A DNA stretch of 64,000 nucleotides from Terriglobus albidus. Its GTDB lineage: Bacteria; Acidobacteriota; Terriglobia; Terriglobales; Acidobacteriaceae. Made by a program: the position numbers and the translations under genes. The stretch is taken from assembly GCF_008000815.1 (NCBI RefSeq), contig NZ_CP042806.1:5828001-5892000 (forward strand). The letters are read 5' to 3'. Of this stretch, positions 1-64,000 are shown one piece after another. The notes beneath the pieces were generated by a model. The model worked only from the letters and a program-made list of their open reading frames with translations, searched no databases and was not told where the DNA came from. How positions within the stretch are numbered: the first letter of the stretch is position 1; each line of letters opens with the position of its first letter.

Positions 1-69
1 CGTTCGATAAAATTTCTCCCGACCTGTACTATCGATACGCTCTGCACGCCTCGAATTACGGAGTAGGCA

Positions 70-561
70 ATGAATATCTATTGGGTTGAATCCGCCGTAC
101 CGAAATCGATGGCCATCGTTGCGCGTCCCCGGGGAAATGGCTCGTTGGAAGACGAGTTGCTCGCCATGCGCCGCGAGGGGATCGATGTCCTGGTCTCTCT
201 GCTGACAACGACGGAGCAGCAGGATCTCGGTCTCTCGCTCGAGGGCGAAACGTGTGAGAAGGTCGGTATCGAATATATGAACTTCCCGATCACGGATCAT
301 GGGCTTCCAGCATCGCACCAGGAATTTGCTCTCCTTGTCGAACAGCTTCAGAAGAAGCTCGATGACGGCAAGCATATTGGAGCTCACTGTTTTGCCTGCA
401 TCGGCAGATCGTCTGTTCTCATGGCTTCCCTCATGTGTGCGCAGGGTACTACCCCACATGACGCATTCCTGCGTCTGGGAACGGCTCGCGGATTTCCTGT
501 ACCCGAGACGCTGCAACAGATGAAGTGGGTGGAGCAGTTCGCTAGATCGCTCGGGATATAG
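70..561 (+). CDS. Protein-tyrosine-phosphatase-like protein
   Basis: A 163-residue cytosolic protein with the cysteine phosphatase signature CX5R: HCFACIGRS places Cys107 and Arg113 in the phosphate-binding loop. The upstream segment PITDHGLP carries Asp76, the expected general acid. The size matches the compact dual-specificity/cyclin-dependent-kinase-inhibitor-3-like PTP superfamily. The predicted reaction is dephosphorylation of phosphotyrosine or another phosphate monoester; the substrate cannot be inferred. No signal peptide is visible. The ATG at 70 follows a purine-rich ACGGAGTAGG at good spacing, which supports this start. No partner gene lies downstream, only repeats. The family call is fairly firm, the biological role unknown. 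Confidence 0.8.
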   Translation: MNIYWVESAVPKSMAIVARPRGNGSLEDELLAMRREGIDVLVSLLTTTEQQDLGLSLEGETCEKVGIEYMNFPITDHGLPASHQEFALLVEQLQKKLDDGKHIGAHCFACIGRSSVLMASLMCAQGTTPHDAFLRLGTARGFPVPETLQQMKWVEQFARSLGI

Positions 562-605
562 AAGCGATACTCAGTATGTCGATATGTTCAGGTTTCCTTC
601 ATTGT

Positions 606-846
606 CTTGCTTAAGGGCACGGCTTTAGCCGTGCCGCACAAAGCCCGCGAGGAGGCGGCTTTAGCCGCTGAGGGCAATGTGTCTGAGAAACAGGTTTCTC
701 CGCTGTTACGGCGTGACAGGTTGAACTCTTGACCTCAGCGGCTAAAGCCGCCGTCTGTGTAGCATTTGTACGGGACGGCTAAAAGCCGTCCCCTTAAGCA
801 AGGCATTCGCACCTGCAGTGCGAAACAGTTGCGCCAGGCGCAACGA
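606..846. repeat. R1 modular palindromic repeat, copy 1
   Basis: This is the main content of the 562-1031 intergenic gap. It is a chain of short palindromes: ACGGCTTTAGCCGT, then GCGGCTTTAGCCGC, a spacer of about 70 bp, the inverted counterpart GCGGCTAAAGCCGC, then ACGGCTAAAAGCCGT followed by CCTTAAGCAAGG, TTCGCAC..GTGCGAA and GTTGCGCC..GGCGCAAC. The same modules recur in at least nine other gaps of the window. No coding capacity is credible. The remainder to 1031 is presumably the promoter and leader of the receptor gene. Confidence 0.9.
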
Positions 847-1031
847 AATCTCTAAAAGATACAAAATCGAATTTGTCGATCTGTACTCGTTTCCGTTTCT
901 GAAATTTCCCGGAACTTTTACCCAACAACCCTCGTAGTTGCTCTTCAGACGGACGCTGCCGGTCACGCTGCGAGCGTGGCCGTAAGTCTGCACCGACGCG
1001 CCCATACAACCCGCAACCATCGAGGTGTCCT

Positions 1032-3746
1032 ATGAAGTTTCTGGCTGCCGCAGCCTTTGCTGCGCTTGCGCTCCCGCATGTTTTGGCACAGACCGCATGC
1101 ACGGGAACGCCGCTCACCGGCGTGGTCCATGACAGCACACAGGCCATCATTCCCGGAGCATTGCTGACGCTCGACAGCGGACCTGCCGCCACCAGCAGCT
1201 CCGATGGACACTTCCGCTTTGCCTGCGTTCCCGAAGGCTCCCATCGTCTCGTTGTCGCCGCACCGGGCTTCGCCACGCAGACCGTAACGCTGCGGTCCCC
1301 GCACCCCGCCTCACTCGATCTGTTGCTGAAGGTAGAAGAGGTGGAGACCAATGTGGACGTCAGTGGAGACGACGACACTCCCGCCACCAGTACAACCTCG
1401 AGCGGGCCTACGCAGACCATCTCCGGCGACCGGCTGCATGCGCTCGCCGACGATCCCGATGACCTCACGCGCCAGCTTCAGCAACTCGCCGCCGCAGCGG
1501 GTGGAAGCCCCGCAAACACCGTAATCGCTGTCGATGGCTTTCAGGATGGCAGCAAGCTTCCGCCTAAAAGCACCATCGCCTATATCAAGGTGAACCCCGA
1601 TCTCTTCTCGGCGGAGTATCGCGAGCCTCCCTTCGGCGGCGGCCGCGTCGAGGTCTACACCAAACCCGGTCAGAGCGCCTATCACGGAGCGCTGTTCGCG
1701 ACCAACGGCAGCCCGTGGATGAACGCGCGCGATCCCTTCTCGACGAGCAAGGCTTCTCTCGGAAAGCAGCGCTACGGCTTTGAGCTGACAGGGCCGATCC
1801 GCCAGAAGGGCAGCGACTTTGTACTCGCGCTGGAGCATCGCAGCATTGACAACTTCGCCGTCGTGAACGCCGTGACGCTCGACAGTACAGGCAGCCCGGT
1901 CAGGACGGTAGGCAACGTCGCCACACCGCAACGTCTGTGGATTGGTAGCGCCAAGGTCGACTGGCAGCTCGGACCGAAGAACACCTTCATCGCCAGCTAC
2001 AACGCCAACGTCAATCATCTGCAGAACCTGGGCGCCGGCGGAACCTCACTGGCCGAGGTTGGCTACGACAGCCAGCAGTCTGAACACATGCTGCGCTTCA
2101 GCAATATCACCACTGCTTCGGTTCATCTGATGCACGAGGCCCGTGTGAGCCTGCGTTGGAACGGCGAGAACGACACGCCCGCCTCCAATGCAGTTGCCGT
2201 GCAGGTAGCAGGCGCATTTACCGGTGGAGGCAACACGCTGGGCCCGCAGCATCGGCGCGAGCTCAATATGGAGATCCTCGACGATGCCATCCTCACGACG
2301 AAGAATCACACCCTGAAGATGGGCACGCAGTTGATGATCTATCGCGAGCGTCAGCGGCTGACAACCAACTTCAACGGTACCTACACCTTCGGCGGCGGCA
2401 GCGCTCCGGTGCTGAGTGCCGGCGGCAGTGCCGTACCGGGACAGACCACGACCATCACCGGTTTGGAGCAGTACCGGCGCGCGCTACTTGGCCTGCCGGG
2501 AGGAACGCCCACCGCATACAGCAATGTTGCCGGTTCGCCCGTGGTGAACTTCACGCTCGTGCAGGACGCGCTATTTATTCAGGATGACTGGAACGTCGGC
2601 CACGGAGTTCACATCGCATCCGGCGTGCGCTACTATCTGCAGAACAATCCCGATACCTTCAGCTCCATCACACCGCGAATCGGCATCCTGTGGTCTCCGA
2701 ATGCGAAGGGCACCTGGACGCTGCATGGGCACTTCGGTATGTTCGCGGGCCGCTTCAACAAGGGCGATCAGTCCGAGGTGCAGCGCATGAACGGCATCGA
2801 CCGTATCACCAGCACCATCTATAGCCCGGTCTACGGCAATCCGTTCAGTGGCGCAACGCCGATCCACAGCATCCGCAGCTATAACCCGCATCTCTCTAAC
2901 CTGACCTGGGCGGCGGAGAACATCGGCGGAACCCGCACGCTGCCGCATGGATGGAATCTCTCCATCGACTACTTCCTCGCGCGCATCTGGAACTACACAC
3001 GCTCGCTCAACATCAACTCGCCGCTCAACAACCAGCCCACTGGACCGCGTCCCGGTCCTGCCAACCTGAACATCTTCGAGATGCAGGCCAGCGGACAGGG
3101 CAGAGCCAATGTTGTCTTCATCGGCGTCGACCAGCACTCGTATAAAAAGGTGCAGTTCTCCTTCGGCGGTGTGCGCGTCAATCTCGTCGACGATACTGAC
3201 GATAACGAGTTCTCCAGCCCGCAGAGCTCGCGCACCAATGCGGGTGAGCTGGCGCGGCGCACTGGCCAGCCGCTATGGAACGTCTTCGCCAACGGCACAC
3301 TCAAGCTGCCCGAGAAGCTTGAGCTGAGCAGCACCTTCAACGGCCACGGCGGCAGCCACTACAACGTCACCACCGGCTTCGATAACAACGGCGACGGCAA
3401 CTTCAACGACCGCCCGCAGTACGCCACTGCAGGTACGCCGGGCGCAGTCTCCACGCAATGGGGCTGGCTCGTTGCCTCGGGAGGAACCGGTGCCTTCCAG
3501 CGCAACGCAGGCACCTTGCCCTGGACGCTGTATCTCGACACCAACCTGCAGCGCGCCTTCAAACTGACACACAACGCCAAGGCAGAGCACCCGCAGACGC
3601 TGACACTCAACGTGCGTTCGGCCAACATGATCAACCACAGGAACGTCACCTCGGTCGGCGGCGTGCTGGGCTCGCCGCTGTTTGGGGTGCCTTACGCCGC
3701 GGATAACGGCCGTCGTGTGGAGGCGGGGCTGAGGTATGCGTTCTAA
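1032..3746 (+). CDS. TonB-dependent receptor with carboxypeptidase-regulatory-like domain
   Basis: A 904-residue outer-membrane protein. It begins with a signal peptide (about residues 1-19, ending LAQ), followed by a carboxypeptidase-regulatory-like beta-sandwich (about 25-110, GVVHDSTQAIIPGALLTL). A plug-like region with VNPDLFSAEYREPPFGGGR follows, then a long beta-barrel rich in alternating aromatic segments, ending in the aromatic terminus GLRYAF typical of barrel proteins. This architecture is characteristic of acidobacterial OAR-like receptors, which import or bind large substrates; the ligand is unknown. It is somewhat shorter than the roughly 1,000-1,200 residues common in this group. 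GAGGTG just upstream supports the start. The gene appears monocistronic, bounded by R1 repeats on both sides. Confidence 0.88.
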   Translation: MKFLAAAAFAALALPHVLAQTACTGTPLTGVVHDSTQAIIPGALLTLDSGPAATSSSDGHFRFACVPEGSHRLVVAAPGFATQTVTLRSPHPASLDLLLKVEEVETNVDVSGDDDTPATSTTSSGPTQTISGDRLHALADDPDDLTRQLQQLAAAAGGSPANTVIAVDGFQDGSKLPPKSTIAYIKVNPDLFSAEYREPPFGGGRVEVYTKPGQSAYHGALFATNGSPWMNARDPFSTSKASLGKQRYGFELTGPIRQKGSDFVLALEHRSIDNFAVVNAVTLDSTGSPVRTVGNVATPQRLWIGSAKVDWQLGPKNTFIASYNANVNHLQNLGAGGTSLAEVGYDSQQSEHMLRFSNITTASVHLMHEARVSLRWNGENDTPASNAVAVQVAGAFTGGGNTLGPQHRRELNMEILDDAILTTKNHTLKMGTQLMIYRERQRLTTNFNGTYTFGGGSAPVLSAGGSAVPGQTTTITGLEQYRRALLGLPGGTPTAYSNVAGSPVVNFTLVQDALFIQDDWNVGHGVHIASGVRYYLQNNPDTFSSITPRIGILWSPNAKGTWTLHGHFGMFAGRFNKGDQSEVQRMNGIDRITSTIYSPVYGNPFSGATPIHSIRSYNPHLSNLTWAAENIGGTRTLPHGWNLSIDYFLARIWNYTRSLNINSPLNNQPTGPRPGPANLNIFEMQASGQGRANVVFIGVDQHSYKKVQFSFGGVRVNLVDDTDDNEFSSPQSSRTNAGELARRTGQPLWNVFANGTLKLPEKLELSSTFNGHGGSHYNVTTGFDNNGDGNFNDRPQYATAGTPGAVSTQWGWLVASGGTGAFQRNAGTLPWTLYLDTNLQRAFKLTHNAKAEHPQTLTLNVRSANMINHRNVTSVGGVLGSPLFGVPYAADNGRRVEAGLRYAF

Positions 3747-3799
3747 ATATGTACAGCTTTGGGTGGGAGATTCAGGGTGAGCGATTCGATCGACACCGT

Positions 3800-3854
3800 A
3801 CCTCAGCGGCTAAAGCCGCGTGTCCTCTCTGCTTCGATGCGGCATGGCTAAAGC
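3800..3854. repeat. R1 repeat copy 2, left part (split by IS481-type element)
   Basis: CCTCAGCGGCTAAAGCCGCG and the beginning of the next palindrome (GGCATGGCTAAAGC) are visible, then the sequence is interrupted by the IS481-type insertion. The second half continues at 5131. The 8 bp GCTAAAGC at 3847-3854 and GCTGAAGC at 5131-5138 act as a 7/8 target duplication. Confidence 0.8.
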
Positions 3855-5130
3855 TGTCTAGTCTCCAGAGATGGTTTACAGTTTGTCTCCACACATCCTT
3901 TACAGATTGAGTGAGTTTGCGGGGCAGGGTTCCACGATCGTGGAACCCTGCCCCGTGAGGTCGAGTTCCCGGATGGGCGTGTCACCGTAGAAGATCAGGA
4001 TGCGTTGATCGATGCGAGCGAGACGGACAGGCTGATGAGCCAGGGCTCCGGCTACCTGCCAGCTGCGTCCGTCCAGCCAGAGCGCTCCGTTGCTGTTGAG
4101 CTCGCGCACTTCGGCATCCGGGGCATACGCGGGGTTACGTGGTTCGGTGTACTCTCGCTGGCTGGGGTGCCAGTGGTCTGCTGGCGTTTCCATGTCCAGC
4201 GCTTCATGGGGACGAACATGGTTGTACTCTTCCCGGAAGCGGTCCAGCCATGACTGGCCAGGCGGCGTATCCATCGGCCCGCACCTTCTCCGTGCCCGCT
4301 CCAGGGCACCGTGGAAGCGTTCCACCTTACCCTGGGTCTGCGGGTGGCGGACTCCGGAGAAGTACAGCCGGATGCCCAGCCGCATCAGCCACACGGATAG
4401 CTGCGTCCATCCTCCTGGTGACTGCGCGTTCCACCAGGGCTGGCCGTGATCCATCAGCATGGCCTCGGGCAACCCACAGTCAGAGAACGCCTTATCCAGC
4501 CTCTGTTGGACGACGAGACCTTCACCCGAGGACAGTTGCTCCAACACCAAGGCATAGCGGCTGTGGTCATCCAACACGGATAAGGGGCCAAGATGCGCGT
4601 TCCATCCCTTAGGGCTTTTGAAATCCATCTGCCAGAGCTGATTAGGCGCCTCGCGACAGAAGCTGCCAGTGGCCTGTGGATGGCTGTCCAGCCGGTGGAT
4701 CAGACCGTGCCGACGCAACACTCGATGTACGGTCGACGATGGCACCTTCACCCCAGATCGGCCGAGCAGAACGCGAAGCTTACGTGCACCCCAGTCAGGA
4801 TGCTGGCGCCGTAAAGACACGATCTGCTCTTCCAACTCGGCAGGGCTCTGACGGGGACTCAGCAGAGGCCTGCGGCTGGCTTCCTGCATGCCGGCCGCTC
4901 CATGCTCACGGTATCGCTTCAGCCACAGATAACCCGTCGGACGGCTAATCTCGTACTCCACACACAGAGACGAAAACGATCGCTCTCCAATCATCGCCGC
5001 CTCCACAAACCGCAATCGCTGCGCTTCCACTTCCACCTTCCTCCATGCCATCCAAAAACACCCCTAAACAGGCATAAACCTGTAAAGGATGTCTGGAGAC
5101 AAGGTGTAAAGGATGTCATGGAACTGAACA
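3855..5130 (-). mobile_element. IS481-family insertion sequence (apparently nested ends)
   Basis: The clear inner terminal inverted repeats are TGTCTCCACACATCCTTTAC (from 3884) and its complement ending at 5101, matching at 21 of 22 positions; they start with TGT as in IS481. Outside them is a second, more diverged pair (TGTCTAGTCTCC at 3855 and GGAACTGAACA ending 5130). This outer pair is the same as the ends of the 191-bp relic at 47145. Either a younger copy inserted into an older relic, or the element has duplicated ends. The 8-bp flanks (GCTAAAGC/GCTGAAGC) fall on an R1 palindrome centre. The transposase is intact, so the element may be active. Confidence 0.82.
3900..5051 (-). CDS. IS481-family transposase
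   Basis: A 383-residue DDE transposase. The N-terminal helix-turn-helix (about 1-60, FSSLCVEYEISRPTGYLWLK) should bind the element ends. An HTH_32-type linker segment follows, and then a retroviral-integrase-like catalytic core with DFKSPKGW (first Asp), LMDHGQPWW (second Asp) and QGKVERFHGALER (Glu). It cuts and joins the DNA ends of its own element. Its stop codon lies within the inner left terminal repeat (3884-3905). The frame is uninterrupted and the length is typical for IS481. Confidence 0.93.
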   Translation of the reverse strand: MAWRKVEVEAQRLRFVEAAMIGERSFSSLCVEYEISRPTGYLWLKRYREHGAAGMQEASRRPLLSPRQSPAELEEQIVSLRRQHPDWGARKLRVLLGRSGVKVPSSTVHRVLRRHGLIHRLDSHPQATGSFCREAPNQLWQMDFKSPKGWNAHLGPLSVLDDHSRYALVLEQLSSGEGLVVQQRLDKAFSDCGLPEAMLMDHGQPWWNAQSPGGWTQLSVWLMRLGIRLYFSGVRHPQTQGKVERFHGALERARRRCGPMDTPPGQSWLDRFREEYNHVRPHEALDMETPADHWHPSQREYTEPRNPAYAPDAEVRELNSNGALWLDGRSWQVAGALAHQPVRLARIDQRILIFYGDTPIRELDLTGQGSTIVEPCPANSLNL

Positions 5131-5440
5131 GCTGAAGCCGTGCCCTTAAGCAAAACGAAGCGCCTTCGGCGCTTGCCAGAACATCGCGACACTTAGCCTC
5201 ACGCGTCGATCTCTACGGCACAACCTGACCGAGATAAAGGATACCGCCGAAGAGTCAACCCGCCGTTGCGCGTAGCGCAACCAGTTCGCACCGCAAGGTG
5301 CGAATGCCTTGCTTAAGGGCATGGCTTTAGCCATGCCGCACAGAAACTGAACGGCACGCGGCTTTAGCCGCTGAGGTCGAAATCCCAGAGCCCTCTGATA
5401 CATCGCCCTCATCACCTTAAGCTCCGCTTAAGCAAAACCA
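5131..5440. repeat. R1 repeat copy 2, right part
   Basis: Continuation of the split R1 copy, filling the 5102-5554 gap. It contains GCGCCTTCGGCGC, GTTGCGCGTAGCGCAAC, TTCGCACC..GGTGCGAA, ATGGCTTTAGCCAT and GCGGCTTTAGCCGC, all palindromic modules seen in other copies. No gene is evident. The last 110 bp before 5555 presumably hold the promoter of the next gene. Confidence 0.85.
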
Positions 5441-5554
5441 TCCGTTTATCGTCTCATTGCACGCGGGTGCTATATTGCGCCACAGAATTGGTGTCCGAAG
5501 AGTTCGCTGCGGGCACACCCAATCAACCGTACAACTGAACGATCGGGGAATCAG

Positions 5555-8107
<2,553 letters not shown>

Positions 8108-8134
8108 CGTGTTGGCTAAGTACGCGTTGGATAG

Positions 8135-8165
8135 AGGATCGAGCTATGCTCGATCCTTCTTTTTG
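8135..8165 (+). terminator. Rho-independent terminator
   Basis: AGGATCGAGC and its exact complement GCTCGATCCT are separated by a 3-nt TAT loop and followed by TTCTTTTTG. It lies 28 bp after the stop of the phosphoesterase gene. Confidence 0.85.
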
Positions 8166-8213
8166 TTTGTCATTTCGTTGCGCTGCGAAGAAAATCTGCT
8201 TCTCATACATCGC

Positions 8214-8485
8214 CCTCAGCGGCTAAAGCCGCGTTCCTTGCGGGGCTTTGTGCAGCACGGCTGAAGCCGTGCCCTTAAGCAAGGCATTCGCGCTATGCGC
8301 GAAACAAAAGACAGGCTAAAGACATAGTCCCGTATCTGGAACGCTATTTCCCCTCTTGCCTGACTATCCCATCCCACGAAGTCGATGACGAATACTGGCG
8401 GTAGAGCCGCTAGATCGCTCAGTTGCGCGTCGCGCAACCAGTTCGCACCGAAGGTGCGAATGTTGTGCTTAAGGGGACGGCTTCA
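8214..8485. repeat. R1 repeat copy 3 (interrupted by MITE-A)
   Basis: CTCAGCGGCTAAAGCCGCG, ACGGCTGAAGCCGT, the CCTTAAGCAAGG link, TTCGCGCTATGCGCGAA, GTTGCGCGTCGCGCAAC and TTCGCACC..GGTGCGAA modules are present, with about 100 bp of unrelated sequence in the middle (8310-8415). The last palindrome, GGACGGCTTCA, is broken by MITE-A. This fills most of the 8108-8710 gap. Confidence 0.83.
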
Positions 8486-8633
8486 CAGGCTGCGGAAAAA
8501 CTCGATTTTCGAGAAGCGCAAAAAAACGATCGCGTCAGAATGACCTATAAGCGATCCGGGGACATTGGGTGATGATTTTCTATCCCCAAATTTGACCCGA
8601 TTATCCCCTCATATAGAGTTTTTCCGCAGCCTG
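8486..8633. mobile_element. MITE-A copy 1 (non-autonomous, IS5-type ends)
   Basis: A 148-bp element without coding capacity, bounded by CAGGCTGCGGAAAAACTC and its exact inverse. The ends closely resemble those of the IS5-type copies at 23740 and 25048 (CAGTTTGCGGAAAAACTC), which suggests mobilisation by a related transposase. A second, nearly identical copy is at 26769. The flanking 4-mers here are TTCA and TGAA, inverted instead of direct, so recombination between repeat copies may have exchanged one flank. Confidence 0.85.
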
Positions 8634-8710
8634 TGAAGCCCATGGCTCCCACCGGTCTTACCCCTTCTCTGGCTCTACCTGAAACCTGAAACGGAGTGAG
8701 TTCGAACGCG

Positions 8711-8938
8711 CTAACTGGCTTTCCGCCAGATCATCTCGCCTTCCTGCTCGAACTCGTCGTAGGCCTTTCGCAGACCGAGAAGGATTTCAGCGGTTGTTTT
8801 CAATAGCGCGCGAGCCCTGGGATCGTTGACCTTGCCGACGTCATGCCAGGCATAGTCGGCAACACCAGACAACATTGCTTTCAGCTTCGCAGTGTGGCGG
8901 CGCGGATCATCTTCGCCGTAGGTGACGCGGTGGCTCAT
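8711..8938 (-). CDS. Small conserved-looking protein divergent from a PadR regulator
   Basis: A 75-residue soluble protein (starts MSHRVTYGEDDPRRH, ends EMIWRKAS), rich in charged residues and predicted mostly helical. I do not recognise a named family. The ATG at 8936-8938 is preceded at good spacing by ACGGAGG on the minus strand, which decides this start over longer upstream frames that would run into the PadR promoter. Head-to-head arrangement with the PadR gene, 101 bp apart, suggests co-regulation, but the function is unknown. Confidence 0.65.
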   Translation of the reverse strand: MSHRVTYGEDDPRRHTAKLKAMLSGVADYAWHDVGKVNDPRARALLKTTAEILLGLRKAYDEFEQEGEMIWRKAS

Positions 8939-9039
8939 GAAAACCTCCGTGAAGTTATCAGATGATGGACTCGCCCCAAAACGATGCCCGGTGTGTGCGA
9001 TTTCATACGCATTGCCTAAGCTTGCGCTACGCTGGGTGA

Positions 9040-9348
9040 GTGCCGAAGACATATCGCGATATCTACTCAGGTCTGGTCCGGCTGCATGTGCTTCATCATG
9101 CAAGCCGTGAACCGATCTATGGTCTGGAGATGATGCGCGAGCTTCGTCATCACGGCTACGGTCTCGGCCCAGGTACGCTCTATCCTCTGCTGCACGGCAT
9201 GGAAGCGAGTGGGCTTCTGCGATCGAAGATGACGAATGGTTCCGGCCGGCTGCGGCGTGTCTACACTGCTACTGCTGCAGGTAGAAGGGCTTTGCAAGAG
9301 GGACACGAGAAGGTCCGGGAGTTACTGCGGGAGATGGATGAGGATTAG
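9040..9348 (+). CDS. PadR-family transcriptional regulator
   Basis: A 102-residue winged-helix repressor. The segment YGLEMMRELRHHGYGLGPGT followed by LYPLLHGMEASGLL is the PadR recognition helix and wing region, and the C-terminal RRALQEGHEKVRELLREM forms the dimerisation helix. PadR proteins bind palindromic operators and respond to small ligands or stress. The start is a GTG at 9040; no strong ribosome-binding site precedes it, so the message could be leaderless or the start slightly misplaced. The gene is divergent from the 75-residue protein. The efflux operon begins 480 bp downstream and is a candidate target, but that is inference. Confidence 0.88.
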   Translation: MPKTYRDIYSGLVRLHVLHHASREPIYGLEMMRELRHHGYGLGPGTLYPLLHGMEASGLLRSKMTNGSGRLRRVYTATAAGRRALQEGHEKVRELLREMDED

Positions 9349-9473
9349 GAGCTCAGTTGCGGAGCCTTTGTCAGAAGCAGATTTCTCCGCTTGCGCTACG
9401 AAATGACAAACAAAGTGCAATTGAGCTTTCGTATCCAGCGAACGCGTTCGCTGGTAATTCGAGCAAAGCTCGA

Positions 9474-9636
9474 ATTTGTCGTGCTTAAGGGGACGGCTTC
9501 AGCCGTCCCGTACAGAACCCGAAGGATATGCGGCTTTAGCCGCTGAGGTCATAGCTCTTGGTACCTCAGCGGCTAAAGCCGCATATTTGCAGGGCTTTTA
9601 CGGCACGGCTGAAGCCATGCCCTTAAGCAAAACAAG
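9474..9636. repeat. R1 repeat copy 4
   Basis: A compact, nearly symmetrical copy: GACGGCTTCAGCCGTC, GCGGCTTTAGCCGC, a 20-bp spacer, GCGGCTAAAGCCGC, ACGGCTGAAGCC and CCTTAAGC. It occupies the middle of the 9349-9830 gap. Before it lie the palindromic GCGAACGCGTTCGC and TTCGAGCAAAGCTCGAA modules. Confidence 0.85.
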
Positions 9637-9778
9637 TCCGTGGTCTTTCAACCACGGACTCCAACCACACAGATATAGTGTCCACTGCGTCTCTGATCCT
9701 CCGCACACCACCAACACATTAAGCCCCCATTAAGATCATCAGAACTGTGCGATGAAATGCGGCCGATAGTTGCCTAAG

Positions 9779-9793
9779 TATCGAAATTCGATA
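9779..9793. promoter_or_regulatory. Candidate operator upstream of efflux operon
   Basis: TATCGAA-A-TTCGATA is a perfect 7-bp inverted repeat around one central base, 38 bp before the ATG of the TolC-like gene. Its size suits a dimeric repressor such as PadR or TetR. Which regulator binds is not known; the PadR gene 430 bp upstream is one candidate. Confidence 0.5.
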
Positions 9794-9830
9794 TAGCGTC
9801 TTCATAGGAAAAGACAAGGACGTCTTATCG

Positions 9831-11228
9831 ATGAACCTGATTCGGATCTCCTGCTTCGCGTCCCTGGGAATGCTTGTCTCTGTTGCGTCCTCTGGTGTGC
9901 GCGCCCAGGAGGCCGCCTCTCCGCTCACCCTGGCTGCCGTCGTTGACGATGCCGCGAAGAACTATCCCGCCATCCGCATCTCGCAGGAAGAGCTGAACGC
10001 CTCCGTCGCCCGCATTCAGCTGGCCCGCACCGCCTATCTTCCTCGTCTCGACGCCACCGCCCAGTTCAATCGCGGAACCCGCAATAACGTCTTCGGAAGT
10101 CTGCTGCCGCAGAGCATCATCCCTCCCATGTCGGGACCGGTGATCGGCACCAACAACGGGGGTTCGGTGTGGGGCAGTGCGGCTGGAGTGCTCATCAACT
10201 GGCAGCCCTTCGACTTCGGTACACGCAGCGCCAATGTTCACGCCGCAGAAGCCGCGCGCGATCGTGCCGCAGCCGCCAATCTTCGCACTCAGCTCGAGGT
10301 GGAAACAGCATCCGCCGACGCCTATCTCTCCGTGCTCGCCTCCACGCAGGCGATGAAAGCGGCGCAAACAGCAGTCGACAACTGGGAGACGCTACGGCAG
10401 AGCATCCATGCCCTGGCCTCCGCTGAGCTTCGGCCCGGGGCCGACGAGTCGCGCGTCAACGCCGAGAAGGCCGCCGCCGCCAATCAGCTTGCGCTGGCGC
10501 AGCAAGCGGCCGACATGTCGGTCGCAACGCTTCACAAGTTCCAGAGCGCGCCTGTTGCCGGCGTGACACCGCAGACAAAGCTGCTGAGCAGCGTGCCCAC
10601 GGCTAACGGGGCGGAGAATCCGCTCGCCGTCTCAGAAAACCCCATCATGGCCGAGCGTAAGGCAACGACTGCCGAGAACGCGGCGCAGCTCCATGCCATC
10701 GAACGAAGCTGGGCGCCGCAGTTCAACCTCGAAGGCGCCGCCTATGGCCGTGGCACCGGAGCGGAGACCGACGGTCGCCGTTTGACCGGAACCAACGGTC
10801 TGGCGCCGAACATCGGCAACTACGTCGCCGGTGTCAACATCACGTTCCCAGTGCTGGACTTTGCCAGCATGCATGCGAAGGCCGCCGCGCAATCGGCTAC
10901 GCTGCGAGCCGCCCGCGCGAATGAAGATCTAACCGCACGCAACCTGCAGGAACAGTTTGCCCAGGCGCAGGCCGAGCTTCGCGCCTCCGAGACCATCGCA
11001 CAGAACACACCCACTCAGCTTGAGGCCGCGCAGACAGCATTGAATCAAGCCACTGCCCGTTATAAGGCCGGCCTTGTTCCGGTGGATGATGTCGCCCAGG
11101 CGCAGCGGCTGCAGGTGCAGGCAGAGATCGACAACGCCATCGCCCGGCTGAACGTCTGGCGCGCCTTTCTGAAATTGCAGTATCTCCGGGGCGATCTGCA
11201 GCCCTTTCTGCAGGAAGCGAACCGCTAA
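9831..11228 (+). CDS. TolC-family outer-membrane efflux protein
   Basis: A 465-residue outer-membrane channel subunit. A signal peptide (about 1-25, ending RAQ) is followed by two long alpha-helical coiled-coil repeats rich in Ala, Gln and Glu (for example AARDRAAAANLRTQLEVE and ARANEDLTARNLQEQFAQ), the usual OEP duplication. It would form the trimeric exit duct of a tripartite pump with the RND permease and the adaptor encoded next. Only 15 bp separate it from the permease gene. Export substrate is unknown. Confidence 0.9.
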   Translation: MNLIRISCFASLGMLVSVASSGVRAQEAASPLTLAAVVDDAAKNYPAIRISQEELNASVARIQLARTAYLPRLDATAQFNRGTRNNVFGSLLPQSIIPPMSGPVIGTNNGGSVWGSAAGVLINWQPFDFGTRSANVHAAEAARDRAAAANLRTQLEVETASADAYLSVLASTQAMKAAQTAVDNWETLRQSIHALASAELRPGADESRVNAEKAAAANQLALAQQAADMSVATLHKFQSAPVAGVTPQTKLLSSVPTANGAENPLAVSENPIMAERKATTAENAAQLHAIERSWAPQFNLEGAAYGRGTGAETDGRRLTGTNGLAPNIGNYVAGVNITFPVLDFASMHAKAAAQSATLRAARANEDLTARNLQEQFAQAQAELRASETIAQNTPTQLEAAQTALNQATARYKAGLVPVDDVAQAQRLQVQAEIDNAIARLNVWRAFLKLQYLRGDLQPFLQEANR

Positions 11229-11243
11229 AGGAACCGACTCGTC

Positions 11244-14200
11244 ATGCGCCTTGTCCTCGCAGCACTCAGCCGTCCGCTCACCGTGATCGTCGCGCTGCTC
11301 GCGATCGTCGCCGGCTTCTTTATGGCCGTCGGACGCATGCGGATGGATATCTTCCCGCAGGTCGGTAATCCGGTCATCTACGTTGCCCAGCCCTACGGCG
11401 GTATGAACCCCGCGCAGATGGAGGGCTACCTCACCTACTACTACGAGTACCACTTCCTCTATATCACTGGCATTCAATCGGTCGACAGTAAGAGCGTCCA
11501 GGGTGCAGCCCTGATGAAGCTGACCTTCCGCGAAGGCACCGATATGCAGCAGGCGATGGCGGAGACCGTCGGCTATGTCAATCGTGCCCGCGCCTTCATG
11601 CCGCCGGGAACGGTGCCACCCTTCATCACGCGTTTCGACCCAGGCAGCGTCGCCGTCGGCCTGCTGCTCTTCTCCAGCAATACCCACTCGCAGGGCGAGT
11701 TGCAGAACTTCGCGCTCAATCAGGTGCGTCCGCTCTTCGCTACGCTTCCCGGCGTCTCCGCGCCGCCGCCGTTCGGCGGCAACCAGCGCACCATCGTGGT
11801 CACGCTCGATCCGGACAAACTGAAGCAGTACGGAGTCTCGCCGGAACAGGCTATCTCCGCCGTCAGTAACGGATCGGTTGTTGCCCCCACCGGCAATCTC
11901 TACGACGGCACGCTCAACCGCATCGTCCGCACCAACTCCGCCCTGGGGCCCGATCTTGCGGAGCTGATGAGCGCGCCCATCCATCCGCGCTCCGGAGCCA
12001 ACATCTATCTGCGCGATATCGGCACCGTCGAGAATGGGACCGATATCGTCACGGCGTATGCCCACGTCGACGGCAAGCGCACGGTCTATATTCCGGTCAC
12101 CAAACGTTCCGACGCCTCGACGCTGGCTGTGATCGCCGCCGTCAAAGCCGCCATCCCCAGCTTCAAGAAGGCCATTCCCGACGACGTCGATGTGAAGCTC
12201 GCCTTCGACCAGTCCGGTTATGTCTCCAACGCCATCAGCGGGCTGGTCCGCGAGGCCCTGCTGGGTGCGGTGCTGACCGGCCTTGTCGTCTTGCTCTTCC
12301 TGCGCGACTGGCGTGGAGCGCTGATTGTCGTCGCCAATATTCCCTTTGCGCTCTTTACTGCGGTCGTCGCGCTGTGGGCCACGGGACAGACCATCAACAT
12401 CATGACGCTGGGCGGCCTGGCCTTGGCCGTCGGTGTGCTGGTCGATGAAGCCACGGTCGAGATCGAGAACATCCACACGCAACTGATGCCTGGGGTCTCG
12501 CGCGCGAAGGCAGTGCTGGAGGCCTGCCGCCGCACCATCATCGCGCGGTTGCTCTCGATGCTCTGTGTGCTCGCCGTCTTTGTTCCCTCGTTCTTCATGC
12601 AGGGTGTCGGCCGCCAGCTCTTTACGCCGCTCTCGCTGGCTGTGGGCTTTGCGATGATTGCGTCGTACCTGCTCTCCAGCACGCTGGTGCCGGTCTTCGC
12701 CGTATGGATCATGTCGGAGACGCATCGCGGCGAAGAACATGAAGGACGCTTCGGCCGGCTGCGCACCTGGTACGAAGGCTACCTGCAGCGCATCCTCAAG
12801 CGCGGACGGCTGATCTATCTTGGCTACTTCGGTGTCTGCGCACTGCTGCTCTTCCTGCTGGCGCCAACGCTGGGCACAGAGATCTTTCCTGACGCCAACG
12901 GCCCGGTGCTGCGCCTGCGCATCAAGGCGCCTGTCGGGACACGGATTGAAGAGACCGAGCCCCAGGTTCTGCAGGCGCTTGATCTCATCCGCAAGACCGC
13001 GGGCGAGCACAACGTTGCCATCACCTCGGACTACGTCGGCGTGCAGCCCTCCAGCTATCCGGTCAACCTGATCCACCTGTTCACCGCCGGGCCGGAAGAG
13101 GCGATCGTGCAGGTGCAGCTCGCGCCCGGCCATCCGCAGGATGAGAAGCTGCGCGAAGAGCTCCGTGCAGCCTTCCAGAAGCAGATGCCCAACCTGAACG
13201 TTGCGTTCGAAGGCGGAGACATCGTCTCGCAGGTGATGAGCTTCGGCTCGCCCACGCCGATCCAGATCGATGTGCAAGGTGTCGACCTCGATCAGGACTA
13301 CGCCTACCTGGCAAAGATCGAAGCCGAGATGAAGAAGCTGAGCTTCCTGCGGGATATCTCCATTCCGCAGGAACAGCAGTATCCCACGGCTGAGATCAAG
13401 ATCGACCGCGACTACGCCGGGCAGTTCGGCCTGACCATGGCCGACGTCACCACCTCGCTGATACCGGCGACCGGATCGTCGCGCTTTATCGCACCGAACT
13501 ACTGGCGCGATCCGCGGACCGGCAATGCCTTCCAGATCCAGGTGCAGCTCCCTTCCAACCGCGTGCAGGGACTGGGAGCGCTGTCGACCCTTCCCCTGAT
13601 GCGCGAAGGCCAGGCGCAGCCGCAGCTCGATCAGGTGGCAAGCCTGAAGTACGGCACCATGCCGGAGATGATTGAGCGCTTCAGCGGACAGCGGATCGTC
13701 AGCGTCACTGCCAATCTTCACGGCATTGCGCTCGGCGACGCGCGCGGAAAGATCAACAACGTCTTACAGCATCTCGCTGCGCCTCCCAAAGGAGTGACCG
13801 TCGTCGTGCGCGGCCAGGTTCCGGCGCTCGAAGAAACCATCTCCGGTTTGCGCATCGGTCTGCTAATTGCCATCGCAGCCATCTTCCTGCTGTTGATGGC
13901 TAACTTCCAGTCGCTTCGTCTGCCGCTGGCGGTGCTCTCGACCATCCCCGGTGTGCTGGTGGGTGTGGTGTTGATGCTGCTGATCACGCGCACTACGCTG
14001 AACATTCAGTCCTTCATGGGAGCCATCATGGCGGTCGGCATCTCGGTAGCGAACTCCATCCTGCTGATCAGCTTTGCAGAGCACGCCAGACGCGAGAACA
14101 AGGATGTCGAAGCCGCGGCCTTTGAAGGCGCTACCGGCCGGATGCGGGCCATCCTGATGACAGCCACGGCGATGATCTGCGGCATGATTCCTATGGCCAT

Positions 14201-14390
14201 CGGTCTGGGCGAGAGTGGCGCGCAGACTGCTCCGCTGGGACGCGCCGTGGTCGGCGGCCTGATCTTCTCCACGCTGACGACTCTGACCGTTCTGCCCACC
14301 ATCTATGCCGCGTTGCAGCGCAAAGCCAAACACGAGTCCAACTCACTTAATCCGGAAGATCCTACGAGCCGCTACTATGAACACGTTTAG
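11244..14390 (+). CDS. RND efflux permease (HAE-type)
   Basis: A 1,048-residue inner-membrane proton-driven transporter with the RND duplication: TM1 at about residues 8-28, a large periplasmic loop, a TM bundle around 335-480, then TM7, a second loop and a second bundle near 865-1035. The TM4 segment GLALAVGVLVDEATVEIENI (about 390-410) carries the acidic proton-relay position; it reads Asp-Glu where AcrB-type pumps have Asp-Asp. Length and layout match hydrophobe/amphiphile exporters more than metal exporters. The start is supported by AAAGGAACCGACTC upstream. Its 3' end overlaps the adaptor gene by 14 bp, indicating translational coupling. Confidence 0.92.
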   Translation: MRLVLAALSRPLTVIVALLAIVAGFFMAVGRMRMDIFPQVGNPVIYVAQPYGGMNPAQMEGYLTYYYEYHFLYITGIQSVDSKSVQGAALMKLTFREGTDMQQAMAETVGYVNRARAFMPPGTVPPFITRFDPGSVAVGLLLFSSNTHSQGELQNFALNQVRPLFATLPGVSAPPPFGGNQRTIVVTLDPDKLKQYGVSPEQAISAVSNGSVVAPTGNLYDGTLNRIVRTNSALGPDLAELMSAPIHPRSGANIYLRDIGTVENGTDIVTAYAHVDGKRTVYIPVTKRSDASTLAVIAAVKAAIPSFKKAIPDDVDVKLAFDQSGYVSNAISGLVREALLGAVLTGLVVLLFLRDWRGALIVVANIPFALFTAVVALWATGQTINIMTLGGLALAVGVLVDEATVEIENIHTQLMPGVSRAKAVLEACRRTIIARLLSMLCVLAVFVPSFFMQGVGRQLFTPLSLAVGFAMIASYLLSSTLVPVFAVWIMSETHRGEEHEGRFGRLRTWYEGYLQRILKRGRLIYLGYFGVCALLLFLLAPTLGTEIFPDANGPVLRLRIKAPVGTRIEETEPQVLQALDLIRKTAGEHNVAITSDYVGVQPSSYPVNLIHLFTAGPEEAIVQVQLAPGHPQDEKLREELRAAFQKQMPNLNVAFEGGDIVSQVMSFGSPTPIQIDVQGVDLDQDYAYLAKIEAEMKKLSFLRDISIPQEQQYPTAEIKIDRDYAGQFGLTMADVTTSLIPATGSSRFIAPNYWRDPRTGNAFQIQVQLPSNRVQGLGALSTLPLMREGQAQPQLDQVASLKYGTMPEMIERFSGQRIVSVTANLHGIALGDARGKINNVLQHLAAPPKGVTVVVRGQVPALEETISGLRIGLLIAIAAIFLLLMANFQSLRLPLAVLSTIPGVLVGVVLMLLITRTTLNIQSFMGAIMAVGISVANSILLISFAEHARRENKDVEAAAFEGATGRMRAILMTATAMICGMIPMAIGLGESGAQTAPLGRAVVGGLIFSTLTTLTVLPTIYAALQRKAKHESNSLNPEDPTSRYYEHV

Positions 14391-15465
14391 ACACGCCGCC
14401 GTCCTTCTGCCGTTCGTCAGCATCTCTCTTGCCGTGGCGCAGAGCGCGCCGAAGACCGCATTGGTGAAGGTGGAAAGCCGTAGCCTCTCCCGCACCGTGC
14501 CGCTGACAGCGGAGCTGACACCCTATCTGCAGACCGACATCGAAGCCCGCGTTCCCGGCTATGTGGAGAAGGTTCTCGTCGATCGCGGAAGCAAGGTACG
14601 TCGCGGCCAGTTGCTCGTCGTTCTCTCTGCTCCGGAGATGGGCTCGCAGACTTCGGCCTCCGAGGGCGGCCTGCATCAGGCCGAAGCTGAAGCGGCGCAG
14701 GCTAAAGCATCCGCAGCAGCGGCAGCCAGTACCTATGAACGCCTGCTGGAGGCAGCGAAGACTCCCGGCGCTGTTGCCGGCAATGAACTGATCCAGGCAC
14801 AGAAGCAGAAAGAGGCCGCCGAGGCCATCGTGCAGGCCCGCGAAGCTTCGGTGAAGTCGGCAGGGAGCCAGCTGACCTCCACGAAGGAGATGGAGGGATA
14901 TCTTCGTGTGACCGCTCCCTTCGACGGCATCGTCACCGAGAGACTTGTCCACCCCGGCATGATGGTCGCAGCAGGGAGTCATCAGGCGCTGTTGCGACTG
15001 CAGCAGGTCTCCCACCTTCGCCTGGTAGTGCCTGTGCCTGAGAACTACTCCGGCAACATCGCCCAGGGTAAACAGGTCATCTTTCACGTGCCGGCGCATC
15101 CAGGCAAGAACTATACCGGCAAGGTCGCGCGCATTCCCAACTCGCTCGACCCGCAGAGCCGCGCCATGATGGTGGAGCTTGATGTCGCCAATGCCGACGC
15201 ATCGCTCTCGCCCGGCATGTATCCCACGGTGGATTGGCCGGTGGCTTCCAGTGACAACCTGTTGTTCGTTCCTGCGACCAGCGTCGTGACCACGACGCAG
15301 CGGACATTTGTCATCGCGGCACGCGGCGGACATGCCCACTGGGTAGATGTTCGCAAAGGCCCTGCCTCAGGCGATCAGGTCTCCATCCGGGGGGAGCTGA
15401 AACCGGGGGATGTCGTCGTAAAGCAAGCTACGGACGAGATCCGGGAAGGCGCACCGTTGCCTTAG
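14377..15465 (+). CDS. RND efflux periplasmic adaptor (membrane fusion protein)
   Basis: A 362-residue adaptor joining the RND pump to the TolC-like duct. A signal peptide (MNTFRHAAVLLPFVSISLAV) precedes a lipoyl-like half (IEARVPGYVEKVLVDRGSKV), an alpha-hairpin around 95-165, the second lipoyl half (YLRVTAPFDGIVTERLVHPG) and a beta-barrel domain. The ATG at 14377 lies inside the permease gene (14-bp overlap) and gives a clean signal peptide, so longer upstream starts were discarded. The stop codon TAG at 15463 is supplied by the first bases of a MITE-B copy, and the protein ends ELKP..REGAPLP; a few native C-terminal residues may have been lost. Confidence 0.9.
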   Translation: MNTFRHAAVLLPFVSISLAVAQSAPKTALVKVESRSLSRTVPLTAELTPYLQTDIEARVPGYVEKVLVDRGSKVRRGQLLVVLSAPEMGSQTSASEGGLHQAEAEAAQAKASAAAAASTYERLLEAAKTPGAVAGNELIQAQKQKEAAEAIVQAREASVKSAGSQLTSTKEMEGYLRVTAPFDGIVTERLVHPGMMVAAGSHQALLRLQQVSHLRLVVPVPENYSGNIAQGKQVIFHVPAHPGKNYTGKVARIPNSLDPQSRAMMVELDVANADASLSPGMYPTVDWPVASSDNLLFVPATSVVTTTQRTFVIAARGGHAHWVDVRKGPASGDQVSIRGELKPGDVVVKQATDEIREGAPLP

Positions 15466-15580
15466 GGCATTTTCCCTGAGGGTGTAACGTAGGGCTTTCG
15501 CATCTATGGGCGGCGTTTTCCGCACTGAAAACGCCGCTGCACACTATTTCCGGGATACCAGCAACAGGGAAAACGCTCTA
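15463..15580. mobile_element. MITE-B copy 1
   Basis: About 118 bp with imperfect terminal repeats TAGGGCATTTTCCCTG and CAGGGAAAACGCTCTA and an internal GGCGTTTTC..GAAAACGCC hairpin. TA at each end suggests a TA target duplication as for IS630/mariner-type elements. It begins exactly at the stop codon of the adaptor gene. Five more copies occur in the window (28547, 31857, 40685, 50638, 58046). Confidence 0.85.
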
Positions 15581-15587
15581 AGCACGT

Positions 15588-15836
15588 ACCTCAGCGGCTA
15601 AAGCCGCATTCGTTCTTGCTCTGATACGGCACGGCTAAAAGCCGTGCCCTTAACCACCCCAGCCAGCGAAGCTGGCCGGGGACCCCGGAGCAAGGCATTC
15701 GCACTTTCGGTGCGAAATGGTTGCGCTACGCGCAACGGAAGAATGGAGCTGAGCACGATCCGTCGTGTATCCGGTCGCGCGAAGCGCGATGTCCTGCTTA
15801 AGGGCACGGCTTTTAGCCGTGCCGTATTTAGGAGCA
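15588..15836. repeat. R1 repeat copy 5
   Basis: CCTCAGCGGCTAAAGCCGC, ACGGCTAAAAGCCGT, the CCAGCCAGCGAAGCTGG module, TTCGCAC..GTGCGAA, GTTGCGCTACGCGCAAC, GTCGCGCGAAGCGCGAT and a final ACGGCTTTTAGCCGT fill most of the 15581-16008 gap. The last 170 bp before the oxidase gene contain no repeat and presumably carry its promoter. Confidence 0.85.
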
Positions 15837-16008
15837 AGCAGTTTTGCTAAGACCGGAGATCTGATCACGGCAAAACCTCGCGTTCCTTTGCGTCTTCATC
15901 ACCCGCACAAATAAGTCTGGCGTTTTTTGCCCCCTGACTCTACGATTACGTCGGCTGCATTACTTTCGTTACCTTCTTTTTTGCGGTACTTTCCCTGCCG
16001 GAGGAATC

Positions 16009-19000
16009 ATGCGCGTTCGTCGATACGAGCGTGGGCATTCCCACGTGTTTTACACACTCTTTCTGAGCACGATCGCCCTCACCTCAACCGCGTTTCTTCC
16101 CGCCTTCCGTACCGCCGTCGCACAAAGCACGCCCGGCAACCGCGTCTCTCCTGAATTTCGCGAACCGGTCACCCTCGCCACCAAAGACGGTGTGCTGGAG
16201 GTCCGCCTGACCGCGCGCCAGGGTGCGGCAACGCTCGATACCTCGGCCAAACCGGTAGAGAACTTTCTTCTCTTTGACTACGAGCTCCTCCGCGGTACCG
16301 CCTCTAACGGCAAGACGACCGGACGCGGCCTGTATCCCGCGCCGACGCTGCAGGTCTATCCCGGTGAGAAGCTAATCGTCCATCTCGACAACGCTCTGAC
16401 CGGCCTCGCGATCGATGACTACTTCAGCCCCCAGTACACAAAGACCGGCGGAGAAATCCCTCTCTATCCCATTCAGATGAAGTCGTCGCCCCTGAACCTG
16501 CACGTACATGGCGTACATGTCAGCCCAAAGGGCAATGCAGACAACGTCATGGTCCATATCCCCGCCGGCATGTCGAACACCTATACCTACGAGATTCCCA
16601 GGAATATGCCACAGGGAGCGTACTGGTATCACTCGCATCTGCACACGCTGACCGGGCCGCAGACCTATGCCGGACTCGCCGGACTGCTTTCCATCGGCCG
16701 AACCGATGGAGGCCTGCAACTTGTGACCGAAAAGAAGATCCCCGTTCGCAACATGCTGCTGCAGTACAACGGCGTCTTCGACCGCTCCAATGGAGCTGCC
16801 GTTCTGAACAATGTGAACTGGGCGCAGTATGTCAATACGGCTACACCGCCGAAAGGCGACGAGCTCGCCAAAGGCACCTATCGTCCCTTGCTCACACCGA
16901 CCAACTTCACCAGATCGAAACCGGGAACTACCTATTTCACCGTCTGGTATGCAGGCCCGCTCTCTGTCCGCAACGATCGTGGCCTGTTGCAAACCATCCC
17001 AAGTAGCCTGCAGACATTCATCCCAGCCGATCCGAAAACCGGCAAAACGATACCGGCCGACCCATCGCTGCCCGATGACAAGCGCGATGTGCAGTTCACC
17101 GTAAACGGCCAGTTCGAACCCACGCTCAAGAGCAAGGCAGGACAGACAGAGATCTGGGTCCTGGCTAATATCAGTGACTTCGCCTACATCAATCTTCAGC
17201 TCACAGAGACCGCGACCGGCCGCCACCCGAAGATCGCCATCATCGGTGAAGATGGGAATCCTTTTCCCGCCGTTCATTATCCGGTCACCGACGAGGGCAC
17301 ACGCCTGTTGATTCCACCTGCCAGCCGCGCCGCCATCGCTGTCACCATGCCGGAGAAGGGCGACCTCATCCTCGAGATGCCTCCCCGCGGCAGCGGCACA
17401 AAGACCATCAATGTCCCCGGTGTTCTGTATACCAGCAACGGCACCGAGAATCCGCCTGCTGTCCTTGGCAGCCTCAGTGTAGGGCCTTCGGCCGTAAGCT
17501 ACGTCGATGGTTTCTTTGCCTTTCCCACCCAGGTGCTGCTGAAGGCCGTTCCCTCGGAAGGCAAGGGAGAGACCACGGCCTTTGTCGAAGGACAGAAGCT
17601 CGGCGGCTATAACTCCTTCGTCGATCTCACCGATGCCAGGCCTGATTTCAAACGTGAGATTGTCATCTCCGGCGGCTTCCTGGATACTCTTGCGAGCAAC
17701 GCCGATCCCAAAGCCTTCACCTACGTCTTCGATGGCGCGGCATTTCCCAACATGCCGCTGATTCAACCCCGTCTGAACTCAGTGGAAGAGTGGAAGTTCA
17801 TCAATAACAACAACGACGAACATCCCATTCACATCCACGTCAACGACTTCCAGGTGATGGAGTACTACGATCCGACAACCGGCCTGCGCACCGGCCCACA
17901 GCCCTGGGGCCTGGATAACGTCAACGTCCCAGCGCCGACCATGCAGGTTGACGAGACCGTCATTCAACCCGGCATTCTCTCTTTCCGCACGCGCTTTGAC
18001 GACTACGCCGGCCTCTTCGTCATGCACTGTCACCGCCTCAATCACGAAGATAACGGCCTGATGGCCCTCGTGAATGTCATTCCCGCAGTCTCCACCTACG
18101 CGGTCGCCATTCCCGGAACAGGAGGCGCGCCGACCGAAGTACGCATCTTCGACGCCAAAGACGACAAGCAGATCTCCACCGTCATTCCCTTCCCCGGCTA
18201 CCAGGAGAGCGTCAGTGTAGCGATGGGTGACGTCGATGGAGACGGTGTTCTCGACCTGATCGTAGGCTCCGGCAGAAATCACGTACCCGAAGTCGTCGCC
18301 TACGCGGGCGGCAACCTGGCCAGGGGACCGTTCGGCACAGAGCTGGCGCGATTTCAGCCCTTCGCCTCCAATGCGGGCAATGGTGTCACCGTCGCCGCGG
18401 CGCAGATCGACGGAACCACCGCCGACAACATCATCGTCGGCTCCGGCCCCGGCATGCCGAGCGAGGTCAAAGTCTTCAGCACCAGGCTTCCCTCTTCACA
18501 CGGTACGGCCCCCACACTCTTCTCCAGCTTCAAACCCTATGGAGACGACACCTCCGGCGTCACGCTCGCAGCGGGCATCGTCGACTTCACGACCGGCCGC
18601 AACAGCATCGTCACCGCTCCCGGAGCCGGCAAGACAGCCGAGGTCAAGGTCTTCGTCTTCTCGCTGCTGTCGCCGATCGCCGGCGGAAGCCACGCGGGGA
18701 TGAAGATGCCTGCCATGGATCAGCCCGCGCAGACCGCAGCCTTTTTCCCCTTCGGCAAGAACTACACGGGAGGCGTCTCCCTTGGCGCCGGATGGCTCGC
18801 CGGTTCACTCGGCGGAGCCCAGCGCATCATCGTCAGTCAGCTTACAGACAAGGGCACCGTCAAAGTCTTCTCCAATGGATCGGCGCTGGACGGCGGTCCC
18901 GAGATGTATCTCCACAACCCGGAAGAGCATATTCACGGCGCCACCTTCCGTGAGATTGCGAGCTTCAATCCATTTCCCGGTTCCGGAGCTCAGGTAGCAA

Positions 19001-19179
19001 CCACCAGCACCACCACAGGCGCTAACCTTCTGGTCAGCGGCGCCACATCACAGGGAACACGCGTTCTGAAGTTTGACTTTGAACGTGCGGACGCAAAAGC
19101 AAATACGCTGAAGCCGCTTCCGCTTGGCGAAATTGCTCCCACAGCAGGAACACGACCGATTGTTCTGGCCGGCGACTGA
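16009..19179 (+). CDS. Multicopper oxidase with C-terminal FG-GAP-like repeats
   Basis: A 1,056-residue exported copper enzyme. A signal region (about 1-43) precedes cupredoxin domains carrying all four copper motifs: LNLHVHGVHV (near 162), YWYHSHLHTL (near 205), HPIHIHVNDF (near 605) and HCHRLNHEDNGLM (near 672), the last holding the type-1 His-Cys-His set. After about 700 residues comes a long extension with calcium-binding-like repeats (GDVDGDGVLDLIVGSG), suggesting a beta-propeller or surface-binding module. Multicopper oxidases couple one-electron oxidation of a substrate to four-electron reduction of O2. GGAGGAATC upstream supports the start. It lies 68 bp ahead of the molybdenum hydroxylase genes on the same strand. 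The extension makes it about twice the length of ordinary oxidases. Confidence 0.9.
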   Translation: MRVRRYERGHSHVFYTLFLSTIALTSTAFLPAFRTAVAQSTPGNRVSPEFREPVTLATKDGVLEVRLTARQGAATLDTSAKPVENFLLFDYELLRGTASNGKTTGRGLYPAPTLQVYPGEKLIVHLDNALTGLAIDDYFSPQYTKTGGEIPLYPIQMKSSPLNLHVHGVHVSPKGNADNVMVHIPAGMSNTYTYEIPRNMPQGAYWYHSHLHTLTGPQTYAGLAGLLSIGRTDGGLQLVTEKKIPVRNMLLQYNGVFDRSNGAAVLNNVNWAQYVNTATPPKGDELAKGTYRPLLTPTNFTRSKPGTTYFTVWYAGPLSVRNDRGLLQTIPSSLQTFIPADPKTGKTIPADPSLPDDKRDVQFTVNGQFEPTLKSKAGQTEIWVLANISDFAYINLQLTETATGRHPKIAIIGEDGNPFPAVHYPVTDEGTRLLIPPASRAAIAVTMPEKGDLILEMPPRGSGTKTINVPGVLYTSNGTENPPAVLGSLSVGPSAVSYVDGFFAFPTQVLLKAVPSEGKGETTAFVEGQKLGGYNSFVDLTDARPDFKREIVISGGFLDTLASNADPKAFTYVFDGAAFPNMPLIQPRLNSVEEWKFINNNNDEHPIHIHVNDFQVMEYYDPTTGLRTGPQPWGLDNVNVPAPTMQVDETVIQPGILSFRTRFDDYAGLFVMHCHRLNHEDNGLMALVNVIPAVSTYAVAIPGTGGAPTEVRIFDAKDDKQISTVIPFPGYQESVSVAMGDVDGDGVLDLIVGSGRNHVPEVVAYAGGNLARGPFGTELARFQPFASNAGNGVTVAAAQIDGTTADNIIVGSGPGMPSEVKVFSTRLPSSHGTAPTLFSSFKPYGDDTSGVTLAAGIVDFTTGRNSIVTAPGAGKTAEVKVFVFSLLSPIAGGSHAGMKMPAMDQPAQTAAFFPFGKNYTGGVSLGAGWLAGSLGGAQRIIVSQLTDKGTVKVFSNGSALDGGPEMYLHNPEEHIHGATFREIASFNPFPGSGAQVATTSTTTGANLLVSGATSQGTRVLKFDFERADAKANTLKPLPLGEIAPTAGTRPIVLAGD

Positions 19180-19247
19180 CGCGCATCAAGAGACACATCA
19201 AAAACAGAGACCTCAGTTCGACCAACACACTGAGAAGGACGAAACGA

Positions 19248-22022
19248 ATGAAGGCAACTCGACGGGAATTCGTGGAGTGGGCCGTGGCAAGCGGCATCAC
19301 GCTCGGCGTTTCGCGCATCGGAGCAGGCCAGACAGCGGTAACTCCGCCCGGCTTCACGGCGCACGAGACCTTACCGGGACGCGGCAAGTGGACGCCGGAG
19401 TTCGGGCGCATCGACGGCGTGGCCAAGGCTACCGGTGCAAAGCTCTACGCCTCAGACTTTCGCGCAGCCGACCTTCCCGGCTGGCCCTCTGAGACATCGC
19501 ATGCCCTGCTGGTCCGTTGTGCCGATGCAACGCATATCTATGAAGGTTTCGATCTCGCCCGCCTGAGCAAGATCGCCAGGCCGACCGTCGTGGTTACCGC
19601 TGACGACGTGAAACGCGCCAAAATCCGCGTGCCTGCCTTCTACGAAGGCGATCTCTTCTGCCCTGCCGGCAAGACACCCACCTATCTGGGCCAGCCGGTC
19701 GCGCTGCTCATCTTCGAGAAGTTCGACGCCTTCGACCAGGCGCGCCTCGCCCTGCGCGATGGTCAATTCCTCAGGTTCGGCAAGGAGACCGGCCCTGTCG
19801 AGGGTTCCAACTATGGAGCCTTCCGCTTTACCCGGGTTGCCGGTCCCACACCCGACGATCCGGACGTCTACTCCCCCATGCAGGCAGGCTGGATCAGTCC
19901 AGGCTTCCTCGAAAGCTCCGGCCGTCCCATCTGGAAACCTCTGCCCGTCGCCAAAGGCGGTGAATACGTCAAAGGCGCGACCTTCGGCGAAGAGATCCGC
20001 AAAGGGCTTGCCAACAAAGACGCCGGCTTGCTCGTGCTGGACCGTGAGTTCGAGACACAGTCCGTCGATCCCGTGTTCCTTGAGCCGGAGTGCGGCCTTG
20101 CCTGGTACGACAGCTCCACTCAAAAGCTGGAAACAGTGCTTGGCGTGCAGTCTCCCTTTGAGACCACCGAATCGCTCGCGTTTCTTCTCGGTGAAGCGAG
20201 CCCCGCGTTCAAGCCCAGGGTCATCGATGCCCAGTTCGCCTACGTCGGCGGAGGCTTCGGTGGCCGCGATCACACGCCGTTCCCGCTCTACGTCACACTC
20301 GCCGGCATGTTCTATCCCGGCCACGCTGTACGTCTCGCCCATGACCGCTTCCAGCAGTTTCAGGGAGGCATCAAACGCCACGCGTTCAAGATGCGCTCGC
20401 AGATCGGCATCGATCGCGCTACCGGGAAGATCACGGCCTTCGCCGCCGATCATGTCCTCGACGGCGGCGGCATGATGAACTACTCCCCCAGCGTCGCCAC
20501 CGTCGGCGCAACCGGAGCCCTGGGCATCTATGACGTGCCGAAGGTCGACGTTACCACCGTCGCCATGCACACCCGCGGCGTCACCGCCGGCTCCATGCGC
20601 GGCTATGGAACGCTGCAGACGATGACGGCGCTCGAAACTCTGATCGATGAGGTTGCCTGCGCTCTTCCCATGGATCCTATCGAGTTCCGCCGCCGCAATG
20701 CTCTTCCGCCCGGCGGACGCATCATGACCGGTCATGCCTTCTCTGTTTCCACACGCACCAAAGAGATCCTCAGCAAGCTGGAAAAGCACCCCATCTGGCG
20801 CAGGCGCGCCGCTGAGAAAGGACAGGCGAAGCCAGGTTTCCTGGTCGGTACAGGAGTCGCCATTGCCACCAAAGACTACGGATCGGGTGCTGACTGTTCT
20901 CTCGGACGCGTGGAGATCAGCCCCGAGGGCCGCATCTCCATCCACTGCGATGCCGTCGAGATGGGCAATGGCATCGGAACAGCGCTGGCGAATCGCGTCG
21001 CCCTGCATCTCGGCGGGCGCGCCGACGAGGTCACGGTCGCACAGGTCGATGCCTTTGACGCTCTGGAGCTGGTAAAGACCGGTGACCCCTTCACCATGGC
21101 CCAGGCCGCCCAGGACGAAGGCGAGAAGAACCCGCGATGGGTTCCGGAGATCAGCTCCCCGACCAGCGCCTCGATCGGAGCACACGTGGGCACACAGGCA
21201 GCCGCTGAAGCCGCACGTATCCTCTTCCGCTTCGGCCTGTGGCCCGCGGCCATCGCGCTGTGGGGTATCGCTCCCCATGATCCGCGGGCAAAGCAGTCCG
21301 ACGAGGCCTACTGGCAGGACGACATCCTCATCATGACCGGTCTTGATCCTCTGCCACTCAAGAAGATTGCGGCCAAAGCGCATGCAATGAAGCTCGTCAC
21401 CGGCGTTATGGCGCACGCTTTCTCTCGCTGGGCGTGGGCTCAGGCCACCTTTGCAATCCACGGTGAAAGCTGGACGGCCGATATCGACGCCCTTGCCGTT
21501 CGTTATGGCGATGACGGCTTCACCCGTCTCAGCCGCAGCTCCGTTGCCTTTCCGCCGACCGACTACAACCGCATTGGCGTTGCCTTCTCCTCACGCTGTG
21601 GAACTCTTGTTCGCGTCGAGATCGAACGCGCCACGGGCAAGCTGCGCATCGCCAAAGCTTATAGCGCTCTTGAGTGCGGTCAGGCCCTGGTCCCCGAGGT
21701 CGTCGTCGGACAATCGCAGGGAGGCTTCGCCATGGGCGTCGGATACGCCCTTCTGGAGACGCTGCCTCCGTTTGAAGATGGACCGGGCAACGGGCAGTGG
21801 AACCTTGGTCAATACCGCATCGCTCGCGGATCGGATCTTCCCCTGCACGATCTCGAGATCGAAGTTCTTCCGCCGCTTCCCAAAGAGCCGCCGAAAGGAA
21901 TGGCCGAGGTCGTCATGATTCCGGTCGTTGCCGCGCTCCTGAACGCAATCTTCGATGCAACCGGCCATCGCTTCCGCTCGCTGCCGGTCACCCAAACCAT
22001 GATCAAGGATGCCCTCGCATGA
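19248..22022 (+). CDS. Xanthine-dehydrogenase-family molybdopterin-binding subunit (IorB-like)
   Basis: A 924-residue catalytic subunit of a periplasmic molybdenum hydroxylase. The N terminus has a twin-arginine-like signal (RREFVEWAVASGITLG), then the aldehyde oxidase a/b-hammerhead and the molybdopterin-binding domains. Recognisable motifs are GGGFGGRDHTPFP (near 334), AGSMRGYG (near 447), EMGNGIGTAL (near 571) and GMAEVVMIPVVAAL near 885, where the Glu matches the catalytic glutamate region of the family. Such enzymes hydroxylate aldehydes or N-heterocycles with water and pass electrons to Fe-S clusters. It overlaps the 2Fe-2S gene by 4 bp. IorB-like large-subunit fusion is likely; the substrate is not deducible. 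Confidence 0.9.
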   Translation: MKATRREFVEWAVASGITLGVSRIGAGQTAVTPPGFTAHETLPGRGKWTPEFGRIDGVAKATGAKLYASDFRAADLPGWPSETSHALLVRCADATHIYEGFDLARLSKIARPTVVVTADDVKRAKIRVPAFYEGDLFCPAGKTPTYLGQPVALLIFEKFDAFDQARLALRDGQFLRFGKETGPVEGSNYGAFRFTRVAGPTPDDPDVYSPMQAGWISPGFLESSGRPIWKPLPVAKGGEYVKGATFGEEIRKGLANKDAGLLVLDREFETQSVDPVFLEPECGLAWYDSSTQKLETVLGVQSPFETTESLAFLLGEASPAFKPRVIDAQFAYVGGGFGGRDHTPFPLYVTLAGMFYPGHAVRLAHDRFQQFQGGIKRHAFKMRSQIGIDRATGKITAFAADHVLDGGGMMNYSPSVATVGATGALGIYDVPKVDVTTVAMHTRGVTAGSMRGYGTLQTMTALETLIDEVACALPMDPIEFRRRNALPPGGRIMTGHAFSVSTRTKEILSKLEKHPIWRRRAAEKGQAKPGFLVGTGVAIATKDYGSGADCSLGRVEISPEGRISIHCDAVEMGNGIGTALANRVALHLGGRADEVTVAQVDAFDALELVKTGDPFTMAQAAQDEGEKNPRWVPEISSPTSASIGAHVGTQAAAEAARILFRFGLWPAAIALWGIAPHDPRAKQSDEAYWQDDILIMTGLDPLPLKKIAAKAHAMKLVTGVMAHAFSRWAWAQATFAIHGESWTADIDALAVRYGDDGFTRLSRSSVAFPPTDYNRIGVAFSSRCGTLVRVEIERATGKLRIAKAYSALECGQALVPEVVVGQSQGGFAMGVGYALLETLPPFEDGPGNGQWNLGQYRIARGSDLPLHDLEIEVLPPLPKEPPKGMAEVVMIPVVAALLNAIFDATGHRFRSLPVTQTMIKDALA

Positions 22023-22546
22023 CAACTCTCGCCCTTACGATCAATGGCCGCGCTTATGGTCCCATCGAGGTACGCGACGACCTGACCATGAACGACTTCC
22101 TGCGCGAATACCTTGGCATGACCGGCACGAAGTACGGCTGCGGCGCTGCACAGTGCCTGAGCTGCGCCGTCATCGTCGACAGGCCCGACGGCACCAGCCA
22201 CACCAATCCCACCTGCATCGTTCCCGCCTCCAGCTTCAATGGCAAAACGATACGCACGATTGAAGGTCACGCGAAGAACGGCGAGCTCACCATCCTGCAG
22301 AAGACCTTCATTGAGCACTTCGCCTTTCAGTGCGGCTACTGTACGCCAGGATTTCTCAACGAGGGCCAGGTGCTTCTCGAACGGCTCGAAAAGACTCCTG
22401 TAGCCCACGCCGATCTCGATACCACGATCGGCGAAGCCCTCGACGGGCATCTTTGCCGGTGTACCGGCTATGTGAAGTATCACGAGGCCGTCCGCGCCGC
22501 GGTTCTGGCGGAGCCTACCCGCTTCCTGAAAGACGGTGCTCAATGA
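22019..22546 (+). CDS. 2Fe-2S subunit of molybdenum hydroxylase (IorA-like)
   Basis: A 175-residue iron-sulfur protein with two clusters. The plant-ferredoxin-type site is formed by Cys41, Cys46 and Cys49 (YGCGAAQCLSCAV) with Cys66. The helical-domain site has CGYCTPGF and CRCTGY further on. The usual GxCGxC appears here as AAQCLSC, a small departure. It relays electrons from the molybdopterin subunit to the cytochrome encoded next. The start ATG at 22019 shares ATGA with the stop of the large subunit; upstream starts would be buried in that gene. It has no signal, so it probably travels through the Tat system with the large subunit. Confidence 0.93.
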   Translation: MTTLALTINGRAYGPIEVRDDLTMNDFLREYLGMTGTKYGCGAAQCLSCAVIVDRPDGTSHTNPTCIVPASSFNGKTIRTIEGHAKNGELTILQKTFIEHFAFQCGYCTPGFLNEGQVLLERLEKTPVAHADLDTTIGEALDGHLCRCTGYVKYHEAVRAAVLAEPTRFLKDGAQ

Positions 22547-23172
22547 AGATCGACTGGCGCCTTCTCGCAATCGTTATCACATTGACACTCATCGGTATCG
22601 TGAGATCCTCCGCCGCGGCAGCCGACAAACCCGCGGCTGCAAGCGATCCCAATACACTTGCCTCTCCGAAGAGCTTCGCCTCTATTGCCGATCCGCAGAA
22701 GCGTTCAGCCGCATACTTCACCGAACTGAGCAAGGTGCTCACACACCAGCGTTGCGTCAACTGCCATCCCTCGGGCGAGAGCCCACGCCAGGGAGATAGC
22801 CGCCGCCTGCATCAACCTCTGGTCGTTCGCGGCGTTGACGGCTACGGCCGCGAGAATATGCGCTGCGGCACCTGCCACACCAATGCCAACTTCGACCAGG
22901 GCCGCATCCCCGGCAATCCCCACTGGCACCTTGCGCCGGCCGAGATGGCTTGGGAGGGCAAAACGCCCGCAGAGATATGCCGGCAGATCAAAGACCCAAA
23001 GCGTAACGGCAACCGCTCACTGAACGACCTCATCGATCACATCGGCAAAGACGCCCTTGTCGGTTGGGCATGGAACCCCGGCTACGGCCGCAAACCCGCC
23101 CCAGGAACACAGCAGCAGGCCGGCGAGCTGGTGGAGGCCTGGGCAAAATCCGGCGCCGCCTGCCCGCAATAG
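22543..23172 (+). CDS. Di-haem c-type cytochrome subunit
   Basis: A 209-residue exported cytochrome with an N-terminal signal or anchor (about 5-27) and two haem-attachment motifs, CVNCH (71-75) and CGTCH (108-112). It would accept electrons from the molybdenum hydroxylase and hand them to the respiratory chain, or possibly toward the multicopper oxidase upstream. The ATG at 22543 overlaps the previous stop as ATGA, so the three genes form a tight operon. The isoquinoline-oxidoreductase-associated cytochromes have a similar size. Pathway and substrate remain unknown. Confidence 0.87.
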   Translation: MKIDWRLLAIVITLTLIGIVRSSAAAADKPAAASDPNTLASPKSFASIADPQKRSAAYFTELSKVLTHQRCVNCHPSGESPRQGDSRRLHQPLVVRGVDGYGRENMRCGTCHTNANFDQGRIPGNPHWHLAPAEMAWEGKTPAEICRQIKDPKRNGNRSLNDLIDHIGKDALVGWAWNPGYGRKPAPGTQQQAGELVEAWAKSGAACPQ

Positions 23173-23739
23173 CGAAGGCGCCATATGACGATCAGGTCTT
23201 TCATGGAGAGTTGAAGATGGCGACGCAGTGGTGAAGCCGACAACCGATGAGGATTCACGAAGGCGCACCGTTGCGGTAAGGATATAAAAGCGCTGAAGGC
23301 GTTGCACAAGGCGCGGCCGGTTCGCGCCGCAGGCGCGAATGCCTTGCTTAAGGGGACGGCTTCAGCCGTCCCGTACTGAGTCCCGAAGATATGCGGCTTT
23401 AGCCGCTGAGGTACCAAGCTATGACCTCAGCGGCTAAAGCCGCGTTTCCTTCCGACCTGCTACGGCACGGCTAAAAGCCGTGCCCTTAAGCAAAACAGGA
23501 GCGGACTTCAATGCCATGCGCATCGTTTTGATGGGTATGCAACGGTTCACGAACCGTTTCGTTTAGAGATCGTTGCATTGCGGTGATTGAAGATGGCGAC
23601 GCAGTGGTGAAGCCGACAACCGATGAGATTCACGAAGGCGGACCGTTGCAGTAACGATATAAAAGCGCTGAAGGCGTTGCACAAGGCGCGGCCGGTTCGC
23701 GCCGCAGGCGCGAAAGCCTTGCTTAAGGGGACGGCTTTA

Positions 23740-25006
23740 CAGTTTGCGGAAAAACTCTTTTCGTTTTTCGGGGATTGTCGTAAGAGAGAGGTATGCGGGG
23801 AGAAGAAGCGAAGCAGAGCGGGATGTTCAGTTACGTAACGATGGAGCAGCGGATCGCATCGGATCATCCGGTGCGGAGGATCCGGACTATGGTGGATGCG
23901 GCACTGAAGCGGATGGATGGTGAGTTGTCGCAGCTTTACGCGGCGACAGGGCGACCATCGATCGCGCCGGAACGTCTGCTGCGTGCGCAGTTGCTGATGG
24001 TGCTGTACTCGATTCGCTCGGAACGGCAGTTGATGGAGCAGCTGAACTATAACCTGTTGTTCCGCTGGTTCGTGGGCATGGAGATTGACGATCCGGTGTG
24101 GGACGTGACGGTATTTACCAAGAACCGGGAGCGTCTGATCGCCGGCGAAGCCAGCCAGAAGCTTCTGCTGGCGGTGCTGGAGGAAGCTAGCCAGCACAAG
24201 CTGCTCAGCGAAGAACACTTCACGGTGGACGGCACGCTGATCCAGGCATGGGCCAACCGGCGCAGCTTCCATGAGAAGGCCGATCCTCCGGACCGTGGGA
24301 CGGGAGCGGGTGGTAAGAAGCTACTGCGTGATACTCATGAGTCCTCTACCGATCCGGAAGCGCGGCTGTATCGCAAGAGCTCCAGCGGAGCATCGGTTCC
24401 CAGCTATCTGGGCCATGTGATCACCGAGAACCGCAACGGTCTGGTGGTGGCGGCCATGGCCACACAGGCCGGGACGACAGAGGAACGTGCAGCGGCTCTG
24501 AAGATGTTGAAGCGGATCAAGCGTAAAAAGCGGATCACGCTGGGAGCCGACAAGGGCTATCAGTACGAGAAGTTCATCAAGGCCCTGCGCCGTCGCAAGG
24601 TCAGGCCGCACGTGGCCGAGTATGAGCCGAACCCCAAATGGCCCAACTGGCTCAACAGCAAGGAACGCAGCGAGCCGGGATATGCGATCAGTCAGAGGAA
24701 ACGCAAACTGGTTGAGAAGGTCTTCGGTTGGATGAAGCTGGACCGTTCGATGCGACAGACCAAGCTGCGTGGGCTACGCAAGGTGGACTGGATGGTACAG
24801 CTCATGGCCGCAGCCCATAATCTCCTGCGGCTGGTGAAGCTGATACCTCCCATCCCAGCACAGTCATGACACGGCCGTAGTGTGTCTAAACACCCTCTAA
24901 ACCCACCCAAACCGCATAACAACGTGCCATAGAGAACCAAAACAACTCACCGATCCCTCACAACAGACTGACCCGCAGGCGAAAAGACGCGTTTTTCCGC
25001 AAACTG
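23740..25006 (+). mobile_element. IS5-type insertion sequence, copy 1
   Basis: A 1,267-bp element bounded by CAGTTTGCGGAAAAAC and its mirror GTTTTTCCGCAAACTG, flanked by TTTA on both sides (23736-23739 and 25007-25010). It lies inside the GGCTTTAGCC palindrome of the second tandem unit. It differs from copy 2 at a single base that I could find (C at 24824 against G at 26132), so transposition or duplication was recent. Confidence 0.93.
23793..24869 (+). CDS. IS5-family transposase, copy 1
   Basis: A 358-residue DDE transposase with a DUF772-type N-terminal domain (LRAQLLMVLYSIRSERQLME, about 68-90) and a DDE core with FTVDGTLIQAWA (Asp near 147), LGADKGYQ (Asp near 251) and a C-terminal Glu region LVEKVFGWMK (near 307). 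It cuts and joins the ends of its own element. The frame is intact. The ATG at 23793 lies 53 bp inside the left end and follows a weak GAGAGAGGT. Confidence 0.93.
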   Translation: MRGEEAKQSGMFSYVTMEQRIASDHPVRRIRTMVDAALKRMDGELSQLYAATGRPSIAPERLLRAQLLMVLYSIRSERQLMEQLNYNLLFRWFVGMEIDDPVWDVTVFTKNRERLIAGEASQKLLLAVLEEASQHKLLSEEHFTVDGTLIQAWANRRSFHEKADPPDRGTGAGGKKLLRDTHESSTDPEARLYRKSSSGASVPSYLGHVITENRNGLVVAAMATQAGTTEERAAALKMLKRIKRKKRITLGADKGYQYEKFIKALRRRKVRPHVAEYEPNPKWPNWLNSKERSEPGYAISQRKRKLVEKVFGWMKLDRSMRQTKLRGLRKVDWMVQLMAAAHNLLRLVKLIPPIPAQS

Positions 25007-25047
25007 TTTAGCCGTCCCGTACTGAGTCCCGAAGATATGCGGCTTTA

Positions 25048-26314
25048 CAGTTTGCGGAAAAACTCTTTTCGTTTTTCGGGGATTGTCGTAAGAGAGAGGT
25101 ATGCGGGGAGAAGAAGCGAAGCAGAGCGGGATGTTCAGTTACGTAACGATGGAGCAGCGGATCGCATCGGATCATCCGGTGCGGAGGATCCGGACTATGG
25201 TGGATGCGGCACTGAAGCGGATGGATGGTGAGTTGTCGCAGCTTTACGCGGCGACAGGGCGACCATCGATCGCGCCGGAACGTCTGCTGCGTGCGCAGTT
25301 GCTGATGGTGCTGTACTCGATTCGCTCGGAACGGCAGTTGATGGAGCAGCTGAACTATAACCTGTTGTTCCGCTGGTTCGTGGGCATGGAGATTGACGAT
25401 CCGGTGTGGGACGTGACGGTATTTACCAAGAACCGGGAGCGTCTGATCGCCGGCGAAGCCAGCCAGAAGCTTCTGCTGGCGGTGCTGGAGGAAGCTAGCC
25501 AGCACAAGCTGCTCAGCGAAGAACACTTCACGGTGGACGGCACGCTGATCCAGGCATGGGCCAACCGGCGCAGCTTCCATGAGAAGGCCGATCCTCCGGA
25601 CCGTGGGACGGGAGCGGGTGGTAAGAAGCTACTGCGTGATACTCATGAGTCCTCTACCGATCCGGAAGCGCGGCTGTATCGCAAGAGCTCCAGCGGAGCA
25701 TCGGTTCCCAGCTATCTGGGCCATGTGATCACCGAGAACCGCAACGGTCTGGTGGTGGCGGCCATGGCCACACAGGCCGGGACGACAGAGGAACGTGCAG
25801 CGGCTCTGAAGATGTTGAAGCGGATCAAGCGTAAAAAGCGGATCACGCTGGGAGCCGACAAGGGCTATCAGTACGAGAAGTTCATCAAGGCCCTGCGCCG
25901 TCGCAAGGTCAGGCCGCACGTGGCCGAGTATGAGCCGAACCCCAAATGGCCCAACTGGCTCAACAGCAAGGAACGCAGCGAGCCGGGATATGCGATCAGT
26001 CAGAGGAAACGCAAACTGGTTGAGAAGGTCTTCGGTTGGATGAAGCTGGACCGTTCGATGCGACAGACCAAGCTGCGTGGGCTACGCAAGGTGGACTGGA
26101 TGGTACAGCTCATGGCCGCAGCCCATAATCTGCTGCGGCTGGTGAAGCTGATACCTCCCATCCCAGCACAGTCATGACACGGCCGTAGTGTGTCTAAACA
26201 CCCTCTAAACCCACCCAAACCGCATAACAACGTGCCATAGAGAACCAAAACAACTCACCGATCCCTCACAACAGACTGACCCGCAGGCGAAAAGACGCGT
26301 TTTTCCGCAAACTG
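25048..26314 (+). mobile_element. IS5-type insertion sequence, copy 2
   Basis: A second 1,267-bp element in the same orientation, 41 bp after copy 1, flanked by TTTA (25044-25047 and 26315-26318). The 41-bp interval is native R1 sequence between the two neighbouring palindromes, so both arms of one repeat were hit separately instead of the element being a simple tandem duplication. Confidence 0.93.
25101..26177 (+). CDS. IS5-family transposase, copy 2
   Basis: Protein sequence identical to the copy starting at 23793; the one base difference (CTC to CTG at 26132) is silent in a Leu codon. Same DDE residues and same spacing to the ends. Being intact in both copies, the pair could mobilise each other or, in principle, the composite segment 23740-26314. 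Confidence 0.93.
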   Translation: MRGEEAKQSGMFSYVTMEQRIASDHPVRRIRTMVDAALKRMDGELSQLYAATGRPSIAPERLLRAQLLMVLYSIRSERQLMEQLNYNLLFRWFVGMEIDDPVWDVTVFTKNRERLIAGEASQKLLLAVLEEASQHKLLSEEHFTVDGTLIQAWANRRSFHEKADPPDRGTGAGGKKLLRDTHESSTDPEARLYRKSSSGASVPSYLGHVITENRNGLVVAAMATQAGTTEERAAALKMLKRIKRKKRITLGADKGYQYEKFIKALRRRKVRPHVAEYEPNPKWPNWLNSKERSEPGYAISQRKRKLVEKVFGWMKLDRSMRQTKLRGLRKVDWMVQLMAAAHNLLRLVKLIPPIPAQS

Positions 26315-26768
26315 TTTAGCCGCTGAGGTACCAAGCTATGACCTCAGCGGCTAAAGCCGCGTTTCCTTCCGACCTGCTACGGCACGGCTAAAAAGCCGTG
26401 CCCTTAAGCAAAACAGGAACGGCCTTCAATGCCATGCGCATCGTTTTGATGGGTATGCAACGGTTCACGAACCGTTTCGTTTAGAGATCGTTGCATTGCG
26501 GTGATTGAAGGTGGCGACGCAGTGGTGAAGCCGACAACCGATGAGATTCACGAAGGCGGACCGTTGCAGTAAGGATATAAAAGCGCTGAAGGCGTTGCAC
26601 AAGGCGCAGCCGGTTCGCGCCGCAGGCGCGAATGCCTTGCTTAAGGGGACGGCTTCAGCCGTCCCGTACTGAGTCCCGAAGATATGCGGCTTTAGCCGCT
26701 GAGGTACCAAGCTATGACCTCAGCGGCTAAAGCCGCGTTTCCTTCCGACCTGCTACGGCACGGCTAAA

Positions 26769-26917
26769 CAGGCTGCGGAAAAACTCGATTTTCGAGAAGC
26801 GCAAAAAAAACGATCGCGTCAGAATGACCTATAAGCGATCCGGGGACATTGGGTGATGATTTTCTATCCCCAAATTTGACCCGATTATCCCCTCATATAG
26901 AGTTTTTCCGCAGCCTG
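26769..26917. mobile_element. MITE-A copy 2
   Basis: A 149-bp relative of the element at 8486, differing visibly by one extra A in an A-run. It is flanked by direct TAAA repeats (26765-26768 and 26918-26921) and sits at the centre of the palindrome ACGGCTAAAGCCGT of tandem unit 3. No coding capacity. Confidence 0.9.
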
Positions 26918-27012
26918 TAAAGCCGTGCCCTTAAGCAAAACAGGAACGGCCTTGAATCGCCACCTTGAAACGCCAACCTAAAACATCAACCGCCGATACA
27001 CCAGGATCCGCG

Positions 27013-28425
27013 CTAATTCGCTAACCCGATTCTCTGGTCCTCTGCCTCGCGTAGCTTTTCTGCGGATGCTTCACGAAGCTCCGCTGCTTTCGCTTTCGCG
27101 GTGCGTGCCTGGTCGATCTGGCCGATCGAATAGTAGAACTCAGACAATGCGTTATAGGGAGCATCCGATTCGGGGTACTTCGCGATGGCGCTCTTGATCA
27201 GTTCCTCGCCTCTCTGAGGAGCGCCGCAGGAGAACTCCCATCTTGCTTCCAGCTCCATCACATCATCAGCCGACCGTCCGGCGGAGCTGCGTGACGAATG
27301 ACCTGCCAACTGCTTCGACCGGCCTTTCCAGCGATCGCAAAGAACCTTAGCCTCAGCCGGGCGGGCGAGATGTGTAAGCGATCGCGCAAGCCCAAGATCA
27401 ATCAGATACGCGGAGAATTCGGAAGCAGCCTGATTCTGCCGGACGATCGACGTAGCCAACTGATACGTTACCGCCGCATCCTGAAACTTCCCGGCTGCCT
27501 CTTCCAGCAAGGCGTGGTCAATGGCTTCGGTATAACGAAACAGAACCTGTCGCGGGTAAACAGCCAGTAGGCGCGTCAACGCGGTATTCCAACGTTCCGT
27601 GGCCTCAACGGCCTGATCAAGGTGACGCGCATGTTCCAGCGTGAATACTTCTGAGTTCAGCAGCGACTCACGCGTAGCCAGAGGCAGTTGGAGCTTCAGC
27701 ATCTCTTCGTATGCGGCAACGTGGGCCATCTCACCGTCAGACCAAGAGCGAAGAGAGGCCAGGCCTACTCGGGCTTCTAAAAAGTCCGGATCGCTGTTTA
27801 CCAGGCTCTCCAGATACCATTCAGCGCAAAGGTCTTCCCGATCCAGACATTGCCGTGCAACGCCATAGCGTGCAGCCAGGGATGATGGGTTCTTATCCAG
27901 AATGTACTTGTAGCAGTGCGAAGCGGCATTGTCGTCGCTGCCTATCCTGAGTTCGGCCACGCGATACATGACTGACAGCGCCGTTCTCGGTGTGCAGGTC
28001 TGCCCGGAATAGGTCTCCCACGCTGCAAGAGACTTCTGCTGCGGATCCTCTTTGAGCCTGAGCACGAAGACGCGCCCGGTCTGCTTCGGATCGAAGGTTG
28101 CCTGCTTGATCTGAGGAGTCAATCTGCTGAGATAGAGGCTGAAGCCTCCGATCGGTTGTACTTCGCTCACCCTGCCATCGGCCTCAAGTGTGACCAGGAA
28201 GGTCACACCCTTGTTGCCGGGTCCGAGGTGGTTCACAAAGACAAGGTCGTCTGGAAGAGGATTCGTTGGAGTCCAATCGATCACGCGGGGAAGAGGCTCG
28301 GCTCCTCGTGCTCCGTTTTGAGTGCTGGGACTTATTGCGTACCCTGCCGTACCAAAGATCCAAAGGATCATCACGACCGCGATTCCGATGCCGTGCAATC
28401 CAGATCTACGCGTGTTCTTTTGCAA
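27013..28425 (-). CDS. Tetratricopeptide-repeat-containing exported or membrane protein
   Basis: A 470-residue protein with one N-terminal hydrophobic segment (about 12-33, IGIAVVMILWIFGTAGYAI) that is a signal or anchor, a region near 75-125 resembling a TonB-C-like or beta domain (VTFLVTLEADGRVSEVQP), and a long helical part with TPR-like repeats (CYKYILDKNPSSLAARYGVA; AIAKYPESDAPYNALSEFYY). TPR arrays mediate protein contacts in the periplasm. No catalytic motif is seen. The neighbours (repeats, MerC) give no functional clue. The family assignment beyond TPR is open. Confidence 0.7.
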   Translation of the reverse strand: MQKNTRRSGLHGIGIAVVMILWIFGTAGYAISPSTQNGARGAEPLPRVIDWTPTNPLPDDLVFVNHLGPGNKGVTFLVTLEADGRVSEVQPIGGFSLYLSRLTPQIKQATFDPKQTGRVFVLRLKEDPQQKSLAAWETYSGQTCTPRTALSVMYRVAELRIGSDDNAASHCYKYILDKNPSSLAARYGVARQCLDREDLCAEWYLESLVNSDPDFLEARVGLASLRSWSDGEMAHVAAYEEMLKLQLPLATRESLLNSEVFTLEHARHLDQAVEATERWNTALTRLLAVYPRQVLFRYTEAIDHALLEEAAGKFQDAAVTYQLATSIVRQNQAASEFSAYLIDLGLARSLTHLARPAEAKVLCDRWKGRSKQLAGHSSRSSAGRSADDVMELEARWEFSCGAPQRGEELIKSAIAKYPESDAPYNALSEFYYSIGQIDQARTAKAKAAELREASAEKLREAEDQRIGLAN

Positions 28426-28546
28426 ACCGAACGCCCTCCCTACTTGTTCAGTTTGGCTTGGGCTCGGTTACAACTTGAAAGACTTCGTAGGACATTCTTC
28501 CGTTCTTGACCCACTATGGGAAAGTTAGAGTTTCTTAATCTTCCGA

Positions 28547-28662
28547 TAGAGCATTTCTCCTGTAGGTGTAGAGCAGGGCTTGTGCATCTATGGGCGTTTT
28601 CCTCAATGAAAACGCCTCGGCACACTCCTCACGGGACACCCAGCAACAGGAGAAATGCTCTA
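28547..28662. mobile_element. MITE-B copy 2
   Basis: TAGAGCATTTCTCCTGT and ACAGGAGAAATGCTCTA form the terminal inverted repeats, with the GGGCGTTTTC..GAAAACGCC core. It ends 10 bp before the ATG of the MerC gene and fills half of the 28426-28672 gap. The preceding 120 bp is presumably the original promoter area. Confidence 0.87.
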
Positions 28663-28672
28663 GCATGAAACG

Positions 28673-29101
28673 ATGCAGGAACCTCAAAGCAGAGCGGCGA
28701 AGACCGCCCCCTCCCCCATCGATAACCTCGGCATCTGGACCTCGGGTCTGTGCGTCATCCACTGCCTTTTGACACCGGTGCTTCTCTCGGCCTCTGCGGT
28801 CTTCGCTCACGTTCTTCCCTCTGATGAGTGGGTGCACCGTTCGCTAGCCGTCTTTATCGCCTTTCTCGGCGCGATTGCCCTGGTGCGGGGCTTCCGCCTT
28901 CATCGCAAGCGGCGCGTCATTGGCCTGATGACCGGGGGCCTGGGATGCGTCTTCTTTGCGGCATTTCAGGGTGACAGACTTCCGGGCCACGTTGCCGAAG
29001 TGGGTGTCACGATCCTTGGCAGCGTATTGATGATCTCCGCCCACAGGTTGAATCACACCTTCTGTAATGATTGTGAGTGTGTTGATGCGTGTGAGGAGTA
29101 G
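28673..29101 (+). CDS. MerC-domain membrane protein
   Basis: A 142-residue inner-membrane protein with four hydrophobic segments. The first carries a cysteine pair spaced CVIHC (Cys27 and Cys31), and the C terminus is cysteine-rich (CNDCECVDACEE). MerC proteins transport mercuric ions or other soft metals into the cytoplasm, the paired cysteines handing on the metal. No merA or merR is nearby; the GDCCVxC gene 2.3 kb away is a family often found near mer genes. The ATG at 28673 lacks a good ribosome-binding site because a MITE-B copy lies immediately upstream, so expression may be altered. Confidence 0.83.
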   Translation: MQEPQSRAAKTAPSPIDNLGIWTSGLCVIHCLLTPVLLSASAVFAHVLPSDEWVHRSLAVFIAFLGAIALVRGFRLHRKRRVIGLMTGGLGCVFFAAFQGDRLPGHVAEVGVTILGSVLMISAHRLNHTFCNDCECVDACEE

Positions 29102-29154
29102 CCCCCAGATCACGCGAGGGTCAGGCACGCATTAACGAGCCGCCGGAAAAGAGG

Positions 29155-29431
29155 AGCGCTGAAGGCGCGCTCCATACCAGCCTGGGGCAACGCCCCAGGT
29201 TTAGGTGGCAAGAGTGGTTAAAGGGCTGAAGGCCCGCTCTATAGTCGCGCCTTCAATCCCATACGTATCGTTCATCGAATGTAGTTCGCACTTCGCGTGA
29301 AGGCGGGAAATAACAACGATCGAGATTGTGACATTGCGGGAATATAGGTCGGGCCTTCAGCCCTCTTACCGTTTGCTATCCGTAAACCTGGGGCGTTGCC
29401 CCAGGCTGGTATAGGGCGCGCCTTCAGCGCT
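29155..29431. mobile_element. Deletion derivative of the RAYT element
   Basis: Inverted copies of the palindromic repeat (GCGCTGAAGGCGCGC.., CCTGGGGCAACGCCCCAGG, GGGCTGAAGGCCC) lie at 29155-29245 and 29351-29431. Between them is about 100 bp that begins with CCCATACGTATCGTTCATC, also present at the end of the transposase gene at 30799, and finishes with GAGATTGTGACATTG, matching its beginning at 31229. It is therefore an internally deleted, non-coding version of the element at 30698-31341. This fills the 29102-29485 gap. Confidence 0.83.
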
Positions 29432-29485
29432 TGAAACAACACCTCGGCTCCCACCCAGACCACAGACGGAATAAATTTGTTGCTG

Positions 29486-30082
29486 CTATCCCAACAAACT
29501 TTTCACCAGGTCGCGAGGATTTAGCCCTGGAATGGCTTGTCCGGTAAGGGCCGTACTGAAGCTGCGGAAAAACGAAGCCGACATCAGGATCGATGCGATC
29601 ACCTCAGCGTTCCGGTCTTCTGGAATCCGACCGAGTTTCTGTTCTTCCTCGATATAACGTGCGATTCGCGAGATACCTCCACGCGGCCCTTTGGCGCGGC
29701 TGTCGAGCATCTTACGGAAACTCTCCAGAAGGAGAGGCTCGGCAAACAGAGACGACAGCATGGGGCCGATCCGTTCGTGGAAACGTTGTAAGCCTTGCAG
29801 TGCCGTCAGCAGGTTCCGTTCCGGTGTCTGCTTCCCAATGTTTTCTTCCAGGGCATGCAGCGGTATCAGCATCTGCGGCAGGCTCTGCTCCAGTACGGCG
29901 AGCAGAAGCTCGACTCGCCCGGAGAAATGCACGTAGATTGCGCCCTCCGAGCATGGCACCGCTTCGGCAATCGCCCGCGTCGTCACCCCGCTGAGGCCAC
30001 GCTCGCGGAGCAGTCGATCGGCGGCCTCCACGATCTCGGCCTTGCGGTTTCTCTTTGGTTCTCGTTCCGTCTTACGCTGCAT
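29486..30082 (-). CDS. TetR-family transcriptional regulator
   Basis: A 198-residue repressor. The N-terminal HTH (KAEIVEAADRLLRERGLSGV then TTRAIAEAVPCSEGAIYVHF, about 11-50) is classic TetR; the rest is a helical ligand-binding and dimerisation domain. I placed the start at the Met that begins MQRKTEREPK; two upstream Met codons exist (30112, 30139) but would extend into the operator region. It is divergent from the small membrane protein gene at 30181, with a perfect palindrome between them, so it probably represses that gene and itself. The inducer is unknown. Confidence 0.87.
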   Translation of the reverse strand: MQRKTEREPKRNRKAEIVEAADRLLRERGLSGVTTRAIAEAVPCSEGAIYVHFSGRVELLLAVLEQSLPQMLIPLHALEENIGKQTPERNLLTALQGLQRFHERIGPMLSSLFAEPLLLESFRKMLDSRAKGPRGGISRIARYIEEEQKLGRIPEDRNAEVIASILMSASFFRSFSTALTGQAIPGLNPRDLVKSLLG

Positions 30083-30146
30083 GCACCATCTATCGCGGGA
30101 GAAAAGAAACATTTCCCCTTGCTCTGGAGTATAGTACAACTCTCAT

Positions 30147-30160
30147 AGTGAGCGCTCACT
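30147..30160. promoter_or_regulatory. TetR operator
   Basis: AGTGAGCGCTCACT is a perfect 14-bp palindrome, lying in the 98-bp space between the divergent TetR gene and the membrane protein gene and 21 bp upstream of the latter's ATG. It continues as an additional half-site CACTAT. Sequence resembles known TetR-type operators for AcrR-like repressors. Confidence 0.75.
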
Positions 30161-30180
30161 CACTATGTAGGGAGCCAATC

Positions 30181-30624
30181 ATGAACAGCACGCTTTTCAG
30201 CAAAGTGCTTCTCACCTTTCTGCTGGTCTTCGGCAGCGCCATGTCCTTTGCCTTGGACTGGAGCAAAAACCACCTTCTTAATCCGCTGTGGCATCCACAC
30301 GCAAAATTCCACGGTGCGGTTCTGCTCTTCTTCTTCGCTGGGGTCGCCGTTACCGGGGTATGGCTACTCTGGCGCGAGTCCGCCGAACCAAAGGTTGCTA
30401 TTACGGCGGCAGCCGCACTCTCCGCCTCCTACTGGACGCCCTTTTTCTTTATTCCCTATCTATTGCCTGGCTCGTCCTATTGGGCGGGAATCCCGGGGCA
30501 TGAGCCGCACTTCCATGGAATGGTCTTCTATCCCAACCTTCTGGTGATCGGTGTCTTTCTCGCATTGACCGTTATTGCGTGGAGGATTGGAGTTGGTCGA
30601 TTGGAAGGCTCAATGGGTGGGTAA
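30181..30624 (+). CDS. Small four-helix integral membrane protein
   Basis: A 147-residue protein with about four transmembrane helices (near 5-27, 45-62, 75-95 and 118-138) and a conserved-looking HPHAKFHG and GHEPHFHG pair of histidine-rich loops. I recognise no characterised function; histidines in loops could bind a metal or haem, but that is speculation. The ATG at 30181 follows TAGGGAGCC. It is controlled with high likelihood by the divergent TetR repressor through the palindrome at 30147. Confidence 0.72.
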   Translation: MNSTLFSKVLLTFLLVFGSAMSFALDWSKNHLLNPLWHPHAKFHGAVLLFFFAGVAVTGVWLLWRESAEPKVAITAAAALSASYWTPFFFIPYLLPGSSYWAGIPGHEPHFHGMVFYPNLLVIGVFLALTVIAWRIGVGRLEGSMGG

Positions 30625-30697
30625 GTAGAGACAGGCACGCAAAGCATGTCCCGGGAAGGGCGATGGAAAGGCTATGCAGACCAGACCACCGAAGAAA

Positions 30698-31341
30698 AGC
30701 GCTGAAGGCGCGCCCTATACCAGCCTGGGGCAACGCCCCAGGTTTATGGATAGCAAACGGTAAGAGGGCTGAAGGCCCGACCTATAATCACGCATTTAAT
30801 CCCATACGTATCGTTCATCAAACGCGATTCCATATCTTGTGAGAAAGGCGCGGAATTCATCCTGGAACGATATCTTGCGGTGATGCTCCGCCTGGGAATC
30901 GATATACGTCAACAATGCATCGCGGTCATCTGGCCCAACGGAGAAAACGGCGTATCCGCGTTGCCATGCAAATTTCTTAATTGACTGCTCCTTGAGCCAT
31001 TTGGATGAAGATGTCTTCAATAACTCAATCAACTCAGATACGCTTGTTGTCCTGGACAGACGAATGGCCAGATGAACATGATCCGCGACGCCACCGATCC
31101 GATAACACTCACATCCGGCATTGCGGACGGCAGCAGCCATATAGGCATACAACGGTTCACGAACATTTTCATTCAGGAATGGGTATCGTTCTTTCGTGCT
31201 GAACACCACATGAACCAACAGCAGCGATAGAGATTGTGGCATTGCCGGATTATAGAGCGGGCCTTCAGCCCTTTAACATCTTGTGGGCACTGAAACCTGG
31301 GGCGTTGCCCCAGGCTGGTATCGGGCGCGCCTTCAGCGCTT
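30698..31341. mobile_element. RAYT (REP-associated transposase) locus between inverted palindromic repeats
   Basis: The palindromic repeat GCGCTGAAGGCGCGC..CCTGGGGC..GCCCCAGG..GGGCTGAAGGCCC occurs at 30698-30785 and, inverted, at 31256-31341, bracketing the IS200-like transposase gene. This arrangement is the REP/RAYT pattern known from other bacteria: the transposase is thought to spread such palindromes rather than to be mobile itself. The neighbouring deleted copy at 29155 has the same brackets. Confidence 0.85.
30796..31242 (-). CDS. IS200/IS605-like Y1 transposase (RAYT)
   Basis: A 148-residue single-strand DNA transposase of the Y1 HUH family. The metal-binding HUH motif is HVH (55-57, in VADHVHLAIRL) and the catalytic tyrosine is Tyr113 in LTYIDSQAEHHRK. 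The C terminus FLTRYGIAFDERYVWD is typical for REP-associated members. Such enzymes nick at hairpin-forming REP sequences through a 5'-phosphotyrosine intermediate. The frame is intact. It is flanked by inverted palindromes that are the likely substrates. Confidence 0.9.
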   Translation of the reverse strand: MPQSLSLLLVHVVFSTKERYPFLNENVREPLYAYMAAAVRNAGCECYRIGGVADHVHLAIRLSRTTSVSELIELLKTSSSKWLKEQSIKKFAWQRGYAVFSVGPDDRDALLTYIDSQAEHHRKISFQDEFRAFLTRYGIAFDERYVWD

Positions 31342-31398
31342 TTCGCGATGCCCGGAACGCCTCCCGCACACCAGGATCAGCAGCCTTCAGATCCAATC

Positions 31399-31620
31399 TC
31401 ACGAACCACAGCAGCGTCCCTGCAACTGGACAGGCGGACACTTCACGGAGCCGAAAGAACAGAAGACACAGCAATCTCCTGCTTTCGGGCGGAGCACCGT
31501 GTGGCACTGGACACACTCATGGAAGAACTGGCAGGAGTCCGTAGGCATTGTCTCCACCGTTGTGTGCCCACACTGCGGACACGTGAGCCGTGATTCGAGA
31601 ATGGCGTTCGCCGGTGTCAC
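31399..31620 (-). CDS. GDCCVxC-domain protein (cysteine-rich, zinc-ribbon-like)
   Basis: A 73-residue protein with CPQCGH, CVQCH and the signature GDCCVFCSFGSVKCPPVQ, ending in CCGS. It belongs to the GDCCVxC family, small putative metal-binding proteins frequently encoded near mercury-resistance genes. The start is GTG at 31620: GGAGGA lies 8 bp upstream on the minus strand, whereas longer frames have no such site. The MerC gene is 2.3 kb away. Mercury or soft-metal handling is a reasonable but unproven role. Confidence 0.8.
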   Translation of the reverse strand: MTPANAILESRLTCPQCGHTTVETMPTDSCQFFHECVQCHTVLRPKAGDCCVFCSFGSVKCPPVQLQGRCCGS

Positions 31621-31856
31621 TTTTGCGGTCCTCCGCGATGCAGCTTGAATGGTAATGTTCCACGTTGCGCGGGTGCGGGCCGGGATCCCAACATCGGGGC
31701 GAGAATGAATGCGAAGACTGCTCTGGACCACATCGTTTTCATATCACCGGCTCGTCACCTCGACCCGCGCCACTGCTCTAGACACTGTCGCATCCATCTT
31801 TGTTCCCGCAAGGTGTCGAATCAACTCCGCCTCGGGTGTCATATGTATAAGGGATT

Positions 31857-31972
31857 AAGAGCATTATTCCTGTTGCTGGGTATCCCGGAAGAGGAGTGCA
31901 GCGGCGTTTTCATTGCGGAAAACGCCCATAGATGCGGAAGCTCTACACGACACCTGCAGGAAAAATGCTCGA
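31857..31972. mobile_element. MITE-B copy 3 (inverted orientation)
   Basis: AGAGCATTATTCCTGTTGC at the left and GCAGGAAAAATGCTC at the right, with the core GGCGTTTTC..GAAAACGCC, oriented opposite to copies 2, 4 and 5. It ends 24 bp before the ATG of the YciI-like gene, just before its ribosome-binding site. The 31621-31856 stretch between it and the GDCCVxC gene shows nothing recognisable. Confidence 0.82.
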
Positions 31973-31996
31973 GCCTTTCACTGAGGAGAGACAGCG

Positions 31997-32365
31997 ATGC
32001 AATTCGCACTGATGATCTACGAAACGCCGGAGCAGTTTTCCAAACGCAGGAACGGCCCAGATGATCCGTACATCGCCGCCTGGAGATCGTACTTCACCGC
32101 CATGGTCGAGGCCGGCATCCACGTCGGCGGCGATCCTCTTGAAGTTCCGGAGACTGCAACCACCGTGCGTCTGCAGGACGGTCATCGCCGGTTACAGGAC
32201 GGCCCCTTCGCCGATACGAAAGAACAGCTCGCCGGCTTCATCATCCTGGAGCTTCCCTCCATCGATACTGCATTGGACTGGGCTGCGCGGTGCCCCGCAG
32301 CAGAAGGAGGAGCCGTAGAGGCGCGGCCGCTCTCGCCTGAGTCCAAACAGCGGATCACTGCATGA
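31997..32365 (+). CDS. YciI/DGPF-type protein associated with ECF42 sigma factor
   Basis: A 122-residue small cytosolic protein of the YCII-related family with the DGPFADTKE signature at 68-76. DGPF proteins are the known genomic companions of ECF42 sigma factors; their biochemical activity is unknown. The start has GAGGAG 9 bp upstream. Its stop and the sigma factor start overlap as ATGA at 32362, a strong sign of co-translation. A MITE-B copy sits directly before the ribosome-binding site. Confidence 0.9.
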   Translation: MQFALMIYETPEQFSKRRNGPDDPYIAAWRSYFTAMVEAGIHVGGDPLEVPETATTVRLQDGHRRLQDGPFADTKEQLAGFIILELPSIDTALDWAARCPAAEGGAVEARPLSPESKQRITA

Positions 32366-33594
32366 GTTCAGGCGGCCGCAACGAGATCGATCGCACCATC
32401 GAACGCGTGGCGCGCGAGTCGTATGGCCGGCTGATCGCCTATCTCTCTGCGCATACACGCGACCTGGCCAGCGCGGAAGATGCGTTGAGCGAGGCTCTGG
32501 TTGCTGCGCTGAACACATGGCAGCGCGATGGTGTGCCGCACAGTCCCGAGGCCTGGCTGCTCACTGCCGCACGGCGTTCGCTGTTCAACGTCATCCGCCA
32601 TCAGAAGGTCATCGCGGCTAACGAATCTACCATTCTCGCTTTAGAGGAAAGCCGCTTCGATCCAGCCGCGTCGACTCCGTTTCCTGACGAGCGGCTGAAG
32701 CTGCTCTTCGTCTGTGCGCACCCCGCTATCGATCCAGCGATGCACACGCCGCTGATGCTGCAGACGGTGCTTGGTCTTGATGCCGCACGCATCGCACCGG
32801 CCTTTCTGGTCTCGCCATCCACCATGAGCCAGCGGCTGGTGCGCGCAAAGACCAAGATCAACTATGGCGGCATCCCCTTCCGGGTACCCGAGGAGCGCGA
32901 GCTGCCGGAGCGTTTGAATGCCGTGCTGGAAGGCATCTACGCAGCCTATGGAATCGGCTGGGACGACATGATGGGCATCGACCATCGCGGCAAAGATCTT
33001 GCGGAAGAGGCGTTGTGGCTTGCGCGCGTGCTGCTTGCGCTGATGCCCGAAGAACCGGAGGCCCGCGGCCTGCTCGCGCTGATGCTCCACTGCGAAGCCC
33101 GCCGCCGGGCACGCAGAGATTCCGCCGGCCGCTATGTTCCGCTCTCCGAACAGGATCCTCGGCTGTGGTCGCAAGCTCATCTTGAAGAGGCAGAACAACA
33201 CCTGGCTATCGCGGCTAAGGTGCTACGCCCGGGCCGGTTTCAGCTTGAGGCGGCCATCCAATCCGTCCACGCGGAACGCGCGCACAGCGGGCGCACCGAG
33301 TGGCCCGCCATCGTCTTCTTCTACGAACAACTCATGCGCATCGCGCCCACGCTCGGCACCAGGACCAGCCATGCCGCAGCTGTTGCCGAAGCGTCCGGCC
33401 CTGCGGCAGCGTTGCAGTTGCTCGACGCCATCGATCTCAAGAGCGTCTCGGCCTATCAACCCTACTGGGCGGTGCGGGCGCATCTGCTGCAGCGGCTCGG
33501 GAAGGCCGAAGAAGCCCATCACGCCTTCGAACGCGCCATCGGTCTCTCGGAAGATCCGGCTGTGCGGAACTTCCTCCTCGAAAAACTCCGCTGA
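32362..33594 (+). CDS. ECF42-type RNA polymerase sigma factor with C-terminal TPR extension
   Basis: A 410-residue sigma factor. Region 2 (about 15-80: SYGRLIAYLSAHTRDLASAE, then DALSEALVAAL) and region 4 (about 120-165) are followed by a long C-terminal domain of about 230 residues (starting RVPEERELPERLNAVLEGIY, with ARRDSAGRYVPLSEQDPRLW and TPR-like helices). This extended form is typical for the ECF42 group, which uses the extension instead of an anti-sigma factor. It binds core RNA polymerase and probably controls its own operon plus the DGPF gene. Stress signal unknown. The genes downstream (small CxxC protein, DUF899) may be co-regulated. Confidence 0.92.
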   Translation: MSSGGRNEIDRTIERVARESYGRLIAYLSAHTRDLASAEDALSEALVAALNTWQRDGVPHSPEAWLLTAARRSLFNVIRHQKVIAANESTILALEESRFDPAASTPFPDERLKLLFVCAHPAIDPAMHTPLMLQTVLGLDAARIAPAFLVSPSTMSQRLVRAKTKINYGGIPFRVPEERELPERLNAVLEGIYAAYGIGWDDMMGIDHRGKDLAEEALWLARVLLALMPEEPEARGLLALMLHCEARRRARRDSAGRYVPLSEQDPRLWSQAHLEEAEQHLAIAAKVLRPGRFQLEAAIQSVHAERAHSGRTEWPAIVFFYEQLMRIAPTLGTRTSHAAAVAEASGPAAALQLLDAIDLKSVSAYQPYWAVRAHLLQRLGKAEEAHHAFERAIGLSEDPAVRNFLLEKLR

Positions 33595-33664
33595 TTTTTC
33601 CTTCGCCTGTCGAAAACTCTCTCCTCCGCGTGTCACCTCTCTAGAAAGCCCACGGAGAACACCT

Positions 33665-33805
33665 ATGTGCCCCTTCTGCTTTTCCACCCTGGGAATGATC
33701 GTCGTCAGCACCGCCGCCGGTGGCGGGGTTGCGGCGCTCATCGCAAAAGCATCCCGCAGGCAGAACCCGCAACCACCCGGGCCCGGCGCGGACCAGAGGA
33801 GATAG
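33665..33805 (+). CDS. Small CxxC-containing membrane peptide
   Basis: A 46-residue peptide starting MCPFCFSTLGMIVVSTAAGG: an N-terminal CPxC motif followed by one hydrophobic helix and a basic, proline-rich tail. GGAGAACACCT is well placed upstream. The same kind of tiny MCPxC protein is often found close to ECF42/DUF899 genes in acidobacteria, as I recall. It could be a membrane-associated redox or metal-binding partner. It is 4 bp upstream of the DUF899 gene. Confidence 0.6.
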   Translation: MCPFCFSTLGMIVVSTAAGGGVAALIAKASRRQNPQPPGPGADQRR

Positions 33806-33809
33806 CACC

Positions 33810-34610
33810 ATGCCGTTGCCTACCATTGAGAATCCGAATGTCGTCTCGCGCGAAGCCTGGATCGAGGCTCGCAGAAACCTTCTCGTCAAAGAGAAGGCCC
33901 TCACCCGCCAGCGCGACGCCCTTAGCGAAGAGCGGCGTGGACTGCCCTGGGTCAAGATCGAAAAGGAGTATGTCTTCGACGGCCCCAAAGGCAAGGTCAC
34001 GCTAAGCCAGCTTTTCGACGGCCGCAGCCAGCTCTTCATCAAGCACTTCATGATGGGCCCGGGCGCGACCACGCAATGCGTCGGCTGCTCCCTCGAGGTC
34101 GATCACGTCGCCGGCATCCTGGAACACCTGCGCAACCACGACATCACCTACGCCGCCGTTGCGCGTGCGCCGATCGAGGAGATTGAGGCGGTGCGCGAGC
34201 GCATGGACTGGCACTTTCCCTGGGTCTCGTCCTTCGGCTCCGATTTCAATTACGACTTCAACGTCTCCTTCACGCCCGAACAGGTAGCCTCAGGCGAGGC
34301 TCTGTACAACTTCCAGGCGGCGCCCGGCTGGGCTGCCGGGATCGAAGATCTCTCCGGCGACAGTGTCTTCTTCAAAGACGACAAGGGGGATATCTATCTG
34401 ACCTATGCCACCTTCGGCCGCGGTGGCGAAGAGTTCCTCGGCGCCTACCGGATCATCGAGGTCACTCCCAAGGGACGCGAAGAGAACGGCCCCTTCCGCA
34501 GCCTTACGGACTGGGTGCGGCCACACAATATGTACGGCAAAGGCGGTACGGTCGAAGCCAACGGGCGCTACCATCAGCCGGCCTGCGGCTGTGCAGTCCA
34601 TCAGCAATAA
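33810..34610 (+). CDS. DUF899 family protein (thioredoxin-like)
   Basis: A 266-residue protein of the DUF899 family, whose fold is thioredoxin-like. Seen here are TLSQLFDGRSQLFIKHF, the CVGCSLEVDH segment with a CxxC pair at about 92-95, an aromatic-rich block WHFPWVSSFGSDFNYDFNV and a Cys-rich C terminus (PACGCAVHQQ). Its substrate is unknown; a redox or detoxification role is often proposed. The ATG at 33810 with GAGGAGAT upstream was preferred over longer starts inside the previous gene. It belongs to the stress-type cluster following ECF42. Confidence 0.87.
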   Translation: MPLPTIENPNVVSREAWIEARRNLLVKEKALTRQRDALSEERRGLPWVKIEKEYVFDGPKGKVTLSQLFDGRSQLFIKHFMMGPGATTQCVGCSLEVDHVAGILEHLRNHDITYAAVARAPIEEIEAVRERMDWHFPWVSSFGSDFNYDFNVSFTPEQVASGEALYNFQAAPGWAAGIEDLSGDSVFFKDDKGDIYLTYATFGRGGEEFLGAYRIIEVTPKGREENGPFRSLTDWVRPHNMYGKGGTVEANGRYHQPACGCAVHQQ

Positions 34611-34669
34611 AATGTGGCGCCGCGCTCCATTGGTTAGTGGGGCGCGGCATCGCGACAGGGAGAACGTGC

Positions 34670-35119
34670 ATGAAGAACTTGTTTGAGGCCGCCACCATTG
34701 CGGAGGTGAAGCAGCGCATGGCGGAGCTGACGCCGGAGAGCAGGCCGCAATGGGGCAGGATGAATGCCGCTCAAGCGCTGGCGCACTGCGGAATCGCCCT
34801 GAGTATGGCTGCCGGTGAGCTGACCCCACCGCGATCTCTCCTGGGCCGCGTCTTCGGCCGGGCCGCGATCAACTCCTTATTTCAGGGAAAACCGATGGGC
34901 CGTAATGCTGCCGGTCACCCCACCGCGCAGGTGACAGACGAGCGCGATCTGGAAACCGAGCGCCAGAACCTCCTCCATCGGCTCGATAGCTTCCAGGCAG
35001 ACGGTCCCGCCGGCTGCACCCGCCATCCTCACTTTTTCTTTGGCAAGCTTACGCCGGAGGAATGGGCCGCTTTTCAGTACATTCATCTCGATCACCACCT
35101 GCGGCAGTTCGGCGTGTGA
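34670..35119 (+). CDS. DUF1569 family protein (DinB-like fold)
   Basis: A 149-residue soluble protein of the DUF1569 family, four-helix DinB-like. The histidines HCGIAL near 40 and HLDHHLRQFG at the C terminus, with HPHFFFGKLTPEEWAAFQY before them, are the positions expected to bind a metal. No reaction is known. ATG at 34670 with AGGGAGAAC upstream. It is 59 bp after the DUF899 gene on the same strand, likely in the same transcription unit as the ECF42 group. Confidence 0.85.
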   Translation: MKNLFEAATIAEVKQRMAELTPESRPQWGRMNAAQALAHCGIALSMAAGELTPPRSLLGRVFGRAAINSLFQGKPMGRNAAGHPTAQVTDERDLETERQNLLHRLDSFQADGPAGCTRHPHFFFGKLTPEEWAAFQYIHLDHHLRQFGV

Positions 35120-35146
35120 CCCTTTCCGCGCTGGGTGTATCGACAA

Positions 35147-35245
35147 ATTCGATTTGTGTTTAGGAAATTTAGGGTATTCCCAACCCACCCTGGCGTTGCG
35201 AGCGTTCACCCCAACGAACATAGTTCGTTGGGGTGAACGAGGGTG
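35147..35245. repeat. Repeat family E, copy 1
   Basis: Starts with TATCGACAAATTCG, then has the palindrome CACCCCAACGAAC..GTTCGTTGGGGTG. Related copies are split by the IS110-type element (43275-43352 and 44723-44762) and degenerate at 60811-60912. This fills the first half of the 35120-35385 gap. Confidence 0.7.
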
Positions 35246-35261
35246 CGCCCAGGTTCATCTA

Positions 35262-35373
35262 TCTATAAATAGACAAATACTTTAATATGGTTATTTATAA
35301 ATAGACGTATATCAAAAATTTGTCTATCTTTGAATAGTCATAATTCTGAATTTTGTTGATCTATGGATAGTCA
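35262..35373. promoter_or_regulatory. Operator array of the mobile mystery A/B promoter
   Basis: An AT-rich stretch containing four degenerate copies of TCTATNNATAGA: TCTATAAATAGA at 35262, TTTATAAATAGA at 35294, TCTATCTTTGAATAG at 35323 and TGATCTATGGATAGTCA at 35357-35373. The last overlaps the spot just before the ribosome-binding site AAGGAGAG. This is what one would expect for autoregulation by the Xre-type protein encoded next. Its low GC contrasts with the surroundings and suggests horizontal acquisition. Confidence 0.7.
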
Positions 35374-35385
35374 AGGAGAGTCATC

Positions 35386-35832
35386 ATGAAGGAGAACTTT
35401 CGGCGGCTTCGTGCTCAGCAGATCGACAGAATGGTGCAGCCTCTTCGGTCGGTGTCGTTGCCTCGCCCCCCAAGAGGGTGGATCCGCGCTCTTCGGGAGG
35501 CAATGGGAGTGTCCTCCAGCGAGTTGGCGCGTCGCCTCAAAGCGAACCGCTCTCTGGCTTCGCAACAGGAGAAAGCGGAGGTTGGCGATCGAATCACGCT
35601 TCGAAGTCTGCGCGCATGTGCGAATGCGCTCGACTGCGATCTTGTCTATGCCTTCGTTCCCCGTGGCGCCACGATCGAGGAGACGTTAGCGGCACGTGCG
35701 CACGCCGCGGCCTCTCTCACCGTTCGTCGCGTAGAACACTCCATGGCGCTGGAAGACCAGGCAAGCGGCAATGTGGAGCTAGCGATCGAAGCTCAGACGC
35801 GGCGTGTGAAACACAGTGGACCGAGCCGATGA
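35386..35832 (+). CDS. Mobile mystery protein A (Xre-type helix-turn-helix)
   Basis: A 148-residue DNA-binding protein with a helix-turn-helix between about 40 and 95 (GWIRALREAMGVSSSELARR and the following LKANRSLASQQEKAEVGDRI). It matches the mobile mystery protein A family, always paired with mobile mystery protein B. It presumably represses its own promoter through the TCTATNNATAGA array and may neutralise the Fic protein. AAGGAGAG precedes the ATG at good distance. The 3' end overlaps the next gene by ATGA. Confidence 0.88.
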   Translation: MKENFRRLRAQQIDRMVQPLRSVSLPRPPRGWIRALREAMGVSSSELARRLKANRSLASQQEKAEVGDRITLRSLRACANALDCDLVYAFVPRGATIEETLAARAHAAASLTVRRVEHSMALEDQASGNVELAIEAQTRRVKHSGPSR

Positions 35833-36419
35833 CGCTGTTCACGACTGGAGAAGGAAACACACCTCTCTCGCCCGACGAACAGGCCGACCTCATTCCCAAT
35901 CTCGCAACCAAAGAGGAGTTGAACCAATGGGAGCGAGAGAACATCGTCGTAGCATACTCATGGGCGCTCGATCGGAAGACGCTCGCAAAACAGGATGCGT
36001 TGTCGGAGCCTTATCTTCGTGAACTCCATCGCCGCATGTTCAATGAGACATGGAGATGGGCCGGCATGTATCGCACGACCGAAAAGAACATCGGCATTCC
36101 TCATCACCAGATTCGAGAGCAGCTGGCGGTTCTTATCGGAAACACGCGTTATTGGATCGAACACAAGACATTCCCACCCGATCGGATAGCAATACGCTTC
36201 CATCATCGGCTCGTCTTCATCCATCCCTTCGCCAATGGGAATGGAAGACACGCGCGGCTGATGGCTGATGTTTTGGCCAAACTATCAGGCCGCCCCGACT
36301 TTACCTGGGGTGGCGCTGACATCGTAGCCCAAGGGAATATCCGGCGAGGCTATATCGATGCTTTGCGAGCTGCTGACAAGAACGACATCGAACCGCTGCT
36401 GGCGTTCGCACGGTCATAG
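35829..36419 (+). CDS. Mobile mystery protein B (Fic-domain protein)
   Basis: A 196-residue Fic/DOC-type protein with HPFANGNGR at 132-140 followed by HAR. Canonical Fic enzymes have HPFx(D/E)GNGR; here the acidic residue is Asn137, as also recalled for members of the mobile mystery B family. Fic proteins transfer AMP or other nucleotide groups from a nucleotide to target side chains; loss of the acidic metal ligand could change the activity. It is translationally coupled (ATGA overlap) to protein A. Together they resemble a toxin-antitoxin-like accessory module, with protein B the putative effector. No toxicity has been shown from sequence. Confidence 0.88.
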   Translation: MTLFTTGEGNTPLSPDEQADLIPNLATKEELNQWERENIVVAYSWALDRKTLAKQDALSEPYLRELHRRMFNETWRWAGMYRTTEKNIGIPHHQIREQLAVLIGNTRYWIEHKTFPPDRIAIRFHHRLVFIHPFANGNGRHARLMADVLAKLSGRPDFTWGGADIVAQGNIRRGYIDALRAADKNDIEPLLAFARS

Positions 36420-36469
36420 CGATAGCGAAGCCGCGGCAGGTCTAGACTTTTAAGAGGAGTTGTATCGAG

Positions 36470-37270
36470 ATGTACCGATCTGTGAAATCGAGCCGGCCGC
36501 GGTGGGGATCGAGCTGGCTGCGGTGGTTTGGCATTTTTGTGGCGTTCACGGCCACGGCGAAGACACAGACTGCATCGCCGCAAGCTCCGGCGGCCACGAC
36601 ATCAGAACATCGCACGCCCAAGTCCTCCCGCGAAGCTCTGCAGGAGCGCGGTGTCGGCGTCGATCCTGACTCCTTGATGAAGGCGCTCTCGCACTCCGAT
36701 CCAGAGGTGCGGCGTCTGGCCGCCATGCGGCTGGGGACGGACAACGTACGCAGTGCGACACCGGCGCTGAAATCGGCACTGCAGAAAGAGACCGACTCGG
36801 GCGTCACCCTCAGCATGATGGGCTCCCTGTTTCGGCTGGCGCCGCGGTCGGGAGAGTCCTATGTCGCCGGGCTCTGCCAGGACCCTGCGCTGGGTATCCA
36901 GGTCAATCTCGCCGTCGCCAACGCACTCACCACACTGGATGTAGCTCAGGCCGCCCGTGCATGCGCTCCAACCTTAGAAGCGTGGGTAACGAAGAATTCC
37001 CCTAACCCGGACGATGCCGCCAACGCGCTCACCGCACTGGCCTCGCTGCAATCGAAGCTCGACGAAGAGACCGTGGTGCGCCTGCGCAAGCTGTCCATCG
37101 GCTTCCTGGCCGGGCAGGAGTTCGGCCGGCGTATTGCCGCGATCGAGTGGCTCAGCCGCGACCGCTCCGCCGAGGCGCAGAAGGCCCTGGAGCAGGCCAT
37201 GGATACGGAAAAAGACCCGGCCCTGCGCGATCTGATGAAACATATCGTGAATTCCCGGCCGGCGAAGTAG
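36470..37270 (+). CDS. HEAT-repeat-containing exported protein
   Basis: A 266-residue protein with a basic N terminus and hydrophobic helix (about 16-35, WLRWFGIFVAFTATAK) acting as signal or anchor, a low-complexity Ala/Pro/Gln linker, then HEAT-like helical repeats (LMKALSHSDPEVRRLAAMRLG and several more) to the C terminus. HEAT repeats form scaffolds for protein contacts. No enzyme motif. GAGGAGTTG precedes the ATG. It lies 50 bp after the Fic gene and 81 bp before argG, on the same strand; a functional link to either is not evident. Confidence 0.75.
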   Translation: MYRSVKSSRPRWGSSWLRWFGIFVAFTATAKTQTASPQAPAATTSEHRTPKSSREALQERGVGVDPDSLMKALSHSDPEVRRLAAMRLGTDNVRSATPALKSALQKETDSGVTLSMMGSLFRLAPRSGESYVAGLCQDPALGIQVNLAVANALTTLDVAQAARACAPTLEAWVTKNSPNPDDAANALTALASLQSKLDEETVVRLRKLSIGFLAGQEFGRRIAAIEWLSRDRSAEAQKALEQAMDTEKDPALRDLMKHIVNSRPAK

Positions 37271-37351
37271 AGCCCAATCCGGCTTCCCGTACCACGGCAC
37301 GTAAAATAAAAGAAAAACGTCCAGCACTCTTGCTAGGACCTTGAGGTTTGA

Positions 37352-38689
<1,338 letters not shown>

Positions 38690-38704
38690 TTGGTTTTTCT
38701 AATG

Positions 38705-38862
38705 GGTGGGAGCCGTGGGCTTCAGCCCACGGTTTAGCAGCAACATAAGGATTGGGCTTTAGCCCTGGGCTTTTCTTCTGCCCGACAGAAGAGGCCCAGG
38801 GCTAAAGCCCAATTTATTTAAGAGCTTCTATCAGCGGGCTGAAGCCCGCTGCTCCCACCCAT
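38705..38862. repeat. Repeat family D, copy 1
   Basis: A composite inverted repeat: GTGGGAGCCGTGGGCTTCAG at the left and its approximate inverse AGCGGGCTGAAGCCCGCTGC..CCCAC at the right, with the inner pair GGGCTTTAGCCCTGGGC and GCCCAGGGCTAAAGCCC. A second copy is at 60914-61066. It lies between argG and the AraC gene and may serve as a transcription barrier. Confidence 0.85.
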
Positions 38863-38889
38863 TCGTGCCCGTAGGAAGACTTTCCCCTA

Positions 38890-39777
38890 TCAACTCGCCT
38901 GCAGCCGCCACTCCGTCGGGGTACATCCGACACGCTCGCGGAAGGCGCGGGTGAAGTTCACCGGCGAGTTGAAGCCGCAACGAACTGCGATCTCTCCAAC
39001 AGACGCCGCAGAATGCCTCAGCAACGCCTTCGCCTCATCCATCCTCCGGTCCAACAGATACTGATGCGGAGTCTGCCCGGTGCTGCTACGGAAGGCGCGC
39101 GCGAAGTGGAAGGGGCTGATCTCCAGCTCCTCGGCGATCTCGTCCAGGCGCAGGTCCGTGGTGAGGTGTTCGTTCATGAACTCCATCGCCCGGCGCAGCT
39201 GGGGCCGTGGCAGCCCGCCCTTGATCACCGGGGACTTATAAGCTCCGCCCGCATACTTCCGAAGCAGATGATGCTGCAGGTCAAGCGACAGCAGGTTGGC
39301 ATACAGGCTTCCCAGTGGCCAGCCGTCGTGTACCTGTCTGCCCATCTCCATCAACAGATTGCGCAGGCCGCTGTCGGTCGCCGACCATTGCGGGGAGAAG
39401 TTCACCTCCGGCGAGCCTGTCGTCTCCTCCGCCAATCTGGCGATCTCGTTCGACTTCAGCGAGAGCAGCAGGCGATCCGAGGGCCCAGTCCAGCGCAGCC
39501 GGTCGCGGGTGCCCGCCGGCAGCACGATCATCGATCCCGGCGCAGTGGTCTCGACCCGGTTCTTCCCTTCTGTCCACCACTCGAAGTCCGAATCGCCGCT
39601 GAGCTGCAGGTGGAGACACAGATCTCCGTGCTCATGTTCGGGGATCTCCATGGGCTTGACGGAGTGGCGCTCCAGCACCACACCCGACCATGGCTGCTCC
39701 GCCGCCTGGACCGGCTCCGGCAACAGAGGGACAAGGTCCCGGTTGCGGATCACCAGAATGCGGTCGGCCGAGCTCAT
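38890..39777 (-). CDS. AraC-family transcriptional regulator
   Basis: A 295-residue activator with an N-terminal cupin-like sensing domain (about 25-120, including HEHGDLCLHLQLSGDSDFEW) and a C-terminal double helix-turn-helix (about 190-290: LRLDEIAEELEISPFHFARA and SVGEIAVRCGFNSPVNFTRA, FRERVGCTPTEWR). It binds DNA near target promoters, probably in response to a small effector. The adjacent genes are a tiny membrane peptide (divergent) and argG (convergent); neither is an obvious target. Confidence 0.9.
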   Translation of the reverse strand: MSSADRILVIRNRDLVPLLPEPVQAAEQPWSGVVLERHSVKPMEIPEHEHGDLCLHLQLSGDSDFEWWTEGKNRVETTAPGSMIVLPAGTRDRLRWTGPSDRLLLSLKSNEIARLAEETTGSPEVNFSPQWSATDSGLRNLLMEMGRQVHDGWPLGSLYANLLSLDLQHHLLRKYAGGAYKSPVIKGGLPRPQLRRAMEFMNEHLTTDLRLDEIAEELEISPFHFARAFRSSTGQTPHQYLLDRRMDEAKALLRHSAASVGEIAVRCGFNSPVNFTRAFRERVGCTPTEWRLQAS

Positions 39778-39878
39778 GTTTTAAGAGTACGCTCCTCATT
39801 CCAGCAAGATTTGCATACTCCGGGACCCGGGCAGCGACATCCTAAGTACGGATCGAAAGTTGGATCGGGGAGGCTACC

Positions 39879-40046
39879 ATGGGCAAGTTTACGGAGTGGG
39901 TCAGCGAATCATTCATCTGGGGCGTAGGCGTCACCCGCCCGAAGCCAGGCAGCGAGCGCTTTGCCGCACGTTACATCACCGGACTTCTGCTGGGAGCCAT
40001 TGCGCTTCTCGCAGCCGTTTTCCTGGCTGTTGTCACGCACATCTAA
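39879..40046 (+). CDS. Small single-helix membrane peptide
   Basis: A 55-residue peptide starting MGKFTEWVSESFIWGVGVTR with one hydrophobic helix at the C terminus (about 33-53, ITGLLLGAIALLAAVFLAVV). GGGGAGGCTACC sits directly upstream of the ATG, a strong ribosome-binding site. No family recognised. It is divergent from the AraC gene by 101 bp and could be under its control. Confidence 0.6.
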   Translation: MGKFTEWVSESFIWGVGVTRPKPGSERFAARYITGLLLGAIALLAAVFLAVVTHI

Positions 40047-40153
40047 AGCCGGCTGACTGCCTTCGCAAGCCGGTCAGTGGCTACAGAAGTTGAGCGACAT
40101 TTATTGGCAGATCTGGCATCGAATGAGCGAGATCTTTAAGGAGTCGCTCAGTT

Positions 40154-40591
40154 ATGCCAGGTCGTCCTACGTGGTCGGGATCGCTTCAGATTTCGCTCGT
40201 TTCCATCGCAGTTAAGATCTTTCCGGCGACCAATCCTGCACGCCAGGTCGAGTTCCATCAGATCGACCGGTAGCTTCGCGACTCCAAATCGGCGCTGACT
40301 GGGGCGAAAGATGTAGCGGTGGATGCGGATGAGCTGTCTCTGGCAAAGCAGCTCATCAACGGAAGCACCTCAAAGTTCGATCTCAGCGCTTATAAAGATG
40401 ACTACGATGCCGCCGTCAAGAAACTGGTGGAGGCAAAGCGCAAAGGCAAACCTCTTCCTGAAGAAGAGCCGCAGCCGGCGAAACCCAAAGTCGTCAACAT
40501 CATGGATGCGCTGCGCAACAGCCTTGCGGAGACGAAGAAGCCAAAGCGGACGAAGGCGAAAAAGAGCAGCAGGCGAAAGAAGGCAGCTTAA
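40154..40591 (+). pseudogene. Ku-protein relic (internal deletion and stop)
   Basis: The first 39 codons (MPGRPTWSGSLQISLVSIAV then KIFPATN..VEFHQIDR) match the N terminus of the bacterial Ku DNA-end-binding protein. A TAG at 40271 ends this frame. Without a frame change, the sequence from about 40274 on (DVAVDADELSLAKQLINGST, YKDDYDAAVKKLVEAKRKGK) matches the Ku C-terminal region, and a lysine-rich tail ends it. About 150-190 residues of the central Ku core are absent, so an internal deletion joined the two ends, giving the in-frame stop. Intact Ku recruits LigD in non-homologous end joining; this copy cannot encode a working protein. No ligD is seen here. Confidence 0.82.
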
Positions 40592-40684
40592 GGGCGTATC
40601 GATAAGTTCGTTCTGTTCAAGCGCTGCCCCTAGGAGCCCCCGATCGGCCTGCCCTTCGTCCAACCGGAAAAAGTGTCAATCCGA

Positions 40685-40800
40685 TAGAGCATTTTTCCTG
40701 TAGGTGTCGTGCAGAGCTTGTGCATCTATGGGCGTTTTCCGCGATGAAAACGCCGCTGCAAGCTCCTCCCGGGATACCCAGCAACAGGAAAAATACTCTA
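40685..40800. mobile_element. MITE-B copy 4
   Basis: TAGAGCATTTTTCCTGT and ACAGGAAAAATACTCTA are the terminal repeats, core GGGCGTTTTC..GAAAACGCC. It ends 11 bp before the TTG proposed as the start of the ABC permease. A frame beginning inside the element at 40704 reads straight into the permease gene. Confidence 0.88.
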
Positions 40801-40811
40801 GAATTTCAATA

Positions 40812-41909
40812 TTGCTTACCAAGCTTACATTTGCCAATCTTGCGCACCGTCCTGTTCGAACGCTGCTTAGCATCCTGGCCATCGCGGTTGAAGTAACCAT
40901 GATCCTCACCCTCGTTGGAGTGAGCAATGGCACTTTGCATGAATCAGCTCGCCGTGCGCGTGGAAGTGGAGCAGACATTCTGGTACGCGCACCCGGCGCC
41001 TCGTCGGCACTGACGCTGAGTTCCTCCCCGATGAGCGACAAGTTCGTCAACATTCTTCGGCAGGAACCGCATATTGTGTTGGCGACTGGAACGATGGTGC
41101 AGCCGCTCGAACTCTTCGATACGATCACCGGCATCGATCTGTATCAGTTCACCCGTATGAGCGGAGGCTTCCGCTTCACGCAGGGTGGGCCTCCGGTTAA
41201 CGACATGGACATGATCGTGGACGAACCCTATGCCCGTGAAAAGCATCTGCACGTTGGCAGCACCGTCACGCTGCTGACACAGAAGTGGACTATCTCCGGA
41301 ATCTACGAGCCCGGGAAGCTGGCTCGTATCTGCGTCAAATTACCCGTGCTGCAGCGCGTTACGGGAAATCCTGGCCGCTTGAGCCAGGTGTATCTCAAGG
41401 TCGACGATTCCGGTAAGGCACAGAGCATTGTCGATGCCCTGCGGAAGACCTACCCGGAATATCCGATCTACACCATGGAGTACTACACCTCGCTGCTTCA
41501 GGTAAGCAGTGTAGGGCTCCTGCGCAATTTCACCTATGTCGTGATTGGCGTTGCCATGATCGTCGGATTCATTGTCGTCTTCATGGCCATGTATACGGCC
41601 GTTCTTGAACGAACAAGGGAGATCGGCATTCTTAAGGCAGTCGGCAGTTCCTCAGGCATGATCCTCAACATGCTCTTACGCGAGACTTTGCTGCTGGCAG
41701 TCATAGGGACCATCGTCGGCATTCTACTGACGTATGTCACTCAATGGCTGATCGTTCACTTTGCTCCAGGTGGAATGACGCAGGAGACAGTGTACGCATG
41801 GTGGCCCATTACCGGGGCAATCGCCATTGTTGGATCTCTGGCCGGCGCAATTGTTCCGGGCCTGAAAGCGGTCCGTCAGGACGCGACGGAGGCTCTCTCT
41901 TATGAGTAA
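40812..41909 (+). CDS. MacB/FtsX-type ABC transporter permease
   Basis: About 365 residues. One transmembrane helix near the N terminus (TLLSILAIAVEVTMILTLVG), a periplasmic MacB-like core domain (about 45-235), then three transmembrane helices near the C terminus (NFTYVVIGVAMIVGFIVVFM; AVIGTIVGILLTYVTQWLIV; ITGAIAIVGSLAGAIVPGLK). Such permeases act in export or mechanotransmission across the envelope with a paired ATPase, which follows with an 8-bp overlap. The start is uncertain: the expected Met is missing, a TTG at 40812 gives the normal N terminus, and longer starts (40704, 40728) lie in the MITE-B copy. The insertion may have replaced the original start region. Confidence 0.82.
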   Translation: MLTKLTFANLAHRPVRTLLSILAIAVEVTMILTLVGVSNGTLHESARRARGSGADILVRAPGASSALTLSSSPMSDKFVNILRQEPHIVLATGTMVQPLELFDTITGIDLYQFTRMSGGFRFTQGGPPVNDMDMIVDEPYAREKHLHVGSTVTLLTQKWTISGIYEPGKLARICVKLPVLQRVTGNPGRLSQVYLKVDDSGKAQSIVDALRKTYPEYPIYTMEYYTSLLQVSSVGLLRNFTYVVIGVAMIVGFIVVFMAMYTAVLERTREIGILKAVGSSSGMILNMLLRETLLLAVIGTIVGILLTYVTQWLIVHFAPGGMTQETVYAWWPITGAIAIVGSLAGAIVPGLKAVRQDATEALSYE

Positions 41910-42585
41910 AATGCCCTTCATTCAGGTTCGCAAGCTGACCAAGACATACCGGGTAGGCGATGTGGATGTGCATGCCCTACGCGGGATGGATCTCGACGTT
42001 GCCAAAGGCGAGTTCATCGCGGTCGTTGGGTCGTCTGGATCAGGCAAGTCCACTCTCTTCAATATCCTGGGAGGGCTAACTCCTCCTTCGACCGGAAGCA
42101 TCCATATTGGAGGCAAGGATTTGTCTCACATGACGAATGCCGAACGGACGAACATGCGTAAGAACACGGTGGGTTTTGTATTTCAGAAGTACAACTTGCT
42201 GCCAACTCTTTCAGCAGAAGACAACATCAAGATTGTGAAATACATCGGCGGAAATGGGACAGATCTTGATTCCCCCTTCCAGGACGTTCTTCATCTACTT
42301 GGAATCGCGGAGAGGCTCAAACACAAGCCCCGGGCGCTGTCGGGTGGGCAGCAGCAGCGAGTTGCGATTGCCCGCGCCATCGTGAACCGACCCGCCATTT
42401 TGCTCGCAGATGAGCCGACGGGAAACCTCGACAGCCAGAACTCGATAGCAGTGCTCAAGCTACTCAAGGACCTGAACGAGCGTCTCGGTCAGACTATCTT
42501 GATGATCACGCATGATGAAGAGGCAGCCTCATATGCGCACCGCAGGGTTCACATGAAGGACGGGCAATTGGTCCGGACTGCCTAG
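41902..42585 (+). CDS. ABC transporter ATP-binding protein (LolD/MacB-type)
   Basis: A 227-residue ATPase with Walker [11 protein letters not shown] (42-51), the signature [16 protein letters not shown] (near 146), Walker [11 protein letters not shown] (near 165) and the switch histidine ILMITHDEE. It energises the permease encoded just upstream (8-bp overlap). The short length with no extra domain is typical of the LolD/MacB type. The substrate is unknown; no adaptor protein is encoded nearby. Confidence 0.93.
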
Positions 42586-42674
42586 AGCCCAGCAACCCAC
42601 ATTTCCAGTTCACCGGGAGATTATTTTCTGTAACTCCTGGGACGCCATAGCGTCCTACTGCCGGGAGAACAGCG

Positions 42675-43163
42675 ATGAGCCAGGCCCTGCCGTTGTGGCA
42701 TCGTGCACAAGAGACGTTGAAACCGTACGCCACCATTCCCCTGCGGCTGATCGTGGGATATGGTTTTCTTGCCCATGGAATCGCCAAATGGAGCAAGGGA
42801 CCGGAGACATTCGCGGCCATTCTCACGATGGCGCATGTCCCTGCGCCTCACCTGATGGCCTGGCTCACCATATTCATCGAAGTCTTCGGTGGAATCGCGG
42901 TACTGTGCGGCGCTTTCGTGAACCTGGTGGCTCTTCCGGCGATTGGCCTGTTAGTCGTCGCGATTCTGACCGTTCATCTGCCGTATGGCTTCACCTCCAT
43001 CAAACTGATAAAGATCGTCGATGGCCGCGCTCAGTTCGGCCCTCCGGGGTACGAGTGCAATCTGATCTATATCGCTTGTATCGTGGCTCTTGTGATGGCT
43101 GGTTCCGGTCCGTGGTCGATCGATGCCTGGCGCCTTCGCAGGAGGGCGGACCAGTCCGTCTAG
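42675..43163 (+). CDS. DoxX-family membrane protein
   Basis: A 162-residue inner-membrane protein with four transmembrane helices and the family hallmarks LRLIVGYGFLAHGIAKWSKG at the N-terminal helix. DoxX proteins are small membrane proteins linked to redox or sulfur processes in other organisms, but many are of unknown role. GGGAGAACAGCG is upstream of the ATG. It is 89 bp after the ABC ATPase gene on the same strand and could share its transcript. The 43164-43274 gap downstream contains GTCATCCTGAGCGAAG, a fragment that I recognise as another common dispersed sequence. Confidence 0.82.
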   Translation: MSQALPLWHRAQETLKPYATIPLRLIVGYGFLAHGIAKWSKGPETFAAILTMAHVPAPHLMAWLTIFIEVFGGIAVLCGAFVNLVALPAIGLLVVAILTVHLPYGFTSIKLIKIVDGRAQFGPPGYECNLIYIACIVALVMAGSGPWSIDAWRLRRRADQSV

Positions 43164-43274
43164 TATGGTGCCTCAGAAGTTCTTGTCATAAGTGTTGTCA
43201 TCCTGAGCGAAGTGAAGGACCTGCTTTTTCAACGCTTCGGACGGTGCTCTTCATGATGTGATACGAGTGCTCGG

Positions 43275-43352
43275 GATACTGAAGCCGAGCCCATGTCCCC
43301 GAGGGACACCACCCCAACGAACAAGTTCGTTGGGGACCCCGGACATTGATGG
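43275..43352. repeat. Repeat family E, copy 2 (split by IS110-type element; continues 44723-44762)
   Basis: CCCCGAGGGACACCACCCCA followed by ACGAACAAGTTCGT and TGGGGACCCC is the palindromic core of family E. After the insertion, ATGGGCTATCTCAAATATG and TCGATGCG at 44739-44765 correspond, reversed, to the flank seen at 60811-60837 (TATCGACAAATTCGGGATAG). The IS110-type element therefore entered this repeat. Confidence 0.7.
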
Positions 43353-43436
43353 GATAAGGAAGAAGGCTTCAGCGAAGATCGAGATAGGTAAGGGTTAGAG
43401 GACTGACCTATCGGGAAGATCAGGAGAAGCCTTCTT

Positions 43437-44489
43437 ATGCAGATTGTAGGTTGTGATTTCCATCCGCAGTGGCAGCAGGTTTCATTTTTAGATCAGGAGA
43501 CTGGCGAGTACCGGGAAGCGAAGCTGGTCAACGGGGACGGGGAGGCGGAGCGGTTCTACCGGTCGTTGTCTCCAGGAGCGCTTGTAGGGATCGAGTCGTG
43601 CGGCAACGCGCAGTGGTTTATTGATCTGCTAGGCAGTCTGGGTCACACGGTGTGGGTCGGAGATGCGGCGAAGATCCGAGCCAGCTATGTACGGAAGCAG
43701 AAGACGGACCGCCGGGATGCGGACCATATCCTGAAGCTGCTGGTGGAGGACCGGTTTCCGCGGTTGTGGACGCCTTCAGCCAAGCAGCGGGATCTTCGTC
43801 AGCTGCTGATCCACCGACACAAGCTGGTGGAGATCCGGACCCGGGTGAAGAACGGGCTGCAGCACCTGGCGATGAACCGTGGCGTACAGAAGCAGTCGCG
43901 GCTGTGGAGCGTTCGGGGGAGGGCTGAGTTGGAAAAGCTTCCTCTGGAGGGCTGGAGTGCCCGGCGACGGGAGGATCTGCTGGAGCTGATGAAGGGTCTG
44001 GATCAGCAGATCAAGGAGCTGGATGAGGCAGTCGTGCAGGCGGCCAGGGAGGATGCGAAGGCGGAGCTGTTGATGAGCCAGCCGGGAGTCGGTCCGATCA
44101 CGGCGATGGCCTTCGTACTGACGATCGGCGATGTGAGCCGGTTCGAGTACAGCGGGAAGGTCGCCAGCTATCTGGGCCTGATCCCCAGCGAATACACCTC
44201 GGGCGGCAAGCGCAAACTGGGAGCCATCAGCAAGCAGGGCAACCGGTTCATGCGCCAGTTGCTGGTCGAAGCAGCTCAGACGGCCTGCCGGCTGGATGAA
44301 GGATTTCGAAAGCAGTATCAGGCTCGCTGCCACCACAAGCCGAAAGCAGTGGCCAAGGTGGCGGCAGCAAGGAGGTTAGCAGTGCGGCTCTACTGGATGC
44401 TCAGGCTGAACAAACGCTATCCAGAGATCGCCCATATCGAGAGCAGCTCGGGGGTGCCCCTGGCCATCCATGGTCGTGACGTTGAGTGA
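43437..44489 (+). CDS. IS110-family transposase (DEDD, IS1111-like)
   Basis: A 350-residue recombinase with the RuvC-like DEDD domain at the N terminus (VGCDFHPQWQQV, IESCGNAQWF, KQKTDRRDADHILKLL) and the transposase_20 domain with the catalytic Ser region near 210-300 (LLMSQPGVGPITAMAFVLTI and the following SYLGLIPSEYTSGGKR). These enzymes insert and excise by an RNA-guided recombination using a bridge RNA from the element. Intact frame, usual length. The start at 43437 has AGGAGAAGCCTTCTT upstream. Confidence 0.93.
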   Translation: MQIVGCDFHPQWQQVSFLDQETGEYREAKLVNGDGEAERFYRSLSPGALVGIESCGNAQWFIDLLGSLGHTVWVGDAAKIRASYVRKQKTDRRDADHILKLLVEDRFPRLWTPSAKQRDLRQLLIHRHKLVEIRTRVKNGLQHLAMNRGVQKQSRLWSVRGRAELEKLPLEGWSARRREDLLELMKGLDQQIKELDEAVVQAAREDAKAELLMSQPGVGPITAMAFVLTIGDVSRFEYSGKVASYLGLIPSEYTSGGKRKLGAISKQGNRFMRQLLVEAAQTACRLDEGFRKQYQARCHHKPKAVAKVAAARRLAVRLYWMLRLNKRYPEIAHIESSSGVPLAIHGRDVE

Positions 44490-44709
44490 GCGCTTTCGCA
44501 TCCAGCACAGGCTGGATGTCCGCATAGAAGCATCATGGCCTGTTGTATATGGTCGAATCGATGGTTGGTGGGGCTAGGCCCCACAGAGATGTGATGCAGC
44601 GTTGAGTTACCCCAGAAGACACCGGTCCTCTAACCCCTTGCCTCTGGACTCTCAAACGGTGCTCCCGCATCGAATAATGACGTACGCTCTTTTTACCCCT
44701 TGACACAGT
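44490..44709 (+). ncRNA. Candidate bridge RNA region of the IS110/IS1111-type element
   Basis: The 233-bp non-coding tail between the transposase stop and the right end contains hairpins: CATCCAGC/GCTGGATG at 44499-44518 and GTGGGGC/GCCCCAC with a 3-nt loop at 44568-44584. In IS1111-group elements the bridge RNA is encoded downstream of the transposase, so this is the expected place. The precise transcript ends and the guide loops are not determined. Confidence 0.45.
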
Positions 44710-44767
44710 CTTCTTCCTTATCGAGGGGCACCCTGTACATGGGCTATCTCAAATATGTCGATGCGCT

Positions 44768-46798
44768 CTAACTGCTCTCTTTCAAACGCGGAAAGGACGT
44801 AATGCGGAGCTTGGCTGCCGCATACGGAACCAGTGCAATCGTCTCTTCCTTCTCCGCACTCTCGACCGGGCTCTCCGGCACAACTGCGGCTGTCCCTTCA
44901 TTCGCCATCCACGAAGGCAACAGCTTTGCCTTAACCTGCAATTGCGTTGGAGTTCCTTCGGCTGCGAATGGCCGGTCTCCCAATGCACGTTCCGTGACCG
45001 TAATCTTCTGCGATGAGCCTGCAGGATCGACCGCAAGCGCATAGTTCCAGCGCGAGCTGGGATAGACCTGCCAGTCCGCAGTCATTCCACGGTCGCGCAG
45101 CTTCAGCCAGTCCTGCCCGATGTTGTAGGAGAAGACCAGCGGGCCGCGCTCTACCGAGACCGAGTTGTTGAAGCCCGTGATCACGCGAGGCTGCATGGGG
45201 AAGCTGATGGTGATGACGTCTCCCTGCTTCCATTCTCGATCCACACGCGCGAAGGTGCCGGCGCTCGGTGCGTTTTCCTTGCGGCCATTCACCGCGATCT
45301 CCGCACCATCTGCCCAGCCGGGAATCCGCAACAGGAATGGAAACTTCACTGGCTTCGATGGATTGACGGCCATGCGGATACTGCCGCGAAAGGGGTACTC
45401 CGTCTCCTGGGCGATGTGGACGTTAGTTCCCTGCAGCTTGAGCTGCGCTTCGCACGGACTGTACGCAGCAGCCACAACTGCGCCTTGCGCTGAGGTCATG
45501 AATAGATTGGCTGCGAACTTCGGCCATCCCTGGCTGAAGTTCGCGGTGCAGCAACCGAAGTGAGGTTCTAATCCATATAAATTCGATTCCGGACCATTGG
45601 TCGACCATGGCTCCTTGTGCAGGCTGCATTCGACCTGGTTGGGCTGCTGATCATACTGATGTGCCCACATGTCGTCCGTCATGGTTCCGGGTAATGCATT
45701 GAAGGCCAGCTTCTCGAGCCGGTCTGCAAGCGAGGCATCGCCCAAGACAGCCAGCGACTGTTCCAGCGAGTACATGTACTCCACCACGGTGCAGAGCTCC
45801 GATCCCTGCGATGGGCTCCGACCTGCGAGATGTTCGTCGCAGGAAAACATACCGTTAGGCAGGCCATGGTAGCGATCGAGTTCCGCGATCATCTTCAATA
45901 CAGCCTGCCGGTCAGAGTCCGCACCGGAGACGCGCGACCAGATGGCTCCTGTCTTCACGGCCTGCCCGTTGTTCACGCCGTGCGTCGCGAGCTTGATGTC
46001 TTTGAAGCCCGGCATCTTCTCCATCTGATCGAGATGGGCAGACGACATCTTCTCTTTGTATTGAAAGTTCTCGTACTGCGCCATCCAGTCGTATCCCTGT
46101 GCGCGCAGAAGCTTTGCAAGATCGAGCAACGCCGGATCAGGCGCGCGATCGTAGAGCCACAGCACGGTCAGGACCTGGTCCTGCCAGCGAAATCTTCCCC
46201 ATGATGTGAGCGGCCGATTCGGCAGCGCTGCGAGCTGGTACTTGAAGTAACGCTGCATCATGGGAACGACGCGTGGATCGGCAGTAGCCTCCTGATACTG
46301 AGCAAGCGCCTTCAGCATGACCATGCGTGGCCACCAGTCGTTATTCGAGGCCGGTCCGAACATGCCATCCGCAGTCTGACTCTTGAGTGTCCAATCCACG
46401 AACCGCTGCGCCTTCGCCTTGAGGCGTTCATCACCGAGCAGATACGCCAGCGGGATTAGGCCATCCAGAAAATACGGTCCGCGCTCCCATGATTCTCCGG
46501 TGCCGCCGAGCCAGCCGCTCTTGGGGCCAACGTCAGGCCAGGTCTCATCCAGATGCCCGCTAAGCCCGTTCGCCTGAATCTCCAGTTGGCGTCTGAGCCA
46601 TCCCTTCGGCTGAACGCTTCCCAGCGGAAGCAACTGGAATTCGCCGGTGCGTACGGACTTCGCTGGATCGCCTAGCCAGTCAAATGACGAATCAAAAACT
46701 GGTGATGCCGACGCGAGTCCCGCATACTTCATGAACTGACGGCGGCTTAGGTTTGGACGGAAACGAGAGAACAAATCTGCCTCCACAACACAGCGCAA
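44768..46798 (-). CDS. GH127-type glycoside hydrolase (beta-L-arabinofuranosidase family, DUF1680)
   Basis: A 676-residue exported enzyme. The N terminus has a twin-arginine-like signal (SRRQFMKYAGLASAS). The catalytic part is an (alpha/alpha)6 barrel with the GH127 landmarks CTVVEYMYSLEQSLAVLG, holding the likely catalytic Glu, and FGCCTANFSQGWPKF, with the cysteine pair that binds Zn in characterised family members. A C-terminal beta-sandwich follows. GH127 enzymes release beta-L-arabinofuranose from plant glycoproteins or polysaccharides. It is isolated here, with the IS110-type element right after its 3' end and repeats before its start. Confidence 0.9.
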   Translation of the reverse strand: MRCVVEADLFSRFRPNLSRRQFMKYAGLASASPVFDSSFDWLGDPAKSVRTGEFQLLPLGSVQPKGWLRRQLEIQANGLSGHLDETWPDVGPKSGWLGGTGESWERGPYFLDGLIPLAYLLGDERLKAKAQRFVDWTLKSQTADGMFGPASNNDWWPRMVMLKALAQYQEATADPRVVPMMQRYFKYQLAALPNRPLTSWGRFRWQDQVLTVLWLYDRAPDPALLDLAKLLRAQGYDWMAQYENFQYKEKMSSAHLDQMEKMPGFKDIKLATHGVNNGQAVKTGAIWSRVSGADSDRQAVLKMIAELDRYHGLPNGMFSCDEHLAGRSPSQGSELCTVVEYMYSLEQSLAVLGDASLADRLEKLAFNALPGTMTDDMWAHQYDQQPNQVECSLHKEPWSTNGPESNLYGLEPHFGCCTANFSQGWPKFAANLFMTSAQGAVVAAAYSPCEAQLKLQGTNVHIAQETEYPFRGSIRMAVNPSKPVKFPFLLRIPGWADGAEIAVNGRKENAPSAGTFARVDREWKQGDVITISFPMQPRVITGFNNSVSVERGPLVFSYNIGQDWLKLRDRGMTADWQVYPSSRWNYALAVDPAGSSQKITVTERALGDRPFAAEGTPTQLQVKAKLLPSWMANEGTAAVVPESPVESAEKEETIALVPYAAAKLRITSFPRLKESS

Positions 46799-46900
46799 GA
46801 ATGCTGCCGCAACAGTCTAGTCGCAGCGCCGTGGAGCGAGCCACTGCGCGTTGGACGATGTCGACAAACTCTAAGCCATACTTCGGAAGTGGATTTGCCC

Positions 46901-47392
46901 TCAGCGGCTAAAGCCGCCGTATTTTGTGGCTTGTTATCGCACGGCTGAAGCCGTGCGCTTAACCACCCCAGCCAGCAGAGCTGGCCGGGGACCCCGGAGC
47001 AAGGCATTCGCACCTTGGGTGCGAAATGGTTGCGCGAGGGCGCAACGATCCGGGCGGACAAAAATATAGAAGAGACACCAAGCAAACAAGCTGTCTTCCG
47101 TTCGCGCATCGCGCGAATGTTTTGCTTAAGGGCACGGCTTCAGCTGTTAAGTCTCCAGACATCCTTTACAGTCGATTTGCTCGCAATTCCCTATAAAGAG
47201 CGGTCGTAGTGGCTAGGGAAAGTGGGAAAAGGCCTTTCTTTTTCCAAGGTTGCGCAGCAACCGCCTTTTCCTGGCCTCTGTTGACCTCACAGGACTTCCG
47301 GCACAAAAGTGTAAAGGATGTCATGGAACTGAACAGCTTCAGCCGTGCCGTAAAAGATGCGGCAAGTAAGCGGCTTCAGCCGCTGAGGGCGA
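46901..47392. repeat. R1 repeat copy 7 (interrupted by IS481-type relic)
   Basis: CTCAGCGGCTAAAGCCGC, ACGGCTGAAGCCGT, CCAGCCAGCAGAGCTGG, TTCGCACC..GGTGCGAA, GTTGCGC..GCGCAAC and ACGGCTTC|AGCCGT, the last broken by the relic at 47145-47335. The remaining modules continue to 47392 (CGGCTTCAGCCG). Together with the relic this occupies nearly all of the 46799-47441 gap; the first 100 bp include the upstream region of the GH127 gene. Confidence 0.85.
47145..47335. mobile_element. IS481-type relic or MITE (191 bp)
   Basis: Ends TGTTAAGTCTCCAGACATCC at the left and GGATGTCATGGAACTGAACA at the right are those seen as the outer pair of the element at 3855-5130. There is no transposase. It is flanked by an exact 8-bp repeat GCTTCAGC (47137-47144 and 47336-47343) in the centre of the R1 palindrome ACGGCTTCAGCCGT. 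It could be mobilised by the transposase at 3900 or is a deletion product. Confidence 0.82.
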
Positions 47393-47441
47393 TCTGTCGG
47401 GAACCGATTTTTCCCATACTCTTCATCACAGCCAACAATAC

Positions 47442-47467
47442 AAAACGCCTCCTTTCGGAGGCGTTTT
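47442..47467 (-). terminator. Rho-independent terminator of htpG
   Basis: AAAACGCCTCC-TTTC-GGAGGCGTTTT: an 11-bp stem including A/T flanks that provide the U-tract, 15 bp beyond the htpG stop on the minus strand. Works in both directions in principle. Confidence 0.9.
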
Positions 47468-47482
47468 GGTCAACTGCTTGTT

Positions 47483-49372
47483 CTAGATCGATTGATTCAA
47501 CACCCGGTTCAACCGCTGCACAAAGGTAGCCGGATCTTTCAGCGGCACACCTTCCAACAACAGTGCCTGGTCGAAGAGCAGCCAGGCGGCGTCTTCTACC
47601 TTGCCGTTGCTGGTATCGGACAGCAGCTTGCGGATGATCTCGTGATCGGGATTGATCTCGAGCGTTGGCTGCAGCTCCGGCAGGTTTGTCTGTCCCATCG
47701 CCTGCATCATCTGGCGCATGCGGGCTGAGGGCTCGTCCTCGTCGGAGACGATGACCGAGGGACTGTCGGCGAGCCGTGAGGAAGCACGTACCTCTTTCAC
47801 CGCATCGCCGAGCGTGGCCTTGATCTTCTCCAACAGCGGCTTCAGCTCTTCGGCCTTCTCCGGTGCGGCCTCGTCTTTGAGATCTCCCGAGGTAGACGAC
47901 TTGTTGACGGCCTTGAGATCGATGTCGCCATACTTCGCGACCGTCGAGAAGACGATCTCGTCAACGTCGTCGTCAAGGATCAGAACCTCAATGCCCTTCT
48001 TCTTGTAGATCTCGAGCAGCGGTGAGTTGCGCAGCATCGACTCGGTGCCGCCGGTGATGTAGTAGAGGGCTTTCTGCTCCGGCTGCATACGATCCTTCGC
48101 CTCAGCAAACGAGGTGAGTCCTGCAACCTTCGACGACTTGAAGCGGATCAGCTCCAGCAGCGTCTCGCGATTGGCGAAGTCACCGTAGAGGCCTTCCTTG
48201 AGAGGACGGTTGTACTCGGCGATGAACTTCGCGTACTTTTCAGGATCGTTGGTCGCAATCGTCTTGAGCTCAGAGAGGATCTTCTTGACGCTGGCGGTCT
48301 TGATGCTGGTCAGCACCTTGTTCTGCTGCAGGATCTCGCGCGAGACATTCAGCGGCAGATCTTCGGAGTCGATGATGCCACGGACGAAGCGCAGATACTG
48401 CGGCAGCAGATCCCGGGAGTCGTCCATGATGAAGACGCGCTTGACGTACAGCTTGACGCCGCCCTTGTAGTCCGCCTGGTAAAGATCAAGCGGAGCCTTG
48501 GCCGGGATGTAGAACAATGTGGTGTACTCGAGCGTGCCCTCGGCGCGGGTGTGGAACCAGAAGAGCGGGTCCTCCCAGTCGCCGGCGATCGACTTGTAGA
48601 GCTCTTTGTAATCGTCATCCGTGAGCTCAGACTTCGACCGGCGCCACATGGCGCTGGCAGCGTTGACCTGCTCGGTAGTGCGGGTCTTGATCGACTCCTT
48701 CTTCTCTTCATCCCACTCACTCTTCTCATAGGTCAGGAAGATGGGGAAGGCGATGTGGTTGGAGTACTTCTTGACGATCTCCTGCAGGCGCCAGCCGTTG
48801 GCGTACTGCGCGCCCTCGTCGTTGAAGTGGATCAGGATCGTGGTTCCGGCAGCCTTGCGTGCGGCATCGCCGGTCACCTCTTCAATCTCGAAGCCGGTCT
48901 TGCCGTCGCTGATCCAGCGATAGGTCTTCTCTTCCCTGGCCTTGCGCGAGACGACCTCAACCTTGTCGGCGACCATGAAGACGGAGTAGAAGCCGACGCC
49001 GAACTGGCCGATAAGGTTGGAGTCCTTACGGTCATCGCCGGAGAGCTGCGACAGGAAGTTCTTCGTGCCGGAGCGGGCGATGGTGCCGAGGTGCGAGATC
49101 AGGTCTTCCTCGCTCATACCGATGCCGGTGTCGGAGAGAGACAGGGTCTTGCTGGCCTCGTCGAGGTCGAGGTCGATGCGCGGTGAGTCGATGCCGTTGC
49201 CGACGAGGGCCTTGTAGGTCTCGTCGGTCAAGCTGAGGTGACGCAGCTTGTCGAGCGCATCGGAGGAGTTGGAGATGAGCTCGCGGAGAAAGATCTCCGG
49301 GTGTGAGTAAAGCGAGTGAACGATCAGGTGCAGGAGCTGAGAGACTTCAGTCTGAAATTGCTGCTTTGACAT
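47483..49372 (-). CDS. htpG: Molecular chaperone HtpG (Hsp90)
   Basis: A 629-residue cytosolic ATP-dependent chaperone. The N-terminal GHKL ATPase domain shows LISNSSDALDKLR (near 33), LSDTGIGMSEEDLISHLGTI (near 79) and GQFGVGFYSVFMVADKVEVV (near 118), the nucleotide-binding motifs. The middle domain has YLRFVRGIIDSEDLPLNVSR, and the C-terminal dimerisation domain follows. HtpG assists folding of many client proteins under heat and other stress. Divergent from the SRPBCC gene; a clear terminator follows. No CIRCE element was noticed in the 86-bp space upstream. Confidence 0.97.
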   Translation of the reverse strand: MSKQQFQTEVSQLLHLIVHSLYSHPEIFLRELISNSSDALDKLRHLSLTDETYKALVGNGIDSPRIDLDLDEASKTLSLSDTGIGMSEEDLISHLGTIARSGTKNFLSQLSGDDRKDSNLIGQFGVGFYSVFMVADKVEVVSRKAREEKTYRWISDGKTGFEIEEVTGDAARKAAGTTILIHFNDEGAQYANGWRLQEIVKKYSNHIAFPIFLTYEKSEWDEEKKESIKTRTTEQVNAASAMWRRSKSELTDDDYKELYKSIAGDWEDPLFWFHTRAEGTLEYTTLFYIPAKAPLDLYQADYKGGVKLYVKRVFIMDDSRDLLPQYLRFVRGIIDSEDLPLNVSREILQQNKVLTSIKTASVKKILSELKTIATNDPEKYAKFIAEYNRPLKEGLYGDFANRETLLELIRFKSSKVAGLTSFAEAKDRMQPEQKALYYITGGTESMLRNSPLLEIYKKKGIEVLILDDDVDEIVFSTVAKYGDIDLKAVNKSSTSGDLKDEAAPEKAEELKPLLEKIKATLGDAVKEVRASSRLADSPSVIVSDEDEPSARMRQMMQAMGQTNLPELQPTLEINPDHEIIRKLLSDTSNGKVEDAAWLLFDQALLLEGVPLKDPATFVQRLNRVLNQSI

Positions 49373-49458
49373 ATCGTTCTTAATTTTGCCAAAAAACGGG
49401 CCGGAATGAAGTTGGGTTTCCGTGGAACGCCACCGCCGCCCGCCTCATCTAACCGGCT

Positions 49459-49851
49459 ATGTCCCTCCAAACCGTAACGCGCGCCGCCGAGTCCGACCTT
49501 GAGCCCATCGAGATCTACAAGGTTCTCGCTGACGTCAGCAATCTCCCCAGATGGGCGCCCGCCTTTGCCGATTCGATTGAGTCCACCGATAAAACTCACT
49601 TCCGTGTCACCAAAAACGGCGACAGTTTCGACATGGAGCTCTTCCTGCATCCGGCAGCTCTCGCCGTCGACTACATCCGGGAGATGGCTGACCACAGGCG
49701 GGGCGGCGCTTACATCCGTGTAACACCTCGCCCGCTGGGTGGCAGCGCCGTCATCATTACGGTTCCCATCGCCCCTACGACGAACGAGTCCGATGTCGCG
49801 AAGGTCCTGGAGCAGGAGTTGGCGGAGATTATCCGGCTTACCCGGCCGTAA
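49459..49851 (+). CDS. SRPBCC-family protein (polyketide-cyclase/START-like)
   Basis: A 130-residue soluble protein with the START-like helix-grip pattern: SDLEPIEIYKVLADVSNLPR, then WAPAFADSIES, central beta strands and a C-terminal helix (SDVAKVLEQELAEIIRLTR). The fold binds hydrophobic ligands in its cavity. No catalytic residues can be assigned. It is divergent from htpG and 51 bp upstream of a CPBP-like gene. The start ATG lacks an obvious Shine-Dalgarno sequence but is the only plausible one. Confidence 0.75.
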   Translation: MSLQTVTRAAESDLEPIEIYKVLADVSNLPRWAPAFADSIESTDKTHFRVTKNGDSFDMELFLHPAALAVDYIREMADHRRGGAYIRVTPRPLGGSAVIITVPIAPTTNESDVAKVLEQELAEIIRLTRP

Positions 49852-49902
49852 CTGCGGCATAATTCACGAGCACGTCATGTGGCGGGAGGTACTCTACCCG
49901 GG

Positions 49903-50556
49903 ATGGCGCACGCGGGGCTGCTGTTTGAGTTGATGGTTCTATTTATCGGAGTACCGGCGGCATACCGGCTTTCGCCGGTACGTATTCCGGCCTTGCCGGT
50001 ACTTTGGCTGGCGGCCGGGTATGCATGGTGGCAACTGGCTCGCGATCCTGGCTTCGATCGCAGGCAGCTATGGAACCCGGCTCCGCTGGGAAGTAACCTG
50101 GTCAGCATTCTGACGATCTTCCTTGTCGTAGCGGCACTGCAGTGGGCAGGCGTGCACTGGCTGGCGCCCAATCTGGAGTGGAGCTTCGCGCGCCGGCACA
50201 CACGCTTCTGGGCGATGGTGATGCTGCTGTATCCGGTTCTCTCTGTCTATCCACAGGCGTTTCTCTATCGAGCTTTCTTCATGCATCGCTATGCCGGGCT
50301 ATTTCCGGCGACACCTGCGGGCGGACTGATGCTGGTCTTTGCAAGCGCGGCTGTCTTCGGCGGGATGCATATTGTCTTCCGCAACAATCTGGCGGTCGCG
50401 CTGACGTTCCTCGGAGGCCTGCTGTTTGCCTGGCGATATCAGCACACGGGCTCTCTGTTTGTCTCCAGCATTGAACATGCCCTGTATGGCTGCTGGCTGT
50501 TCACCGTGGGTTTGGGACAGTACTTTTATCACGGGGTCTGGCCAAAGCCCGATTGA
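49903..50556 (+). CDS. CPBP-type intramembrane protease homologue with altered motif
   Basis: About 217 residues with seven to eight hydrophobic helices. The family motifs are recognisable, YPQAFLYRAFF (motif 1), FGGMHIVF (motif 2, His) and SIEHALYG (motif 3, His). However, motif 1 has Gln-Ala where active CPBP/Rce1 proteases have Glu-Glu, so proteolysis may be lost. I prefer the ATG at 49903; an in-frame GTG at 49879 would add eight residues and the sequence GGGAGGT lies between the two. CPBP proteins process prenylated or membrane peptides; a non-catalytic role is possible here. Confidence 0.72.
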   Translation: MAHAGLLFELMVLFIGVPAAYRLSPVRIPALPVLWLAAGYAWWQLARDPGFDRRQLWNPAPLGSNLVSILTIFLVVAALQWAGVHWLAPNLEWSFARRHTRFWAMVMLLYPVLSVYPQAFLYRAFFMHRYAGLFPATPAGGLMLVFASAAVFGGMHIVFRNNLAVALTFLGGLLFAWRYQHTGSLFVSSIEHALYGCWLFTVGLGQYFYHGVWPKPD

Positions 50557-50637
50557 AGCGAATTGCTTCGGCGCTTGATCCTGCTCGTAGGGCATGAGGC
50601 CTATTGATTCATGCCTGCTGATCTATACCCTCAGAGC

Positions 50638-50753
50638 TAGAGCATTTTCCCTGTAGGTGTAGAGTAGGGCTTCCGCATCTATGGGCGTTTTCCGCAATGA
50701 AAACGCCGCGGCACTCCCTTTTCGGAATACCCAGCAACAGGGAAAATGCTAGA
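50638..50753. mobile_element. MITE-B copy 5
   Basis: TAGAGCATTTTCCCTGT and ACAGGGAAAATGCTAGA form the terminal repeats; core GGGCGTTTTC..GAAAACGCC. Ends 40 bp before the ATG of the PI-PLC gene. It fills half of the 50557-50792 gap; the rest shows nothing special. Confidence 0.87.
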
Positions 50754-50792
50754 CACACATACTCTGGCGCAGATGAAGGGATTTGATACGGA

Positions 50793-51956
50793 ATGACATC
50801 TTCCAGGTTAGGTACGGGTCTGCTTGCGCTGGCGGCGGTGGCCGCCGCCGCACAGACGAGCAATAAGCAGGACAAGCTTCTTCATCTGAACCAGATCCAG
50901 GTGGTGGGCTCACACAACAGCTACAACACCGGCTTCGCGCCCAGCGAAGAGAAGTACTTCTCCGGGCATTTTCCTGACGCCTTTCACGGCGTGGACTATC
51001 ATCACCAGCCGCTGCCGAAACAGCTTGATGCCGGAGTCCGTCAACTGGAGCTGGATATTGTTACCGATCCCGCGGGCGGCCGCTTCTCGCATCCGAAGAT
51101 CGTTGGACTGACGAAGGAAGCCGGCCTTCCCGCCGATCCTGACTTCGATCCGCAGCACGAGCTGGATAAGCCCGGCTTCAAGGTTATTCATCTGGGCGAC
51201 GTCAACCAGCGCAGCAGTTGCCAGACCTTTGTGCACTGCCTGCAAGACATTCGCGGATGGTCGAAGGCACATCCCAAACATGTGCCGATTCTGTTGTTGA
51301 TTGAAGACAAGCAGGGACGTTTAAGCCAGCTTCCAGGAGCCACCACCGCCGAGCCGTGGACGGCAGAGACATGGAACGCGCTGGATGCGGAGATCCGCTC
51401 TGTCTTTCCAGCCCGGGAGCTCATCACTCCGGACAAAGTGCGGGGCAAGTATCCAACGCTGGAAGCTGCCGTACTCGCCGGCGCGTGGCCGACACTGGCG
51501 GAGTCGCGCGGCAAGGTTCTCTTTCTTCTGTATAACCGGCCGTCTGCTCCCGCTTATTTAGAAGGTCATCCGCTGCTTCAGGGACGCGTGCTCTTTACCA
51601 ACTCTGAGCCTGGCAAACCCGACGCTGCATTTGTAGAGCGCGACAAGGGTTCGCAGGATGAGATCCGCGCGCTGGTGAAGAGCGGCTATCTTGTACGCAC
51701 ACGTGCAGACTTCAATACTGACCAGGGCCGCACGAACGATACCACCCGACGTGACCTGACACTGGCAAGCGGAGCGCAGATGGTCAGCACAGATTTCCTA
51801 GTCTCAGAACCCGCTCCGTGGACGGGCTACACCGTCGGTCTTCCTGGTGGTGTGCCAGCGCGCTGCAATCCGGTAAACGCACCCACAGGATGCAAAGACG
51901 AACTGCTGGAGCCGGGGGTGAGGACGAAGGAGCCATCTCCTTCGCATCAGCCGTAA
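50793..51956 (+). CDS. Secreted Ca2+-dependent phosphoinositide phospholipase C-type protein
   Basis: A 387-residue exported protein. A signal peptide (about 1-21, LLALAAVAAAAQT) is followed by a TIM-barrel with IQVVGSHNSYNTGF (first catalytic His near 40), LELDIVTDP and FKVIHLGDVNQRSSC (second His near 132), the layout of the calcium-dependent PI-PLC family. Predicted to cleave phosphodiester bonds of phosphoinositide or related lipids outside the cell. It is likely monocistronic: MITE-B upstream, a strong hairpin downstream. The start follows a weak GATACGGA. Confidence 0.87.
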   Translation: MTSSRLGTGLLALAAVAAAAQTSNKQDKLLHLNQIQVVGSHNSYNTGFAPSEEKYFSGHFPDAFHGVDYHHQPLPKQLDAGVRQLELDIVTDPAGGRFSHPKIVGLTKEAGLPADPDFDPQHELDKPGFKVIHLGDVNQRSSCQTFVHCLQDIRGWSKAHPKHVPILLLIEDKQGRLSQLPGATTAEPWTAETWNALDAEIRSVFPARELITPDKVRGKYPTLEAAVLAGAWPTLAESRGKVLFLLYNRPSAPAYLEGHPLLQGRVLFTNSEPGKPDAAFVERDKGSQDEIRALVKSGYLVRTRADFNTDQGRTNDTTRRDLTLASGAQMVSTDFLVSEPAPWTGYTVGLPGGVPARCNPVNAPTGCKDELLEPGVRTKEPSPSHQP

Positions 51957-51967
51957 CGCAGATGGAG

Positions 51968-52004
51968 GCTCCGTTGTCTCTGCAGTCTTCAGAGACAACG
52001 GAGC
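51968..52004 (+). terminator. Strong hairpin after the PI-PLC gene
   Basis: A perfect 15-bp stem (GCTCCGTTGTCTCTG and its complement) with a 7-nt loop starts 12 bp after the stop codon. There is no U-tract, so it could be a processing or stability hairpin, or a terminator of the U-poor type. Confidence 0.6.
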
Positions 52005-52039
52005 ATTGGCTATCATCCGTTGAACTCGGCACAATTATT

Positions 52040-52275
52040 CGCACTGCAAGTGCGAACGTCTTGCTTAAGGGCATGGCTTTAGCCATGCCGTATCAGACCT
52101 GCAAAGTGGCGGCTTTAGCCGCTGAGGGCGATGTATCTGAGAACCTCAAAATGCTGCGTTTCGCATTTGGATCTGACCTCAGCGGCTAAAGCCGCGTGTG
52201 GTGCTAGGCCGATACGGGACGGCTGAAGCCGTCCCCTTAAGCAAGGCATTCGCACCTGCGGTGCGAAACGCGATG
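52040..52275. repeat. R1 repeat copy 8
   Basis: TTCGCACTGCAAGTGCGAA, GCATGGCTTTAGCCATGC, GCGGCTTTAGCCGC, a spacer of about 55 bp, GCGGCTAAAGCCGC, ACGGCTGAAGCCGT, the CCTTAAGCAAGG link and TTCGCACC..GGTGCGAA. It has the same order and spacing as copies 9 and 10, showing that the whole block is copied as a unit. Together with the hairpin it fills the 51957-52328 gap. Confidence 0.87.
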
Positions 52276-52328
52276 TATTGTTTTCGTTTTTCGAATTTCG
52301 TGGAATCGTTGCCGAACTAGAGGGCGCA

Positions 52329-52724
52329 TCAGGATCGATGTGCGAATGCGGCAGATGGAGCAGAAGCCGCGTCCGCTTCATCTCCAATATCCATAGCTGC
52401 AATCAGGCCGGCCTTCACCGTGAACACATGGAGAACTTCGCTGTCCGATAGAACATCCCCTTGAAGGTTCTTGACGAGTTGGTGCACTCTGACGCGGATC
52501 CTACCTCCGTCTTCCTCGGTGATTTCCAGTGGCTCGACATGGGGATCGAACTCTCCCCATTGCCGGGTCCAGTAGGCGCGGACCTCTTCCTTGCCTACAG
52601 CTCTACCGCCCTCCGAAACCTTGGGCCAGTTCACGTCGTGCGTCATCAGGGCTAAGACACCGTTGATGTCACGCTTGTTGAATGCAGAGTACGCTTGCTC
52701 AATCAGGGTCTTCGTGTCTGCCAT
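52329..52724 (-). CDS. SnoaL/NTF2-like protein
   Basis: A 131-residue protein with the NTF2-like fold: IEQAYSAFNKRDINGVLALM (helices 1-2), VNWPKVSEGGRAVGKEEVRA and strand-rich C-terminal part with VHVFTVKAG-like pattern (VLHVFTVKAGLIAAMDIGDE). Often a small-molecule isomerase or a binding scaffold; no activity can be assigned. On the minus strand, divergent from the TetR regulator at 52825, and close to the operator at 52801. Potentially repressed by it. AGGAGAGTT precedes its ATG. Confidence 0.85.
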   Translation of the reverse strand: MADTKTLIEQAYSAFNKRDINGVLALMTHDVNWPKVSEGGRAVGKEEVRAYWTRQWGEFDPHVEPLEITEEDGGRIRVRVHQLVKNLQGDVLSDSEVLHVFTVKAGLIAAMDIGDEADAASAPSAAFAHRS

Positions 52725-52800
52725 GCAACTCTCCTGTCACCTATTTTCCCCCTCCAACCCGCGGGTGCCGGAGCCAGCAAAAGATTTTTGTAACCAAACC

Positions 52801-52815
52801 GACTAGTTGGTAGTC
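52801..52815. promoter_or_regulatory. TetR operator 1
   Basis: GACTA-GTTGG-TAGTC, an inverted repeat in the space between the divergent NTF2-like and TetR genes, 9 bp before the ATG of the TetR gene. It contains CTAGTTGGTAG, which recurs, reversed, in the operator at 53448. Confidence 0.7.
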
Positions 52816-52824
52816 TACCTTTGT

Positions 52825-53406
52825 ATGCAAGGGGAAATGGCAGAACGCATTCTGAAGGCAGCGGAGGTCCTGATGATCGAGAGGGGATACTCGGCCTTCA
52901 GTTATGCCGACATCTCCGAAGCGGTGGAGATCAAAAAGCCGAGCATCCATCATCACTTCCCGACCAAGGCTGGTCTGGTCGCGGCTGTTCTCAAAGCGCA
53001 TCGCGAAAAGACCATCGAAGGGACCGAACAGCTCGACAGGCAGATCGAAGATCCGTGGAAGCGCCTTCATGCCTATGTCCAGTACTGGGAGGGGTGTATC
53101 CGAGGACGGACGGTCCCCTTCTGCGTGGCTGCCCTGATGGGAGCGGAACTTCCATCCCTGCCAGAGGAAGTGCAAGCCGAGGTACGCCTGCACTTCAGTG
53201 CGCTGGGGGAGTGGCTGGAACGAACCCTGAAGGCCGGCGTGAAAGCAGGCGTCATTAAGTTGCAGGATTCAGCAGCAACGGAAGCTCAGACGCTGATGGC
53301 GGTGGTCCACGGGGCGATGCTCTCGGCGCGCGCCACCGGCAAGTGCGATGTCTTCAAGCAAGTTACAGGAGCGGCGCTCAAGCGGATCGCTGCCCCGAAA
53401 CACTAA
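52825..53406 (+). CDS. TetR-family transcriptional regulator
   Basis: A 193-residue repressor with an N-terminal HTH (AERILKAAEVLMIERGYSAF, then SYADISEAVEIKKPSIHHHF, about 7-48) and a helical effector domain (TetR_C-like). The start at ATG 52825 is preferred; 52807 would begin inside the operator, and 52837 is an alternative. It most likely regulates itself, the divergent NTF2-like gene and the membrane protein gene at 53478, because the same 11-bp sequence occurs in front of both promoters. Confidence 0.87.
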   Translation: MQGEMAERILKAAEVLMIERGYSAFSYADISEAVEIKKPSIHHHFPTKAGLVAAVLKAHREKTIEGTEQLDRQIEDPWKRLHAYVQYWEGCIRGRTVPFCVAALMGAELPSLPEEVQAEVRLHFSALGEWLERTLKAGVKAGVIKLQDSAATEAQTLMAVVHGAMLSARATGKCDVFKQVTGAALKRIAAPKH

Positions 53407-53447
53407 ACCGCGCGGAACCTGCATCTGGTTTCGCCTCACTTAATTAC

Positions 53448-53465
53448 CTACCAACTAGATGGTAG
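53448..53465. promoter_or_regulatory. TetR operator 2
   Basis: CTACCA-ACTAGA-TGGTAG is a perfect 6+6 inverted repeat with a 6-bp spacer, 12 bp before the ATG of the membrane protein gene. Its left 11 bp CTACCAACTAG is the exact complement of part of the operator at 52801, indicating the same regulator. Confidence 0.75.
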
Positions 53466-53477
53466 AAAGGCACTCAA

Positions 53478-54050
53478 ATGCAAACCAACTCTCTTGAATC
53501 GGCTCGCTCGCTGCGCAACCTCTATCTCGTCCGGGCAGTGTTCCAGTTGCTATGGGCTGGAGCCGTGATTTCGGCGGCGCTTACGCAGCCAAGCTTCGCT
53601 TCCGTCCTGCTGATCGTCTACCCGCTGTGGGATGTTGCCTGCACGCTGTACGATCTCAGCGCTTCCCGGCCCACCGGTAGCGCATGCACATCGCAGGTCA
53701 TCAATGCACTGCTGGGCACTGCGACTGCTGTCGGGATAGCCGTGACGGTGTTCAGCAAAGAGGCAACTTCCATCGCGATCTTCGGAGCATGGGCACTCGG
53801 AGCCGGACTGCTGCAGCTCATTGCCGGGCTGATCCGCCGCAAGCAACTCGGCGGACAATGGGCGATGATCCTGAGCGGAGCACAATCGACTGCCGCAGGC
53901 GTTGCATTTTTACTGGGCGGCCTTAGCGGAAAGCTACATGCGAAGGATCTTGGAGGGTATGCCATCTTCGGCGCGATTTACTTCCTTATCGGCGGAGTTC
54001 TGCTGAGCCGAAAGCTCTCGCAAGTCTCTGAAGTCCAGGCGCAGGGGTAA
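53478..54050 (+). CDS. DUF308/HdeD-like membrane protein
   Basis: A 190-residue inner-membrane protein with about six hydrophobic helices, including LYLVRAVFQLLWAGAVISAA near the N terminus and a duplicated Gly-rich pattern (GAWALGAGLLQLIAGLIRRK; GVAFLLGGLSGKL) typical of the DUF308/HdeD superfamily. Function in envelope or acid stress is known for HdeD; a role here is not proven. Transcribed after the TetR gene, with operator 2 at its promoter, so it is the probable effector gene of that regulatory pair. GAAAGGC precedes the ATG. Confidence 0.75.
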   Translation: MQTNSLESARSLRNLYLVRAVFQLLWAGAVISAALTQPSFASVLLIVYPLWDVACTLYDLSASRPTGSACTSQVINALLGTATAVGIAVTVFSKEATSIAIFGAWALGAGLLQLIAGLIRRKQLGGQWAMILSGAQSTAAGVAFLLGGLSGKLHAKDLGGYAIFGAIYFLIGGVLLSRKLSQVSEVQAQG

Positions 54051-54099
54051 CAGACACGTTGATAGGCGTGATAGGTCTTATCTGATGCGCGTAGCGCAT

Positions 54100-54393
54100 C
54101 CATTTCGCGCTACAGACGCGAAGGTCTTGTTAAGGGCATGGCTTTAGCCATGCCATACAGACTCCGCAAAGTGGCGGCTTTAGCCGCTGAGGGCGATGTG
54201 CCGGAGAACCTTAGGATGTCGTCCTTCGCATTTGCCCTCAGCGGCTGAAGCCGCGTGCCGTCAGCGCTGATACGGGACGGCTATTAATAAAGCCGTCCCC
54301 TTAAGCAAAACGGAGCGCCTTCGGCGCTTTGCCCAGCCAGCGAAGCTGGCCGGGACCCCGCGCAAAACATTCGCACGTGCGTGCGAACGGGAT
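54100..54393. repeat. R1 repeat copy 9
   Basis: ATGCGCGTAGCGCAT, ATGGCTTTAGCCAT, GCGGCTTTAGCCGC, GCGGCTGAAGCCGC, a pair of ACGGCT/AGCCGT arms separated by ATTAATAA, then GCGCCTTCGGCGC, CCAGCCAGCGAAGCTGG and TTCGCAC..GTGCGAA. The same block plan as copies 8 and 10. It fills most of the 54051-54495 gap; the last 100 bp presumably hold a promoter. Confidence 0.87.
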
Positions 54394-54495
54394 GGCTGTA
54401 TAGATTGCCTCCGTAATAGGGTCACTCAGCGGTCAACGCCGGTAGTACGATGACAGCACTGACCAAAGCTGGTTTGTACGCAATCGTATCGGACT

Positions 54496-55863
54496 ATGAA
54501 AAAGAGACATCTTGAAATTGCAGCCACGGCGGCGGATACATCTTTTAACACTGGGCAAACTGGATCGAACTCTCTCCTCACGCGGCGTGAAGTACTGGGA
54601 ATGGCCGGCATGGCGGGTTTAGCCGGTTTGACAGGTTTCGTGCCCGGCGCCGTTGCGCAAACCAGCGGAAGACGGCCTCGTATTGCCTGTCTCGTCAGCT
54701 ATTGGGGTCTGCCGACATCCCATGCAGACTGGATCGTAAACAAGCTGTTGGACGGCTATTGGTGGCAGGGCGCCCACACTGCTTCACAGGTGGATGTGGT
54801 CTCCGTTTACATCCATCAGTTCGACACGAGCTTGCTGGGCCAAAAGGTGTGCAAGGCAAAGAATATCCCCATCTTTAAAACGCCAGGCGAAGCCGTCACC
54901 CTTGGCGGCAAAGACCTTGCGGTGGATGGGGTCGTTATCGTCGCAGAACACGGGAATTATCCAACCGATCTCAAGGGACATTGGCTATTGCCGCGCTGGT
55001 GGATCTATCAGCAGGTCATCAAGGTCTTCGAGCAGAGCAATCGGTCTGTGCCGGTGTTTAACGATAAGCATCTCTCCTACAGCTGGGATGACGCCAAGTG
55101 GATGTTCGATAAGTCGCGCGAACTCAACTTTCCCTTAACCGGCGGCTCTTCCATACCGACTTACTTCCGCAAGCCTGAGATCGATCTTGCCGCAGATACG
55201 CCGCTTAAGAACTCGATCGTGGTCGGTAGCGCACCAGATGAGGGAGCTATCTTCCATTGCATCGACGTGCTTCAGTCCTTTGTCGATCGCCGCAAAGGTG
55301 GCGAGACGGGCGTCAGGTCGGTGCAGTCCATTCGCGGACCTGAAACCTGGAAGTGGGTCGAACGCACTCCCTGGGCCGGCAACCTGCTGGAAGCAGTGCG
55401 AAAGAACTTCGACCTGAAGCCGGGACATTTTCAAGAGAGCAACCGGCCAGCCGTCTGCATTGTGGAGTACAACGATGGCACTCATGGGGCCGTAATTTCG
55501 GGCGAGGGTGTGGGCTGGACCTATGCCGGCGAGATCGAGGGACAGAAGGATCCAACAATCATCTCCATGCTTGGCTGGCCCGGACCCGTCTCGCAGTATC
55601 ACGCTGCCAATGCTTTCGATCATTGGCTCATCGAGATGATGCTGACCCGCAAAGAACCCTTCAATGCGGAACGGCTGCTTCTATCGACCGGCATTGTGAA
55701 CCACTACATGGAATCGAACTGGGAGAACGGACGCTACTCTGCCGTCGGACGCCGCGTCGAAACACCTTATATGAACATGAGATATCGCTCGACACACGGT
55801 CCGCTCTTTGAAACCGGGCCACGGCCGCCGAATACTCCCTACATCCGCGGCTTTGAATCATAG
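54496..55863 (+). CDS. Tat-exported protein of unknown function
   Basis: A 455-residue protein with a twin-arginine-like signal (TRREVLGMAGMAGLAGL near residues 29-45), followed by a mixed alpha/beta domain with several conserved-looking acidic and aromatic patches (VSYWGLPTSHADWIVNKLLD; VIVAEHGNYPTDLKGHW; ETWKWVERTPWAGNLLEAV; VCIVEYNDGTHGAVISGEG). I recognise no named family; the pattern resembles oxidoreductase-like secreted proteins of Planctomycetes and Acidobacteria, but this is only an impression. It lies between R1 repeats and the TIGR03435 gene, 38 bp before it, and may form a unit with it. Confidence 0.7.
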   Translation: MKKRHLEIAATAADTSFNTGQTGSNSLLTRREVLGMAGMAGLAGLTGFVPGAVAQTSGRRPRIACLVSYWGLPTSHADWIVNKLLDGYWWQGAHTASQVDVVSVYIHQFDTSLLGQKVCKAKNIPIFKTPGEAVTLGGKDLAVDGVVIVAEHGNYPTDLKGHWLLPRWWIYQQVIKVFEQSNRSVPVFNDKHLSYSWDDAKWMFDKSRELNFPLTGGSSIPTYFRKPEIDLAADTPLKNSIVVGSAPDEGAIFHCIDVLQSFVDRRKGGETGVRSVQSIRGPETWKWVERTPWAGNLLEAVRKNFDLKPGHFQESNRPAVCIVEYNDGTHGAVISGEGVGWTYAGEIEGQKDPTIISMLGWPGPVSQYHAANAFDHWLIEMMLTRKEPFNAERLLLSTGIVNHYMESNWENGRYSAVGRRVETPYMNMRYRSTHGPLFETGPRPPNTPYIRGFES

Positions 55864-55901
55864 TCTGCGTAAACTGGCGCAGAGACACACATTTGCTGGC
55901 A

Positions 55902-56690
55902 ATGCGATCCAAACTGAGTATCTTCGCGGCTTCTCTTGCATTTTGCCTTCAGGCTACATTCGGCCAAAGTGCTGAAGTTCCTCCCACCTTTGAGGTAGCG
56001 ACTATAAAGCTCAATAATCCGGACATGAAGGTCCCGGGAATGACACAGGGAGTTGCTCCGTCTGAGCGACGTGTCTTTGCACGCGACTCACTCGTATCTC
56101 TGGTGCGCTGGGCTTATGGACTTCAGAAAAACGAACAAGTGCAGGCTCACGAACGATGGATGGCGGACGAGCGCTTTGAACTAGATGCAAGAGTTGGAGA
56201 GCCGACTGCTTCTTCGATGGCCTCGCTATCTCAAGAGGAACGGCTGGCAAAGTTGCGGCTAATGATGCGGACTTTGCTTCATGAGAGGTTTGGCCTGGAG
56301 GTGCGGCAGCAGGAGCAGGAACAACGAGTGATTGCTCTCATGGTGACCAAAGGCGGACTGAAGCTGAAGAGCCCGGGAGAGATGGGAGAACACACGCTGC
56401 GTGGCATCTGGTCGTCACCCGGCCGCGCAGATGCCACCAACGCAACGATGAAAGATTTGGCGGATTTACTGGTCAATCTCCCGGAGGCGGATGGACTGCC
56501 TGTAGTGGACCGAACGGGATTTCAGGGCGAGTTCGCGATGTCGCTGCGGTATGTGCCAGTGTCGGTGCAGAGTGAGGGGCCGACGTTGTTTACTGCTCTC
56601 GAAGAACAGTTGGGGGTGAAGTTGGTTCGTGCGAGGGATGTTGTTGGGACAGTTGTGATTGATGCGGCGCATCGGCCTTCTGAGAACTAA
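55902..56690 (+). CDS. TIGR03435-family soil-associated secreted protein
   Basis: A 262-residue exported protein. A signal peptide (MRSKLSIFAASLAFCLQATF) precedes the family pattern FEVATIKLNNPDMKVPGMTQ, the DSLVSLVRWAYGLQ segment and a C-terminal region with LPVVDRTGFQGEFAMSLRYV. This family is strongly enriched in Acidobacteria and related soil bacteria; its function is unknown. The ATG at 55902 gives a clean signal peptide; a TTG at 55893 is possible but weaker. The following 200 bp up to the lipase gene contain nothing that I recognise. Confidence 0.92.
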   Translation: MRSKLSIFAASLAFCLQATFGQSAEVPPTFEVATIKLNNPDMKVPGMTQGVAPSERRVFARDSLVSLVRWAYGLQKNEQVQAHERWMADERFELDARVGEPTASSMASLSQEERLAKLRLMMRTLLHERFGLEVRQQEQEQRVIALMVTKGGLKLKSPGEMGEHTLRGIWSSPGRADATNATMKDLADLLVNLPEADGLPVVDRTGFQGEFAMSLRYVPVSVQSEGPTLFTALEEQLGVKLVRARDVVGTVVIDAAHRPSEN

Positions 56691-56891
56691 CACCTCACAT
56701 CGCGTGAGAACTCAACTGGCTTCGCGTTTTTAGTCCAGGTAAGGGGACACAACCAAATGCCGCAAAGGTGCGTCCGTTGTGCGCCCCACGGACACATTCG
56801 AACGAGGCACGAAAGATTTCTTCCATGCCTCGCCCGATTGGCTCTCGTTCTATCAACGCGATTCGAGACATTGCTATCTACGAACGTCAAG

Positions 56892-58001
56892 TTACGCGAA
56901 CTGGGCTGCGAGTCTCTTCAGGAAAGGTACGTACACAGCAGGACAGGAATGGGCTCCCTGACAAGCCGGAGGCGAATCAGTATTCTGATCATTCTTATCC
57001 TGGAAGCTGATGACGTTTAGGTCGAGCAGGGAGGGCTTGACGATTCCAAAGAGTATCGCGTCCAGGTCGCCAAGGACGTGGGCGCAATAATTCAGCGGTG
57101 GAATTGGTGGAGTGACAGGGTAAGGAAGTTGCGGTATCGAATCCAACTGGTTAACGATGCGATAGCTGTCGGGGACATACTCCTGGTAATTCGAAACGAA
57201 CGTTTCGGCGGCCGCCGGAATTACTACCAATGTGTCAGCCACACGTGGACTTGCCAGACTGTACATCGAGATCGCGTCAAATTTGGACTCTAAGTTGAGA
57301 GCGATATCCAGGGCGCACAGTGTAGCCAACGCTCCACCCAGGCTATGTCCCGTGACCTTCACCGACAGAGTTGGATCTTCGTTGTCATCGAAATACTGGG
57401 AGATCTGCTGCGCGAGTGAACCGTCGGCTCGATGGCTCAAATCGCCCTGTCCCGTGGAGCCGGTGGTGTACTGGTTATAAAAGCCTCCGTGCACCGATCC
57501 CAGATTCCCAAACACAGCAGGGACGATGTAATTGTCAACCGTGTTCACCTCGTAGCTGTTCTGAGTACCGTGGAAGGACACGACGATGATGCTGCTCTTG
57601 TCCGTGTCTGTCGGCTCAAGCCGCGCGATAAATCCCGCCGGGATCTTCACGGAGTTACCGTTTATATCTGTTTCATAGACTGACAAGTTGGTATGTGTTG
57701 GATTGGGTTTGTATCCCTGCGCGACGATCTGGGAAAAATCAGGGTCCCAGGGGGTGGGCGCAACGGATTGGATCTGCCAGCTCTTAGGGCCAAACCGGTT
57801 ACTAGGATCCAAGGGCGTGTTGGTTACATATTTCGTGTATTGATCATTCGCCGCGTTGCAGCACAAGCCAAGAACATACGCGAGCTGAGCATCAAAGTTT
57901 GGTGGGACTAATTGAGGCAGTGCAGGTGGGTTCGTGCTTGCTTGACATTGTGCTGTTCCCTTAGAGGAAAGTGAAGCCGGTGCATAGGCAGTGGTCGACA
58001 T
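56892..58001 (-). CDS. Class-3-type lipase
   Basis: A 369-residue alpha/beta hydrolase. GHSLGG with the nucleophile Ser220 (TGHSLGGALATLCALDIAL), the upstream SFHGTQNSYE (oxyanion region, about 142-151) and SLASPRVADT near 246 are the lipase_3 landmarks; a catalytic Asp and His follow (VNQLDSIPQLP; YCAHVLGD). Expected to hydrolyse ester bonds in lipids. The start at 57999-58001 is decided by a perfect AGGAGGT ten bases upstream. An open frame continues further upstream through the MITE-B copy, but the ribosome-binding site argues for the internal ATG. No signal peptide was recognised. Confidence 0.88.
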   Translation of the reverse strand: MSTTAYAPASLSSKGTAQCQASTNPPALPQLVPPNFDAQLAYVLGLCCNAANDQYTKYVTNTPLDPSNRFGPKSWQIQSVAPTPWDPDFSQIVAQGYKPNPTHTNLSVYETDINGNSVKIPAGFIARLEPTDTDKSSIIVVSFHGTQNSYEVNTVDNYIVPAVFGNLGSVHGGFYNQYTTGSTGQGDLSHRADGSLAQQISQYFDDNEDPTLSVKVTGHSLGGALATLCALDIALNLESKFDAISMYSLASPRVADTLVVIPAAAETFVSNYQEYVPDSYRIVNQLDSIPQLPYPVTPPIPPLNYCAHVLGDLDAILFGIVKPSLLDLNVISFQDKNDQNTDSPPACQGAHSCPAVYVPFLKRLAAQFA

Positions 58002-58045
58002 GAGCGTATACCTCCTGGAGCGAATACGAATGTGGGGGGACCGAG

Positions 58046-58159
58046 TAGAGCATTTTCCCTGTTGCCGGGTATCCCGAAAGAGGAGTGCAGCGGCGTTTTC
58101 ATTGCGGAAAACGCCCATAGATGCAGAAACCCGACTCTACACCTACAGGGAACATGCTC
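58046..58159. mobile_element. MITE-B copy 6
   Basis: TAGAGCATTTTCCCTGTTGC at one end and CTACAGGGAACATGCTCC at the other, read in the direction opposite to copies 2, 4 and 5 but the same relative to the downstream gene. It ends 45 bp upstream of the lipase ATG. Its open frame (MGVFRNENAAALLFRDTRQQ) joins the lipase in frame. Confidence 0.85.
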
Positions 58160-58571
58160 CATGGCCCGGATGCTACTTCACATGCGATCAGACAAATGAT
58201 CGCGCTGCGCGCAGAATGGCAAACATTCCGCGGAATGGGGACGAGATAAGGTAGTCCTGGGTCGGCTAGGGCAGTGGGTGCGAATTTCTTGCCGCATTCA
58301 TAGGTTCTCCTCGCGTGTCTTAACGACACAGCACACCCATGGGAAAACCTAGCCAAGACGGCAATGTACTGACTGCATTGATGTTCTTCTTCTTAGTACA
58401 ACTCAGCGTGGAAGAAGATATCAGGCTTGAAGAGTAGCGATAGGGGTGGTGATTGTCAATGGATACTGAGTCAAAGCTGAGTTAATTGAAAACACGGATA
58501 CGGAAGCCTTCAAACGTCGTCCCTCATACTCCCACTCCACACTCCATCGTTGCGCTTAGAACAACCATTTC
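58160..58571. other. Non-coding gap without recognised features
   Basis: The gap between the MITE and the R1 copy shows no convincing gene. On the minus strand a good GAGGAG site precedes a very short frame (MNAARNSHPLP, stop), too short to support. It could be the remnant of a gene whose rest was lost. Confidence 0.6.
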
Positions 58572-58830
58572 GCACTGCAGGTGCGAACGTCTTGTTAAGG
58601 GCATGGCTTTAGCCATGCCGTACGACGCTCGCAAAAAGTGGCGGCTTTAGCCGCTGAGGGCGATGTATCAGGAGAACCTCAGAATGCTGTACTTCACACT
58701 TGAAACGAACCTCAGCGGCTCACTTGAAACGAACCTCAGCGGCTAAAGCCGCGCGCCGCTCGACACTGATACGGGACGGCTAAAGCCGTCCCCTTAAGCA
58801 AAACATTCGCACCTGCGGTGCGAAGCGGAG
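58572..58830. repeat. R1 repeat copy 10
   Basis: TTCGCACTGCAGGTGCGAA, ATGGCTTTAGCCAT, GCGGCTTTAGCCGC, GCGGCTAAAGCCGC, ACGGCTAAAGCCGT, CCTTAAGC and TTCGCACC..GGTGCGAA. It also contains a 24-bp exact tandem duplication (ACTTGAAACGAACCTCAGCG followed by GCTC at 58698 and again at 58722). Fills the rest of the 58002-58907 gap. Confidence 0.85.
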
Positions 58831-58907
58831 GTCCTTGCGTAAACAAGGATCTCTTGCCATTCAACAACATCGCCAATCCAAAGCTATACAAAGAGCATTC
58901 GATAAAC

Positions 58908-59753
58908 TCACCGCGTGAACTCACCGGCGATGATCCTCTCCCACAACCGCGCGCTCGCATCATCCGCGGGAAATGAGGACTCGATGCGCAGTTCATCAAG
59001 CGTTACGTCGTGCGGTGCGGCGAAGCTGGTCCAGGTTGAAAAGAAGCTGAGCTCCACACCATTCTTGCGGATGACGAAGTTTAATGTCGGCGACATCGGA
59101 ACTTCCATCGGCCGCACCTTCGACTTCTCCGGCACATGGGGATTCGCCAGAGCGAACTCCAGCAGCGCACGCAGCTTTTCGTCCGTCGGCGCCCAATCGA
59201 TCTCGTGATGCAGGCGACGGATAAGGTCAGACGCCACCTCATCCCAGTTGGCGATGAAGGGCCGCAGCAGGTGATCGCTAAAGATCTGCCGGATCATGTT
59301 GGGGTCATCGGGCGGTGTGTCGAAGACGAAGTTCATGAATGCGGCTGCACCTTCATTCGCCCGCGTAATGTCCCAGTGGCGGTTGAGGACCAGGGCCGGA
59401 TAGGGCTCCTGCTGTTTGAGGATGAACTCGATCGCTCGATTGATCAACGCCATCTCCGGCTGCGCCAGGCCGGTCTCGCGATGTGTGGGAGCAAATCCCG
59501 CGGCGAGGAACAGAGCGTTGCGCTCCCTGAGTGGAATGGCAAGCGCCTCGGCAAGCTGCGTCACCATCTCCCGGCTGGGCAGAGCCTTGCCGCTTTCGAT
59601 GAAGCTGAGGTGGCGGGCAGAGATGCCAGCTTCGAGCGCAAGCTCAAGCTGGGTGAGGTGGCGAAGGGTACGCCATTGGCGAACGAGCTCGCCGATTCTA
59701 CTCACAGTGTCGAAGGAATTTGTGGACGGCTGGCGGCGCTGCTCAGATAGCAT
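58908..59753 (-). CDS. Xre/MmyB-type transcriptional regulator
   Basis: A 281-residue regulator. The N-terminal helix-turn-helix (about 18-75: LVRQWRTLRHLTQLELALEA then GISARHLSFIESGKALPSRE) is followed by the MmyB-like ligand-binding domain (YPALVLNRHWDITRANEGAA, about 118-275). MmyB-type regulators in actinobacteria respond to fatty acids or similar ligands. It is divergent from the amidohydrolase gene at 59853, with a palindromic operator between, so control of that gene is likely. Confidence 0.88.
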   Translation of the reverse strand: MLSEQRRQPSTNSFDTVSRIGELVRQWRTLRHLTQLELALEAGISARHLSFIESGKALPSREMVTQLAEALAIPLRERNALFLAAGFAPTHRETGLAQPEMALINRAIEFILKQQEPYPALVLNRHWDITRANEGAAAFMNFVFDTPPDDPNMIRQIFSDHLLRPFIANWDEVASDLIRRLHHEIDWAPTDEKLRALLEFALANPHVPEKSKVRPMEVPMSPTLNFVIRKNGVELSFFSTWTSFAAPHDVTLDELRIESSFPADDASARLWERIIAGEFTR

Positions 59754-59787
59754 TGTGCCATCTTATGCCAGCGCTGACGTAACTACT

Positions 59788-59802
59788 TTACCTCTGAGGT
59801 AA
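59788..59802. promoter_or_regulatory. Operator of the MmyB-type regulator/amidohydrolase pair
   Basis: TTACCTC-T-GAGGTAA is a perfect 7-bp inverted repeat with a one-base centre, followed by another half-site ATTACCTC nine bases on. It lies in the 99-bp divergent promoter region. Confidence 0.75.
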
Positions 59803-59852
59803 TTGCCATCATTACCTCCGCTCCGGTACTTCTCTCATGAGGAGCATTTCCT

Positions 59853-60800
59853 ATGATCATTAACCGCCGGCGATTTCTGCAGATCAGCTCAAGCTCGGCA
59901 GCTATCAGCCTGGTTCCTTCTGCCCTGGGAAAGATCACGCAGCCACAACAACCCATCATCGACGTGCACCTGCACGCCTATCCGGACGACCAGCCTATCC
60001 CTGCCGCGGTTAACCCTGCTACCGGCAAGGCCGTACAGCTCAAGGATGGAGCGGCTCACCGTGCTGCCTGTCTGGCTGAGATGAAACGCCTGAACATCGT
60101 TAAGGCAGTTGTTAGCGGAGGAGACGGCGATCGCCTTGCCGCTGCTTATTCCTGGTGCAACGCGGAGCCGAGCAAGATCATTGCCGGCGCCGGCGTACGT
60201 GGCTCCGCGGATACTCCCCTGCCGGAGCTGAATGTACTCCGCAGTGCGTTCAAGGACGGTCGCCTGCGCGTGCTGGGCGAAGTCACTACACAGTACGCGG
60301 GAATTACGCTCGACGATCCCAAGTACGCTGCCTATCTGGCACTGGCTGAAGAGCTGGATATCCCGGTGGCGCTGCATACCGGAACGATGCCCCCGGGAAT
60401 GTCCTTCGATCCGTGCTGCCGCACCGCTCGTGCACGCCTCGGCGATCCCATTCTGGTGGAAGAGGCGCTAAACCGCTATCCCAAGCTTCGGCTGAACCTG
60501 ATGCATGCGGGCTGGCCGTATCTCGATGACACCATCTCCACCTTATTTCACTATCCGCAGGTCAACGCTGATCTAGGCGCGATCGACTGGCTGCTGCCGC
60601 GGGCGGAGTTCTACCACTACCTGCAGGCGCTGATGCGAGCCGGTTTCGGCAAGCGGCTGATGTTCGGCACGGATCAGATGTATTGGCCAGAGGGTATTGC
60701 CATGGCGGTAGATGCGGTAGAGTCTGCTCCGTTTCTCAGTGCAATCGAGAAACGGGATATCTTCTATAACAATGCTGCCAAGTTCTATCGGTTGGGTTGA
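59853..60800 (+). CDS. Amidohydrolase-2-family exported protein
   Basis: A 315-residue metal-dependent hydrolase. A Tat-like signal (RRRFLQISSSSAAISL) precedes the barrel with IIDVHLHAYP (metal His39 and His41), VALHTGT (metal His near 176), LNLMHAGWPY and LMFGTDQMYWP (metal Asp). These are the ligand positions of the amidohydrolase-2 (PF04909-type) group, which hydrolyse or decarboxylate cyclic substrates. GAGGAGC upstream supports the start. Expression is probably controlled by the divergent MmyB-type regulator. Confidence 0.88.
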   Translation: MIINRRRFLQISSSSAAISLVPSALGKITQPQQPIIDVHLHAYPDDQPIPAAVNPATGKAVQLKDGAAHRAACLAEMKRLNIVKAVVSGGDGDRLAAAYSWCNAEPSKIIAGAGVRGSADTPLPELNVLRSAFKDGRLRVLGEVTTQYAGITLDDPKYAAYLALAEELDIPVALHTGTMPPGMSFDPCCRTARARLGDPILVEEALNRYPKLRLNLMHAGWPYLDDTISTLFHYPQVNADLGAIDWLLPRAEFYHYLQALMRAGFGKRLMFGTDQMYWPEGIAMAVDAVESAPFLSAIEKRDIFYNNAAKFYRLG

Positions 60801-60810
60801 TGGGTAGGTA

Positions 60811-61066
60811 TCGACAAATTCGGGATAGCCCATGCACCGAGGTTCCCAACGAACTCGTTTGTTGGAGGTAGTGTCCCTCGCGGACGTGGGTTGTTCGAGC
60901 GAAGCTCGAATTGGGTGGGAGCGGTGGGCTTCAGCCCGCCGTTATTGGGGTCAATAAAAAATGGGCTTTAGCCCTGGGCCTTGCGTCTCGAATAGTAAGG
61001 CCCAGGGCTAAAGCCCGACGTATTATCAGGCCTAAGTCAGCGGGCTAAAGCCCGCTGCTCCCACCC
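60811..61066. repeat. Degenerate family-E repeat plus family-D repeat copy 2
   Basis: 60811-60912 has TATCGACAAATTCGGGATAG and a mutated palindrome TCCCAACGAAC..GTTTGTTGG. 60914-61066 is the second family-D repeat: GGGTGGGAGCGGTGGGCTTC, GGGCTTTAGCCCTGGGCC, then GGCCCAGGGCTAAAGCCC and AGCGGGCTAAAGCCCGCTGC. This occupies the 60801-61121 gap. Confidence 0.82.
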
Positions 61067-61121
61067 AAAAGAAAATCGCGCTTAGCGCGATACCCCACGC
61101 TAAGCTCCAACGAACAAGATA

Positions 61122-62591
61122 TCAGCGCATATTCACCGTCAGCGATTGCCCGCGAGACACTCGCACCAGCACATAGCGAATTGCTTCGCCGCCCTCCGTC
61201 GTTGTCGTCCTGGACGCTTGTGCCTTCCCATCGACTGCCAGATTTGTTTTCGGTCCGGAGAAGGCCGCGCGCCACACGATGGCATGCTCCGTATGGTTGG
61301 TCAGTGTTGTAGACCGATGTCCCACATGTTTGACGTCAATCGTTCCTCCCAGCAGATGCACGCCGTAGATGGCATCCTCCTCTTCGCCCTTGCTGCGTGA
61401 GAGTGTTGTTACAGCCGCAGAAGAGACATCGATGCCCATGAGCCCATGGACGAATGAATCGATCACTCCATAAGAGACTTCGGGATACTCCCGGCGTTCC
61501 CTGGTCTCGCGTGTCAGATCGGCAATGCGATCATATGCCGCATCGATGCGACCATAGCGAAAAAACACGTCCGGGAGATAAGACTCCTCTTCGATGCCGA
61601 TGCTGTTGAGATACTCCTGCGAGCCGAGATACCGGAGCGCTCCACTCTTCGCTTCACTATCTTTCAGCACGCCGAAGTAAAGCAGAAACATATCGCCGGA
61701 GCCCTTCGGCTTGCTCTCCGGTGACAGGAACCCGGCGTAGTGCCGGCTATCCTGCAGCCAGGTGTGCTCGTCGATCAGATGCCGCGTCTCCTCCGCGATC
61801 TTCCGGTAGGATTCGCCCTGCTGCTTCTGCCCATAGTGCGCGGCTAACAGGCTCAGATCCAGAAACGCGCGATACTTCGCGGCGAGCAGGTCCACGCCCA
61901 GGTTGAAGTCTTTCCGTCCCTCGGTATAGCTGGGAATGCCGCGCGCGTCGACGAACTTACCCTGAGCCTTTCGCCGATGCATGATGCGGTCACGCTGCAG
62001 CAGCTTGTCTGTTTGCAGGTCCCAGGCAGCGACATACTCGTTAGCAGTCTTCTGAAAGAAGCGCTTCATCTCCGGCTGATCGACGTATCGGTTGTCCCCG
62101 GTCCAGTCCCACATGCGGACGATCGCGTCCAGCATGTCGAAGTTCGCCGGCAGGTTGTACCAAAAGTCCTCATCGCTCACATAGTCAGCGGTCGATGGCT
62201 TGCCATCTTTATCGATCTCCCAATAGCCAGCCCAGTCGCGCTCCGGTGCAATCGCCGCGGCAAAACGAGACAGCATATTCAAGTTAGCCTTATCCAGACC
62301 GAGCGCTGCCGCTCCACGTGCCTGATGCGAGACATCTCGCATGCAGAACGCATCCCGGCCCGGAAGAGCCGCCTCATACCATGGTTCCGCTGCGTCCGAG
62401 GTCATGTTGTGGCTGTAAGCAAGCGCCTGCGGCACCGCCCATGCAAACGACTTTTCCAAAGATGGATTGGAGGAGGTAAACCGCAGCGTCGTGGAAGACG
62501 CTGCGGTTTGCTGTGCCTGTGCTGTGGCGATACAGATCGCCAGCACAGAAAGTGGGACACCTAAACACGTAATCCAGGCCCGCCGCATCAA
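61122..62591 (-). CDS. Exported six-hairpin glycosidase-type protein
   Basis: A 489-residue secreted protein with a signal peptide (about 1-27) and an (alpha/alpha)6-hairpin domain: CMRDVSHQARGAAALGLDKA, WDWTGDNRYVDQPEMKRFFQ and the conserved-looking FNLGVDLLAAKYRAFLDLSL. A beta-rich tail follows. The fold is shared by glycosidases of several families; the family number cannot be assigned. It overlaps the GH27 gene by 4 bp and belongs to the same operon, so a role in degrading galactose-containing polysaccharide is likely. Confidence 0.77.
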   Translation of the reverse strand: MMRRAWITCLGVPLSVLAICIATAQAQQTAASSTTLRFTSSNPSLEKSFAWAVPQALAYSHNMTSDAAEPWYEAALPGRDAFCMRDVSHQARGAAALGLDKANLNMLSRFAAAIAPERDWAGYWEIDKDGKPSTADYVSDEDFWYNLPANFDMLDAIVRMWDWTGDNRYVDQPEMKRFFQKTANEYVAAWDLQTDKLLQRDRIMHRRKAQGKFVDARGIPSYTEGRKDFNLGVDLLAAKYRAFLDLSLLAAHYGQKQQGESYRKIAEETRHLIDEHTWLQDSRHYAGFLSPESKPKGSGDMFLLYFGVLKDSEAKSGALRYLGSQEYLNSIGIEEESYLPDVFFRYGRIDAAYDRIADLTRETRERREYPEVSYGVIDSFVHGLMGIDVSSAAVTTLSRSKGEEEDAIYGVHLLGGTIDVKHVGHRSTTLTNHTEHAIVWRAAFSGPKTNLAVDGKAQASRTTTTEGGEAIRYVLVRVSRGQSLTVNMR

Positions 62592-63757
62592 TACTCCTTC
62601 AGCAGCATGACGCCATGGGATGGAATCGTAATGTTCTTCCCGTCGAACCGTGCCTCAGCGTGCGTCCACACATTACGGAAGCGCAGAGCCTTGAACTGTG
62701 AGAGTGTCTGCTGTGCGGACTCAAACGAGAGTGCCGATTCGCCACGGTTGAAGAGCGCGATGGCGTGCTTGCCTCCGCTCAGGTCTTTGCTCCAGATCTC
62801 GAGCGGACCCTCCGCCCAGATGCGGCTTCCCTGTTTGCCGAGCTTGTCCTGATCGATGGCGATTGCGTCCTTATTCATCAGGATCTCCCTGGTCTCATCC
62901 GACATCTTGCTCAGGTCGTTGCCTGCCAGCAGAGGCGCGGCGAGCATGGCCCACAGGCTCATGTGCACCTCGTACTCTGACTTCTTCATGCCGCCGTTAC
63001 CGACCTCCAGCATGTCGGGGTCGTTCCAATGACCCGGCCCTGCATACTTCTCCAGACCTGCCTGCGAGAAGCCGATCAACGTCATGCGGTCCCAGTTGTC
63101 ACTGATGTCTCCAGTCGTCCGCCAGAGATTGCCTCCTGCCTCCGGAGCCCACTTCCAAACCGCATACAGACCATACTGGCAGTAGCTGTAGACCATTGGC
63201 CTGCCTGTCGATTGGATCGCCTTGTGCATTTTCTCGTAGGCTTCGCGCTGCATGGCTGCTGCTTTCGACAGATCGTCGCCTGCTTCCTGCTTAATGACGT
63301 CGCCGAAGCTGCACTGGTCATACTTCAGATAGTCGATGCCCCACTCGGCATAGGTCTTCGCATCCTGCGCCTCGTGGCCCAGGCTGCCTTCATATCCGGC
63401 ACAGGTCTTTGGCCCAGGCGAGGAATAGATGCCCAGCTTCAATCCCTTGGAATGGACATAGTCCGCGAGCGCTTTCATGTCGGGGAACTTCTCATTGGTA
63501 TGGATCACGCCATCGGCGTCGCGCTTGCCTTCCCAGGTGTCATCGATATTTACGTAGATATAGCCGGCATCGCGCATGCCGGATGCAACCAGAGCGTCTG
63601 CCGCGGCACGCACATCCGCATCGGTCACACGCTCCGCAAAATGGTTCCAGCTATTCCAGCCCATTGGCGAGGTTGCTGCAACGGAGGCCTGCTGCGCCAT
63701 GCAAACGCATGACGCAGCCAGCAGAAGTCCAACAGAATATTTCAACGTTTGAAACAC
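62588..63757 (-). CDS. Alpha-galactosidase, GH27
   Basis: A 389-residue exported enzyme with a signal peptide (about 1-21), the GH27 start SPMGWNSWNHF (30-40), YVNIDDTWEGKRDADG (68-83), the nucleophile Asp147 in IDYLKYDQCS and the acid/base region LWRTTGDISDNW (Asp217/Asp220). It retains the full (beta/alpha)8 barrel plus a C-terminal beta domain. It hydrolyses terminal alpha-galactose from oligo- or polysaccharides. The operon order is TonB receptor, GH27, six-hairpin glycosidase, a small carbohydrate-use locus. GGAGAGAGTAC precedes the ATG. Confidence 0.94.
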   Translation of the reverse strand: MFQTLKYSVGLLLAASCVCMAQQASVAATSPMGWNSWNHFAERVTDADVRAAADALVASGMRDAGYIYVNIDDTWEGKRDADGVIHTNEKFPDMKALADYVHSKGLKLGIYSSPGPKTCAGYEGSLGHEAQDAKTYAEWGIDYLKYDQCSFGDVIKQEAGDDLSKAAAMQREAYEKMHKAIQSTGRPMVYSYCQYGLYAVWKWAPEAGGNLWRTTGDISDNWDRMTLIGFSQAGLEKYAGPGHWNDPDMLEVGNGGMKKSEYEVHMSLWAMLAAPLLAGNDLSKMSDETREILMNKDAIAIDQDKLGKQGSRIWAEGPLEIWSKDLSGGKHAIALFNRGESALSFESAQQTLSQFKALRFRNVWTHAEARFDGKNITIPSHGVMLLKEY

Positions 63758-63796
63758 GTACTCTCTCCTTCGGGTTGGGTTGATCTCGTACGAGCG

Positions 63797-64000
63797 TTAG
63801 AACGTAAGATGAGCACCCAGTTGCAGTTGCCGCGGGTTGCCATTGGTTCCGGTAATTCTTCCGAAGCCACCATCGCTCAAGCTGGTCCTCGGGTTGGAGT
63901 AGTGAGGAGTGTTCGTCAGGTTGAAGGCATCCATCTGGACCTGCACCTTTGCCTTCTCCGCGAGATCGAAGCTCTTTGACAGCGACAGATCGGAGTTTAC
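63797..64000 (-). CDS. TonB-dependent receptor, C-terminal fragment (runs off the window)
   Basis: Only the last 67 residues are inside the window, starting VNSDLSLSKSFDLAEKAKVQ and ending QLQLGAHLTF. The pattern KVQVQMDAFNLTNTPHYSNP is the last part of an acidobacterial TonB-dependent receptor barrel, and the terminal Phe is typical for outer-membrane proteins. The gene lies 39 bp upstream of GH27 on the same strand, so it is the likely oligosaccharide receptor of the locus. The 5' part is outside the window. Confidence 0.87.
   Translation of the reverse strand, partial: VNSDLSLSKSFDLAEKAKVQVQMDAFNLTNTPHYSNPRTSLSDGGFGRITGTNGNPRQLQLGAHLTF

Follow-up and report, generated by a model that had tools for sequence, protein, structure and literature searches.

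R1 Palindromes and Insertions in the Window

The window, a 64-kb stretch of the Terriglobus albidus genome, is rich in R1, a REP-type palindrome whose centre reads GGCTNNAGCC. It holds 43 intact GGCT(TT/TC/AA/GA)AGCC centres, like the one found by the window scan at positions 621..630 (GGCTTTAGCC, no strand assigned). Six insertions had been proposed to lie at the centres of R1 palindromes. All six are real and placed as proposed, each between a GGCT... and a ...AGCC half-site.

The first is an IS481-family insertion sequence of 1276 bp (3855..5130, minus strand), with a transposase gene at 3900-5051 (minus strand). Its family assignment is based on the profile NF033577 (231.2 bits, cut-off 224) and on its ends, TGTCTAG...TGAACA (TG...CA). 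The R1 centre reads GCTAAAGC on its left and GCTGAAGC on its right; one base differs. Two IS5-type copies lie in a single R1 unit. Copy 1 (23740..25006, plus strand, 1267 bp, transposase 23793-24869) sits in the centre of the proximal palindrome, with GGACGGCT arms, and copy 2 (25048..26314, plus strand, transposase 25101-26177) in the centre of the adjoining distal palindrome, with GCGGCT arms; at both, TTTA is duplicated. The transposase scores 256.3 bits with NF033581 (cut-off 140), and an exactly duplicated 4-bp TNNA, seen at 8 of 10 copies, likewise places the element in the IS5 family. An uninterrupted R1 unit at 26594..26720 (plus strand) is a paralogue of the unit in which these copies lie and represents the empty site within the window.

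Two copies of a short element, termed MITE-A, are also found at R1 centres. The copy at 26769..26917 (plus strand, 149 bp) is flanked by a duplicated TAAA, and an uninterrupted R1 paralogue of its site, with centre GGCTAAAAGCC, is present at 23421..23500 (plus strand). The copy at 8486..8633 (plus strand, 148 bp) has TTCA on the left and TGAA on the right: there is no direct duplication, and the right arm comes from another R1-type unit. We infer that these flanks are recombinant. The last insertion, MITE-B (47145..47335, plus strand), has IS481-type ends and measures 190 bp, or 191 bp including the first base, with GCTTCAGC duplicated at the R1 centre. It had been taken for a relic of the IS481-type element; a short non-autonomous element is the better interpretation. 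Over the 190-bp query, four copies show 100% identity, and they have therefore probably moved recently. The six insertions, described as independent, are not fully so, because MITE-A and the IS5-type element have a common end motif, CAGnnTGCGGAAAAAC.

R1 as a REP Family

The R1 unit is composed of paired palindromes, a proximal one (TTAAGGG[CG]A[CT]GGCT-NN-AGCC...) and a distal one (GCGGCT-NN-AGCCGCTGAGG). The genome, a single contig of 6,405,582 bp (6.41 Mb), contains 717 GGCTNNAGCC sites, against 246 for the reversed control. The form GGCTTYAGCC occurs 624 times on both strands, against 54 for its reversed control, the highest count among the 100 genomes searched (T. albidus included). Centres are more densely packed in an R1-rich zone at 5.59-5.97 Mb (442/Mb) than in evenly spaced stretches (115/Mb). 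They mostly avoid likely coding DNA: a crude ORF model spanning 84.6% of the 862 kb sampled contains only 21 of 228 centres.

Seven Y1_Tnp genes were found in the genome. Three, at 5756815, 5760142 and 5797430, are flanked on either side by R1 palindromes, which stand in inverted order, and a copy of the IS5-type element is present in the downstream R1 unit of each. The protein encoded at 5756815, the one tested of these three, exceeds the cut-off of NF047646, the REP-associated tyrosine transposase (109.4 vs. 80 bits). A second gene above this cut-off (L244) has no R1 in its 1.5-kb flanks, and the Y1 gene inside the window fits better to IS200/IS605. A conserved GTAG-type tetranucleotide adjoining the palindrome is characteristic of REP/RAYT systems. 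R1 is a high-copy, mostly extragenic palindrome beside a RAYT gene, as in such systems, and because of its copy number, its extragenic location and its place at the flanks of RAYT-type genes it is best read as a REP family, one that was probably spread by the RAYTs.

Genome-Wide Distribution of the Insertions

Copies of the elements were located by BLAST. End fragments (for example, L025, L026 and L059, and shorter BLAST pieces of IS481 and MITE-B) were left out of the copy counts; a half R1-like site is kept at L026 and none at L025. Over five families, 48 of 49 complete copies lie at an R1-type centre. Both half-sites are present at all 10 IS5-type copies (flanks of all BLAST copies), all 14 IS481-type copies, all 13 copies of MITE-A and all seven copies of an IS110/IS1111-type element. 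MITE-B accounts for four of five, the four identical copies being in R1. The sole exception among the 49 is the remaining MITE-B copy (L058, 92% identity), which lies in another, non-R1 stem-loop. The original prediction had called for such a count across the genome, where a majority of copies outside R1 would have told against it; one copy is outside. Assuming independent copies, the log10 probability that 48 of 48 fall at centres by chance is about -190 if all 717 GGCTNNAGCC sites are eligible, and -151 if only DNA outside the crude ORF model is considered.

Further IS families were sought in 862 kb (13% of the genome; 40 stretches and the window), through interrupted R1 half-sites, judged by eye, and through repeats of at least 250 bp. 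One more family was found in R1, the 1.4-kb IS110-type element counted above. Use of one palindrome centre by two or more unrelated transposase families is thus borne out, with this IS110/IS1111-type element (7/7) as a third, outside the window. The scan also revealed one family outside R1, a second IS110-type element (window positions 43341-44747, and L169); hence, not every IS of T. albidus uses R1. A palindromic repeat as the target of this second element found no support, with two, zero and zero matches for three patterns.

Such a distribution could also arise if the elements inserted widely and only copies in harmless R1 survived. The location of R1 centres mostly outside the ORF model (21/228 inside) fits this selection. 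Survivors would then be expected across all intergenic DNA, of which GGCTNNAGCC centres make up less than 0.1% of positions beyond the ORF model; 48 of 49 copies are instead at the exact axis, with one duplication size per family, and the families differ in their choice of arms. Selection in place of targeting is very improbable. The idea of R1 as a safe landing site agrees with the avoidance of likely coding DNA; the evidence concerns target choice by each transposase, rather than R1 having evolved for this role.

Target Duplications and Empty Sites

Exact duplications flank 8/10 IS5-type, 8/13 MITE-A, 8/14 IS481-type and 4/4 MITE-B copies. Over these four families, the left and right copies match in 28 of 41 cases and are unlike in 13, which require recombination or another cause. 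Discordant arms, or an identical R1 half as both outer flanks, are seen at five of the unlike cases (L012, L017, L020, L049 and L050), as expected if the unlike duplications arose by recombination between copies, which we infer. Reverting one L012-L020 inversion would not alone restore matching duplications, and the history is therefore more complex. Insertion into a hairpin, which would leave inverted centres, was considered for the unlike duplications and dropped: a hand count gives 4/13 inverted, close to the number expected if the four centre types were reassorted at random.

When the flanks of the T. albidus IS481-type copies are rejoined, the GGCT-NN-AGCC palindrome is obtained directly in 12 of 14 empty sites. 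The exceptions, L012 and L017, give no palindrome and have unlike flanks. The presence of half-sites at 48/49 copies would equally be expected if these were the elements' own long terminal repeats, carried along, R1 never being a target. However, copies of one element differ in arm type and outer flank, a matched duplication separates the element from the arm in 28/41 copies, and uninterrupted R1 paralogues are present within the window. Carried half-sites can practically be dismissed.

Arm Preference of Each Family

The arms of occupied sites were compared with those of the 228 intact centres in the 862-kb sample; all p-values are approximate because this sample is weighted to the R1-rich zone at 5.59-5.97 Mb and to four stretches around known copies. 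The IS481-type element and MITE-B have CA[CT]GGCT arms on both sides in 17/18 copies (background 19.7%, p = 1.5e-11). For the IS5-type element, GGAC arms are found on both sides in 6/10 (background 8.3%, p = 5e-5); the remaining four copies have mixed (one), GC (two) and CA[CT] (one) arms. The IS110-type element occupies the distal, GC-armed palindrome only (7/7; background 35%, p = 6.5e-4), and MITE-A is found with various arm types. As arm preference differs between families, each transposase picks its own site.

The IS110/IS1111-Type Element

The transposase of this element scores 216.4 bits with NF033542 (cut-off 140). Subterminal inverted repeats (TGAGACGGCTG/CAGCCGTCTCA) are present, and about 250 nt of non-coding DNA follow the transposase gene. 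This DEDD transposase, the subterminal repeats and a downstream non-coding region with guide matches together identify an IS110/IS1111 element. In the 3' non-coding region lies CTCAGCGGCT (10 nt), the reverse complement of the distal palindrome's right half, read on the transposase strand. Sixteen nucleotides further, GCTTCAGAT (9 nt, by eye) is identical to the sequence across the left junction, from the end of the flank into the element's first bases. In six of seven copies this flank has TTCA rather than TTTA, with which the GCTTCAGAT match fits. The order of the two matches is that reported for IS1111 seekRNAs, a top-strand complement followed by a bottom-strand match (PMC11187229). An RNA from this region probably guides insertion into the distal palindrome, the guide being predicted from these matches.

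Relatives of the IS5-Type Element

Relatives of the IS5-type transposase were found mostly in Acidobacteriaceae and other Acidobacteriota. Their targets are of two types: the centre of a GGYTNNARCC-type palindrome, or CTAG-like tetranucleotides (CTAG, TTAG, CTAA and similar). Of 55 loci, taken from the best matches of each search, eight with a match below 280 aa do not enter the tree (L084, L086-L090, L127 and L128). Within this group, both palindrome half-sites are seen at L127, one is seen at L089 and at L090, and L087 and L128 have a CTAG-like end.

The tree contains 48 rows, including the T. albidus protein, seven of them with no assigned target type. A single branch (94/86) separates 12 palindrome-centre rows from 29 CTAG rows, so that one change is needed. 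The target type of some rows is based on a single end (L076; L081, L121-L123, L212, L219 and L223), and L075, in the palindrome group, is only weakly palindromic. Myxococcota, Gemmatimonadota and other Acidobacteriota are among the CTAG rows, and only genomes of the host's family or named Acidobacteriaceae contribute palindrome rows. Five copies of IS5 relatives from genomes G158 and G201 were examined at both ends; the G158 element, with four copies found (L222 and L237-L239), is sited in GGCTNNA...TNNAGCCC. With the tree root not fixed, one change of target in this clade, from CTAG to the REP axis, is the simplest reading.

Relatives of the IS481-Type Element

A match to the IS481-type transposase at E 1e-60 was found in 23 of the 398 genomes of the family searched (T. 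albidus included). Among 26 loci (L182-L205, L102 and L103), 17 have both ends and flanks, those of L185, L196 and L202 with element ends placed by hand; the other nine were dropped (L103, L183, L188, L190, L191, L195, L198, L201 and L204). Hairpins were scored on rejoined flanks, with a loop of 2-12 nt and a centre at most 4 nt from the duplication centre. This score replaced a first stem score, which halted at the junction and undercounted pairing within the duplication. Compared with 9300 random positions in the same loci, a null that does not imitate duplication removal, all 14 T. albidus copies are in the upper 5% and 12 in the upper 1%; for the 17 relatives, from 14 genomes, these numbers are 15 and 14. 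Among the two-ended relatives, L193 and L200 have no significant hairpin, and a clean duplication is absent in 6/17 (L184, L193, L196, L197, L199 and, weakly, L202).

The hairpin arms of the relatives differ (GGCACAGCT, GGCACGGTT, TCGGAAGGGCAGGGTT, CCCAGGTCTG, CCCATTCAAGCC, CCCGCCTTTGC and others). Five relatives at 63% identity or more have 2-nt loops; the exact 8-bp duplication is seen in L182, L185 and L186, six of eight bases are alike in L202, and none is clear in L184. Loops are larger, 4-12 nt, in the twelve at 50-55% identity; eight of these have duplications of 7-11 bp and four have none. In the tree, these two loop groups are separated at 98/95. In genome G119, the arms are alike at three identical copies, whose duplications measure 11, 11 and 10 bp, and a related fourth element occupies the same kind of hairpin.

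It was also considered that the relatives always insert into high-copy REPs, and this is unsupported. The G119 arms (TTCAAGCC..GGCTTGAA) do not recur in 200 kb of G119, nor does the G158 hairpin CAGGGTT-NN-AACCCTG in 200 kb of that genome; a looser GCCCA-type hairpin occurs once in the 200 kb of G119 and not in the 200 kb of G158. The hairpins of G119 need therefore not be high-copy REPs.

Taken together, the relatives point to recognition of symmetric arms or of an extruded structure, as judged from their insertion sites. In the strongest form of this idea, the DDE elements would recognize secondary structure alone, an extruded cruciform or a single-strand hairpin, the arm sequence being irrelevant. 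It accounts for stem-loop centres with such different arms and loops (2-12 nt allowed), for the three G119 copies with unequal duplications between like arms, for arms that do not recur in 200 kb, for a further hairpin site (L240) and for the divergent T. albidus MITE-B copy (L058) in a non-R1 stem-loop. On the other hand, GGAC and GC arms are palindromic too, and the T. albidus IS481-type and MITE-B copies nevertheless have CA[CT] arms in 17/18 cases; arm selectivity here argues that sequence matters too. The G119 copies also have their arm sequence in common, and the sites of IS5 relatives from outside the palindrome group are CTAG-like and lack matching arms. Recognition of structure alone is hence rather unlikely.

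A broader scenario can be sketched for the two clades, tentatively and at slightly better odds, if still doubtful as a whole. One IS481-type clade in the Acidobacteriaceae would read stem-loops by their two-fold symmetry or extruded structure and cut at both arms, so that duplication length tracks the loop, and its members would have been retargeted between REP families and other hairpins; the switch of the IS5 clade from CTAG to the REP axis would be parallel.

Three Transposases at One Dyad Axis

The preferred reading, to which we give a probability of about 0.92, is that R1 is a mostly extragenic REP family, and that the dyad axis of its palindromes has become a target for each of three transposases with unrelated chemistries. 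The exact positions, the arm preferences and the target types of the relatives are direct observations. The IS5-type DDE transposase leaves a 4-bp TNNA duplication, with a preference for GGAC arms, and the IS481-type (rve-domain) transposase an 8-bp GCTNNAGC duplication between CA[CT]GGCT arms. For both DDE enzymes, recognition of the two symmetric half-sites would set the cuts symmetrically about the axis. The IS110/IS1111-type DEDD enzyme enters the distal palindrome, probably by means of a predicted RNA guide matching both halves. MITE-A is probably moved by the IS5-type transposase and MITE-B by the IS481-type one. The likely outcome is that copies multiply without gene disruption.

Three unrelated chemistries, two probably protein-directed and one probably RNA-guided, meet at the same few base pairs in nearly every copy, which makes REP sequences a niche that several kinds of mobile element have in common. 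Transposases that are related but differ in target (CTAG, the REP axis and various hairpins) form natural sets in which the basis of target choice can be mapped, and R1 insertion might be used to model integration into harmless sites.

Comparison with Known Systems

The phenomenon itself is not new, as REP targeting, insertion at the axis and two families per genome have been published (PMC1525189), also for IS481 (PMC11708052). Tobes and Pareja (2006; PMC1525189) described the REP-targeting ISPsy8, ISPa11, ISPpu9, ISPpu10, ISRm22 and ISRm19. The families there are IS3, IS110, IS4, IS256 and IS5, and the word IS481 is absent from the main text. That account gives 100% of copies in the REP at one position, with ISRm22 and ISPsy8 at the axis of palindromy; ISPpu9 and ISPpu10 use the same REP position, and in Sinorhizobium meliloti both ISRm22 (IS4) and ISRm19 (IS110) are in REPs of one genome. 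Hybrid duplications of ISRm22 are explained there as recombination. The T. albidus elements resemble these in their single REP position, at the axis, and in their unlike duplications, and joining their flanks restores the REP, as in the type 1 association of that work. IS1397 and ISKpn1, cited in the same paper for transposase-determined insertion in enterobacterial palindromic units, likewise target such units; they belong to another family (IS3), and the REP sequence differs.

For IS481, PMC11708052 is the only report of insertion in REPs among the matches listed (titles and abstract openings, subscription literature being thinly covered), and among the same matches no paper that mentions both acidobacteria and REP sequences has IS targets as the subject of its title. 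It describes, in one strain, Pseudomonas fluorescens SBW25, an IS481-family element with four old copies and one newly observed insertion at the same REP position. This constant position is also seen in T. albidus; there, however, 14 copies and a MITE are found, the axis is the midpoint of the 8-bp duplication, and the relatives, from 14 genomes, lie mostly at hairpin centres. The IS110-type element is like ISPa11 in its REP target and like the IS1111/IS110 seekRNA systems (PMC11187229) in its downstream non-coding region, subterminal repeats and matches to both target strands; unlike in those systems, its guide is a prediction from sequence.

What T. albidus adds, with none such among the matches listed, is near-saturation, a single axis on which three chemistries and two MITEs converge, the partitioning of arms and a target switch at clade level. 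In contrast to the cases described in PMC1525189, IS5-, IS481- and IS110/IS1111-type elements and two MITEs, 48 copies in all, occupy a common axis, that of a single REP family, within one genome.

The window lies within a zone of the single-contig T. albidus genome (G000:C1 5.59-5.97 Mb) where the density of R1 centres is roughly fourfold that of evenly spaced stretches. This zone holds seven of the ten IS5-type copies and nine of the 14 IS481-type copies, and none of the seven R1-inserted IS110-type elements. Three Y1/RAYT genes are flanked by R1 (L246, L247 and L248, at G000:C1 5756815, 5760142 and 5797430, respectively), and in all three cases, the R1 unit downstream of the gene contains an IS5 copy. 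At L246 this copy occupies the distal palindrome, at L247 and L248 the proximal palindrome.

The R1 palindrome at window 54272-54300 has the centre GGCTATTAATAAAGCC and is possibly the leftover of an excised element. Centres of 3 nt, for example GGCTAAAAGCC, occur at four window sites.

A second IS110-type element lies at window 43341-44747 (NF033542, 222.8 bits). Its two copies in the 862-kb sample of the genome, the other being at L169:14596-16002, are 97.9% alike. Both are located outside R1, flanked by short inverted pieces (AGCCCATG/CATGGGCT or AACCCAT/ATGGGTT).

The Rfam search yielded four matches to Acido-Lenti-1 (RF01687) in the window, at 29155-29199, 29387-29431, 30698-30742 (minus) and 31296-31340 (plus). 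The last two bracket a Y1 transposase gene (30892-31227, minus strand) that fits IS200/IS605 (68.5 bits against a cut-off of 55); this "sRNA" family may correspond to palindromes at the ends of an IS200-like element. A repeat of ~115 nt, distinct from R1, is present in five copies (window 28542-28666, 31858-31970, 40680-40804, 50633-50757 and 58047-58159), with a partial sixth near 15463. It carries a GGCGTTTTC..GAAAACGCC palindrome and has no Rfam match at gathering score.

The divergent copy of the 190-bp element, which has IS481-type ends (L058, G000:C1:2290905-2291086), sits in a stem-loop of the GCCCCACCC type. In other genomes, several of the more remote IS481 relatives use stem-loops of this kind.
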